From: an uncultured archaeon
GTDB taxonomy: Archaea; Halobacteriota; Methanosarcinia; Methanosarcinales; Methanoperedenaceae
Length of the DNA stretch: 43,727 nt
Assembly: GCA_902384525.1 (NCBI GenBank)
Contig: CABMCA010000104.1
Coordinates: 1-43,727 of the forward strand
Reading direction: 5' to 3'
Shown piece by piece: positions 1 through 43,727 of the stretch. The translations under genes were made by a program, and so were the position numbers. Every line of letters starts with the position of its first letter. Within the stretch, counting starts at the first letter, position 1. Below the pieces are notes generated by a model. That model saw only the letters and a list, made by a program, of their open reading frames with translations. It searched no databases and had not been told where the DNA came from.

Positions 1-747
1 CACATCGGCTGGGATTGTGGCAAGATAAATAATTCGGTCTTGATAGGATAGATCTTGATAAGATATACATTGATTCGGGTCGCTGGCTGGATTATAACAA
101 GCTAAATGAATAAACAACGATCCCCCAGTGCTCGGTACAATTATATACCCTCCTCCATTGAATAGATGTGCCCATGTATTGGATGGTGCTGAGCTTGGCA
201 ATGAATAATACATTGCATCATAATTTATATTTCTTCCACCAATGAAATTTACGAAGTCCTGTTTTGTCTTTTGTTGTGTTGGTGCAGGGGCTATATAAGG
301 AGTTGGCGTTGGTGCAGGGGCTATATAACGAACTGGCGCTGATTTAGGGGCTATATATGTTGTTATAAGATAAGGAGCAAGTGCATTTGTTGCTGCAGTA
401 AACACATCATCTGGAATTGTATCAGTTAATATGTTCGAACTATCGTCTCCATATATTATAATATTAGAAGATTTAGAAGATATACTAATATACCACAATT
501 TTCCAGCACTATTTATGTGCATATAAGCCATAGAGTAAGTCCCCGGAGTTATCCATATATCGGGAGTTTCATCGTTCCACCCTCCATGATGCATTGCGTC
601 AAAATTTATGGTTCTTCCGTTAATGAAGTTTACGAAATCCTGTTTCGTCATTCCATTGCTATATGCTAATGTCGGGCTGGTATTGAGCAGTAAAACAAGA
701 ATTCCCAATACTGCTAACAATACATGATTTGTCCATTTTCCGTTCAT
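1..747 (-). CDS. Secreted two-copy repeat-domain protein, C-terminus off the left edge
   Basis: The minus strand is open from an ATG at 747 to position 1, giving 249 codons with no stop, so the gene is cut by the window edge. Residues 1-28 form a signal peptide (basic MNGKWTNH, hydrophobic core VLLAVLGILVLLL, probable cleavage after TLA). A domain beginning KQDFVNFINGRTIN is repeated later as KQDFVNFIGGRNIN, so at least two copies of a module of about 110-150 residues are present. They are joined by a Pro/Ala linker with the unit YIAPAPTP about three times. The second copy contains two Cys residues. A purine-rich AGGAAAAAAT precedes the ATG. I do not recognise the family. It is most likely an exported surface or pseudoperiplasmic protein, and no catalytic motif is visible. 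Confidence 0.75.
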   Translation of the reverse strand, partial: MNGKWTNHVLLAVLGILVLLLNTSPTLAYSNGMTKQDFVNFINGRTINFDAMHHGGWNDETPDIWITPGTYSMAYMHINSAGKLWYISISSKSSNIIIYGDDSSNILTDTIPDDVFTAATNALAPYLITTYIAPKSAPVRYIAPAPTPTPYIAPAPTQQKTKQDFVNFIGGRNINYDAMYYSLPSSAPSNTWAHLFNGGGYIIVPSTGGSLFIHLACYNPASDPNQCISYQDLSYQDRIIYLATIPADV

Positions 748-1179
748 ATTTTTTCCTCACATAATTTTATGAAAATTTGTTTAACCATTATGTTTACGAT
801 CTTCCTTACCATTTCATTTACTTCTAATAAATGAATCGAAGGTTTTTTTAGTTATAAGAGTTTTATACATAGTTTATTTAGTTTTTTATTGATCATCCTT
901 CTTCTTTTTTATGAATAGGCTCTCTTTTGACCTCAGAACTAATTGAAGACTCAAAATTCCCTAAGCTTAAAAAGGAGATTGAACCGGTTGAGACTGGAAG
1001 TAGAAGGTGTGATTCATATACCAGTGCATCATCCTGCTTTTGCGGAGGATGCTAAACAACGCCATTTAAGAAAATCAGAAGTAATCTCCTTTCATGAGAG
1101 AATAAGAATTTTAGCCAATCATTCTACACGACCAATATTTTAAATAATAGACATCACAATTATCATAATAATTATTTAT
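748..1179. other. AT-rich intergenic region without a convincing gene
   Basis: The left part (about 750-900) is very AT-rich and should carry the promoter of the minus-strand secreted protein; on the minus strand GTATAAAACT near 860-870 is a possible TATA element. From 943 a TTG-started 66-codon frame runs to 1143. Its product (with the run IPVHHPAF) has no signal peptide and no recognisable domain or ribosome site, so I do not call it a gene. It may be a decayed fragment. Confidence 0.4.
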
Positions 1180-1254
1180 TTGGACAAAAAACTTATGGAC
1201 AAAAAACTTATGGACAAAATACTTATGGACAAAAAACTTATGGACAAAATACTT
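1180..1254 (+). repeat. Five tandem 15-bp units containing in-frame start codons
   Basis: Units start at 1180, 1195, 1210, 1225 and 1240. The consensus is ATGGACAAAAAACTT, with A/T variation at the eleventh base and a TTG in place of ATG in the first copy. Each unit is exactly five codons, so gain or loss of units keeps the frame and only changes the length of the N-terminal tail. Confidence 0.95.
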
Positions 1255-1434
1255 ATATTACTTCGAGATTCTAAATGGCATGAGCTTGAGGAAATAAACA
1301 AAGAAATTCCTGTCTCGACGCATCAGCTGAAGGAGATCGCCCTTTTCTTGCATGAACAATCCTTCATCAATAAAGAAAACCTGAAACTAAAAATAACAAG
1401 CAAGGGTCTTCGATTCTTAGACCTTCCCACTTAA
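1180..1434 (+). CDS. Small winged-helix-like DNA-binding protein with repeated start region
   Basis: An 84-codon frame from a TTG at 1180. The first 25 codons are five copies of a 15-bp unit coding MDKKL or MDKIL, so in-frame ATGs occur at 1195, 1210, 1225 and 1240. The remaining 59 or so residues (ILLRDSKWHELEEINKEIP..., then ...LKITSKGLRFLDL) fit a winged helix: helix, recognition helix around STHQLKEIALFL, and a wing ending with the typical ITSKGLRFL motif. The minimal start would be ATG 1240 (64 residues). There is no clear ribosome site. The stop overlaps the convergent regulator 1417-1722 by 18 nt. It is probably a local transcription factor; the target is unknown. Confidence 0.6.
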   Translation: MDKKLMDKKLMDKILMDKKLMDKILILLRDSKWHELEEINKEIPVSTHQLKEIALFLHEQSFINKENLKLKITSKGLRFLDLPT

Positions 1435-1722
1435 CATTTCATCGACCTGGTCCAGTCTTTTGATCATTTCCTCTCCTCTTTTTGTGAGCGCATAGCAATT
1501 TGAATCGCAATTTTCTATGAATCCTTCTTCTAATAAAAAACCAAAGTATCTCTGGAAATTCCTCCAATCAAGATATGCTTTGTGCATGATCCTGGTCTTT
1601 TTTGCCTTCTTCTCTTCCTTTGTTACCTTAAGTAAATCTTGGACTATCTCCCATCTGCTTCGATCTTTTCGTAAAATGTCTCCATTATTGTTTTCATTGG
1701 ACGTTATAATTAGGTCCCGCAT
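1417..1722 (-). CDS. Archaeal winged-helix regulator (HTH_45-like)
   Basis: A 101-residue protein. After an Asn-rich N-terminus, residues 20-95 have the layout of the archaeal HTH_45 winged helix: RSRWEIVQDLLKV, a basic helix with KTRIMHKAYL, then FQRYFGFLLEEGFIE and the wing YALTKRGEEMIKRL, followed by a short coiled C-terminal helix. Such proteins bind DNA, usually as dimers. Two Cys residues (C-x-x-x-C, CDSNC) sit just before the wing; metal or redox sensing is possible but unproven. The gene is divergent from leuS, and a palindrome at 1948-1964 lies between them. It ends inside the convergent gene 1180-1434. Confidence 0.8.
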   Translation of the reverse strand: MRDLIITSNENNNGDILRKDRSRWEIVQDLLKVTKEEKKAKKTRIMHKAYLDWRNFQRYFGFLLEEGFIENCDSNCYALTKRGEEMIKRLDQVDEMLSGKV

Positions 1723-1795
1723 AATGAATCTTTTCCCCCATCACTGCCTCTGCATTATATGATTCAATATAACCTCTTCCCACACATAGGAGGCC

Positions 1796-1885
1796 TCATT
1801 GGAGCCATTTTTTCCCACCTATTACTTCATCTAATTCCTTAATACCAAGCGAGTAGTTTTCTTTCGCATTCATAACTAATACCAT
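1796..1885 (-). pseudogene. Possible remnant of a KaiC-like ATPase N-terminus
   Basis: The minus strand codes a 29-residue peptide containing SLGIKELDEVIGG, which matches the first strand and helix of KaiC/RadA-like ATPases (G-I-x-x-L-D-x-x-I-G-G), then KKWLQ and a stop. No Walker A follows. It lies in the AT-rich gap upstream of the winged-helix gene. It is either a decayed fragment or chance similarity, and the call is weak. Confidence 0.25.
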
Positions 1886-1916
1886 TTTCCCACTTGTTAT
1901 GTATAGTTTCAATCAA

Positions 1917-1964
1917 TATTATATAAAGATTCCTGAATGTTCCACTGTTGCTTGAGTTGAGCAA
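1917..1964 (+). promoter_or_regulatory. leuS promoter: TATA box plus palindromic site
   Basis: TTATATAAAG (about 1917-1926) is a good archaeal TATA box. About 25 bp downstream, where transcription should start, lies TTGCTT-GAGTT-GAGCAA (1948-1964), an imperfect inverted repeat with a 5-bp centre. It shares its arms and spacing with the two strong palindromes at 6796-6818 and 6873-6899. Its position would suit a repressor operator. The rest of the 1723-2065 gap holds nothing else I can support beyond the remnant at 1796-1885. Confidence 0.55.
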
Positions 1965-2065
1965 TATTTCAAAACATCCGGAAATCAACGATAAGTGAAA
2001 ACCTTTTCCTCAATTAAACCGTTAAAGCTTTTTACTAATAAGTTGTGCAAAGTGAAGAATTAATA

Positions 2066-4930
2066 ATGAAAGAATGGTATAATCCACATGAAATAGATGA
2101 AAAATGGCAACGCAAATGGAGCGAAGCCAGGATATTCGAGCCTGAACCTGATGATCGTGAAAAGTTTTTCATTACGATCCCGTATCCATATTTGAACGGT
2201 AATCTTCATGCAGGGCATACAAGGACTTTTACGATCGGCGATGTAATTGCACGGTATAAACGCATGGTTGGATATAATGTCCTTTTCCCGATGGGTTTTC
2301 ATGCAACAGGAACGCCAATCGTAGGTCTTGCTGAACAGATAGCAAAAAAAGATCCTGAGACTATGCGTGTATATAATCAGCTCCATCAGATCCCGCTTGA
2401 GATACTTGACACTATCCAGACGCCTGAACAGATCGTTGAATTCTTCAGCAAAGAAGATGAAGCTGCTATGAAAATAATAGGATTTTCTATTGACTGGCGA
2501 AGAAAATTCACAACAACTGACCCCCATTATAAGAAAATGATAACCTGGCAGTTCAACCTGCTTCGCAGCAAGAACAGGGTTGTAAAAGGGGCGCATCCTG
2601 TCAGATGGTGTCCGCATGATGAAAATCCGGTTGAGGACCATGATATCTTAAGAGGCGAGGATGCCACGATCATTGATTATACCCTGATTAAATTCAGGCT
2701 TGGGGGTGACATCCTCCCTTGCGCCACGCTTCGCCCTGAGACCGTATTCGGGGTAACGAACCTGTGGGTCAATCCGGGAATTCTTCATGTGAAGGCCAGG
2801 GTAAATGATGAGACATGGATAGTAAGTAAAGAGGCCTATGATAAACTCAAATTCACAGATAAGAAAGTGGAACTGATCGGGGAGATCGATGGCGAAGAAC
2901 TGATCGGTAAGAAAGTCACAAATCCTGTTACCGGTTCCCTTGTTTTGATATTGCCGGCATCTTTTGTATGCCCGGAAAATGGCAGCGGTATCGTAATGAG
3001 TGTTCCTGCACATGCCCCATATGATTACCTTGCACTTCGCGATCTTGCAGGGGCAGACCTCTCAAAATACGCAATTACAGAAGATGTCTCCTCAATTCCG
3101 CTCATTTCGCTCATAAAAGTACCGGAATACGGAAAATATCCTGCTGTGGATGCGGTTTGCGAATTAAAAGTAAAAGACCAGAACGACCCAAAAGCAGAAG
3201 AAGCAACAAAGCTCGTTTACAGGCGGGAATTCCACGGAGGCGTTCTTACAGAGGCAACCGGGAAATATGCAGGAATGGCAGTCTCAAAAATTAAAGATGT
3301 TCTTACCCACGACTTTATTGAACAGGGCATAGCAGACATATTCTATGAGTTCAGCGAACAGCCGGTAATATGCAGGTGCGGCACCACGTGTGTTATAAAA
3401 TTGGTAAAGGACCAGTGGTTCCTGAATTATTCAGATCCTTCATGGAAAGAACAGGTTTATGAATGCCTTGGAAATATGCAAATAATACCACCTGAATTAA
3501 GAGTGGAATTTGAAAATAAGATAGACTGGCTGAAAGATAAAGCATGTGCGCGTCGAAAAGGGCTTGGAACAAGGGTTCCGTGGGATCCGGAATGGGTGAT
3601 AGAATCGTTGGGCGATTCAACTATCTATATGGGATATTATATTATTGCAAAATACCTTGATGAATTTGAACCCGAACAATTAAAAGCTGAGTTTTTCAAT
3701 TATTGTTTCCTTGGTGTAGGGACTGCGCTTAGTGTAGCCTCAATTACAGGGATCGATGAAAGCACGATCAATAGTATAAGGCAGGATTTCCTTTACTGGT
3801 ACCCTGTTGACCTTCGCTCTTCCGGGAAAGACCTTATCCCGAATCACCTGTTGTTTTTCCTGTTCCATCATGTAGCTATATTTCCAAAGATCCACTGGCC
3901 GCGTGCTATTGCCATCAATGGTTTTGTCTCACTTGAAGGGCAAAAGATGAGTAAATCAAAAGGGCCTATCCTCACATTAAAATCCGCTGTAAAAGAATAC
4001 GGCGCTGATATCACACGTCTTTATATCCTGAGCACGGCCGAGCATGTCCAGGATGCAGATTGGAGATCTGCTGATATTGAATCCACAAGAAAGCAATTTG
4101 AAAGGTTCTATAAAATGGCATTTGATTGTCCGCCCTATGACCAGAATACCAGAAATTATGAGTTGAAGTTCATAGATAAATGGATGCTCAGTAAATTACA
4201 ATACAGGATAAAAGAAACTACTGATGCCCTGAATAAAATGGAGATTAGAAGAGCGGTGCATAATGCTTTTTATCATATGATGAATGACATGAAATGGTAT
4301 GAACGGCGTGGAGGTATTGCAGTAAAAGCAGATGTCATAGATGTCTGGATCAGATTAATGGCGCCATTTACACCTCATATTTGTGAGGAAATCCATGAAA
4401 GATCCGGAAAGGATTTCATTTCATTGGATAAGTTTCCTGAAGCGGATATTTCATTAATTGACAGGGGCGCAGAACTTGCAGAAGAAATAACGGGTAATAC
4501 ACTGAGGGATATTGAGGAAATAATCAGGCTCATTAGAATTAAACCAAAAAGAGTAGTTCTATATACTGCAGCTTCCTGGAAGAAAAAGGTCCTGGTAAAA
4601 GCTATCATGATGAAAAAAGATAATGTTCTTGATATGAAAACTCTCATGAATGCACTCATGAGCGATCCTTTAATGAAGCCGTTTGCAAAAGAGGTCCCGA
4701 AATTTGCGCAAAAGATAATCACTGATGTCCAGGGGATGGAAAAAGAATTGATGAACTCCCTGACCGAGGTGGATTTTGATGAAACAAAAGCTCTTTATGA
4801 AGCTGTGGCTTTCTTAAGCTGCGAGATAGGATGCGATATCGAGATAAATAATGCTGACAAGCCGGAATACGATCCGCAGGGGAAAAGCAAGCATGCAATC
4901 CCGATGAGACCAGCTATATACATTGAATAA
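2066..4930 (+). CDS. leuS: Leucyl-tRNA synthetase, archaeal type
   Basis: Charges tRNA-Leu with leucine in the cytoplasm. This is a class I synthetase of the archaeal/eukaryal form, about 954 residues, which is full length. The HIGH signature is HAGH at residues 48-51, preceded by PYPYLNG. The CP1 editing domain occupies roughly residues 150-450 (TLRPETVFGVTNLWVNP is visible). KMSKS appears intact at about 627-631, followed by the anticodon-binding helical domain (MAPFTPHICEEIH) and the archaeal C-terminal extension. I prefer ATG 2066 because MKEWYNPHEIDEKWQRKW matches the family's usual N-terminus; an in-frame GTG at 2045 would add seven residues. It is convergent with the UbiA gene, with only about 20 bp between stops. 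Confidence 0.97.
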   Translation: MKEWYNPHEIDEKWQRKWSEARIFEPEPDDREKFFITIPYPYLNGNLHAGHTRTFTIGDVIARYKRMVGYNVLFPMGFHATGTPIVGLAEQIAKKDPETMRVYNQLHQIPLEILDTIQTPEQIVEFFSKEDEAAMKIIGFSIDWRRKFTTTDPHYKKMITWQFNLLRSKNRVVKGAHPVRWCPHDENPVEDHDILRGEDATIIDYTLIKFRLGGDILPCATLRPETVFGVTNLWVNPGILHVKARVNDETWIVSKEAYDKLKFTDKKVELIGEIDGEELIGKKVTNPVTGSLVLILPASFVCPENGSGIVMSVPAHAPYDYLALRDLAGADLSKYAITEDVSSIPLISLIKVPEYGKYPAVDAVCELKVKDQNDPKAEEATKLVYRREFHGGVLTEATGKYAGMAVSKIKDVLTHDFIEQGIADIFYEFSEQPVICRCGTTCVIKLVKDQWFLNYSDPSWKEQVYECLGNMQIIPPELRVEFENKIDWLKDKACARRKGLGTRVPWDPEWVIESLGDSTIYMGYYIIAKYLDEFEPEQLKAEFFNYCFLGVGTALSVASITGIDESTINSIRQDFLYWYPVDLRSSGKDLIPNHLLFFLFHHVAIFPKIHWPRAIAINGFVSLEGQKMSKSKGPILTLKSAVKEYGADITRLYILSTAEHVQDADWRSADIESTRKQFERFYKMAFDCPPYDQNTRNYELKFIDKWMLSKLQYRIKETTDALNKMEIRRAVHNAFYHMMNDMKWYERRGGIAVKADVIDVWIRLMAPFTPHICEEIHERSGKDFISLDKFPEADISLIDRGAELAEEITGNTLRDIEEIIRLIRIKPKRVVLYTAASWKKKVLVKAIMMKKDNVLDMKTLMNALMSDPLMKPFAKEVPKFAQKIITDVQGMEKELMNSLTEVDFDETKALYEAVAFLSCEIGCDIEINNADKPEYDPQGKSKHAIPMRPAIYIE

Positions 4931-4952
4931 GTGGAAAACAAAAAATTCTGTT

Positions 4953-5819
4953 TTAGGAGTTTATACTGCCTATCGTCAAAGCAAAGATGGCAATAATAGT
5001 GAATTCACCATCGATAAGCAAATCCATAATTTTTCCTCTATTTATACTATCTTTAGAAAAATGCAGAATATACCAATATCCATATAAAATAAGGAAGATT
5101 AAAACAGGGAGATATTTATGAAAAAACCCTTTATAATAGGTAAAAATAAGCCATGGTATTAAGGTTGAGTTAAGGATTAGTAAAAGTCGTTTTGTTTTAT
5201 CCTTCCCTAAAAAAACTGGTATCGTTCTTATATTGCTTTCTTTGTCACCTTCAATATCGCGAATATCGAATAGAATGCTGTTTATAAAGCTTTTAAGGAA
5301 AAATAAATAAAAGATTAGGATAACCGATATAATTTTTTTTTCAGAAAGGTAAATTACTGGAAGAAAGGTCGTGCCTACCGACCACGATAAAGCTACAGTT
5401 ATATTTTTTACGCCTGTTATATCCTTTAAACGGGGCAGATTACTATTCAATTTCACGCTGTAGAGGGCTCCAAGAAATAAAGGTAACAGGATAACAGGAA
5501 GTGTCGTAATATTCTCCAAAAGCCCCAGGATTATGGAAAACATAAATGATATCGCAACAGAGAATTTGAAAAAAACACCAATCTTTTTTATTGTATCTGC
5601 TCTTTTAGGATTATTTATTGTATCTTCTTTTATATCTGTTAATTTATTTAAGCCATAAGTGCTAAATATAGTTAAGAAAGTTATCAAAACAATATTTAAA
5701 GAGAATATATTGAATAATAAACCGGAAAAAATAATTTTAAATGATCCGCTTATCGCTAAGAATAATGATGTTGAAATCAAAAATGAAAAAAATTTATCAG
5801 ATATTATTAAAAATTTCAT
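4953..5819 (-). CDS. UbiA-family prenyltransferase
   Basis: An integral membrane protein of 288 residues with about eight or nine hydrophobic segments. UbiA enzymes transfer a polyprenyl chain to an acceptor using two Asp-rich motifs that bind Mg-diphosphate. Both are present: N58, D62 and D66 in GLNKLTDIKED, and FDIRDIEGD around residues 185-195. The acceptor cannot be read from sequence; candidates in such an archaeon are an archaeal lipid precursor, haem (haem O/A type) or a quinone. The gene runs convergent to leuS and lies downstream of, and in the same direction as, the FilR1-type regulator 5925-6722, separated by about 105 bp. Confidence 0.85.
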   Translation of the reverse strand: MKFLIISDKFFSFLISTSLFLAISGSFKIIFSGLLFNIFSLNIVLITFLTIFSTYGLNKLTDIKEDTINNPKRADTIKKIGVFFKFSVAISFMFSIILGLLENITTLPVILLPLFLGALYSVKLNSNLPRLKDITGVKNITVALSWSVGTTFLPVIYLSEKKIISVILIFYLFFLKSFINSILFDIRDIEGDKESNIRTIPVFLGKDKTKRLLLILNSTLIPWLIFTYYKGFFHKYLPVLIFLILYGYWYILHFSKDSINRGKIMDLLIDGEFTIIAIFALTIGSINS

Positions 5820-5924
5820 GAATGATGAATCTTATAATCAGATAATTCCTCCTTGTCTATCCTCCTTTATTTGGATGCAGAATTATCTTGAAAAATATCC
5901 CAGAATTAAACTACTGCAATTGAT

Positions 5925-6722
5925 TTAGATTCTTACCTCATATTTCATTGCTTTGATTCTATAGTAATTAAATAGTTCAACCCCCCATTGAATTGCGAGA
6001 TTATCGGTAGAAATTAAGTCAAAAGCAGTGTCATATATTCCATTTTTATTGAATAATCCTATAGAAAAAAATGAATCAGTGACCGTAAAAGCCAATTTTA
6101 AATTTTCTTTTGTTATTAAAAATTCAAGTCTATAGTTGATGATTGCGTTATCGAGATTCACTCTTCCAGTAGTTTCCGTGATTTTATTAAAAACTTCATC
6201 ATTCAATATCAGACTCGTGTCTATTTTATTTAGTACAAGTTGTTTGAAAATATCAGGATAATCCGGGCTATATATGGAGGAGATGCCTTTGATCCATTTT
6301 GCTTTTTGTACAGAGTTAAGGTAAGAGCTATGTGTTTTAATTATATCCAGAGGATTTATCTGAATTAAATTCGAATTTTTCAACCACCCAATCTTCTCCA
6401 TCAAATGCTCAGGAATCCCACTTATATCGTGATCAAGCCAGAACCGTTCATGCTTCCTCACTACCTCAGCAGCATTACTAAAATCCACAAGCTTCAGGGT
6501 TATAATCCTTCCTGTATTTGTGAGCGCATAATTTTTATTTTTCTGTTGAAAAGTCAGGTTATTTTTTTCAAGCTCTTTTAATGCATGCAGGGCCGTAGTT
6601 GAACTTATTTTCAGCCCCTCCCGCAGATCACCCAGCGATTTATCTTGCTCAATCATGCTGATAAGGATATTCCTTCGCAGATCAGAGCAGGCTGTTAGAT
6701 GGAGCATATCCCTGTTATTCAT
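5925..6722 (-). CDS. FilR1-type winged-helix transcriptional regulator (DUF1724-like)
   Basis: A 265-residue protein with an N-terminal winged helix (about 10-80: RRNILISMIEQDKSLGDLRE, STTALHALKELEKNNL, YALTNTGRIITLKL), then a linker and a C-terminal domain of about 130 residues with the FilR1/DUF1724 layout found in methanogen relatives (ISSIYSPDYPDIFKQLVLNK, FLITKENLKLAFTVTDSFFSIGLF, WGVELFNYYR). In that family the C-terminal domain senses a signal and the wing binds DNA. The start is ATG 6722, with GGTGA at 6729-6733 as ribosome site. It is divergent from the roadblock/KaiC operon, and two strong palindromes lie in the shared gap, suggesting self-regulation and control of that operon. Confidence 0.85.
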   Translation of the reverse strand: MNNRDMLHLTACSDLRRNILISMIEQDKSLGDLREGLKISSTTALHALKELEKNNLTFQQKNKNYALTNTGRIITLKLVDFSNAAEVVRKHERFWLDHDISGIPEHLMEKIGWLKNSNLIQINPLDIIKTHSSYLNSVQKAKWIKGISSIYSPDYPDIFKQLVLNKIDTSLILNDEVFNKITETTGRVNLDNAIINYRLEFLITKENLKLAFTVTDSFFSIGLFNKNGIYDTAFDLISTDNLAIQWGVELFNYYRIKAMKYEVRI

Positions 6723-6795
6723 ATATTTGTCACCTTACTTCATTTTGTCATCTAAATCAACACACCCATAGTCTATACGTAATTTAACAATTGAA

Positions 6796-6818
6796 ATATT
6801 GCTTAATTGAAGCAATAT
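6796..6818. promoter_or_regulatory. Perfect palindrome, probable operator (proximal to the FilR1 gene)
   Basis: The arms ATATTGCTT and AAGCAATAT are separated by five bases (AATTG). It lies just upstream of a TATA-like AT run for the minus-strand regulator gene and shares arms and spacing with the palindrome 79 bp away. Confidence 0.65.
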
Positions 6819-6872
6819 GATTAATAAGATACATGCTTAAATAGATTGCCAAATCACGTCTGTATTTAATAG

Positions 6873-6899
6873 CAATATTGCTTAATTAAAGCAATATTG
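6873..6899. promoter_or_regulatory. Perfect palindrome, probable operator (proximal to the roadblock/KaiC operon)
   Basis: The arms CAATATTGCTT and AAGCAATATTG are separated by AATTA, giving a 27-bp site. It ends about 15 bp upstream of the TATA-like CTTATATATC at about 6913-6922, where a bound dimer would meet the BRE/TATA complex of the plus-strand operon. The rest of the 6723-7036 gap is AT-rich, with another TATA-like GCTTAAATAG near 6836, and shows nothing else. Confidence 0.65.
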
Positions 6900-7036
6900 T
6901 CTGGATAACAATCTTCTTATATATCTAAATCATAAACAGTAATATGCCAGATTCGATATGTACATAATGATAATGTATTAATTGAAATCTGCATGATTTA
7001 AATAACATCATTAAAATAAAGTAATTTTAACATAAT

Positions 7037-7402
7037 ATGACAACAATAGAAATGCTTGAAAAAGTCCTGAAAAATATCAATAATATCGGGGGTGTTGAAG
7101 AATCGGCTGTGGCAAGCAGGGATGGTTTGCTAATCTGTTCGACCATAAGTAAAAAGCAGCATGCTGAGACCTTTGTGGCCATGTCAGCTACCATGATAGG
7201 AGCGGCGGAAACAGCAACAACAGAACTTGGCAAAGGCATTCCTGAAAGAATAATTGTTGAATCAAATAACGGGAGAATAATCGGAACAGGTGCTGGGCCA
7301 AAAGCATTGCTCCTTGTCATGACAAAACCAGATGCAAGTCTTGGATTGGTTTTAATTGAAATGACAAAAGCATCTGAGCAGATAAGAAATATTATTGGAT
7401 GA
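7037..7402 (+). CDS. Roadblock/LC7-domain protein
   Basis: A 121-residue single-domain protein covering the complete roadblock/LC7 fold: amphipathic helix MLEKVLKNINN, strand GVEESAVASRDGLLI, long helix ETFVAMSATMIGAAETA, strands around ERIIVESNNGRIIG, and the final helix KASEQIRNIIG. Roadblock proteins act as dimeric scaffolds or regulators, MglB-like where they pair with small GTPases. Here the next gene is a double KaiC-like ATPase, so that is the probable partner (inference). It is the first gene of the operon reading toward the histidine kinase. The gap to the next gene is 74 bp. Confidence 0.9.
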   Translation: MTTIEMLEKVLKNINNIGGVEESAVASRDGLLICSTISKKQHAETFVAMSATMIGAAETATTELGKGIPERIIVESNNGRIIGTGAGPKALLLVMTKPDASLGLVLIEMTKASEQIRNIIG

Positions 7403-7476
7403 TGTTTCTTTCGTGTGGTTAAATAGGAAAGATATAGAAAACTTGTTATAGTCTCAAATCATAAAATGAGCATGTC

Positions 7477-8919
7477 ATGAAGCAGGTCACAACAGGAGTA
7501 AATGGTCTTGACAAAGTACTTAATGGAGGTTTCCTTAGGCCCTCAATTGTATTGATAGCAGGTACTGCAGGGACTGGAAAAACAACACTGGTAATGCAAT
7601 CAATCTTTAACTCTGCAAAAAATGACGAAATCTGCATGTACATAACTGCAATTTCCGAGCCCATTGCCATGATCAATAACTTCATGTCACAATTCTCTTT
7701 CTATAACATTTCACTTCTTGCAAAAGGTAATGTTAAGTATGTGCCTCTAGATATCGATATCATTCACAAGGGTTCTGAAGCGATCATTAAGGAAATGGAA
7801 CAGAATATTGAAATAATCAAGCCTGACAGGATCGTCATTGACCCTGTGAACGTATTTGCTTATGGATTGGATGGCGAATCACAGCGGCAGTTTTACTATG
7901 ATTTTTTTACCAGCATGAAAGGATGGAATTCCCTTGTCCTGTTAACCGGGGAATTTGCAGGGGAGGAGCTTATCAAGAGTACACTGAGTTATATGGTCGA
8001 TGGTATAATCCAGATCAGCAATGAGCCATTTTATGAAAAAAATATCAGATACCTGAATGTGCTCAAAATGAGGGGACAGGAAATCCAGGGGGGTAAACAT
8101 TCGTGCAAGATCAATAAAGATGGATTTATGGTATTCCCCAGAATACACCCGATAGCCAGGAAATCTGTTTTCAATGAACGAATATCAACCGGTGTAAAGG
8201 GACTGGATAAAATGACTGGTGGAGGCTTCATACGTGCTTCTTCAATATTGATCTCCGGCTCAAGTGGAACAGGGAAGACAATACTTGGAATACAATTCAT
8301 CATAGATGGCCTCTTAAAAAATGAACCTGGTATAATAGTTTCTTTTGAAGAAGACATGGAGCAGATCCGTGAAAATTCTAAAATGTTCAATTGGAACCTG
8401 GAGGAATTTGAAAATAAAAACTTACTGAAAATAATATCTCCTCTTGAATATGATGCATATGAACTGGCGCTCAAGATTGAAGAGACAATTGACACTATAA
8501 AAGCTAAACGTTTATTGTTGGATGGAACAGGAAGGCTACAAAGAATGTTACCCCAATATGCACAACTACCTGAATATATGGGGACGGTCAGTAGCATCTT
8601 AAAGAATAAGAATATAACGGCAGTCTATACGAATGAGACTTCAAACCTGACAGGAGCAACACAGATCACAGGGATGGGTATCTCCCCGTTTCTGGATACA
8701 GTTATACTGCTTCGGTATGTAGAGATAAAAAGCGAGATGCGAAAAGCCATATCAGTACTTAAGATGAAGGGAAGCGACCATGATAAGGAGATAAGGGAAA
8801 TCGTCATCACTAAAAATGGAGCTGAAATCAAGCTGCCTTTCAGTGAATACTCAGGTTTATTATCAGGCAATCCTATTAAGATTCCATCTCAGGCTTTTGT
8901 GGAAGCCTTTAAGAAATAA
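7477..8919 (+). CDS. Double-domain KaiC-like RecA-superfamily ATPase
   Basis: 480 residues with two KaiC modules. Module 1 (about 1-225) begins TTGVNGLDKVLNGG and has Walker A GTAGTGKT at 29-36 and a Walker B-like strand RIVIDPVNVFA. Module 2 (about 230-475) begins STGVKGLDKMTGGGF and has Walker A GSSGTGKT at about 260-267. Module 2 keeps the paired glutamates (SFEED) expected of an active KaiC ATPase, while module 1 has AISEP at this place, so only one Glu. It is a probable archaeal signalling ATPase, not a clock KaiC: no phosphorylation-site pattern was identified, and kaiA/kaiB were not seen. The start ATG 7477 is the only one that opens this frame. Neighbours suggest a role with the roadblock protein and the two-component pair. 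Confidence 0.9.
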   Translation: MKQVTTGVNGLDKVLNGGFLRPSIVLIAGTAGTGKTTLVMQSIFNSAKNDEICMYITAISEPIAMINNFMSQFSFYNISLLAKGNVKYVPLDIDIIHKGSEAIIKEMEQNIEIIKPDRIVIDPVNVFAYGLDGESQRQFYYDFFTSMKGWNSLVLLTGEFAGEELIKSTLSYMVDGIIQISNEPFYEKNIRYLNVLKMRGQEIQGGKHSCKINKDGFMVFPRIHPIARKSVFNERISTGVKGLDKMTGGGFIRASSILISGSSGTGKTILGIQFIIDGLLKNEPGIIVSFEEDMEQIRENSKMFNWNLEEFENKNLLKIISPLEYDAYELALKIEETIDTIKAKRLLLDGTGRLQRMLPQYAQLPEYMGTVSSILKNKNITAVYTNETSNLTGATQITGMGISPFLDTVILLRYVEIKSEMRKAISVLKMKGSDHDKEIREIVITKNGAEIKLPFSEYSGLLSGNPIKIPSQAFVEAFKK

Positions 8920-8923
8920 CCTT

Positions 8924-9205
8924 ATGATTGAAACATCACTTGAGCAAATCATTAAAATTTATTCATGGATAATTGCGAGTTTTATCATGATTTTCATAGC
9001 TGCAATAGCCATGTTTTATCAAAAGAAATTTGGAGTGAAGACTTTTTATTATTTTTATTTTGTTCCGATAATTTTCCTTTTTGCTGTAGTCATTAATTTG
9101 TATTCATTTAATACCTTTGAAAGTGAATTTGTGGAATTTATCGGGGTATTTATCTCTTTCATTGCTACTTATTACCTTTACAGAATAATGGTGAGGGTAA
9201 AATGA
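8924..9205 (+). CDS. Small membrane protein of the signalling operon
   Basis: 93 residues from ATG 8924, four bases after the KaiC-like stop. The frame extends upstream, but only by overlapping the KaiC gene. There are three hydrophobic segments (WIIASFIMIFIAAIAMF, YYFYFVPIIFLFAVVINLY, FIGVFISFIATYYLY) and a short basic tail. No domain is recognised. Its stop overlaps the next start by 4 nt (ATGA), so the two small membrane proteins are translationally coupled and may form one complex. Confidence 0.8.
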   Translation: MIETSLEQIIKIYSWIIASFIMIFIAAIAMFYQKKFGVKTFYYFYFVPIIFLFAVVINLYSFNTFESEFVEFIGVFISFIATYYLYRIMVRVK

Positions 9206-9501
9206 CAGACTATTTTGACATTCTTGATGTCGCAGCTTTTCTTTTATTCGCTTTTATACTATATTTTCTGAGCGTCATAAGCAAACGATTGGGCAATGTC
9301 ATGGGACTGAAAAAGTATTATTATCTTTATTATCTTGCAATATTTTTCTCATTATTTGCTTCTATCATAACGATATTATCTATAAGAATGCAATATACGG
9401 ATTTTTATGGATATGTCTTTTTTTCAATCGGACTTACTCTGGGTCTTATCGCATCAATAAGATACTGGGGCTGGTTAATTATAGAATTATTTAGAGGTTA
9501 A
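9202..9501 (+). CDS. Second small membrane protein of the signalling operon
   Basis: 99 residues with about three transmembrane segments (AAFLLFAFILYFLSVI, YYLYYLAIFFSLFASIITIL, YVFFSIGLTLGLIASI). It resembles its upstream neighbour in size and topology, so the pair may derive from one duplication, but the identity is too low to be sure by eye. It sits between the KaiC-like ATPase and the lipoprotein/kinase pair. It could serve as the membrane docking point for the cytoplasmic ATPase; this is inference from position only. Confidence 0.8.
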   Translation: MTDYFDILDVAAFLLFAFILYFLSVISKRLGNVMGLKKYYYLYYLAIFFSLFASIITILSIRMQYTDFYGYVFFSIGLTLGLIASIRYWGWLIIELFRG

Positions 9502-9506
9502 TCGTA

Positions 9507-10427
9507 ATGAAATATGTATCTGTAATATCTATAATATCTATAATCCTTATTTTATTAATATCAGGTTGTATTGATAAAACCGAAAAAATAGACCTTAATG
9601 TAATTCAGGAGCCTGAAACCATAAAGAATGATTCTTCAATTAATGTGGCGATCGCTTCGGTAGTTTCCCCAAAAGAATCATATGAATATTATAACGAAAT
9701 GATCCAATATATTTCCCGATCTGTGGGTGTTGATGTAAAAATAATACAGAGAAGAAGTTATCAGGAAATAAATGAACTTATTAAAAACAATGAAATTGAC
9801 TTTGCTTTTGTTTGTGGGGGGGCATACATTGATGGAAACTCGGAATTCGGGATGAAGATCCTTGTTGCGCCTGAAGTTAATGGAAATACAACATATCATT
9901 CATATATAATTGTCCATAACGATAGCAATTATACCAATTTGATCGACTTAAGAGGCAAGAAATTTGCATTTTCTGACCCGTTATCAAATTCAGGAAAACT
10001 TTATCCGACATACAGGCTTTTCCTTATTAATGAAACGCCAGACTCTTTCTTTGGAATTGACGGGCAGGGAAGAAATAATTGGTTTTATACATACAGTCAC
10101 GATAATTCCATAATTGCAGTAGCTGAGCAACTGGCAGAAGGAGCAGCCGTGGATAGCCTGGTTTATGAGTATATGAAAGAAACGCGCCCTGAAATAATAG
10201 CTAAAACGAGGATCATTGAAACATCACCATCTTTCGGTATCCCCCCGGTCGTTGTTTCAAGGGATATAAATCCTTTATTGGAGGAAAAACTCAGGAATGT
10301 TTTTTTGAATATGGATAAGGATGAAGAAGGAAAGAGAATACTTTCATTGGTCAAGGTTAACAGGTTCGTATATCTCGAAGATAATGCTTATGATTCGATC
10401 AGGAAAATGAGGAAACAAATAAAATGA
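9507..10427 (+). CDS. PhnD-like substrate-binding lipoprotein
   Basis: 306 residues with a lipoprotein signal; the lipobox LLISGC puts the lipidated Cys at residue 21. The mature part is a type-2 periplasmic binding fold of the phosphate/phosphonate (PhnD) type: NVAIASVVSPKESYEYYNEM, then a segment with EIDFAFVCGGAYIDG, LIDLRGKKFAFSDPLSNSGK, and AAVDSLVYEYMKETRPE. No permease or ATPase follows. Instead the sensor kinase start overlaps its stop by 4 nt, so it likely acts as an extracytoplasmic ligand receptor that signals to the kinase and not as a transporter part. The ligand is unknown. Confidence 0.88.
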   Translation: MKYVSVISIISIILILLISGCIDKTEKIDLNVIQEPETIKNDSSINVAIASVVSPKESYEYYNEMIQYISRSVGVDVKIIQRRSYQEINELIKNNEIDFAFVCGGAYIDGNSEFGMKILVAPEVNGNTTYHSYIIVHNDSNYTNLIDLRGKKFAFSDPLSNSGKLYPTYRLFLINETPDSFFGIDGQGRNNWFYTYSHDNSIIAVAEQLAEGAAVDSLVYEYMKETRPEIIAKTRIIETSPSFGIPPVVVSRDINPLLEEKLRNVFLNMDKDEEGKRILSLVKVNRFVYLEDNAYDSIRKMRKQIK

Positions 10428-13072
10428 GCAGCCTTCGCGGCCGGCTCATAATATCCATGCTGGCAATTATTTTTTTGATCGTTGCAGGTTCAAATTTTGT
10501 GATCCAGGATATACAAACTGGAATAATCGAAGGAGAGTTCAGGAATGAAGGTTTTTTATTGGCAAATAACCTTGCTTCGGAAATTTCAGATAATTTTCTT
10601 ATAAATGATTTTGTTGAGGTGAGTAAAACAGTAAATAATGCAAAGAACAGCTATCCTGAGATCGAATATATATTTGTGGCGGATTCGCAGGGAATTGTGC
10701 TTGTTCATACGTTTGAAAGCGGATTCCCAAAAGCCTTATTAGATTATGCCAAACCTGAAAATGCCAGTAAGGAAGAAATAATAGACACTAAAAAGGGAAT
10801 CATACATGAATTTGATGCACCGCTTTTTAAAAATATAGGATATGTACATATAGGATTATCAGAAAACAGGGTAAGAGCACAAATCCTTGATGCATCACGA
10901 AAAATCATGTTTTTGGCTATTTGCGCCGTGCTGCTTGGTGGAATTTTTGTCTATTTTATTGGAAAACGATTGACGGAGCCTATCATAAGACTTAATGAAG
11001 GGGCAAAAAGAATAAATAAAGGTATTCTTGACCAGAACATAGAAGTAGGTTCCAATGATGAAATGGGGGAACTTGCACGAACATTTAATGATATGTCTTC
11101 TACCCTTGATCAAAAGATCAAGGAACTTATCACCTCAAAAGAAAAAACCGAAAATGCAGAAAAATATCTGGAAACATTGTTCGACAGTATTGAAGATGGA
11201 ATTATTGTTATGAATATTAACCATGAGATCATTAAAATGAACAGCTCTTTCTTGAAAATGACGGGAATGAGTGAAAAGGAGGTTTTAGGAAAAACATGTC
11301 ATGAATTGATTTTCGAAACGTTACCTTCTCAAATGGAAGAGTGCCCGATCAATAGATTATTGCAAACGGGACAGCCGATACGATTCATGCAAGAGAGCAA
11401 ATTCAATTCCGGGACAAAAATCCTTGATATAAATTCATCGCTGTTCATCGATAAAAAGGGAAATCCAAATATTATAATGGTAATAAGGGATGTAACACAG
11501 CACAAAAGTCTTGAAAATGAAATATTGCTTCGAAATCGTGAACTTACGGTGTTAAATGAAATTTCAAAGAATATCAGTGAAGCATTTGATATTGATAGAA
11601 TAGTATCAAAATCACTTGAAAATATCCTGAAATTAACAAATATGGAATATGGAGATGCCTATCTGGTTGACGACAAAACCGGGAAATTTACCCTGATAAA
11701 TCATCAGGGTGAAAAATGCAATGATCCTTTTGAACCCAGGAAGGTAAATGAAGTACTGATCGTTGAAGGTAAGGAAAATAATTTACCGACAGAGGATGTT
11801 TATTATTCTTATGCAGTTATTCCACTTAAATCAAAAGATAAAGTTTTTGGGATAATTAAGATCACCAGCGAGAAAAATCATATTTTTTCAGGCAGGGAAA
11901 AAGAACTTTTCTCCGCTATAGGAAACCAGATCGGTGTGGCTATAGAGAATATAAGTTTCTATGATAATATAAAATATCTTAAAGAATTTAACGATGAGAT
12001 CCTGAATAATATAAATCTTGCGCTGCATGTTGTTGACAGGAATATGAGGATCCTTGCCGTAAATGATGAATTAATAAAACTTGGCAGGATTAAAAGAGAG
12101 GATGTCATAAATAAGAATCTTTACGATTTATTTCCATTCCTCAAGAAAAAACATGTCGATCAGGAATATGATCATGTTATTAAAACCGGAGAAATTTTTC
12201 AAAGTGAGGAAAAAATACAATATTATGATGAAATAATATATACAAGTACCAGCAAAATACCCATTAAGGACAAGAATGGATTTGTTGAAAAGATCATAAC
12301 TGTTATCAAGGATGTATCTGAAAAGAAAAAACTTGAAGAAGAACTTAAAGACTCTTATGAAGAACTTAAATTAACATATTCAAAACTCCAGGAACTGTAT
12401 AAAATCAAAGATAATTTTCTTTCAAGTATATCTCATGAACTTAGAACTCCACTCACATCTGTTATGGGATACACTGAATTAATGCTGGAAGAGGATTTGA
12501 CGCAAAAACAACGCCATAAAATTGAAATCATATTCCGGAATTCAAAACGATTATACAGGCTGATAAGGTCACTTCTTGATACCCAGATAATCGACTCAAG
12601 CGATCTCCAACTCACTAGAGAAAAGATAGTGATCAATGAACTTATCACAGGTGTAGTCGAAGATATGAAGAACATTGCAGTTAGTAAGAATATACCCATA
12701 ACCATTGATATCCCTGATTCCCTGATCTTTGAAGGAGATAACGAAAGATTAATAGAAGTATTTTCAAATATAGTGGAAAATGCCATTAAATTCACAATCG
12801 CAGGTGAGATAATTATAAAAGGAAAAATGGATAACGAAAAAATCCATATTGCGATCAGCGACACCGGGATTGGTATCCCTGAAGATAAGCTGAAAAAGAT
12901 ATTTGACAGGTTCTATCAGGTGGATTCATCAGACAAACGAAAATTCGGCGGTACTGGATTGGGTTTATGGATATCGAAGAAAATTATAGATGCGCATAAT
13001 GGCAGAATATGGGCGGAAAGTAAAAATAGAGGGAGTACCTTTCATATTTTATTGCCAAAACGGGTGAAATAA
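10424..13072 (+). CDS. Hybrid-sensor histidine kinase (sensor-HAMP-PAS-GAF-PAS-HisKA-HATPase)
   Basis: 882 residues. TM1 is at about 8-25, followed by an extracytoplasmic sensor of about 130 residues, TM2 (MFLAICAVLLGGIFVYFIG) near 162-180 and HAMP at about 183-240. PAS-1 (about 250-360) has cysteines TCHELIF...EECPI of the kind seen in redox- or metal-sensing PAS domains. GAF follows at about 375-530 and PAS-2 at about 535-645. HisKA has the phospho-acceptor H671 in SISHELRTPL. The HATPase has N box NIVENAIKF, G1 DTGIGIPEDK and G2 GGTGLGLWIS. All catalytic boxes are intact. It overlaps the upstream lipoprotein by 4 nt and the downstream response regulator by 1 nt (TAATG), so kinase and regulator are coupled. 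Confidence 0.95.
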   Translation: MSSLRGRLIISMLAIIFLIVAGSNFVIQDIQTGIIEGEFRNEGFLLANNLASEISDNFLINDFVEVSKTVNNAKNSYPEIEYIFVADSQGIVLVHTFESGFPKALLDYAKPENASKEEIIDTKKGIIHEFDAPLFKNIGYVHIGLSENRVRAQILDASRKIMFLAICAVLLGGIFVYFIGKRLTEPIIRLNEGAKRINKGILDQNIEVGSNDEMGELARTFNDMSSTLDQKIKELITSKEKTENAEKYLETLFDSIEDGIIVMNINHEIIKMNSSFLKMTGMSEKEVLGKTCHELIFETLPSQMEECPINRLLQTGQPIRFMQESKFNSGTKILDINSSLFIDKKGNPNIIMVIRDVTQHKSLENEILLRNRELTVLNEISKNISEAFDIDRIVSKSLENILKLTNMEYGDAYLVDDKTGKFTLINHQGEKCNDPFEPRKVNEVLIVEGKENNLPTEDVYYSYAVIPLKSKDKVFGIIKITSEKNHIFSGREKELFSAIGNQIGVAIENISFYDNIKYLKEFNDEILNNINLALHVVDRNMRILAVNDELIKLGRIKREDVINKNLYDLFPFLKKKHVDQEYDHVIKTGEIFQSEEKIQYYDEIIYTSTSKIPIKDKNGFVEKIITVIKDVSEKKKLEEELKDSYEELKLTYSKLQELYKIKDNFLSSISHELRTPLTSVMGYTELMLEEDLTQKQRHKIEIIFRNSKRLYRLIRSLLDTQIIDSSDLQLTREKIVINELITGVVEDMKNIAVSKNIPITIDIPDSLIFEGDNERLIEVFSNIVENAIKFTIAGEIIIKGKMDNEKIHIAISDTGIGIPEDKLKKIFDRFYQVDSSDKRKFGGTGLGLWISKKIIDAHNGRIWAESKNRGSTFHILLPKRVK

Positions 13073-13467
13073 TGAGCACAGATAATTCAACAAAAAAAGT
13101 TCTTGTAGTGGATGATGAACCTGATACGCTAGAACTTGTTAAGCTGGTACTTGAGAGCGGGGGTTTTGAAGCGATTCTTGCAAATAACGGAAAAGAAGCC
13201 CTGGCTCAAATAGCTACCGTACGGCCCGATCTGGTTCTTCTTGACATCATGATGCCGGACATGGATGGATGGGATGTTTTCAGGAAAATGAAAGAAAGAG
13301 ATCCAGTCATTCCCATCGCTATTTTGACAGCAAAAGCGCAGAATATCGATAAATTGCTTGGGCTGCATGTTTTAAAAGCTGACGATTATATAACTAAACC
13401 ATTCGGGAAAAATGAATTGATCAGCAAAGTGAAAAAATTGACAGAATTAACGGAAAAAGACAAATAA
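13072..13467 (+). CDS. Single-domain response regulator
   Basis: 131 residues, one receiver (REC) domain. The acidic pair is VVDDEPDT, the phosphorylation site D58 is in LLDIMMPDMDGWD, the switch Thr is in AILTAK, and the Lys is in YITKPFGKNEL. There is no output domain, so it acts by protein contact, with the KaiC-like ATPase or roadblock protein as natural candidates (inference). It starts on the last base of the kinase stop. Confidence 0.95.
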   Translation: MSTDNSTKKVLVVDDEPDTLELVKLVLESGGFEAILANNGKEALAQIATVRPDLVLLDIMMPDMDGWDVFRKMKERDPVIPIAILTAKAQNIDKLLGLHVLKADDYITKPFGKNELISKVKKLTELTEKDK

Positions 13468-13511
13468 TGACCATAAATTAAAATATTATTCAAAACAATG
13501 GAGAGAGTATC

Positions 13512-14111
13512 ATGCAAGTACAAAAAATTGTAATTCCCTTTTATACGCAGGAAAGATGGCAGAACTGGATAATACAGGTCAAAGGAAGCGGTTTTAAGAT
13601 CGATGACCAGCAAAAAGGAGAGATCTTTGTTAATATGGAAGATGATGTTGTCCTTGCATGCCTTAAAATTATTGCAAAATTTGATAAGAATTTGATCACA
13701 AAAGAAGATTCACTGGGACAGATACAGGAGATCAAGGAAATAGTCCTGAAACAGGTTGAGCCCATTTCAGAAGATATTGATATGATGATCGAATCCACTC
13801 AATTATCGCTAATGGGTGTTTTTGCTTCATGTGAATGTTACTTAGAGAAAGCGTTTGAAAAAACAAAATCTCTCAAGCCTTTGATCAAAAAAGCAATAGA
13901 AGCTGAGAAAGAAGAGAATATGGGAGCAGTCCTTGGAAATATTGCAGAGATCGGCGCAAATATACTTGCGGGAGGGAAAATAAAAGATAAGGACCTTGAG
14001 GATATTCCTGACGGGCTTGTGGCTGAATGGCTTGATGGGGTAGATTCACTCCGGGCAGCCATGATAGGGGATACAAGCTATCGTGACGATGAACCCGATG
14101 AAGGCAATTGA
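13512..14111 (+). CDS. DUF2150-like conserved archaeal protein
   Basis: 199 residues, soluble and acidic, with no signal peptide. It starts PFYTQERWQNWIIQVKGSGF and continues with mostly helical segments (CLKIIAKFDKNLITKE, SLMGVFASCECYLEKAFEK, GNIAEIGANILAGGKI). Length and layout fit the archaeal DUF2150 family of unknown function; I assign it by general resemblance. The ribosome site GGAGAG sits just upstream of ATG 13512. It is spaced 44 bp after the response regulator, and the next gene follows after 7 bp, so it may belong to the end of the signalling operon or to a new unit with rlmE. Confidence 0.65.
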   Translation: MQVQKIVIPFYTQERWQNWIIQVKGSGFKIDDQQKGEIFVNMEDDVVLACLKIIAKFDKNLITKEDSLGQIQEIKEIVLKQVEPISEDIDMMIESTQLSLMGVFASCECYLEKAFEKTKSLKPLIKKAIEAEKEENMGAVLGNIAEIGANILAGGKIKDKDLEDIPDGLVAEWLDGVDSLRAAMIGDTSYRDDEPDEGN

Positions 14112-14118
14112 AATTTAG

Positions 14119-15051
14119 ATGCTGATCCACAAGATCTTATGTCTTTCTGAAAATGAGAATGTCTGTTTTGTTGAAGAAAGCTTTGCTTCTTTAAAAAACA
14201 ATACGCTTACACTTGCGTATCTGGGAAATATCAGGAAAGACCCGGATGCCCTGGTATCAGGGATAAAAGATGAAAATGATAACATTATTGGCCTGGTTCT
14301 TATTAATCCCGAATCCGAAGAATCAGAATCGTTCCATGCAATTTTTACAAATATAATTTCATCAAGGCCGATCCCAAATAATAGCAGCATGATTTTTTCC
14401 GGAATTGTCAAAGATATGAAGCTGCAAAATTCGTATAATACAACGGTCCGGGAATTTAGTGAAGCTGTAAATGAATATTATTCCATCGAACTTGTTAACA
14501 GGCATTTATGTGAAAATTGCCATGTAAACAAAGAACCCTATAATATGGTTTATATTGAAAGCAGGAATGGCAGGTTAAAAGGAATCCTTGATAAGTCTAG
14601 ACTCGAGGGCAACATACTGGAAATATGCTGCGGGAACGGGATGTCCACTCTGCCGCTCCATAATATGGGATATGATCCTCTATCTATCGATTATGATAAA
14701 TGCCAGATATGCCAGGGGCTTGAACATGGTGTGCTTGATCCGAAGAGGACAATAGTTATTGATGCCACGAGGCTTTCAGAATTCTTCGATATAAATTCTT
14801 TTGATACAATAGTGGGCTTTATGCTTGGGACGATATATCCTTTCAATAAAAGTGTATGGGAAAAAATGATGGCTGAATCAGTGAAGCTTCTCAAATCCGA
14901 AGGAATGATCCTGTTGACTGTAAATAAGAAAGAAGAGATAGAGATATTGAAAAACGCACTTGAAATAAATGGGATCAGGGGACAATTAATTGATAATACC
15001 GATAGCAAAGGCATTTATGACCAGTGGGTATATGTAGGAACTAAAGAATAA
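14119..15051 (+). CDS. Class I methyltransferase-like protein with unknown N-terminal domain
   Basis: 310 residues. The C-terminal half (about 150-300) shows a SAM-binding Rossmann fold: LEICCGNGMSTLPLHNMG (glycine motif I), SIDYDKCQICQ (post-I acidic), FDTIVGFMLGTIYPFN, and a terminal strand pair GMILLTVNKK. The N-terminal 130 residues are a separate domain that I do not recognise (starting ILCLSENENVCFVEE). A CENCH string near residue 135 is not a haem site, because the protein has no export signal. The substrate is unknown. It lies between the DUF2150-like gene (7 bp) and rlmE (29 bp), so it is likely co-transcribed with both. Confidence 0.75.
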   Translation: MLIHKILCLSENENVCFVEESFASLKNNTLTLAYLGNIRKDPDALVSGIKDENDNIIGLVLINPESEESESFHAIFTNIISSRPIPNNSSMIFSGIVKDMKLQNSYNTTVREFSEAVNEYYSIELVNRHLCENCHVNKEPYNMVYIESRNGRLKGILDKSRLEGNILEICCGNGMSTLPLHNMGYDPLSIDYDKCQICQGLEHGVLDPKRTIVIDATRLSEFFDINSFDTIVGFMLGTIYPFNKSVWEKMMAESVKLLKSEGMILLTVNKKEEIEILKNALEINGIRGQLIDNTDSKGIYDQWVYVGTKE

Positions 15052-15080
15052 AATATTAATAGTAATAAAGGATTAATAAA

Positions 15081-15842
15081 ATGCCGCGAGACAGAAGGGA
15101 TTTTTTCTATAGAAAAGCAAAGGATGAAGGTTATCGCTCCCGCGCTGCTTTTAAACTTAAACAGATAAATGAAAAGTTTAAGATAATCAAAAAAGGAGAT
15201 ACTGTTGTTGATCTTGGCGCAGCGCCCGGAGGATGGCTCCAGGTTGCAAAAGAACTCTCCGGCGGAATAGTTGTAGGTGTGGATATTCTGGATATCGAGG
15301 AGATAGAAGGTGTGGATGTAATAAAAGGTGATATCCGCCTTGATAAAACCATTGAAAAGATAAGGGAGAAGATCAAGTCGGATAGGGCTGATGTTGTAAT
15401 TTGCGATGCTGCGCCTAACCTTTCAGGGAGCTGGAGTTATGACCATGCCCGTTCTATTGACCTTTCAACTTCAGCTCTTGAGTGCGCAAGAAAGATCCTA
15501 AAGAATGGAGGAAATTTTGCGGTTAAAGTCTTCCAGGGAGATATGTTCCCGGACTTTCTCAATAAGGTCCGGGGGATTTTTGGAAAGGTACAGGCTTTTT
15601 CTCCCGAAGCATCCAGGCAGCAGAGCGCTGAGATCTATATTATCGGGAAGGAATTATTGACAGACGCGGTCAGGATGAACGGGGAATATGCTGTAACGAT
15701 AGAGGACACAGGCGCAAGCGGGGACGGGATCGCAAAGATCAATGATTTCGTTGTTTTCGTAAAAGATGCAAAAAAGGGGGAGAAACTCAATATCCGGATC
15801 AGGTTCATCAAACCCAATTTTGCATTCGGGGATAGAATCTAA
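15081..15842 (+). CDS. rlmE: 23S rRNA 2'-O-methyltransferase RlmE (FtsJ) with TRAM domain
   Basis: 253 residues. The FtsJ domain (1-195) 2'-O-methylates a uridine in the 23S rRNA A-loop using SAM. Catalytic K-D-K-E elements are visible: Lys in RAAFKLKQI, motif I DLGAAPGGWLQVA, Asp in VVICDAAPNLSG, Lys in FAVKVFQGD and Glu in AEIYIIG. The last 55 residues (TIEDTGASGDGIAKIND..., FIKPNFAFG) are a TRAM RNA-binding domain, an arrangement typical of archaeal FtsJ. The start ATG 15081 is followed by the usual RRDFFYRKAKDEGYRSRAA. It is the last gene of the run; a 190-bp gap follows. Confidence 0.95.
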   Translation: MPRDRRDFFYRKAKDEGYRSRAAFKLKQINEKFKIIKKGDTVVDLGAAPGGWLQVAKELSGGIVVGVDILDIEEIEGVDVIKGDIRLDKTIEKIREKIKSDRADVVICDAAPNLSGSWSYDHARSIDLSTSALECARKILKNGGNFAVKVFQGDMFPDFLNKVRGIFGKVQAFSPEASRQQSAEIYIIGKELLTDAVRMNGEYAVTIEDTGASGDGIAKINDFVVFVKDAKKGEKLNIRIRFIKPNFAFGDRI

Positions 15843-16032
15843 TTACTGGAGTTCGTTTCAGTTCGTACGTGTTAGTTGTTAATTTTATTCATACCAGTAC
15901 GCAAAGAAAAAATCATATCAACAAATAATGTAACTGTCTCGTGAAATCATAAGGGTTATATGTTTGATAATCTAATTGTTAATACATTACATCATAGTTA
16001 TATCGATAAAGAAATCCGGCAGGAAAAAGAAA

Positions 16033-17532
16033 GTGAATATTTTGACTTTATACACACATCTTCATAAATTATTAATTTTGAGCCTTATTTTCATCTTCTT
16101 GCCTTCATCAGTATCAGCGAACTGGCAGAATTATGGTGGAGATCTTGCGCATAGCGGTTATTCAGATAGTTCGCCAATTTCACTGGAATTAAAGTGGAAA
16201 TACCATATAGGGAATTCAGAAATTTCTGCACCTGTAATTGATGCAGGAATACTCTTTGCAGGCTCTGACGATAATAATTTGTATGCTATAGACGCTGTTA
16301 AGGGTGAGTTAAAATGGCAGTTTCCCACTCTTGGAAAAGTCTATACTCCAGCAGCAAAAAACGGGGTGGTTTTTGCAGCTTCTTTTGATAATAATATTTA
16401 CGCTTTAGATTATAATGGAAACCAGAAATGGAAATCAAATACCGGATTTAGTACGGCTTCACCACCAATTGTTTATAACAATATTCTCTATGGGGGATCT
16501 GATAAATACATTTATGCGATATATATTAACAATGGCAGTACAAACTGGAGATATGCAACCAGTGGATGGATCGAATCCGCACCTGCAATTTCACAGGGCA
16601 TGGTTTATGCCGGTTCAAATGATAATAACCTGTATGCTCTTGATGCAGGAAATAAAAATCTCAGATGGAAATACCAGGCTGGCGGAAGCATCACATCATC
16701 TCCGGCTATTATCAACGGCATTGTATTCGTAGGAGCAAATGATTTCAATGTTTATGCAATTGATTCGAATAGCGGAGAATTGAAATGGCGAAAAAAAACT
16801 AATGATATAGTAAAATCATCTCCTGCACTTTTTCAAAAATCGGTTTATGTTGGTTCTAATGATAATACATTATACGCAATGGACATGTATAATGGGGATA
16901 TTATCTGGAAATTTGCAACCGATGGATGGATTGATTCACAGCCAATAGTGACAAAAGATATTGTTTATGCAGGATCAAAGGATGGAACTATTTATGCCAT
17001 TGATAGGGAAAAAGGAACTAAAGTCAGCAGTTATGATGCAGGTAATGGAATAATATCCCTGGCAATATCGGATAATATGTTATATGCTACATCAAATGAC
17101 GGTTATGTTTATGCTTTTGGCACAGAGGTCCCTGAATCTACAACAATATCCAAAGTTGCTCCGGATTTGATACCTCCTGAACTTAGAATAAATCCTATTC
17201 CCATAAATATCACTTCTGAAACACTGACCGTTTCAGGCACAGCAAAAGACCCAGCCGGCATATTAATTGTTACAGTAAATGGTATCGATGCTGGCGCAGA
17301 AAACTGGAAAGCAACATTGACACTTTCTAAAGGTATAAATATCGTATCAATAAAGGCAGTAGATAAAGCAGGAAACATTAAAACTGAGATTCGTACGGTT
17401 AGATATATTCCTCCGGAAATTCAGGAAACACCTGCTATCGGAACCCCGGGATTTTCACTTTATCTTAGTTTAATATCGTTGATTGTAATTGTAATTTTGA
17501 ATAGAATTAAGAAAAATGACAACTTGGAATAA
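16033..17532 (+). CDS. Secreted PQQ-type beta-propeller protein with Ig-like domain and PGF-like tail
   Basis: About 500 residues. I prefer GTG 16033 (behind AGGAAAAAGAAA) over TTG 15976; it gives a signal peptide (LLILSLIFIFLPSSVSA). The mature protein begins NWQNYGGDLAHSGYSDSSP and carries about eight blades of PQQ/pyrrolo-quinoline-type repeats (units such as VYAGSNDNNLYALDAGNKN, each with LxWKY/F). Enzyme activity is not implied; many such archaeal proteins are structural or chaperone-like. Residues of about 400-470 form an Ig-like (glucodextranase-B-type) domain with VSGTAKDPAGILIVTVNG. The C-terminus GTPGFSLYLSLISLIVIVIL then basic residues is PGF-CTERM-like, an archaeosortase target. 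It overlaps aglB by 17 nt. Confidence 0.85.
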   Translation: MNILTLYTHLHKLLILSLIFIFLPSSVSANWQNYGGDLAHSGYSDSSPISLELKWKYHIGNSEISAPVIDAGILFAGSDDNNLYAIDAVKGELKWQFPTLGKVYTPAAKNGVVFAASFDNNIYALDYNGNQKWKSNTGFSTASPPIVYNNILYGGSDKYIYAIYINNGSTNWRYATSGWIESAPAISQGMVYAGSNDNNLYALDAGNKNLRWKYQAGGSITSSPAIINGIVFVGANDFNVYAIDSNSGELKWRKKTNDIVKSSPALFQKSVYVGSNDNTLYAMDMYNGDIIWKFATDGWIDSQPIVTKDIVYAGSKDGTIYAIDREKGTKVSSYDAGNGIISLAISDNMLYATSNDGYVYAFGTEVPESTTISKVAPDLIPPELRINPIPINITSETLTVSGTAKDPAGILIVTVNGIDAGAENWKATLTLSKGINIVSIKAVDKAGNIKTEIRTVRYIPPEIQETPAIGTPGFSLYLSLISLIVIVILNRIKKNDNLE

Positions 17533-19762
17533 AATAAAGTTAAATCCTGATAGCCCCTTTTACTTATTTTTGATACTTTTAGTAGGTCTTATTGTAAGGC
17601 TTTTTACTTTTTCGCAGGTATTTGAACCGGGCAGGATAGTATTTCTTGAAGCAGATCCATATTATCATATGTGGCGGGTATTTTCGTATATTGAATCGTT
17701 CCCTGAAACATTCTTTTTTGATTCGTTTATTAATTATCCATACGGTGTTGTTGTGGGGTGGCCGCCTCTCTTTGATCAAATTATCGCGCTAATATCTTTA
17801 ATAGCAGGTCTTGGGAAACCCGGCATACATCTTGTTGAAACGATAGGCGCATTTATTCCTGTTATTTCAGGTATTTTCTCAATAATTTCAGTATATTATA
17901 TAACAAAAGAAATTTTTAATGAACGAATCGCCATTTACAGTTCCCTTTTGCTTGCAGTGATGCCTGCGCATGCCCAGATATCTTTTCTTGGATTTACAGA
18001 CCATCATATTGCGGAGGTTCTAATTTCGGTTTTAGCTTATTTGTTTTTTATACGATCATTAAAAAACGATTCCTACAGATTTTCTATCTTATCCGGGATC
18101 ATGATCGGATTATCATTTCTTACATGGATCGGAGCTCCGATATTCATCGGGATAATATTATCCTATATAGTCATTCAATTCGTTCTGGATAAAAAATTAA
18201 ATGTTAATTCTAATTATCTTCTGAAAACCGGTACTATTTCATTTTTGATCGCATTTGTTACGATTATCTTTTTTTATCTCTGGACACCATGGCAAAAGGA
18301 TATCCAGGCAGGCACGCTCTCATATTTTCAGCCGGTATTTGTATTTTTATGTGCATTAACAGTACTTTTTTTAGGAATTATTTCCAGGATAATGAAGGAT
18401 CAAAAATGGTTTTTATTTCCATCAATAATCCTAGTTATGTTCGCTTCATTCTTTTTAATACTGGTATTTAGTTTGCCATCTTTCTATGACAATTTATTAA
18501 CTGGCATAGGATATTTGCTCAGGGATGCACCTGTATTAAAACAAATAGTTGAGGCGCAGCCGTTATTTTATACATATGACGGGTTTTTCCTGGGATGGCA
18601 ATTCTTCAGTAACCCTGTGTGGTATTCATTTGCTTTTAGTTTTTATTTTGCGATCATCGGACTTTTCTTGTTGTTATATTATCATCGAACAGGAATAGAT
18701 AAAGGAAGATTGTTTCTTGTAATATGGACATTGATCGTCCTTGTGCTTGCATTGTTCCAGAGACGTTTCACTTATACGCTGGCAGTGAATGTTGCGATAT
18801 TATCGGGATTTTTTATAGATAAGATCACATTTAATATGAGTAATATTTATAATTCCAGGGCTTTGAATCTGAAATCGGGTCATATCGCTTTGTTTATTCT
18901 CATGGTTCTTTGTATCCCAAATTTAGTATTGGCGTATAGCATGGCACAGTCCCCGCCCAAACCTTCAGATGACTGGTATGATTCATTGATCTGGTTAAGA
19001 GAGAACACTCCTGATCCGGGAAATCCTCCTCAATATGGAATTATGACATGGTGGGATTACGGGAACTGGATCTTATATATCTCAAAGCGCCCTGTTGTTG
19101 CCAATAATTTCCAGATAGGGGGGGATGAAGCTGCCAGGTTTTTTATTGAACCTGATGAAGCTCTTGCAAATAAGATAATGGATATGCGAAAAGCAAGATA
19201 TGTCGTCGTTGACCGCAGGATGGGTCTGAATAAGTTCATGCAGAACGGACATCCCGTATTAAAAGGAACGTTCATGACGATCTTGAGTTTTGCAGATAAA
19301 AATTTTGAAACATATTTAGATAAGTATAACCTTCCGAATGATAATTATTTTCAAACCATGTATGCCAGAATGCACGTCTTTGACGGGAATGGACTTAATA
19401 ATTACAGGATGATATACGAATCAAAAGAGGCATATTATAACTTATTAGATAAACCCACGGGGAATATCAAAATATTTGAATATGTAAAAGGAGCGAAAAT
19501 TACAGGAAAAGCATCATCAAATGGAACTGCTTTTATTTCGGGAAAAATAATTACAAACCAGGAACGAATATTCGATTATTTGCAGGAAGCAAAAGCTGAT
19601 GAAAAGGGATATTTTGAGTTCACTGTCCCATATTCCACAGTTAGCTCTTACGAAACACGATTATTAAAGAATTATTACCTGAGATACGACAATTCAAGTA
19701 TTTCTATCAACATATCAGAGAATGATGTCCTGAATGGAAATATAATTAAGGTGAATTTATGA
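17516..19762 (+). CDS. aglB: Dolichyl-(di)phosphooligosaccharide-protein glycosyltransferase (STT3/AglB)
   Basis: 748 residues. It is the catalytic subunit of archaeal N-glycosylation: it moves a lipid-linked glycan to Asn in N-x-S/T at the outer face of the membrane. The N-terminal acidic motif is LEADPYYHMW near residue 45. About 12-13 transmembrane segments follow to residue 470. The sequon-binding signature WWDYG is at about 512-516 in the soluble C-terminal domain (TWWDYGNWILYISKRPVVA). A late domain ends in a small beta-rich segment. It overlaps the propeller gene upstream (17 nt) and the PGF-tailed protein downstream (4 nt), so the three are coupled. The neighbouring surface proteins and cytochromes are rich in N-x-S/T and are plausible substrates. 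Confidence 0.95.
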   Translation: MTTWNKIKLNPDSPFYLFLILLVGLIVRLFTFSQVFEPGRIVFLEADPYYHMWRVFSYIESFPETFFFDSFINYPYGVVVGWPPLFDQIIALISLIAGLGKPGIHLVETIGAFIPVISGIFSIISVYYITKEIFNERIAIYSSLLLAVMPAHAQISFLGFTDHHIAEVLISVLAYLFFIRSLKNDSYRFSILSGIMIGLSFLTWIGAPIFIGIILSYIVIQFVLDKKLNVNSNYLLKTGTISFLIAFVTIIFFYLWTPWQKDIQAGTLSYFQPVFVFLCALTVLFLGIISRIMKDQKWFLFPSIILVMFASFFLILVFSLPSFYDNLLTGIGYLLRDAPVLKQIVEAQPLFYTYDGFFLGWQFFSNPVWYSFAFSFYFAIIGLFLLLYYHRTGIDKGRLFLVIWTLIVLVLALFQRRFTYTLAVNVAILSGFFIDKITFNMSNIYNSRALNLKSGHIALFILMVLCIPNLVLAYSMAQSPPKPSDDWYDSLIWLRENTPDPGNPPQYGIMTWWDYGNWILYISKRPVVANNFQIGGDEAARFFIEPDEALANKIMDMRKARYVVVDRRMGLNKFMQNGHPVLKGTFMTILSFADKNFETYLDKYNLPNDNYFQTMYARMHVFDGNGLNNYRMIYESKEAYYNLLDKPTGNIKIFEYVKGAKITGKASSNGTAFISGKIITNQERIFDYLQEAKADEKGYFEFTVPYSTVSSYETRLLKNYYLRYDNSSISINISENDVLNGNIIKVNL

Positions 19763-21363
19763 AACCCATATGCAAAATAATTATAATATTAATTATACTT
19801 TATTCAGCTATTTATCCGGTATTTGCTGAGGAGCCGGAATGGGTGGATCCTCAGGAAAAAACAATGAGAATGACAGAATCTTTTACAAGAGAAGGTTATG
19901 TGATAGAAGCAACCGATTTCTATGATTTTTCAGCATTGATAACTGTCTTTGATGCAAAAGGAAATTTTGTGACAAGAAATCTTACAAGAATTAATGATTA
20001 TTTTGTGGTTGATGACAGGATGAATATTACAATTATTGACCTTCAGGAAGTCAGGGGGAACATAGGCGCAAATCTCGGATTGAATGTATCTGTGGATCAA
20101 TGGGTAAAGATAGAGACGAGAGTAAAGGGAAGTCCTTCAATTAAATTGTCAATTATTCCAAAAGGGATAGAAATCAAAAATAGAACAATTGTCAGGCGTA
20201 CTTATATTCCGGGTTCGGAAATCCCAATAAATTTTTCTATCAGGAACGAAGGTAAGGCCAAGCTAAAAGATATGATTTTAAAAATCAATACCTCGATGCC
20301 TGTGCTGTATAATGAAAAATTAAATTATGAAATACTTGAATTGGGTGCAGGGAACGAATCAGATGTGATCACTGTCAGATTCCAGGCACCGTACACAGAG
20401 GAAAGAAAGTTAATATCGATTTCCATGGAGGCTGTAGGTTATGATATATTTGGAAAGGCACATCGTGCAGCTGATTCAGCATTTATCGAGGTAGTACCTC
20501 CGTTTGATAATAAAATTGAGCTTATAAAATATGTTTCGGAAAAAGTATATATGGGTGACATTGCAATAGTTTCCCTATCTATCAAGAACAATGGAAGTTA
20601 TAAAATTGATAATGTAAATTTAACTGAAAGTCTTCCGCCTGGGATTGAACCAATAAACACGAATCTTTCATGGAATTTTAATCTGGAACCATTTGAACAA
20701 AAAACAATATCATATATGGTAAAACCCCAAAAACCCGGAACTTACTTTTTCTTACCTGGAAGTTCCATTATTGAATATCAGGGAACATTGGATTACAATA
20801 AGAAACCCGTCAAATTGATTGTCGGCGGTCCTTATGTGGTTTTGTTGAAATCTGCAAGTAGTTATGATCCTGTAAAAGGTGAAAAAATCAATATAACAAT
20901 AGAGGCTAAAAACATGGGAGATGCCACTGCAATTGTAAAACTTATTGATACTATCCCGGTAAATTATTCCCTGGCTTCAGAGGACCAAACATACGATAAT
21001 ATTTCAGATACTATGGTACTTCATCCTGGAATTTCGGGATCATTTTCTTATTTGATCTTTGCATCCGGCACAGGAAGTTTTATTCTTCCGCCAGCAAGAG
21101 CAACAATCCTTGACAAGATCATGTATAAGGATGAACGATATACACAAAATGCCACTTCGGCTCAACTGATAATAAAAGTGGGAGAGCCATTGAAAATGGA
21201 ATCTTCCTCTGTTAAAATAACTTCCGTCCCCCAAAAATCCGCCAGTCCTGAAAGTATTGAGACAAATGTTCCATCCGAAACACCTAAATCTTCACCCGGA
21301 TTTGAAGTATATATGTTTATTATTTTCTTCCTGGTTATAAGAAAATTGAACTTCAGAAAATGA
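19759..21363 (+). CDS. Secreted CARDB/DUF11-like surface protein with PGF-CTERM-like tail
   Basis: 534 residues. The signal peptide (IIIILIILYSAIYPVFA) is followed by three or more Ig-like repeats of CARDB/DUF11 type (SIRNEGKAKLKDMILKI; LSIKNNGSYKIDNVNLTESL; ITIEAKNMGDATAIVKLIDT). A Ser/Pro/Thr-rich stalk near 480-510 precedes SPGFEVYMFIIFFLVI plus basic residues, a PGF-CTERM-type sorting tail. It is probably lipid-anchored at the surface by an archaeosortase and glycosylated by the adjacent AglB, with which it overlaps by 4 nt. It carries no haem motif but directly precedes cytochrome cluster A (21-bp gap) and may be the structural base for it (inference). Confidence 0.85.
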   Translation: MKPICKIIIILIILYSAIYPVFAEEPEWVDPQEKTMRMTESFTREGYVIEATDFYDFSALITVFDAKGNFVTRNLTRINDYFVVDDRMNITIIDLQEVRGNIGANLGLNVSVDQWVKIETRVKGSPSIKLSIIPKGIEIKNRTIVRRTYIPGSEIPINFSIRNEGKAKLKDMILKINTSMPVLYNEKLNYEILELGAGNESDVITVRFQAPYTEERKLISISMEAVGYDIFGKAHRAADSAFIEVVPPFDNKIELIKYVSEKVYMGDIAIVSLSIKNNGSYKIDNVNLTESLPPGIEPINTNLSWNFNLEPFEQKTISYMVKPQKPGTYFFLPGSSIIEYQGTLDYNKKPVKLIVGGPYVVLLKSASSYDPVKGEKINITIEAKNMGDATAIVKLIDTIPVNYSLASEDQTYDNISDTMVLHPGISGSFSYLIFASGTGSFILPPARATILDKIMYKDERYTQNATSAQLIIKVGEPLKMESSSVKITSVPQKSASPESIETNVPSETPKSSPGFEVYMFIIFFLVIRKLNFRK

Positions 21364-21383
21364 ATTATTAATGGGTTTCCTAC

Positions 21384-22064
21384 ATGTTGAAAGAATTCGT
21401 TACAAAAAAAAACAGGGAATGTCAGCTAATAAAGAGAACCTTGATATTGTCTGTCTTAGTAATTTTAGTTTCGTCTCTGGCAATATCAGTAAATGCATAT
21501 GAAAGACCGGAATATAGGGACGGATTAACTGATAAATGGCATCCTGGCGCCTATTGTATACCCTGTCATTATACCCTGTTGAGTACTGATAAAGCCCAAT
21601 CGATATCCTCTGGCTGTAAATGTCATGATTACAGGCCGAAAAATGTAGAAGATAAATTTAATGTTGATATGAAACAGATTTTCGATATCCATAAGGATAT
21701 TGTATGTATCAGATGCCATGTTGGTGTGAAGGAAGGAACAAATGTCACCGCGGCTGATTTCCACAGGATAATGAGCAAACAGGCATGCATGACCTGCCAT
21801 ACTTATGAGAATGGTACAATCCAAAAGCCACTAAAAACGAAATGCTCAGACTGTCATTCAGGCGATCCGCATGTAGTTCATGGTAAAAGGCTGGAAAAAA
21901 TGTGTGAGACATGTCATGGGGATTTTGCGAAAAACTATGTTGGGAATAATACAATAATAAGTCCTATATCGACCAGGCCTGAAGCAGTAGCAGTTAAGGA
22001 ATACCCGACAATCGGGCAGATTATAAGTAATCTGGTTGAGTCTGTAATGCAAATATTCAGGTGA
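21384..22064 (+). CDS. Multihaem cytochrome c, hexahaem-like with one degenerate site
   Basis: 226 residues. The signal sequence (LILSVLVILVSSLAISVNA) leads to a mature part beginning YERPEYRDG. Five CxxCH haem sites are present (CIPCH, CIRCH, CMTCH, CSDCH, CETCH). A sixth position reads GCKCH (C78, C80, H81), one residue short of CxxCH. The paralogue at 35498-36100 has a normal site (CGNCH) in the same place, so this one is degenerate or binds haem unusually. The C-terminus TIGQIISNLVESVMQIF is an amphipathic or hydrophobic helix matching the paralogue's tail, probably membrane contact. It is predicted to carry electrons in the pseudoperiplasm. A 4-nt overlap couples it to the lipoprotein 22061-22498. 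Confidence 0.9.
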   Translation: MLKEFVTKKNRECQLIKRTLILSVLVILVSSLAISVNAYERPEYRDGLTDKWHPGAYCIPCHYTLLSTDKAQSISSGCKCHDYRPKNVEDKFNVDMKQIFDIHKDIVCIRCHVGVKEGTNVTAADFHRIMSKQACMTCHTYENGTIQKPLKTKCSDCHSGDPHVVHGKRLEKMCETCHGDFAKNYVGNNTIISPISTRPEAVAVKEYPTIGQIISNLVESVMQIFR

Positions 22065-22498
22065 ATATGAAATCGAAATCAATTTTGATGTTGTTTTTCC
22101 TTTCAGGAATGATAATTTCAGGCTGTATAGGAAATTCTACAAAACAAGTGCCTGTAGTACATGTTAATATGACACTAGTTGAAAAAGATGGATATGTTGA
22201 AGTGGAAAATTACAAATTAACCCAGGAGATGGTCAATTATCTTAGCAGGCCAAGAACCACCCAGGCAGAATCTTTCCCTGCCATAACTGCAAGAACGATG
22301 ATAGTGAAGGGTAAAAATAGTTCTATAGGTCCATGGGAAACGCTGCCCTATAAAGGAAATGGAGCATATTCGTTTAATATTGGATTTAAAGAAGATAAGT
22401 ATCCTGTACTGAATGATACAGTGCATATTTCAATTATGATTGTTGATATAAAAGGAGGACAAATAGGTTATTTTGTGCAGAATATGATCTGGAAATGA
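22061..22498 (+). CDS. Ig-like lipoprotein, cytochrome partner
   Basis: 145 residues. The lipoprotein signal is LMLFFLSGMIISGC, with the lipidated Cys about residue 21. The mature domain of about 115 residues is beta-rich (AYSFNIGFKEDKYPVLNDTV; HISIMIVDIKGGQIGYFVQ) with no haem motif. It aligns with 36173-36634, which also follows a hexahaem cytochrome: shared pattern (F/S)-x-F-x-(D/E)-x-x-P-x-x-x-D-x-(L/V)-x-I-x-I, then G-x-I-x-Y near the end. The repeated gene order suggests a structural or docking partner for that cytochrome. The function is otherwise unknown. Confidence 0.8.
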   Translation: MNMKSKSILMLFFLSGMIISGCIGNSTKQVPVVHVNMTLVEKDGYVEVENYKLTQEMVNYLSRPRTTQAESFPAITARTMIVKGKNSSIGPWETLPYKGNGAYSFNIGFKEDKYPVLNDTVHISIMIVDIKGGQIGYFVQNMIWK

Positions 22499-22583
22499 AA
22501 ATCATAAAGTATTTATGGGAATAAAAGAAATAAATAAGTATGAGAGGTATGGATATTTGCTCTAATAAAAGGTGGAATGTTTT

Positions 22584-23267
22584 ATGACTAACAAAATGAT
22601 ATTAATTGGGATTGCCATAGCGGCAATAGGATTGGTTGCGTTACCGCAAACATTAGCATTATTTGCGGGACAGCATAACTTCTATGATAATATAGGCGCT
22701 GGTGCTGCAGCTATACCATGCGAGAAATGTCATGCGGATGTATTTTCAGAACTGAGCCAGCCCGGGTCAGTAAATGCAGTTCATATGGCACAAGGTTGTG
22801 CAGGATGCCATATAACGACAGCACCAACAAAGGAAGGTCTCAAACAGGGAGGAGCTCTGGGCAGTGATTTCCATGCAGCTGCATTGCCTTTATGTCTGGA
22901 TTGCCACAGCGGTTCGGGGCCAGGGGTTGATGCCAGATCGATTCTTAATGGTTCGGCAGAAGCTCATACATCATTTGCAAATCAGGCAAATACATCTTTG
23001 CTCCTCAGGGGTTCCAATGAAGCCTGTATTTCATGTCATACACACGTTGCGGTGGACATCAACTGGACAAAGGCATATAAGATTAGCTTCAATGCCAAGG
23101 AAAATGCAACAACTGGTCTTCACGAATGGACTGTTAATAACTTCGCTACAGAAGGAACTGTCCAGATACAGACATACGGTAATAGGTCCGGTAAGATCAA
23201 TAGTGCAACAGAACCAAATGTATCTATTTCACCCGCACCATTAGGATTTGATCCCAAGAATCCATGA
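22584..23267 (+). CDS. Tetrahaem cytochrome c of the LFAGQH type
   Basis: 227 residues from ATG 22584; I prefer this over GTG 22572, which lies inside the ribosome site region (GGTGG at 22571). The N-terminal hydrophobic segment ends ALPQTLALFAGQHNFYD. Four CxxCH sites follow: CEKCH, CAGCH, CLDCH and CISCH, the last within ACISCHTHVAVDINW. Spacing and flanking residues match one module of the larger cytochromes at 24062, 33807 and 36636. There is no C-terminal anchor. It is predicted to be an exported electron carrier. It has its own leader of 85 bp after the lipoprotein gene. Confidence 0.92.
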   Translation: MTNKMILIGIAIAAIGLVALPQTLALFAGQHNFYDNIGAGAAAIPCEKCHADVFSELSQPGSVNAVHMAQGCAGCHITTAPTKEGLKQGGALGSDFHAAALPLCLDCHSGSGPGVDARSILNGSAEAHTSFANQANTSLLLRGSNEACISCHTHVAVDINWTKAYKISFNAKENATTGLHEWTVNNFATEGTVQIQTYGNRSGKINSATEPNVSISPAPLGFDPKNP

Positions 23268-23311
23268 GTAAGTAGGAAAAATTAAATTTTTTCCTATTTT
23301 TATCTTTTTTT

Positions 23312-24037
23312 ATGTATATATCATTAAATGATATACTGTTTCTTTTAATACTTTTGGCATTTTTAATAATGGTATATAGAAGAATTATTTATAGCATTAG
23401 TTCTTTTGAGCCAATTATCCGAACTTTTAAAACATTTGACAGGAAGCATAGGATCAATGCTTATATTAAACAAATAAATCAAAGACCAGCAGAATCCCAG
23501 AAAGTTTTATTCAAAGAGCTATTTACTTTTACGATTGCACTGATTATAATGTACCTTTTTGCATCAAAAGCAATTTTTTTTACTGCTGTGGTATCAGGAA
23601 GCATGTCTCCCACTTTCAATAAGGATGATCTTGTCCTGATGCAGAATATCGATCGTACATACAAATCGGCAGATATAATAATGTTCGAGAGGCCAGATAC
23701 TTCATATCCCATTGTACATAGAATAAGCCTGATTACAGACAAAGGCATAAATACGGCAGGGGATGCCACAGGTCAGATGGATTGGTGGGAACTTCAGAAA
23801 AAAGATATTCTTGGAAAAGCTATTTTGATCCAGGGAAAACCAGTGGTCATAAAAGGATATGGTAAATTCTTCATAGTAGATGATACTCATCAGGACTTCG
23901 GTCCTCTGGGGCAGGACTACGCAAAATACTTTTTATTTTTCCAGGTTCTAAAAATTTATGGATATGTTATTGCAGTGTTTTCCCTATTCCTTTATATTAT
24001 TATGACATTTAAGCAAAAGCCATGGCAAAGTAGATAA
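23312..24037 (+). CDS. Signal peptidase I, archaeal S26B type
   Basis: 241 residues with an N-terminal TM, a cytoplasmic stretch, a second TM (TIALIIMYLFASKAIFF), the catalytic domain, and a C-terminal TM (IYGYVIAVFSLFLYIIMTF). The catalytic Ser/His/Asp triad of S26B enzymes is S97 (VVSGSMSPTF), H136 (PIVHRISLI) and D151 (NTAGDATG), in place of the bacterial Ser/Lys dyad. It cleaves signal peptides of exported proteins. It is located 24 bp before the CxxCK cytochrome 24062-25630; a paralogue (39152-39838) precedes the related CxxCK cytochrome of cluster B, so it probably has a dedicated cytochrome substrate. Confidence 0.92.
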   Translation: MYISLNDILFLLILLAFLIMVYRRIIYSISSFEPIIRTFKTFDRKHRINAYIKQINQRPAESQKVLFKELFTFTIALIIMYLFASKAIFFTAVVSGSMSPTFNKDDLVLMQNIDRTYKSADIIMFERPDTSYPIVHRISLITDKGINTAGDATGQMDWWELQKKDILGKAILIQGKPVVIKGYGKFFIVDDTHQDFGPLGQDYAKYFLFFQVLKIYGYVIAVFSLFLYIIMTFKQKPWQSR

Positions 24038-24061
24038 TATTCAGAAATGATAGGTACATAA

Positions 24062-25630
24062 ATGGAAAAAAGGCATATCTTGCTTATCGTGGCGTTACTT
24101 TCTGCCATAGTATTCGTAATGCCAAACATTTATTCTTTATTTGCTGGCCAGCACTGGTTTTATGATACCGGAGTATCCTATTGTCTAAAATGCCATTCTG
24201 ATATCAAACAGGAGCTTGATTCTCAATTTCATCACACTTTTACATGTGAAAATTGCCATACTATCAATACGACTTCAAATGCAACGCATGGAAATGTGGT
24301 TTTACCAAGATGCCTTGATTGCCATTCTAATCCCAGGCGCCTTGTGACGGATTCAAATGGAAATACATTCCTCACTCCTCTTGCAAATGTATTTGGTGAA
24401 AATGTAACAAATGCGGAATCCCATAATCCTTTTATAGCAGGGGCAAATTCATCGCCCCTGATGAAAGGTGAAAATGAAGCATGTGTTTCCTGCCATACCA
24501 GGAAATCTATCAGCATCAATATACGTTATGCAGATACATACACGTTGAATTCCCGCAGGGTCAGTGACAGCACATGGCAAATATGGAATTATTCGAAAAA
24601 TGCAGAAAAATCAGCAAATTTGAATATTCAGTCCAATGAATCTTCAGGGAAGCATCTGTTTTTATCATTAAATCAATTGAAATGTGAAAAATGCCATCCG
24701 AATATTGAAGAAGAACTCACAAATTCCTCTCATCATATATCCTTTTCATGTATCTCCTGCCATCAGTTGTATTCAACATACCATGTTTCAAGTATTCCCC
24801 CATGTCTTGAATGTCATGGCACAGAACCAAAGATGGTCACTGATGTGAAAAAGAATACATATATTGCATCTGTAGCTCAGGTTTATGCAGAAAATCCGAC
24901 AGGTGCAGATGCGCATATCCCTTTTGTCCTGAGTGCCAATTCAAGTAATTTATCTGCAGGCAGTAACATTGCATGCTCTTCATGCCATTCCGGTTTAAAT
25001 AATAATATTATCTTTTCAAGACCGGAATATATTGAATGGGATGTTGAAAATTCAGGCGGCACATGGACGATACAAAATCTTGCATTGGGAGAAACAAAGG
25101 AAGTGAAGGTCATAAAATATTTAGATGGAAAATCCCATAATATATCAATAGATACAGGTTGCATATCCTGTCACGATGACATAAGGCAGGCAGTCTCTAA
25201 TGGCGGGCATTCTAACGAGCAGTGGGGAATGAAACATAATTATACAGGTTATAGCGATATGAACGTTTATTGCAGGTCATGCCATGATCCCTTTACTAAA
25301 GATAACCTTAATAATTCCCCATATCCGGCCTATCCTTTTAACTTCATCAATCATGGTTCTATTAAAATATTATGTATGGACTGTCATGGCAGATCAGGAA
25401 GCTTCTCAGTAAATTTCAATGGGATTATGAAGACGCCACCTTACAACAGTACTTCCATGGGCAGCATAGAGACTTCAATCAGTCTCCAGCCGGATTTTGT
25501 TCAATCATATCTGTGCATGGCATGTAAGAACACCGGGAATCCTGTTCCGAATACTTCATTACACTTTAAATTATATACTGAACCAGAGGTAAAGGTTTAT
25601 GTCAATGGAACGCAGCAATATCCGAAATAA
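24062..25630 (+). CDS. Dodecahaem-class cytochrome c: 11 CxxCH plus C-terminal CxxCK
   Basis: 522 residues. The N-terminal hydrophobic export segment ends NIYSLFAGQHWFYD. There are eleven CxxCH sites in three groups. Group 1: CLKCH, CENCH, CLDCH, CVSCH. Group 2 is a visible duplication of group 1: CEKCH, CISCH, CLECH, CSSCH. Group 3: CISCH, CRSCH, CMDCH, closed by CMACK (residues 485-489). After CMACK comes PNTSLHFKLYTEP, shared with the ends of the haem domains at 39835 and 40771. CxxCK is known as the active-site haem motif of NrfA nitrite reductases, but this protein does not otherwise look like NrfA. It is predicted to be an exported electron carrier or enzyme. Its last 32 nt overlap the next gene. 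Confidence 0.92.
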   Translation: MEKRHILLIVALLSAIVFVMPNIYSLFAGQHWFYDTGVSYCLKCHSDIKQELDSQFHHTFTCENCHTINTTSNATHGNVVLPRCLDCHSNPRRLVTDSNGNTFLTPLANVFGENVTNAESHNPFIAGANSSPLMKGENEACVSCHTRKSISINIRYADTYTLNSRRVSDSTWQIWNYSKNAEKSANLNIQSNESSGKHLFLSLNQLKCEKCHPNIEEELTNSSHHISFSCISCHQLYSTYHVSSIPPCLECHGTEPKMVTDVKKNTYIASVAQVYAENPTGADAHIPFVLSANSSNLSAGSNIACSSCHSGLNNNIIFSRPEYIEWDVENSGGTWTIQNLALGETKEVKVIKYLDGKSHNISIDTGCISCHDDIRQAVSNGGHSNEQWGMKHNYTGYSDMNVYCRSCHDPFTKDNLNNSPYPAYPFNFINHGSIKILCMDCHGRSGSFSVNFNGIMKTPPYNSTSMGSIETSISLQPDFVQSYLCMACKNTGNPVPNTSLHFKLYTEPEVKVYVNGTQQYPK

Positions 25631-26612
25631 AATTAAGAACCCTTTACTTGATGTTAATGAAGATGTATCCATCAGGCCTCTGGAGCATTATTCGTTCTTC
25701 GATAAAATAGGCGTTGCCAGTGCTTTGATCCTGACAGTCGCGATATTATTGATGTCAATCATTTCTTTTTATATAGATTTTATTGTGAAATCATATTATC
25801 TTAATACTTTCATAGATTTATTTATTTTTATATTCTCACTCGGAGCCGTTCACTTTGTCTTAAATGCTTTTAAGAAGAGAGTAATCACTGATATATTGAT
25901 AGATACGGCATTCCAGGAAGGAGTTTATTCAAGACTTGCGCCTTTAGTGGAAAATATAGCTGAATCGCATGTGGATACAAATATTATTCTGGACAGGATG
26001 TCCAATATAGATTTGAAGGTTGAAAATATCTTAAAGGAGCGTTATGCAAGGGATGTAAAATCGGGTAATCTTCTACAGGAGCCCATTGCTGTTGCAACCT
26101 CAATTAAATTCGCGATCAAATCGATTTTTTTAATAGTTGTGACAATGGCTGCCTTTATGTTCCTTTTGAATTTTAATCTTGGAGGTATTACTCCCTATGC
26201 TATTCTCCTGGTATTTATTGCATGGTGGGGATTCATAACTAATGAATATAATTTATGGAAAGAGTCTTCAGCATGGGTAATGGCTTTTTTCCCCATACTT
26301 GTGATACCGGTAGCTGTCATGCTTTTAGCTAATCTTTTGAATTATAACGTATTAATGGCAACACTATATGTATCTGTTGGATTATATACATTTGTTTATT
26401 ACATCTGGGCTGTATATGCATCAACAGGAAGCCTGCCATTGATCGCGCCAAGAAAACAAGAACAGATAGAAAGTGGATTTTTCGCTTTACAACAAAAAGG
26501 AATGCTGAAAAAACTTTTTGATGTATCAATTTCAAAAGTTGAACAAAAATTACAGGAAGACAAGAAAAAGCAGGAATCAGATTATATATGGAAAAAATCT
26601 TTGAAGGATTGA
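25599..26612 (+). CDS. Polytopic membrane protein of cytochrome cluster A
   Basis: 337 residues, starting at ATG 25599 (or 25605) inside the end of the upstream cytochrome. There are about six or seven TM segments: two at 40-100, then a soluble, helix-rich stretch (about 105-165, TNIILDRMSNIDLKVENI), then four or five (MAAFMFLLNFNLGG; YAILLVFIAWWGFIT; AFFPILVIPVAVMLLANLL; YVSVGLYTFVYYIW). A basic coiled tail (VEQKLQEDKKKQE) faces the cytoplasm. No haem-binding or quinone motif is recognised. The overlap implies coupled translation with the 11-haem cytochrome; it could be its membrane anchor (inference). It overlaps the end of the frameshifted minus-strand gene by 36 nt. Confidence 0.8.
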   Translation: MSMERSNIRNKIKNPLLDVNEDVSIRPLEHYSFFDKIGVASALILTVAILLMSIISFYIDFIVKSYYLNTFIDLFIFIFSLGAVHFVLNAFKKRVITDILIDTAFQEGVYSRLAPLVENIAESHVDTNIILDRMSNIDLKVENILKERYARDVKSGNLLQEPIAVATSIKFAIKSIFLIVVTMAAFMFLLNFNLGGITPYAILLVFIAWWGFITNEYNLWKESSAWVMAFFPILVIPVAVMLLANLLNYNVLMATLYVSVGLYTFVYYIWAVYASTGSLPLIAPRKQEQIESGFFALQQKGMLKKLFDVSISKVEQKLQEDKKKQESDYIWKKSLKD

Positions 26613-26934
26613 CATACTTTCATTCTTGAGTTTAATTACATCATGAGATTTTTGGATTGTACGATATTTTGTTTCAGTTCTTTTCGTTGTTACGTTTCTA
26701 TATTTCGTAACTTCTTTTGTTGGCGGAATTATATCATATTTAAATTCCGTGTAATACAGAATCTGTATATTGGGCATCCAGTACGATATAATCAAGTGGT
26801 GCTTCCTCTATGTATGATTCGTTAACTGTATAATTATAATAGTTAAAATCTGTATATGGTTCCTCAACAGTAATGCCAATGAACAGGAAAAATGTAAGGA
26901 TAATTACGGTGTTTTTACGGTTTATTCTTTTCAT
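26577..26934 (-). pseudogene. Frameshifted secreted repeat-type protein
   Basis: Two minus-strand frames together make one plausible protein. Part 1 starts at ATG 26934 (MKRINRKNTVIILTFFLFIG, then EEPYTDFNYYNYTVNESYIE and APLDYIVLDAQYTDS) and stops soon after. Part 2, shifted by one base in the 26755-26785 zone, continues LYYTEFKYDIIPPTKEVTKY and RNVTTKRTETKYRT to the end at 26577. Tyr/Thr/Glu-rich strands followed by repeated V-T-K-Y-R units are a pattern seen in archaeal exported proteins. Either the gene is broken, or there is a sequencing error or a programmed shift. The start lies 4 nt after the stop of the propeller lipoprotein gene, as an operon member. Confidence 0.6.
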
Positions 26935-26938
26935 AGTA

Positions 26939-28468
26939 TCATATATATGTAGCTGCAATCTCTTCCACCAAATAAATTCCTCCGTTCTTTCGTGCAAGAT
27001 AATGGAAACGGTCCGGTGAATCAAACATGATCCCTCCTCCATCGTAGATAAATATAATAGAATCATATCTTTTTCCATCTTTTCCATCCACAACAACGAA
27101 TTGCCCGTCACTGTTTGAAACCCCATAAACCAGATGCTTGCTATCAGGGCTAAAAAGTAAGGAACCTTCTATGATACCATCGTATTGATTCCCTATACTG
27201 CTATTAATAACATCTTTTGCGTCATCATTTCCGACCTCATCAAAATTGCTGTCAGGTCTGAAGGTAATAATATTTTTAAATTTATCCCCATCAGTTGTTT
27301 CCTCTATCACGAACCATTTATCTCCTTCCCGTGCTACATAAGCTACTCGTTTGCTGTCAGGGCTAAATACCGGAGTATGCTTCAGGATATCGTCATATCG
27401 TTTTCCTTCCTTTCCATCCACAACTACAAACCACTTATCTCCTTCTCTTGCTGCATAAGCAATCCGTTTTCCATCGGGACTGAAAGTAAGGGTATGTTTC
27501 AGTATGCTGGCATATCGTTTCTGTTCTTTTCCATCCACCACTACAAACCATCCATCTTTATCTTTTGCAGCATAAGCAACTTTGCTGTCCGGACTGAAGA
27601 TGGGAGTATATTTCAGGATTTCATCAAATGCTTTTCCTTCTTCTTCATTCAATACCACAAACCACTTTCCATCCTTTTTTGCCACATAGGATGTTTTATT
27701 GCTATCCGGACTGAAGATAAAAGTGTTTGCCAGGATGCTATCATACCTTTTTTTCTCTATTCCATCAAATACTGCGAACATTTTGTCTTTATCTCTGGCG
27801 ATATAAGCCACTTGATCGCTATCAGGACTAAAGATAGGTGTTAAACTGATTTCAAAATGTTTCTGTTCTTTTCCGTTTATTAATACAAACCATTTATCTT
27901 CGTTTCTTACTGCGTATGCTACCTGTTTGCTATCAGGGCTAAAGACAGGTATTTCGCTACGATCGTATCTATTTTCCTCATTTCCGTCTATTATAGCGAA
28001 CCATTTTCCGCTATCATTTGCCACATAAGCCAGGTGCTTGCCATCCGGACTGAAGATGAGGTTTTTCACATTTTCATAGTGGGTTTGTTCTTTTCCATCA
28101 ATTACAACAAAAGACATATCATTCTCTTTTGCAGCATAAGCCAGGCGCTTGCTATCAGGGCTAAAAATGAAACCATTTATATCATCATATTTCTTTTCAT
28201 TTTCTCCATCCAAGACAATGAATCGCTTTTCTCCTTCTTTTTCAACATAAACAAATCGCGTACTATCCGGACTTATCTTGAAATTCTCCGGAATTCCGGA
28301 AAAAAATCCGAATTTAACAATAAGTTTTTCTGAAATCACCCTGCCAGCTATTTCTTCATTATTTTGAGTTCTTAATGGAGTTCCCTGTTGAATACAACCA
28401 CTTGCTAATATTAATATTGATATTAATATCAAGAGGGTTAGAATAAAAATAATTCTGCATAGTTTCAT
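26939..28468 (-). CDS. TolB/PD40-type beta-propeller lipoprotein
   Basis: 509 residues. The lipoprotein signal (LILISILILASGC) puts the lipidated Cys near residue 25. The mature part is about eleven units of roughly 40 residues with the core FSPDSKRLAYAAKENDMSFV and VVIDGKEQKRY, i.e. TolB/WD40-like PD40 propeller repeats. Several units are nearly identical in DNA, pointing to recent internal duplication. It is predicted to be anchored at the outer face of the membrane as a protein- or ligand-binding scaffold. It is divergent from the surface protein 28501-29790 with only about 30 bp between the assigned starts, so the promoters must overlap or one start lies further in. Confidence 0.88.
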   Translation of the reverse strand: MKLCRIIFILTLLILISILILASGCIQQGTPLRTQNNEEIAGRVISEKLIVKFGFFSGIPENFKISPDSTRFVYVEKEGEKRFIVLDGENEKKYDDINGFIFSPDSKRLAYAAKENDMSFVVIDGKEQTHYENVKNLIFSPDGKHLAYVANDSGKWFAIIDGNEENRYDRSEIPVFSPDSKQVAYAVRNEDKWFVLINGKEQKHFEISLTPIFSPDSDQVAYIARDKDKMFAVFDGIEKKRYDSILANTFIFSPDSNKTSYVAKKDGKWFVVLNEEEGKAFDEILKYTPIFSPDSKVAYAAKDKDGWFVVVDGKEQKRYASILKHTLTFSPDGKRIAYAAREGDKWFVVVDGKEGKRYDDILKHTPVFSPDSKRVAYVAREGDKWFVIEETTDGDKFKNIITFRPDSNFDEVGNDDAKDVINSSIGNQYDGIIEGSLLFSPDSKHLVYGVSNSDGQFVVVDGKDGKRYDSIIFIYDGGGIMFDSPDRFHYLARKNGGIYLVEEIAATYI

Positions 28469-28500
28469 ATTTTCAAAATCTTTATAAGTTAATCGGTATA

Positions 28501-29790
28501 TTGTTGTGCGTGGAATATAAACTTACTTTACTAATTATGGTATTTATTATCTTAACTGTTCCCTCTATGGCTGTTGATAATGGATATGCCAGGATAGTTT
28601 ATAATGTAAGAGGATTGCAGGATTATGATCTGCACTGGAATGACAGGTTTCCTCCCGGAAGCATTTTAAAGATTTATGTAGAGGCCGACGGTGTGAACCA
28701 TGAGCGTGAGGTGGCTGTTGATTACATTTTTATTATTAAGGATCCGAATAATAATATTGTGGATACTTCATTATATAGCAATAGATATGATGATTACAAA
28801 GACAATGATTTCATGACATATTCAAAAAATGTGCCGCAAGAGTGGGTTGATGGGGTTTATACGGCTGATATACATATTTTAGACCTATTGAATAAATCAC
28901 TTATGGATAAGTATTATAGTGATCTTATAGGATCATATGTGAATGAAACTGATAGGCCTGATCTTCCGGTAATGAATAGAAGCAATGCATCAGCTCTGCC
29001 GGATCAGCATTTCGTAATTACAAAAACATTTTTTGTCGACAGGTATGCAAATAAATACCCTGTTGACAGATTCAGAATAGAAAAAATCATGCTTGATAGG
29101 ACAAGTGTGGCACCAGATATGCCAGTTACAGTTAGCGTAAATGTGAGCAATACTTTTTATGATAAAGGTTCCACGTCACTTGATCTGTTATTAGATAATA
29201 AAGTAATTAACAAAACTACACTGGAAATTGAAAGTTATAGCTCCAGCCGGACTAATTTCACAGTTTCCAGCGGAATTATCGGGAATCATACTGTAGAGAT
29301 TATACCGACTGGAATGAATACCATCGGGTTAAATATGTCTGTTGTCTTCGCAGTGAGCGCAGAAAATAAGATAGAAACACCTACGGAATTTGTTTATCAG
29401 GATATACAGATAGATAAATTAAGCGTCGAGCCAAACCAGACAGTGAGTATTGCTGTGACAGTAAAAAATACCGGAAAGGAAGGAACCCAGCCTGTAGAGT
29501 TGTTTATTAACGACATGCTGGAAGAAGAAAGACAGGTAAATCTAAACTTTTCGGAAATTAAAGATATTTATTTCAATGTGACTAAAGGAGATCTGGGCGC
29601 ATACAGGGTTACAGTTGATAAATCAAATCTCAGCAAGATTTTTTTTGTGGAATCAAGCACACCTGTTCCTGCCGTAACAGTTGAACCCGCAATAGAAAAA
29701 AAGCCGCAGCTTAGGATCGTAATCGGCCTTTCAGTTATTGTTATATTGATATATTTATTAAGAATATATTTAAAAAACAAGTGGAAGTGA
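28501..29790 (+). CDS. Membrane-anchored surface protein with CARDB-like domains, paralogue of 37687-39144
   Basis: About 429 residues. The exact start is uncertain: TTG 28501, GTG 28510 or ATG 28537 are all in frame ahead of an export signal ending VPSMA. The N-terminal domain (about 25-180) is shared with 37687-39144: FIIKDPNNNIVD versus YVVNDPMNNIVA, W-V/I-D/E-G-x-Y, and KYPVDRFRIEKIML versus RYPPDRLLLHDV. It is followed by two Ig/CARDB repeats (VSVNVSNTFYDKGSTSLDL; VAVTVKNTGKEGTQPVEL) and one C-terminal TM (LRIVIGLSVIVILIYLL) with a basic tail. It is probably a structural protein of the cell surface that belongs to the cytochrome machinery, since both copies sit in cytochrome clusters. 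The MinD-like gene follows after 4 bp. Confidence 0.85.
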   Translation: MLCVEYKLTLLIMVFIILTVPSMAVDNGYARIVYNVRGLQDYDLHWNDRFPPGSILKIYVEADGVNHEREVAVDYIFIIKDPNNNIVDTSLYSNRYDDYKDNDFMTYSKNVPQEWVDGVYTADIHILDLLNKSLMDKYYSDLIGSYVNETDRPDLPVMNRSNASALPDQHFVITKTFFVDRYANKYPVDRFRIEKIMLDRTSVAPDMPVTVSVNVSNTFYDKGSTSLDLLLDNKVINKTTLEIESYSSSRTNFTVSSGIIGNHTVEIIPTGMNTIGLNMSVVFAVSAENKIETPTEFVYQDIQIDKLSVEPNQTVSIAVTVKNTGKEGTQPVELFINDMLEEERQVNLNFSEIKDIYFNVTKGDLGAYRVTVDKSNLSKIFFVESSTPVPAVTVEPAIEKKPQLRIVIGLSVIVILIYLLRIYLKNKWK

Positions 29791-29794
29791 TAAA

Positions 29795-30532
29795 ATGGTA
29801 GCAAGAGTAATCGCTATAGCTTCTGGAAAAGGTGGTGTCGGTAAAACGACTATCGCATTGAACCTGGGATTTGCTATGGCATCATTAAAAAAGAATGTTC
29901 TGGTCGTAGACACTGACGTATCTCTTCCGAATCTGGACCTTTACACAGGACTTGAAAAACCATTAATAACTCTTCTTGATGTATTGAATGGCTCAGCAAA
30001 TATCCAGAGCGCAATATACTCTATCCAGATGGGACTGAACATCTTGCCATGCGGTTCTTCGATTGAAGCTTTACGTGGTGCAGATATTGATAAGTTGGGA
30101 GAAATTATCTCGGAATTAAAGAACAGCGAATTTGATTTTATAATTCTTGATGTTCCGGCAGGCCTTTCCAAGTTCAGTTTATTGCCAATGACGTATTCCG
30201 ATGAGGTTATACTCATTGTCAATCCTGATGCCGCTTCCATATCAGATGCCCAGAAGGTAAGAACAATTTCCGGGCTTACTGATATGAAGATTACAGGCAT
30301 AATTGTGAATAAATATAAAAAGAATACTTATGAGGACATTGGAATAAAACTAGGATTGCCGGTTATCGGGGTGGTACCTGTAGATGATGCTGTCGTTAAA
30401 TCCAGGGACTCAAAAAAGCCTATAATTTTGCTGAAACCAAAGTCAGCTCCCGCAAAAGCATTACTGCAAATAGCAAGAAAAGTGTGTGGGATCCCGGAGA
30501 AAAAAAGTATTTTAGAGAGATTATTAGGATAA
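29795..30532 (+). CDS. MinD/ParA-family ATPase
   Basis: 245 residues. The deviant Walker A is ASGKGGVGKTTIALN (GKGGVGKT at 11-18), Walker A-prime VVDTDVSLPNLDLYTG, and the switch II/Walker B-like segment FDFIILDVPAGLSKFS. MinD-type proteins bind membrane or partners as ATP dimers and position complexes. A C-terminal amphipathic targeting helix is not obvious (KSILERLLG is a weak candidate). It sits between a surface protein (4-bp gap) and a membrane-anchored winged helix (2-bp gap). Its role here may be to place the surface/cytochrome complex in the envelope, an inference from context only. Confidence 0.92.
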   Translation: MVARVIAIASGKGGVGKTTIALNLGFAMASLKKNVLVVDTDVSLPNLDLYTGLEKPLITLLDVLNGSANIQSAIYSIQMGLNILPCGSSIEALRGADIDKLGEIISELKNSEFDFIILDVPAGLSKFSLLPMTYSDEVILIVNPDAASISDAQKVRTISGLTDMKITGIIVNKYKKNTYEDIGIKLGLPVIGVVPVDDAVVKSRDSKKPIILLKPKSAPAKALLQIARKVCGIPEKKSILERLLG

Positions 30533-30534
30533 TT

Positions 30535-31086
30535 ATGGACAAGACTAACGACAAGAAAGTTTTGGATTTTCTTATGGATGATGGCACATGGGAGAAAACT
30601 CCCGGAAAAAAGATCGTTCAAAAACAACAGGAAATTGAAAAACAAAAACAGGAAGTCAGCTCGTCTGATAAGATCACTGAAAATAGAAAATCAGAAAATA
30701 CCGATGTTTCTGAAAACGAATTTGGCGAAGTGGATTATGCTATCCTGAAATCAGTGACTTTGGGTTTTAAGACCATAAAAGAAATTTCAGAAGTGCTGCA
30801 AATAAGGACAATGGTCATAGAGAAGCATATTTATAAACTTATTCAAGATGGATTTATAAAATATTTTCAGTATTGTGTAATTACTTCCAGGGGAAAACAA
30901 GCCATAGAAGACTTTGTAAAAAATAATCCCGAAGATGTCTGGATGCCAATAGATGAATTTATTTTATCAGTTATAGAACAGAAAAAAGAACGAAATCTAA
31001 AGTTTCAAAAGATGGTCGATTTGATACTTCTTGTCTCGATGATAGTTTTAATTGTACTGATCATTTACTTCGGGCTCATCGCATGA
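30535..31086 (+). CDS. Winged-helix protein with C-terminal membrane anchor
   Basis: 183 residues from ATG 30535, two bases after the MinD-like stop; upstream in-frame GTG codons would overlap that gene. There is an N-terminal short helix (KKVLDFLMDDGTWEK), a charged Gln/Lys-rich linker (about 25-60), a winged helix at about 65-135 (YAILKSVTLGFKTIKEISEV, IRTMVIEKHIYKLIQDGFI, CVITSRGKQAIEDF), then a single C-terminal TM (MVDLILLVSMIVLIVLIIYF). DNA binding from the membrane is the plain reading. Pairing with a MinD-like ATPase is unusual and suggests a membrane-located regulatory or positioning pair. Confidence 0.82.
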   Translation: MDKTNDKKVLDFLMDDGTWEKTPGKKIVQKQQEIEKQKQEVSSSDKITENRKSENTDVSENEFGEVDYAILKSVTLGFKTIKEISEVLQIRTMVIEKHIYKLIQDGFIKYFQYCVITSRGKQAIEDFVKNNPEDVWMPIDEFILSVIEQKKERNLKFQKMVDLILLVSMIVLIVLIIYFGLIA

Positions 31087-31158
31087 TTTTAAAAACGGAC
31101 AAGATCCAAACAGCCCGAATACGCCATAATAGTACACGGTATCCCCGGCTGCATAGGG

Positions 31159-31743
31159 TTATGTTTCAAGTCCGATTTTTGCCTTGATCTGCAATATATC
31201 GCTTTCGATTTTGATCAATTTTTCATCAAGATATGATCTTAAATCCCGCCGCAAATCCTTGATCTCACTGCTGATCTCCGTCCTGGTTTGATCTAACTTC
31301 CCCAGAGTCTTCTCTTGATTTTCCAGCATTTGGTCTTGTTTCTCCAGCATCTGGTCTTGTTTCTCCAGCATCTGGTCTTGTTTCTCCAGCATTTTATCTT
31401 GTTTTCTGTCTATGCTCAGGATGGCTGGTATTCCCTTGCTTAGCTGCTCTACTTGGATCAAATGCATATAATCAACTATTCCTATCAGATAACCAGTATA
31501 GTCTTCAAAAATGACATCTGATACCTTTGCATTTTCAGGTTTATTATTCTGAACATAATCCTGGAATATCGATATTTGATCGCTGTCACCCTCCAGGAAT
31601 GAAATGAGTACCTGATCTCCGTTCTCCTTTGTGTTATAGGCATTGAATCGCTCCGCCCCCAGCTCAAGGGCTTTTCGAAGCAAGAATACACGGTAGCCTA
31701 CTTCATGCACCTTGTTTCCAATTATTTTTGCCTTAATCTTCAT
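31159..31743 (-). CDS. Acylphosphatase-like domain fused to a coiled coil
   Basis: 194 residues. Residues 1-90 fit the acylphosphatase fold: KAKIIGNKVHEVGYRVFLL with the phosphate-binding loop ending in GYR (R18), then helix ALELGAERFN and strands QVLISFLEGDSDQI. The catalytic Asn is expected near 34-37, where two Asn occur. Residues 125-155 are four heptad copies of KQDQMLE, and the rest (EISSEIKDLRRDLRSYLDEK) continues as a coiled coil. No export signal; cytoplasmic. The fusion suggests an oligomeric protein in which the acylphosphatase fold may serve binding, not catalysis. It is convergent with 30535-31086; a divergent promoter region is shared with 31876. Confidence 0.8.
   Translation of the reverse strand: MKIKAKIIGNKVHEVGYRVFLLRKALELGAERFNAYNTKENGDQVLISFLEGDSDQISIFQDYVQNNKPENAKVSDVIFEDYTGYLIGIVDYMHLIQVEQLSKGIPAILSIDRKQDKMLEKQDQMLEKQDQMLEKQDQMLENQEKTLGKLDQTRTEISSEIKDLRRDLRSYLDEKLIKIESDILQIKAKIGLET
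31320..31403 (-). repeat. Four tandem 21-bp units coding coiled-coil heptads
   Basis: Units at 31320-31340, 31341-31361, 31362-31382 and 31383-31403. The plus-strand core CCAGCATCTGGTCTTGTT varies only at a few bases. Each unit is seven codons (one heptad, KQDQMLE), so copy-number change lengthens the coil without shifting the frame. Confidence 0.95.
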
Positions 31744-31812
31744 TGTGGTAATATTTGTATCGGGCTACAAATAGATTTTGCAGTAACATTCTGAAAAATC
31801 ATTGTGATCGGG

Positions 31813-31859
31813 AGTTAAATTTAAATATAGAAGCTTAATTATATAGCCACTTGAAGTGG
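31813..31859 (+). promoter_or_regulatory. Promoter of the GT-C glycosyltransferase gene
   Basis: TTAAATTTAAATATAG (about 31815-31830) is a strong archaeal TATA region. About 20-25 bp downstream lies the inverted repeat CCACTTGAAGTGG (31847-31859), close to the expected transcription start and 16 bp before the ATG at 31876. It may be an operator or a short leader hairpin. Confidence 0.55.
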
Positions 31860-31875
31860 TGCAATCCGAATACCA

Positions 31876-33618
31876 ATGCATAAAAAAATTGTCAAGTTAA
31901 TTGAATCTAACCGAATTCCATTAATATTATTTTTCGTTTCACTTTTTATATTTCTTAGCTTTGCAGGCACACGTATGCTCTTTTCGGATGAGGGGATTAT
32001 CGTAAGCCAATTCTATAATTTTATACATGGTTCTTTGGATTTACAAACAGCCAAGGTGAACGTGGAAAGTGGGATATACATAACAGTTGAAAATCATCTA
32101 TATGGAAAATTCAGCTATTCATTGCTTATTTTGTCATTACCTGTATATTTTGTATTAAGAAGTATGGATTATCTGTACGGCGCTCATTTATTCCTTTTGC
32201 AGATATGGGCATTGAGCGGCGGGATCAGTGTTTATCTCCTCGCAAGAGCCTGGAAAATAAAGAATGCTGCAGCAGGTGGGTTTGTATCTTATATCATATT
32301 GATACTGATCAATCTGCGATCATTTGATCCAATTTATTTTCCTAAATGGGGGGAAATTATCTCAATTGAATTTACTAATATTCTAATTTCTTCTTTTTTG
32401 GTTTTAATGGTATATTTCTTATTCAAGAATTTATTTAATAATAAAATCGCTATCTTTGCATCTCTTTTTGTTATATTCGCTACACCCATTTCCTTTTATT
32501 CAATTACGCTAAAGCATCATTCTCTTGCTCTATTATTAACTGTATTGGCTTTTTACTTTTTTTATAAATACCAGGAACGAAAAGAAAATAAGTTCATATA
32601 TTCTGCTTATCTATTAGCAGGACTTTGCACCTGGACGAGAATTGCAGAAGGTGCGGCGCTTCTGCTGTCACTCCTGATAATGGATATATTATTTTTCAGG
32701 CGAAGCATCAAACATATAGCATTGATCTTATTGATTATTCTTGTATCACTTATCCCCTTTTTCACATTTAATCAATTAATACTGGGGAGTCCATTTTCGA
32801 TAATAGAAGCACACCCTTTAAGTGATACTCCCATGAAAATGCAAGTTGAAAAAAATATGATCACACTTAATGAAAGTGCTTTCAAAGACAGACAAATTGA
32901 ACTTCTGAATAATCTTGGCTTTATCTGGAATCCGGAAATCAGGACTGGTTTTCTGGACATTATGTCAGATATAACGATTCGGAAATTAGGAAACACATTC
33001 GGTCTTCTCTTAATAAGTCCTTTCTTGATAACTGCGTTTGCGTTTGTAATAGACAGGATAAAAAAGAAAATCAGGTTAAATATAACAGATAAATTGTTGG
33101 GGCTATATGCTATAATATTTGTTTTATTACATAAAAACTATATTCTATTAATAATTACTGATACACCAATAGTTCTTGAATACAGGTATTTACTAATCAT
33201 GTATATAGTGCTGCTTTATTTTGCTCTCAGAATAGATAAAATAAGAGATATGATCGAAAATAACTATAAGAAAATAATCCAGTTATACGCAGCCGCAGTA
33301 ATAATACTGATGTTATATTTTATCAGTATATTCCCTCTGCCTTTCATGAATATTTATTATTCTTTGGCGCTGATCACTTCAATCATTTTATTAATCTCAT
33401 TATCAATGAGCCTTTTAATCGAGAATAATAAATCTCTTACTGATTTATTGGATAAAATTACATTATTTTTAATCGCATTATCGCTTGCGCAAGCTTCCAT
33501 AATATTGATTTTTTATTACTGGGTCGTTACTATTACCTATATTTCGCCATCACAGAATTATACAATACTGCCAATTCTGGAGAATATTTTGAAATGGATG
33601 TACCAGGTACTTTTGTGA
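31876..33618 (+). CDS. GT-C-type membrane glycosyltransferase-like protein
   Basis: 580 residues with about 12-13 TM segments. The first extracytoplasmic loop has an acidic motif (LFSDEGIIVSQFYNFIHG) where GT-C enzymes of the PMT/GT39 type carry their catalytic acid, followed by KFSYSLLILSLPVYFVL. The large loop near 300-360 (MQVEKNMITLNESAF...) would be extracytoplasmic. It probably transfers a sugar from a lipid-phosphate donor at the outer face of the membrane, but neither donor nor acceptor can be read. It heads cluster B as aglB heads cluster A, again linking glycosylation with the cytochromes. The end is followed by a 188-bp leader of the pentahaem gene. Confidence 0.75.
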   Translation: MHKKIVKLIESNRIPLILFFVSLFIFLSFAGTRMLFSDEGIIVSQFYNFIHGSLDLQTAKVNVESGIYITVENHLYGKFSYSLLILSLPVYFVLRSMDYLYGAHLFLLQIWALSGGISVYLLARAWKIKNAAAGGFVSYIILILINLRSFDPIYFPKWGEIISIEFTNILISSFLVLMVYFLFKNLFNNKIAIFASLFVIFATPISFYSITLKHHSLALLLTVLAFYFFYKYQERKENKFIYSAYLLAGLCTWTRIAEGAALLLSLLIMDILFFRRSIKHIALILLIILVSLIPFFTFNQLILGSPFSIIEAHPLSDTPMKMQVEKNMITLNESAFKDRQIELLNNLGFIWNPEIRTGFLDIMSDITIRKLGNTFGLLLISPFLITAFAFVIDRIKKKIRLNITDKLLGLYAIIFVLLHKNYILLIITDTPIVLEYRYLLIMYIVLLYFALRIDKIRDMIENNYKKIIQLYAAAVIILMLYFISIFPLPFMNIYYSLALITSIILLISLSMSLLIENNKSLTDLLDKITLFLIALSLAQASIILIFYYWVVTITYISPSQNYTILPILENILKWMYQVLL

Positions 33619-33806
33619 ATTTCCTGCTATTTCATTAGAAAAGTATATATGTTTTAAAATCATATCCTAATAATACCCAAATTGATACCAAATTGGGAAT
33701 GGATAGGATAGGAGAGATAGCAAAAAGAAGGATAGTATTTGCTTGATTCTTATTCTTGAAAAAACCAACTTGGATTTAGGGTTTAAAGATAGGATGTGAA
33801 TAAATA
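33619..33806 (+). promoter_or_regulatory. Promoter and long leader of the pentahaem cytochrome gene
   Basis: GTATATATGTTTTAAAAT (about 33643-33660) is a TATA region. It would give a leader of about 120 nt that includes purine-rich GGATAGGATAGGAGAGATAG (about 33701-33720) and an imperfect inverted pair CCCAA/TTGGG around 33677-33698. GGATGTGA just before the ATG is a fair ribosome site. A leader of this length is unusual for an archaeal transcript and may stabilise the message or regulate it. Confidence 0.5.
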
Positions 33807-35114
33807 ATGAACACAAAATTTACTTTAGCCATAATTGCGTTAGTTGGAATAGGCGTGTTCGCTTTGCCATCAACCATGTCGTTGTTCGCAGGCCAGCACT
33901 CTTTTTACAACATTGACGCAACAGGCAACCAGGTCCCGTGTCAGAAATGTCACGGTGATGTGAAAGCAGAATTACAGGGATCGTCAAATTCAATAACACC
34001 TACAAAAGGCCCGCATGCAGATTTCCAGTGCGAGTACTGCCACAGGGCTGAGCAGGGATTCGCAAGCGGTGACGATGCTTATGCTTCAATAACGTATTCC
34101 AGCGCAGCAGGAGCAAGAATTTCCTTAGTAACAACAGTACAGAACTTCGAGAGAGGAAATTTCCCGAAGGGTATATTATATACAGCAGCAATGGCAACCG
34201 CGCCAGGTGTCGATGGTTGGGAAGGAAATGTCTTTAATGCTGATGGCTCAGCATTCTTAAACCAGACACAGTTCTCAGACGCCAACGGAAAATACGCAGG
34301 CAGCTTACAGTCAAATGGAGTTGCAGGTACATTATATAACTATTCGTATGCCAGCGAAGTATCAACATATGCAAGCGGTACATACAAAGACACAAACCTT
34401 ACCTCACAGAAACAGGCGTTTAATCCGAGGGCGGTTACCTTTACCAACGCAACTGCAAGCCTTGTCAATGCAGGCTCAAGAGAAGTAACCCCTGGTACAA
34501 CATACCATGCAGCATCACTCGTCTCATGCCTTGAATGCCACGGCGGAGATCAAACCAAAGGTGTTGCAGGATACGAGGTTGATACCCCAGAACCGTATAA
34601 CCATGCAGGCTGGTTAATTGACCCCACAAATCCGAACAGCAATTGTGCTAACTGCCACTATTCAACTGCCAGCCATACCCCGGCATTTGAGACTCAACTC
34701 GCAGCAGGCGGGTTTGGTTTAACAGGCAACGCGAACGATACTGGCTCCACAGAAGCCCATAATGCATTCGTGAAGACAAATGATGGAATCAATAGATTCG
34801 GCTATGGCGCATCAAACGGCGCATGCGTCGCATGCCACACGCACGTTGCAGTGGACATCAACTTCAAGAAGGGCTACAAGCTTGCCTTTGACGCAATTGA
34901 ACAGAAAAATGGTTCATATAGCGTTGGCAACTTCGCAGTTGAAGGAAGCGTCAATGTCGCAATATACGGCAATGGCTCTGGCCAGACCTTCGGTGTGGGC
35001 GATAAGTCATACACATGGACACCAACCAAGACCCTGTATGTGAACGGCAATGGCGCAGTGATCACCGGTCTTAATGGTGCATCCAGCGACAACGCAACAG
35101 CATTAACAAATTAA
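33807..35114 (+). CDS. Pentahaem cytochrome c of the LFAGQH type, probably highly expressed
   Basis: 435 residues. The export segment ends STMSLFAGQHSFYN. Five CxxCH sites are CQKCH, CEYCH, CLECH, CANCH and CVACH, the last within ACVACHTHVAVDINF. Between sites 2 and 3 lies a haem-free stretch of about 140 residues (ASGDDAYASITYSSAAG ... QNFERGNFPKGIL) that is shared with 36636-37595. CANCH is an extra site not present there. The coding DNA is visibly richer in GC and in C-ending codons (AAC, GGC, TAC) than its neighbours, with its own promoter, long leader and terminator. Together this fits a single, strongly expressed gene. Predicted exported electron carrier. Confidence 0.93.
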   Translation: MNTKFTLAIIALVGIGVFALPSTMSLFAGQHSFYNIDATGNQVPCQKCHGDVKAELQGSSNSITPTKGPHADFQCEYCHRAEQGFASGDDAYASITYSSAAGARISLVTTVQNFERGNFPKGILYTAAMATAPGVDGWEGNVFNADGSAFLNQTQFSDANGKYAGSLQSNGVAGTLYNYSYASEVSTYASGTYKDTNLTSQKQAFNPRAVTFTNATASLVNAGSREVTPGTTYHAASLVSCLECHGGDQTKGVAGYEVDTPEPYNHAGWLIDPTNPNSNCANCHYSTASHTPAFETQLAAGGFGLTGNANDTGSTEAHNAFVKTNDGINRFGYGASNGACVACHTHVAVDINFKKGYKLAFDAIEQKNGSYSVGNFAVEGSVNVAIYGNGSGQTFGVGDKSYTWTPTKTLYVNGNGAVITGLNGASSDNATALTN

Positions 35115-35129
35115 ATCCATAAAACTGGG

Positions 35130-35170
35130 ATGGGTAATCCCCATTTCCTTTTTTTTCTTTTTTATAATAG
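35130..35170 (+). terminator. Hairpin plus T-tract terminator
   Basis: The stem ATGGG/CCCAT (35130-35134 with 35140-35144, loop TAATC) is followed directly by a C/T run with eight consecutive T and then TTTTTT. It lies 16 bp after the pentahaem stop and separates this gene from the next unit. Confidence 0.75.
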
Positions 35171-35217
35171 GTTTTTGAACTATAATTATTATCGATTATA
35201 GATGTTTTCACCGGATG

Positions 35218-35263
35218 TAAACAACTTTATATACTTTAGTTACATTGTTTAACTTGTGATAGG
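35218..35263 (+). promoter_or_regulatory. Promoter of the small-protein/hexahaem unit
   Basis: CTTTATATACTTT (about 35224-35236) is a good TATA box some 28 bp before the ATG at 35264, so the leader is very short. GTGATAGG directly before the ATG matches the archaeal anti-Shine-Dalgarno (GGTGAT family). Confidence 0.6.
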
Positions 35264-35491
35264 ATGAAAGTCATCAGGATTGACGATGTTGACAAGATCA
35301 ACTTTGATAATCTCAAAGCTGAGTTTAAGAACCGCTTTTCAAAAGAACCGTATTGTGATGTGAAAGAATTCTGTACATTGAAAGATTCAAGTTTTTTAAA
35401 CCTGCTCATTGAGATATGGAAAAACACCTCCTATGAAGAAATTATTGATAAACTTTCAGTTTATGATGAATTCAAGAATTATAAAAAGTGA
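35264..35491 (+). CDS. Small protein of unknown function between cytochrome genes
   Basis: 75 residues, soluble, without signal peptide: it starts MKVIRIDDVDKINFDNLKAE and continues with two Cys (YCDVKEFCTL) and a helical C-terminal part (SFLNLLIEIWKNTSYEEIID). The strong promoter and ribosome site, and the 6-bp gap to the hexahaem cytochrome, support a real gene. The family is not recognised. As a cytoplasmic protein that is first in a cytochrome transcript it could be a regulator or an assembly factor, but nothing in the sequence proves either. Confidence 0.65.
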   Translation: MKVIRIDDVDKINFDNLKAEFKNRFSKEPYCDVKEFCTLKDSSFLNLLIEIWKNTSYEEIIDKLSVYDEFKNYKK

Positions 35492-35497
35492 AAAAGG

Positions 35498-36100
35498 ATG
35501 AATAAAAAGGCAATTTTGAATTATATATTCTTTATTTTGGTATTATTCACTGTACAATTTGCAAGAGGGGAGATTCCTGATTACCATAAACCTACACCGT
35601 GTTTTGGCTGCCATGCGGAAACCCTGGGCGCTGATTACGGTTCAGGTGAATGCGGGAACTGTCATTATTATAAATTACCAGGAGGGGGTTTCAATCTAGA
35701 ACTTTTGCAAAATGAGCATAACCCGAAGATATGTAAAGGATGTCATATGGGAAACACCCAGGTCAATGCCAGTGAGAGAGATATATTCCACAATGGACAT
35801 AATGCTGTAAACTGTAATATATGTCACACACAGGATAATTTCACGGTTATAAAAATTGAAGGGGTTGAAAAGAAAGGATTCCAGTGTGTGCAATGTCATG
35901 GTGATCAAGTTCACGGCATTCATATCAAGAATATCACTAAAATTTGCCCTATATGTCATGGTTCCTGGGCAAAGGATAAAGTTTATATAAAGGGTTCTGC
36001 TACGTCATCTAATGAATCTCAAAAAACCCTAAATCTTGAAAAATTTACCATATTTGCTTTCATAAAACAAATATTTAATGCAATATTTGGAGTAATATGA
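35498..36100 (+). CDS. Hexahaem cytochrome c
   Basis: 200 residues. The signal peptide (ILNYIFFILVLFTVQFARG) leads to a mature start EIPDYHKPTPCFGCH. Six CxxCH sites: CFGCH, CGNCH, CKGCH, CNICH, CVQCH, CPICH. It matches 21384-22064 in haem order and in the closing CPICHGSWAKD versus CETCHGDFAKN, and ends in the same kind of hydrophobic helix (FAFIKQIFNAIFGVI), a possible membrane contact. Predicted to pass electrons in the pseudoperiplasm, perhaps from a membrane donor to the larger cytochromes (inference). It is followed by the Ig-like gene 36173, as in cluster A. Confidence 0.93.
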   Translation: MNKKAILNYIFFILVLFTVQFARGEIPDYHKPTPCFGCHAETLGADYGSGECGNCHYYKLPGGGFNLELLQNEHNPKICKGCHMGNTQVNASERDIFHNGHNAVNCNICHTQDNFTVIKIEGVEKKGFQCVQCHGDQVHGIHIKNITKICPICHGSWAKDKVYIKGSATSSNESQKTLNLEKFTIFAFIKQIFNAIFGVI

Positions 36101-36172
36101 ATGGATAAGGAGAAAAAAAATGAAATACTTAATAACAGGGTACTGATATTTTCAGTATTGGAAGTGACATAA

Positions 36173-36634
36173 ATGGTCGGAAAAAAAACAATAACATACG
36201 GTATAATAATACTGCTGGTACTATCGGCATCGGGATATTATCTCTATCAGCATGCTATAGATTATGGATTGGAAAAACCTGCGCTTATATTGAAAGTTTC
36301 CACGAATCTAACTGATAAAGGAAACCCTATGATCAACAATGTAACGTTTGAGCAATCGGGTGTAGCATTTTTCTATAAGAGGGCGGATTCAATTCCGCAA
36401 TTCCCTGAAGTTGATGCTAATGCACGCTTAAACAACCTGAATTCAGCCCCTGCGAGTTTCTGGGCTTCTGCTCATCGGCCAGAAGAAGGTGTATTTTCCC
36501 TCAGGCTTTTCTTCAGAGATGGAAAAGAACCCAAAAAAGGCGATGTCTTGATCATACCGATCCGCCTCGTTAGTCATACAGGCGCCATTCAGTATAAAAC
36601 TACAGCTTTCTATTGTTGGAGCTGCGAGGAGTGA
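36173..36634 (+). CDS. Membrane-anchored Ig-like protein, partner of the hexahaem cytochrome
   Basis: 153 residues. The N-terminal TM or uncleaved signal is ITYGIIILLVLSASGYYLY; no lipobox. A beta-rich domain follows (NNVTFEQSGVAFFYKRADS; VFSLRLFFRDGKEPKKGDV; LIIPIRLVSHTGAIQYKTT) and ends WSCEE. It is the counterpart of lipoprotein 22061-22498: same size, same place after the hexahaem gene, and same strand pattern in the last 60 residues. The anchor type differs (TM here, lipid there). GAAGTGACATAA is the ribosome site region. The next cytochrome starts one base after its stop. Confidence 0.8.
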   Translation: MVGKKTITYGIIILLVLSASGYYLYQHAIDYGLEKPALILKVSTNLTDKGNPMINNVTFEQSGVAFFYKRADSIPQFPEVDANARLNNLNSAPASFWASAHRPEEGVFSLRLFFRDGKEPKKGDVLIIPIRLVSHTGAIQYKTTAFYCWSCEE

Positions 36635-36635
36635 G

Positions 36636-37595
36636 ATGAAACTGGTGTGGGTACTGCTTGCCTTAGGCGGGATTTCCATATGGCTTATCCCAAATACCCT
36701 CTCATTACTTGGAGGCCAGCATACATTCTATAATATTGACCTGAACGGCTCCCAGGTTCCCTGTGGAAAATGTCACGGGGATATTCAGATGGAGCTCCAC
36801 ACCGGTTTCATACACAACAACTTCACATGTGCCGATTGTCACCGTGTCCAGAAAGGTGTGCAGTATGCAAGCGGTGATGATGCTTATGAAAGATTGATGT
36901 ATATCAATGTTACAGGACCATCAAACATTCAGTACAGGTTTCTCGCAACCACTATCCAGAATTACCAGAGGGGAAATTTCCCGAAATCAATTTCCGGTGA
37001 AATCACAATAGACCAGTGGGCTGCTACGGGTAAAGATGAGGTGCAGTTCCGTGATATAAATGGTCAATATGCAGGGAACATGACCCCTGGAGATATGGGT
37101 ATATTATATAATTACGAAAAAGAGACCGAGATATCCACTTACATCAACGGCATGACGAAGGATACTGACATCGTAACACGAAATACCACGCTCGATCCGA
37201 GAAAAATCAAAGTGAACAAAGATCCCTCAGGATCAGACGATATCAATGGTGCAGGATCAAAAATTGTAACTCCAGGTACATTAGCCCATGCCTCATCCAC
37301 TATACTTTGCGCTGAGTGTCATTCGGAGTACCTTAACAATACTCCAGACACTATACATGAAGCTTTCATCAAGTACGGTATGGAACATAACACCAATGAT
37401 AATTGTATCGCCTGCCATACTTCAACAGCAGTATCCATAAACTGGACACGCCCGAGCACCATTGCCATTGAAACAAACTCAAATGGCAACAATATTACCA
37501 TTAATAACACCTATGCGACTAAAACTATAAGAATAGAGACTTTTGGAAATATGTCAGCAGATGTCATAGCTGTATCGGATGTGACGGTGATATGA
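36636..37595 (+). CDS. Tetrahaem cytochrome c of the GGQH type
   Basis: 319 residues. The export segment ends PNTLSLLGGQHTFYN. Four CxxCH sites: CGKCH, CADCH, CAECH and CIACH, the last within CIACHTSTAVSINW. The haem-free insert between sites 2 and 3 (ASGDDAYERLMYINVTGP, QNYQRGNFPKSISGE) is the same as in the pentahaem protein 33807-35114, but the extra CANCH of that protein is missing and the DNA is less GC-rich. It is probably a lower-expressed relative. It sits tightly behind the Ig-like gene. Confidence 0.92.
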   Translation: MKLVWVLLALGGISIWLIPNTLSLLGGQHTFYNIDLNGSQVPCGKCHGDIQMELHTGFIHNNFTCADCHRVQKGVQYASGDDAYERLMYINVTGPSNIQYRFLATTIQNYQRGNFPKSISGEITIDQWAATGKDEVQFRDINGQYAGNMTPGDMGILYNYEKETEISTYINGMTKDTDIVTRNTTLDPRKIKVNKDPSGSDDINGAGSKIVTPGTLAHASSTILCAECHSEYLNNTPDTIHEAFIKYGMEHNTNDNCIACHTSTAVSINWTRPSTIAIETNSNGNNITINNTYATKTIRIETFGNMSADVIAVSDVTVI

Positions 37596-37686
37596 AAAAA
37601 ATACATTATAATGATTATTACATTAATGATTGTATATATGACAAAAAATATAAACTCAAGAAACATATTATTAAAAGAGATTATAT

Positions 37687-39144
37687 ATGAGATATTTAAT
37701 TATTTCAATATTCATTCTAATGCTTATTGCTCCACTTGTATCAGCCCAGGGTGAATTCCTTTTTGATCTTGCGGCCAAAAGCCAGAATGATGGCACTTAT
37801 GTAAAGCACTGGTCTGCTACATATCCTCCGGATCCGAAGGCTGATATAGTCGTTTATTCGGAAGTTAAAAACATGGCATATAAACGATTGTCAGCCCTGG
37901 GTTTTGTCTATGTAGTTAATGATCCTATGAATAATATCGTGGCAGTAGAAAAAATAAGTTCCTTCAAAAGAAGTTATGATCCTAATATTGTTTATTATAC
38001 CCTGCATCCTAAGGCCGATTGGATAGAAGGAAACTACAAGATCAATATAGTTGTATTCGATATGGTTGACCGTGAAGCATACGATGAAAATGTTTCAAGT
38101 GACCCATTTGCTATTGGTATTAATCCGGATATGTATAAAATATTCTACGATACTGGTGCAAATGCTAAAGATCTGGGAGTGCTTCGTGAGCTTGGCATTC
38201 CGGCAGCGCGGGCAGTATTAAATTTTAAGATAGACAAAAATGTTAGTAGATATCCGCCTGATAGACTCCTTCTTCATGATGTCAGGTTCATTGATAATAG
38301 CACTGACCGCATACTTGGAGAGAAACTCAAGATCGAAGTTAAGTTAGATAACAATTATAAAGACGATGCCGATGTCAAGCTTTCTATGCTTGTAGATCAA
38401 AATATGGTCTCAACCAAGGATGTCACTGTAAAAGGTCTCAATAATTCTACTATTATCTTTGATGCAAAAGCAGGAAAACTGGGAACTTTTAAACTGCACT
38501 TTGGAGCAGATACCCCGGATTTGAAATACAGGGATGCAGAGTTGACATTCACCATCAAAAACGAGACAGAATCCAGCAGACTTCCCGAGCTTCCTCAAAT
38601 AAAAATTACAGGTATGAACGTCAATAAAGAGTTCGCAGGTGTTGGCGAGAATGTAACTGTTACAGTACAGGCGATAAATAATGGGAAGACAGGTAACAAG
38701 ACTATAACGGTCTATTCAAACAGGGTTCCAATTGGATCGTCCAATATCAATCTGGAGTACCTTGAAGAAAAATCTGTAGAAATACCCGTTAATTTAAAAA
38801 CGATGGGAATAAACAAGATAACAGTATCTGATGCTCCTCAACTTTTTAGAAACGTATTTATTCAGGATGCTGAAGCTTCAACAGGACCGAACCCTATCCT
38901 TGCCAAAGTCAAGGAAAATACTTTAAAATTATCAATTGTTTTGGTATTCCTGATGTTTGCCGGAATGCTTTACTATGTAAGAAATAAGTTAAAAGAAGAA
39001 ACTCCAATTAATGCTCCTTCACAAGGAATTACGGATAAGCTTATTGAAAATAGTTTTTGGGATTTGAAGGATAAGATGTCCAATAAGATGGATGAAATGA
39101 CTGGCAAGATGAAAGATATCTTAAAGAAAAAACCACGAACCTGA
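37687..39144 (+). CDS. Membrane-anchored surface protein with CARDB-like domains
   Basis: 485 residues. The signal peptide (IISIFILMLIAPLVSA) leads to an N-terminal domain shared with 28501-29790 (YVVNDPMNNIVAVEK; DWIEGNYKINIVVFD; RYPPDRLLLHDV). Two CARDB-like repeats follow (KIEVKLDNNYKDDADVKLSM; VTVTVQAINNGKTGNKTITV), then a C-terminal TM (LKLSIVLVFLMFAGMLYYV) and a cytoplasmic tail of about 55 residues with an amphipathic K-M-D/M-T-G-K-M helix, longer than in the paralogue. It is probably a structural part of the cytochrome assembly at the membrane. The next gene, the signal peptidase, starts 7 bp on. Confidence 0.85.
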   Translation: MRYLIISIFILMLIAPLVSAQGEFLFDLAAKSQNDGTYVKHWSATYPPDPKADIVVYSEVKNMAYKRLSALGFVYVVNDPMNNIVAVEKISSFKRSYDPNIVYYTLHPKADWIEGNYKINIVVFDMVDREAYDENVSSDPFAIGINPDMYKIFYDTGANAKDLGVLRELGIPAARAVLNFKIDKNVSRYPPDRLLLHDVRFIDNSTDRILGEKLKIEVKLDNNYKDDADVKLSMLVDQNMVSTKDVTVKGLNNSTIIFDAKAGKLGTFKLHFGADTPDLKYRDAELTFTIKNETESSRLPELPQIKITGMNVNKEFAGVGENVTVTVQAINNGKTGNKTITVYSNRVPIGSSNINLEYLEEKSVEIPVNLKTMGINKITVSDAPQLFRNVFIQDAEASTGPNPILAKVKENTLKLSIVLVFLMFAGMLYYVRNKLKEETPINAPSQGITDKLIENSFWDLKDKMSNKMDEMTGKMKDILKKKPRT

Positions 39145-39151
39145 TTGAAAT

Positions 39152-39838
39152 ATGAAAGAAGTAGATTATATGGTACCATTGATTATTTCAGGGATATTTT
39201 CAATGTTACTATTGGGTTTCTACTATTATAAATCAGAAAATTCGGTTGTTATGCACTTCATTTCATCCTGGTACATGAAAACCAGATACAGTAGGGCGAT
39301 AATACAAAAGGACACACGAAAAGAGGAGGGCATCATGCTAATCGTTCTAGTAATACTCATATTAGCATTTGGCCTGAAATTCATTGTATTCACGGCTGTC
39401 ATCTCGGATTCCATGAAGCCCGAATTCCAGAGAGGAGATCTTGTATTTACACAAACTATATCTAAAGATCCCCAGGTTGGAGATATAATCACATTCAATG
39501 CATTCGGCGTTCAAAACACTGTGACTCACAGGGTTATTGGCATTCAAAATGATATTGTAACCACAAAAGGTGATAATAATCCTCTTGCAGATGATTATGG
39601 TACAACAAAAAAAGATATTATTTCAAAAGCTATTGTTATAGAAGGGCATCCTGTTGTGTTAAAAGGTATGGGTTCTTATTTTATTCTGGATTTTTCCAAA
39701 GAAGGTAAACTCTATAAATACGGAGACCAGTTCGAATTCTTACAGAATTTTTTCATAATGATACGAACATGGGGGTATGTTATTACAATAATAGCTTTTA
39801 GCGCTTTGATAATGACTATGATGGGGAATAAAAGATGA
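39152..39838 (+). CDS. Signal peptidase I, archaeal S26B type (second copy)
   Basis: 228 residues from ATG 39152 (ATG 39170 also possible). An N-terminal TM, a second TM (IMLIVLVILILAFGLKFIVF), the catalytic domain and a C-terminal TM (GYVITIIAFSALIMTMM). The triad is S87 (VISDSMKPEF), H126 (NTVTHRVIGI) and D141 (TTKGDNNPLADD), the usual S26B arrangement. Same topology as 23312-24037. Its stop overlaps the start of the CxxCK cytochrome 39835-40719 by 4 nt, stronger coupling than in cluster A. A dedicated role in maturing that cytochrome is likely (inference). Confidence 0.93.
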   Translation: MKEVDYMVPLIISGIFSMLLLGFYYYKSENSVVMHFISSWYMKTRYSRAIIQKDTRKEEGIMLIVLVILILAFGLKFIVFTAVISDSMKPEFQRGDLVFTQTISKDPQVGDIITFNAFGVQNTVTHRVIGIQNDIVTTKGDNNPLADDYGTTKKDIISKAIVIEGHPVVLKGMGSYFILDFSKEGKLYKYGDQFEFLQNFFIMIRTWGYVITIIAFSALIMTMMGNKR

Positions 39839-40719
39839 ATAAGAAAATATATATAATAGTTGTTTTCGTGGTCATCGTTGCTGCTTTAATTCAAACAGTT
39901 TCTTTTATCAATATCGATAAACAGGTTTTACAGTCTGATCAGGGTGGATGTATAAAGTGCCACACAAATGTAAAGACCCAATTATCCACATCATCCCAGC
40001 ACTCCTCATTTTCCTGTACAAACTGTCATCCCAAATCACCACTTAATCATACAAATAAGGCTCCGGAATGTGAATACTGCCATGATTCAACGCAATTGGG
40101 TGATACCCATGAAGCCCATTCCGATTTCATACCTTTGAATTCAGAAGGGTGTATAGCCTGTCATACGAACTATAATGTAGTAATTAACTATTCAAGACCC
40201 GAATTTATTTCTTACACAATCACGAACGATTCGGGAAATTGGATCATCTCCAATTTCGCAACAACAGGCGTATTGAATCTCTCTTATAATGCAATGAAAC
40301 CTGGAGGCAACCACAATGTTAAGAATGTATCGTGCAGAGATTGCCATAAAGATATATTCGATGCGGTTTCTGCGAAAGGTCATGCTGTCGTTGAAGGAAA
40401 AGATGGGAAAGAATCACTTTACCATAATATAAGTAACACGATAAGCAAAGAAGCATGGTGTCTCACCTGCCATAATCCGAGAGATAACAAATTTTCAGCA
40501 CAGCAGCATTCAGCACGCAAAACAACCTGTGAAGAATGCCATGAAACATATAATTTATCAGCCCATCCGGGCAATTTCTATACTAATATCAAAACAGTTC
40601 CTCGTTTATACCGAAGTCTAGTGTGCATATCATGTAAATCTGTGGGATGGCAAGTACCTAACACAACATTGAAGTTTAAAGTACATCAAGAGCCATATTT
40701 CGATGTAACGATGTCGTGA
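39835..40719 (+). CDS. Octahaem-class cytochrome c: 7 CxxCH plus C-terminal CxxCK
   Basis: 294 residues. The N-terminal TM or signal is IYIIVVFVVIVAALIQTVSF. Sites in order: CIKCH, CTNCH, CEYCH, CIACH, CRDCH, CLTCH, CEECH, and CISCK at 264-268. The last is followed by SVGWQVPNTTLKFKVHQEP. It corresponds to one four-haem module plus the terminal CxxCK module of 24062-25630, and to the haem domain of 40771. It lacks the LFAGQH element. The lysine motif suggests a haem with a Lys ligand or an open site; catalysis is possible but no substrate is indicated. Coupled to the signal peptidase gene by 4 nt. Confidence 0.93.
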   Translation: MNKKIYIIVVFVVIVAALIQTVSFINIDKQVLQSDQGGCIKCHTNVKTQLSTSSQHSSFSCTNCHPKSPLNHTNKAPECEYCHDSTQLGDTHEAHSDFIPLNSEGCIACHTNYNVVINYSRPEFISYTITNDSGNWIISNFATTGVLNLSYNAMKPGGNHNVKNVSCRDCHKDIFDAVSAKGHAVVEGKDGKESLYHNISNTISKEAWCLTCHNPRDNKFSAQQHSARKTTCEECHETYNLSAHPGNFYTNIKTVPRLYRSLVCISCKSVGWQVPNTTLKFKVHQEPYFDVTMS

Positions 40720-40770
40720 TCAAATGTTCAAGCTCATATTCCCCGATGATATCCAGAGTCTTTGAGAAAA

Positions 40771-43727
40771 ATGAATAAGAATTTATACCTGATAGTAATT
40801 TTGGTTTTAGCAATAACCACTATTAGTCAGACCGTTTCATTCATCATCGGTGACCATCAATTTTATCAATCAGTCCAGGATAAATGCATAAAATGCCATG
40901 GAGATATCAAGGCACAGCTTTCCACATCAGACCGGCATACAAATTTCTCATGTGTTAGCTGTCATGTCAGATCTGCAACTAACCATACTAACAAGCAACC
41001 AGAGTGTAGTTACTGCCATGCTACATCCAGTATGAACGATACATTAGAAGCCCACCCGGATTTTTCATCGCTAGGTTCAGAAGGGTGTGTAGCCTGCCAT
41101 TCGACCTATAACGCGGTCTTAAACTACTCCCGGCCAGAGTATATCGACTATACAATTAAAAATAATAACGGAAACTGGATAATCTCAGATTTCAAAACCG
41201 AAGGAACATTAAATCTATCATATGATGCTATGAGACAGGGCGGAAAGCATAATATAAAAAATGTCTCATGTAAAGACTGCCATAAAGACATCTTTGATGC
41301 AGTTTCGTTAGGCGGGCATGCTGTAGTTCTCGCCAAAAATGGAACACAAGTACCTTATCACAATAATTCTAACTCCACCCCTGAAGAATGGTGCAGGACA
41401 TGCCATAGCAATAACGATACCAAATTCCCGAACCAACAACATTCCATAAAAAAGACCACATGTGAACAATGCCATCAAGCTTATAATTTAACGCATCCAG
41501 GCAATTTTTTTTCAAATATGAATACAGTTCCTCATTTGTACCGCAGCCTTGTCTGCATATCATGTAAATCCATAGGCTGGCCAGCACCCACTGGGGGGAT
41601 AAGTTTCAAAGTTCGTGAAGAACCTTATTATGATGTTGCATTCGAGATAATCGTACCTTTGAATATAACCAATTCCTCACCTGCCAGCGACCCAACTACG
41701 CCGATAGGTGTATCTCAAACATTTTCTGCAACTCTGAACAGATTTGCAGATATCACCTGGTATAATAACGGTTCTGAGATTTTCAGGGTCTTAAGTGTAA
41801 TATCTGCAAGTTATACCGATTCAAAAAAAATTCCTGGGGTTTATAATATTACAGCAATTGCCAGTGATAGTTATAATTCAGCCACAAGGACATGGACATG
41901 GAATGTCACTAACGGAACCGGAGGTGGAGGAGGCGGTGGTAGCGGCGGTAGTGGTGGTAGCGGCGGAGGTATAGGAAGTGGTACTTCGAATAATATAAGC
42001 GGCTATGTATTCGATAATTTTGGTTCACCACTTTCAGGCGTGCTTGTTCAAAACGGGAGCTACCAGAATAACACCTCAGAATCAGGCTTTTATTCGATAA
42101 CGAATATTCCCAATGGTGAATACAATTTCACATACTCCAAAGCCGGATTTGATAGTGATTATTTCATATTTTCACTTGGCGGCATTACCATGGAAAATAT
42201 GAATAAGACCCTCTTTGATAGAACACCTCCGAGTTCAGTTACCAATCCTAATTCAACAACCGGTAATTTCTTCATAAACAATACATGGATCAATCCGTCA
42301 GATATTGATTTCAATAGAACGATATTCAAATATGGCAATGGAAGTATTATCCAGAGTCTTAACAACTCTACAAATTATCTCAATCTTACTTATTCCCCAC
42401 ATTATGTTCAGAATATTACTGCTCAGACGGTAGATAATTTCGGAAATGAGAATGAGACTCTTGTATGGTTCAATGTTACTATACCGGATAATATTCCGGT
42501 TTTGTCTCCAATTGGAAATAAAACAGTAAATGAAGGCAAATTGCTTGCATTCAATATCTCCGCTGTGGATGCTGATAATGACACAATGACTTATGGAACT
42601 AATGCAACAAATGGCACTTTAAATGCAACTTCAGGGGAGTTTTCATGGATTCCTGGCTATGGAGATGCAGGTGTATATATATTGAATTTCAATTCCAGCG
42701 ATGGATATGGTGGTGTGGCGAATGAAACGATTAATGTTACAGTTAATGATGTTCCTTTGTCAATCATAGATTCATTACCACCTGTAGATCCTGTTACCCC
42801 ATCCGGTATCGTTCAAACATTTGGCCTGACTCTTAATAGAACTGGAGATGTCACCTGGTACAATAACGGCATTAAGAAGTTCACGATCATGGGCGTATCA
42901 TCTGCAAATTATACAAATTCAGTAGCAAATGTTGGAATTTATAACATAACGGCCATTTCAAATGATGGATACGATTCTATTTCACGCAATTGGAGCTGGA
43001 ATGTTACGGCTGGAAGCAAGGGGTGGTTAGAGGGGGGAGGGGGCAGCGGAGGAATGATTAATAATTTAAGCGGGTTTGTATTCGATAATTTTGGTTCACC
43101 ATTATCGGGTGTGCTGGTGCAGAATGGCAGTTATCAGAATATTACATCTCCTTCAGGCTACTATTCAATAGCAAATTTGTCAAACGGAACATATAATTTC
43201 AGCTATTCCAAAGCCGGATTTAGTACTGGCTATTTTGAATTTTCATTTAACGGGGCAATTATAATAAATGCGAACAAAACGATATATGATAATACGCCGC
43301 TGGACTCGGTATCTAATCCGAATATGATAACAGGTAACTTTTATATCAATAATACATGGACTAATCCGGTGGATGCAGATTTCAATCATATCAATTTCAA
43401 TTACTCAAATGGAACCGTTGCTTTTGTGGCTAACAGCACTACAACTTTCTGGAACCGTACCGGATTATCACCGCATGAAATTCAGAATATCAGTGCCCAG
43501 ACCGTTGATATATATGGGAACATTAATACAACGAATGTCTGGTTCAACGTTACAATACCTAACAATGTGCCCAACCAGACCACGATTGGAAACAAGACAA
43601 TAACAGCAGGCTCATTGTTAACCTTCAATGTCTCAGCAACAGATGCGGATAATGACACTATCACTTACGGCACGAATGCAACGAAGGGCATACTGAACAC
43701 CACAACCGGAACCTATTCCTGGCTCAC
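40771..43727 (+). CDS. Multihaem cytochrome fused to cell-surface repeat domains, C-terminus off the right edge
   Basis: The frame from ATG 40771 stays open to the window end, at least 985 residues. The export segment (LIVILVLAITTISQTVSFII) is followed by GDHQFYQ. The haem domain (1-280) has CIKCH, CVSCH, CSYCH, CVACH, CKDCH, CRTCH, CEQCH and CISCK (262-266), closely similar to 39835-40719. From about 290 on come two copies of a surface module: an Ig-like domain ending TWYNNG... and NITAI..., a Gly/Ser linker, a carboxypeptidase-regulatory-like domain (YVFDNFGSPLSGVLVQNGSY), a further beta domain, and a cadherin-like domain (NKTVNEGKLLAFNISAVDAD). It is very rich in N-x-S/T sequons. It could bridge the pseudoperiplasm and the cell exterior, as proposed for S-layer-type cytochromes of ANME archaea. 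The full length and anchor lie outside the window. Confidence 0.93.
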   Translation, partial: MNKNLYLIVILVLAITTISQTVSFIIGDHQFYQSVQDKCIKCHGDIKAQLSTSDRHTNFSCVSCHVRSATNHTNKQPECSYCHATSSMNDTLEAHPDFSSLGSEGCVACHSTYNAVLNYSRPEYIDYTIKNNNGNWIISDFKTEGTLNLSYDAMRQGGKHNIKNVSCKDCHKDIFDAVSLGGHAVVLAKNGTQVPYHNNSNSTPEEWCRTCHSNNDTKFPNQQHSIKKTTCEQCHQAYNLTHPGNFFSNMNTVPHLYRSLVCISCKSIGWPAPTGGISFKVREEPYYDVAFEIIVPLNITNSSPASDPTTPIGVSQTFSATLNRFADITWYNNGSEIFRVLSVISASYTDSKKIPGVYNITAIASDSYNSATRTWTWNVTNGTGGGGGGGSGGSGGSGGGIGSGTSNNISGYVFDNFGSPLSGVLVQNGSYQNNTSESGFYSITNIPNGEYNFTYSKAGFDSDYFIFSLGGITMENMNKTLFDRTPPSSVTNPNSTTGNFFINNTWINPSDIDFNRTIFKYGNGSIIQSLNNSTNYLNLTYSPHYVQNITAQTVDNFGNENETLVWFNVTIPDNIPVLSPIGNKTVNEGKLLAFNISAVDADNDTMTYGTNATNGTLNATSGEFSWIPGYGDAGVYILNFNSSDGYGGVANETINVTVNDVPLSIIDSLPPVDPVTPSGIVQTFGLTLNRTGDVTWYNNGIKKFTIMGVSSANYTNSVANVGIYNITAISNDGYDSISRNWSWNVTAGSKGWLEGGGGSGGMINNLSGFVFDNFGSPLSGVLVQNGSYQNITSPSGYYSIANLSNGTYNFSYSKAGFSTGYFEFSFNGAIIINANKTIYDNTPLDSVSNPNMITGNFYINNTWTNPVDADFNHINFNYSNGTVAFVANSTTTFWNRTGLSPHEIQNISAQTVDIYGNINTTNVWFNVTIPNNVPNQTTIGNKTITAGSLLTFNVSATDADNDTITYGTNATKGILNTTTGTYSWL
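41650..43727 (+). repeat. Two direct copies of a roughly 1.1-kb surface-domain module
   Basis: Copy 1 is about 41650-42755, and copy 2 runs from about 42764 to the window end. Matching points are 1098 bp apart at the start (ACCTGGTA at 41755 and 42853), 1071 bp apart at the regulatory-like domain (GTATTCGAT at 42007 and 43078) and 1074 bp at the last domain. The difference comes from a shorter Gly-rich linker in copy 2. Protein identity by eye is above half in the best stretches. Confidence 0.9.

Follow-up and report, generated by a model that had tools for sequence, protein, structure and literature searches.

A terminal CxxCK site in nanowire-related multihaem cytochromes of Methanoperedens and its probable exchange of a haem ligand from His to Lys

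Introduction

CxxCK is familiar as an active-site motif of nitrite reductases. Its appearance as the last site of multihaem cytochromes that otherwise carry CxxCH raised the question of whether haem is bound there, with which ligands, and for electron transfer or catalysis. The question came from a DNA stretch of 43,727 nucleotides (the window), which lies on contig C104 of a 2.92 Mb genome with a completeness of 97%. NrfA has been described in Methanoperedens (PMC4683180), and CXXCK proteins were counted in a motif screen of methanogen and alkanotroph genomes (PMC8351635). In the literature within reach, which did not include most subscription papers, preprints and supplements, we found no account of a terminal CxxCK in a Methanoperedens cytochrome family.

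Results

Terminal CxxCK sites in the window

A sequence-only reading of the window had claimed three CxxCK motifs in three cytochromes. All of them were found, at the following positions.

24062-25630, + strand: 12-site multihaem cytochrome with 11 CxxCH and a terminal CMACK (from sequence motifs and family search)
25514-25528, + strand: terminal CMACK of the 12-site cytochrome, Lys codon AAG
39835-40719, + strand: short 8-site cytochrome with seven CxxCH and a terminal CISCK
40624-40638, + strand: terminal CISCK of the short 8-site cytochrome, Lys codon AAA
40771-43727, + strand: giant 8-site cytochrome with seven CxxCH and CISCK, ORF from the ATG at 40771 and open at the window end
41554-41568, + strand: CISCK closing the haem part of the giant protein, Lys codon AAA

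Of the 52 CxxC motifs in the window's eight multihaem ORFs, 49 were followed by His and three by Lys. In the two complete proteins, 26 and 33 residues remained after the Lys. The haem module of the giant protein was followed by Ig-like (Big_9) and carboxypeptidase-regulatory-like repeats, and a close relative of this protein had a frame of 3138 codons. A conserved flank had also been described. Its E-P was kept, and the spacing in the three proteins was corrected to P-x-x-x-[LI]-x-F-K-x-x-x-E-P. However, only F281, E286 and P287 (numbering of 39835-40719) were invariant across the 23 rows of the family, and E-P was also present in relatives with CxxCH, so the flank gave no evidence for the Lys itself.

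Family members

Relatives of the short protein with E below 1e-100 were found in 10 of the 34 genomes of the archaeal family, own genome included, and the 12-site protein with its 8-site variants in six of the 34. Together, the terminal-site family covered 13 genomes, all of one genus, Methanoperedens. The close relatives of the window were Candidatus Methanoperedens. The BLZ2 record contained the short protein at 87% identity, and contig C2 of genome G004 contained the 12-site protein at 95% identity. A search of 237 genomes of the class with the C-terminal half, in which at most the best 15 candidates per genome were scored, gave the same 13 genomes and G048. In G001, a second, weak match to this half was obtained (E 2.2e-9).

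The family set comprised 23 proteins, namely eight short, eight giant and seven of the 12-site branch. The GTDB loci L037-L044 were excluded from it as repeats of proteins already counted. Matches at E 0.001 occurred in 21 of the 34 genomes; the weaker ones, mostly tetrahaem relatives of partial length, were excluded from the family. Scans of viral contigs with both profiles found no relative.

Lys or His at the terminal site

The terminal site of the 23 members from 13 Methanoperedens genomes was Lys in 18 and His in five, with no other residue. Lys was present in all eight short proteins, four of the eight giant proteins and six of the seven proteins of the 12-site branch, and the remainder had His. 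The codons were AAA or AAG for Lys and CAT or CAC for His, so each switch takes two base changes. Both terminal Cys were invariant in 30 of 30 aligned rows, and neither Asn nor Gln was found at the site in these rows. The earlier claim that the Lys is under selection was borne out by its frequency, by the two-base change and by His as the sole alternative. His or random residues in homologues had been named as a point against this claim. His did occur, in the five members and outside the genus, whereas random residues were not seen. Since only His replaced Lys, the case for a haem ligand became stronger.

Outside the genus, the homologous site was His in all seven aligned relatives (other families of the order, ANME-1 and Archaeoglobales). 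A phylum-wide draw matched 42 of 392 genomes, and 30 ORFs were listed from 28 fetched loci. The ORFs had been chosen by at least five CxxCH and C[ML][GA]C, a pattern that CISCK would fail. One ORF (L173_1) was without the site, and the other 29 all had His, 25 through the C[ML]GC motif and four through the place in the motif list. An unfiltered census of these loci contained no CxxCK. The 29 ORFs and the seven relatives share some genomes, and the two counts are not additive.

The trees were made with the site's own column omitted. On that of the 23 proteins, the Lys/His label needed three changes. With the seven outsiders, the best tree had five changes and the bootstraps four to five, and at least three were forced by the starred branches. 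The G048 and G051 proteins, both with His, grouped next to the 8-site branch, a placement that was weakly supported and carried a long-branch warning. With this placement, Lys may have been gained more than once. His is likely the ancestral state, and Lys was likely gained once or twice within Methanoperedens, with reversals or further gains afterwards. No other column split the Lys rows from the His rows over all 23 proteins, so the exchange of Lys and His left the rest of the site as it was. When only the giant copies were compared, Lys and His were split by ten columns, the terminal-site column among them. Other 4/4 splits gave nine, and the ten-column split is background.

Evidence for a true haem site

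The residue after CxxC was counted in 124 distinct ORFs with at least three CxxCH, a non-random sample of loci collected around the terminal-site family. It was His in 705 cases and Lys in 22, with no other residue. Eighteen of these Lys belonged to the terminal site, and four to the CxxCK of NrfA proteins. In an enlarged census of 172 ORFs, there were 1016 His, 22 Lys, three Met and one Val, and the three Met cases overlapped with the next CxxCH. We regard the terminal CxxCK as very probably a true haem site with a proximal ligand that can switch between His and Lys. The inferred haem on the terminal Cys pair has a strong case, and Lys as its proximal ligand a fairly strong one.

Candidate distal ligands

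Three residues were considered as distal partners.

25457-25459, + strand: Met 19 residues before the terminal CxxC, in 7/7 of the 12-site branch, candidate distal ligand by its putative role
40507-40509, + strand: His225 of 39835-40719, conserved in 23/23, weakly similar to NrfA and on this ground a candidate distal ligand for the terminal haem
40564-40566, + strand: His244, 20 residues before the terminal CxxC, in 16/16 of the 8-site branch, the other candidate distal ligand by its putative role

All 16 proteins of the 8-site branch had free His at positions 56, 72, 95, 160, 183, 197, 225 and 244, which made eight conserved free His for eight haem sites. Seven of them were conserved across all 23 proteins. 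The spacing of His244 to the terminal CxxC was 20 residues (21 in one row), and its counterpart in the 12-site branch was the Met at -19, one position along. Four 12-site proteins had 15 free His in common. In a weak local match to NrfA (1qdb, domain E 0.033), the terminal site fell on one of the enzyme's CxxCH and His225 on one of its His. By the ligand pairs of NrfA, His225 would be the distal ligand, and His244 or the Met would then presumably serve another haem. The distal partner is ambiguous, with His225 and His244, or the Met in the 12-site branch, as candidates. Under either assignment, there is a candidate distal ligand for every haem. We infer with moderate confidence that the terminal haem is a six-coordinate electron-transfer haem. 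Counting of His leaves room for an open haem, because the active site of NrfA also holds a free His that does not coordinate (PMC12285233).

AlphaFold2 models were too poor for ligand geometry, both for the short protein (23 rows, mean pLDDT 59.9, pTM 0.50) and for the C-terminal half (30 rows, mean pLDDT 55.5, pTM 0.44). Foldseek with the short-protein model gave no match at E 0.001. His56 was replaced by Met in the G048 and G051 proteins (L082 and L083), a second His/Met exchange in a probable ligand column. The His of a GxH at residue 29, which is common to the family and the nanowire protein, was missing from three of 16 proteins, the short copies of G000, G004 and G014, and from no others. 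Such a change could affect filament docking.

Nanowire homology and gene setting

The neighbouring genes of the three cytochromes are listed below.

22584-23267, + strand: tetrahaem cytochrome, homologue of the Archaeoglobus veneficus nanowire protein 8E5G (E 6.8e-28)
23312-24037, + strand: signal peptidase I, encoded immediately before the 12-site cytochrome
25599-26612, + strand: membrane protein (by eye), overlapping the end of the 12-site gene
33807-35114, + strand: five-haem cytochrome, kept in the cassette
36636-37595, + strand: nanowire-like tetrahaem cytochrome (8E5G match, E 6.7e-13), encoded upstream of the two 8-site cytochromes
39152-39838, + strand: signal peptidase I, with an ORF that runs into the start of the short 8-site gene

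The family profile matched 8E5G at E 1.3e-14 over positions 4-133, the N-terminal half only. The C-terminal half alone matched at E 0.0011, and the 12-site protein alone at E 4.2e-7 over residues 6-54 only. The earlier impression that the proteins look like electron carriers was substantiated by this homology of the family profile to a wire system. PDB 8E5G is AvECN (F2KMU8), the nanowire of A. veneficus (PMC12954529). The four CxxCH in the N-terminal half of the family are homologous to those of AvECN. However, AvECN has four sites, whereas the family has eight or 12, a second tetrahaem half and the terminal CxxCK. In AvECN, the distal His comes from another subunit for three of the four haems (PMC12203936), and a review describes the haems of cytochrome wires as all bis-His (PMC12954529). 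A Lake Cadagno study named ECN in BLZ2 and a relative (PMC12246660).

Signal peptidase I was directly upstream of the terminal-site cytochrome in all eight loci L037-L044. A relative of 36636-37595 was present in seven of these eight, and the eighth (L040) starts too late. In four further loci (L039, L046, L048 and L139), a relative of 25599-26612 lay close to the homologous cytochrome. The ANME-1 loci L046 and L048 repeated the order of signal peptidase, nanowire-like, multihaem and membrane protein. Chadwick et al. noted two neighbours of ANME cytochromes, a signal peptidase and a membrane protein with eight helices (PMC9012536), and it is a guess that 25599-26612 is this membrane protein.

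The loci L045-L048 (ANME-1, another member of Methanosarcinales, and Archaeoglobales) resembled the family in their homologous sites and free His columns. A nanowire-like neighbour was present in all four, and a signal peptidase in L045, L046 and L048. However, the homologous site read CMGCH in these loci and was followed by one or two further CxxCH. The extra CxxCH, which was also present in L084, was followed by an ESEPSG-like strand, which we take to be PEGA-like.

The window also contained two paralogous-looking cytochrome cassettes, 21384-25630 and 33807-41640. In each, a CxxCK cytochrome was accompanied by signal peptidase I, a small multihaem protein and a tetrahaem protein of the nanowire-like kind. 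The ORFs 28501-29790, with a CARDB domain, and 37687-39144 are probable distant paralogues beside the two cassettes; the G004 counterpart of 28501-29790 (L140) matched 37687-39144 at 21%. On the minus strand, 31159-31743 had an acylphosphatase-like start (by eye) and a DQMLEKQ heptad run. The ORF 26939-28468, also on the minus strand, was lipoprotein-like with many FSPDSKRVAYA-type repeats and looked propeller-like by eye.

Haem maturation

PF01578 was represented by four proteins in own genome. One was a member of the CcmF/NrfE family with 797 aa, and the others were a 338-aa relative, CcmC and CcsB. The 797-aa protein scored below the cut-offs of the models. CcsB scored above its cut-off and adjoined ResB, which made a System II pair. 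ResB was found in 17 of the 34 family genomes. A System II lyase tied to Lys was rejected, with ResB in six of the 10 Lys genomes and 11 of the 24 others. The 338-aa class was present in nine of the 10 Lys genomes and unseen in the tenth (G025, 63% complete). It was missing in two of the three genomes with His only (G001 and G003) and present in G015 (His), and it also occurred in many genomes without the terminal-site family. A link of this class to the Lys state may be at most a hint.

Among the lyase classes compared in the 34 family genomes, no dedicated lyase was found to track the Lys state. The suggested look for a second lyase led to the proteins of own genome given above. A review describes Shewanella oneidensis as without nrfEFG, and its CcmF and CcmI may serve both motifs (PMC12285233). 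The earlier statement that CxxCK normally needs a specialised lyase was too strong in view of this organism. A dedicated lyase may be unnecessary, because NrfA of S. oneidensis apparently matures without nrfEFG (PMC12285233).

At L135:316-2617 (G000:C128), the System II haem-lyase pair consisted of ResB with 492 aa and CcsB with 280 aa (above cut-off). Behind it came an ORF with eight haem motifs, truncated where the fetched stretch ended. ResB was also present in the control Methanosarcina acetivorans. In contrast, a 2015 survey had detected no System II in Archaea (PMC4429474).

Comparison with nitrite reductases

Full-length NrfA was not found in own genome, where the matches to PF02335 were partial only; the best had E 2e-11 over positions 243-386 of 438. 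NrfA matches with E below 1e-100 were limited to four of the 34 family genomes (G001, G003, G004 and G030). Partial matches to other multihaem proteins occurred in 33 of the 34, including own genome, and 25 of them were above the cut-off. The G025 genome, 63% complete, had a partial match with E 5.8e-22. Lys was not tied to NrfA, as full-length NrfA was present in one of the 10 Lys genomes and three of the 24 others.

In the NrfA layout, CxxCK is the first of five sites and C-terminal helices come after the last haem; the open distal side of the active site has Arg, Tyr and His. NrfA (PF02335) and the present family share the CxxCK motif, and both have natural CxxCH variants. However, the CxxCK of NrfA is the first of five sites (PMC12285233), whereas that of the family is the last of eight or 12. 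TvNiR is an octahaem protein with seven CxxCH and one CxxCK (PMC8840924), like the 8-site forms. It differs in having about 520 residues against 294 in the short protein, and in the place of the CxxCK, which is at the end in the family. Its profile matches were weak and partial (E 0.0005 and above).

Discussion

The reading that we lean towards is a redox-tuned, probably six-coordinate, Lys-ligated terminal haem on an end piece or adaptor derived from a nanowire, which arose by a change from His to Lys within Methanoperedens. The terminal CxxCK would be a covalent haem c site in which only the proximal ligand was exchanged. The haem would retain a distal partner, either His225 or His244 and, for the 12-site branch, the Met, and would probably be six-coordinate and low-spin. 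It would serve electron transfer and not open catalysis. In the haem module, which is homologous in its first half to the nanowire subunit of A. veneficus, this haem would take the C-terminal position. Within a conduit of the nanowire type, the cytochromes would most likely serve as end pieces or adaptors. The short and 12-site forms would work near the membrane, whereas in the giant form a long stalk of Ig-like repeats would bear the haem module. The Lys would retune, and probably lower, the potential of the end haem, or render its ligation pH- or redox-labile. Homology and gene order suggest that the haem has an end position on a wire adaptor, and a lower or ligand-labile potential would be expected from general haem chemistry. 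In cytochrome c550, the replacement of Met100 by Lys gave a drop of 329 mV, although this is a different exchange from His to Lys (PMC8840924).

A catalytic role would be another explanation of the Lys. The terminal haem would then be a five-coordinate site like that of NrfA, acting on nitrite, hydroxylamine or a similar substrate. The other CxxCK in the 124 surveyed ORFs were solely in the four NrfA proteins, and natural CxxCH forms are also known in NrfA (PMC12285233). Weak matches around the terminal site were obtained with 1qdb (E 4.8e-5 for the whole profile, domain E 0.033), and models of NrfH (E 2.9e-5 and 2.5e-4) and an NrfB-like protein (E 5.9e-5) matched weakly, all below the cut-offs. 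OcwA, from a different microbe that also exports electrons, is a surface cytochrome with open haems that reduces nitrite, but its ligands are His (PMC6703420). However, in the 1qdb match the counterpart of the terminal site was a CxxCH and not the CxxCK of NrfA, and PF02335 was unmatched at E 0.01 in all three proteins. The 26 or 33 residues beyond the Lys in the two complete proteins are too short for the C-terminal helices of NrfA, and a candidate distal ligand is conserved for each haem. The activity of NrfA from E. coli or Wolinella was abolished or lowered when the Lys was changed to His (PMC8840924), whereas the family exchanged the two residues with no co-varying column. The catalytic option of the sequence-only reading lost ground with the missing PF02335 match, the merely partial matches in the genome and the distal candidate for each haem. 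The NrfA-like reading is weak, and we consider it unlikely.

It is quite improbable, in our estimate, that Lys and His are near-neutral, with a local lyase that takes both and an exchange of little functional meaning. The number of changes on the tree, at least three and more likely four to five, would fit this, as would the even split of the giant copies and the lack of a co-varying column over all 23 rows. However, a neutral exchange is difficult to reconcile with the two base changes required when no Asn or Gln appeared in 30 aligned rows. Lys was kept in every one of the eight short copies, and apart from NrfA no other CxxCH turned into CxxCK in the surveyed ORFs. We hold it to be very improbable that the terminal Cys pair is free of haem, as a leftover or a disulfide, with the Lys as a mark of haem loss. 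This would agree with the outcome that no dedicated lyase was found to track the Lys state, and with the failure of NrfI to haemylate engineered CxxCK motifs (PMC12285233). However, a dead site would be expected to drift, and here both Cys were kept in 30 of 30 rows and the alternative was always the His of a full CxxCH.

With a Lys-ligated electron-transfer haem at the end of the module, surveys of cytochromes that use CxxCH only would overlook one haem per protein of this family. The natural His forms in close relatives would make a direct comparison of paired proteins possible. We tentatively propose that Methanoperedens has evolved a natural switch of the proximal ligand between His and Lys on the end haem of nanowire-derived cytochromes, working both ways and outside the relatives of nitrite reductase. 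Through it, the contact of the wire with the membrane and the outside acceptor may be tuned or gated. If the end haem is indeed Lys-ligated, the choice of ligand would set the potential at the end of the conduit in a nanowire-derived family of methane-oxidising archaea.
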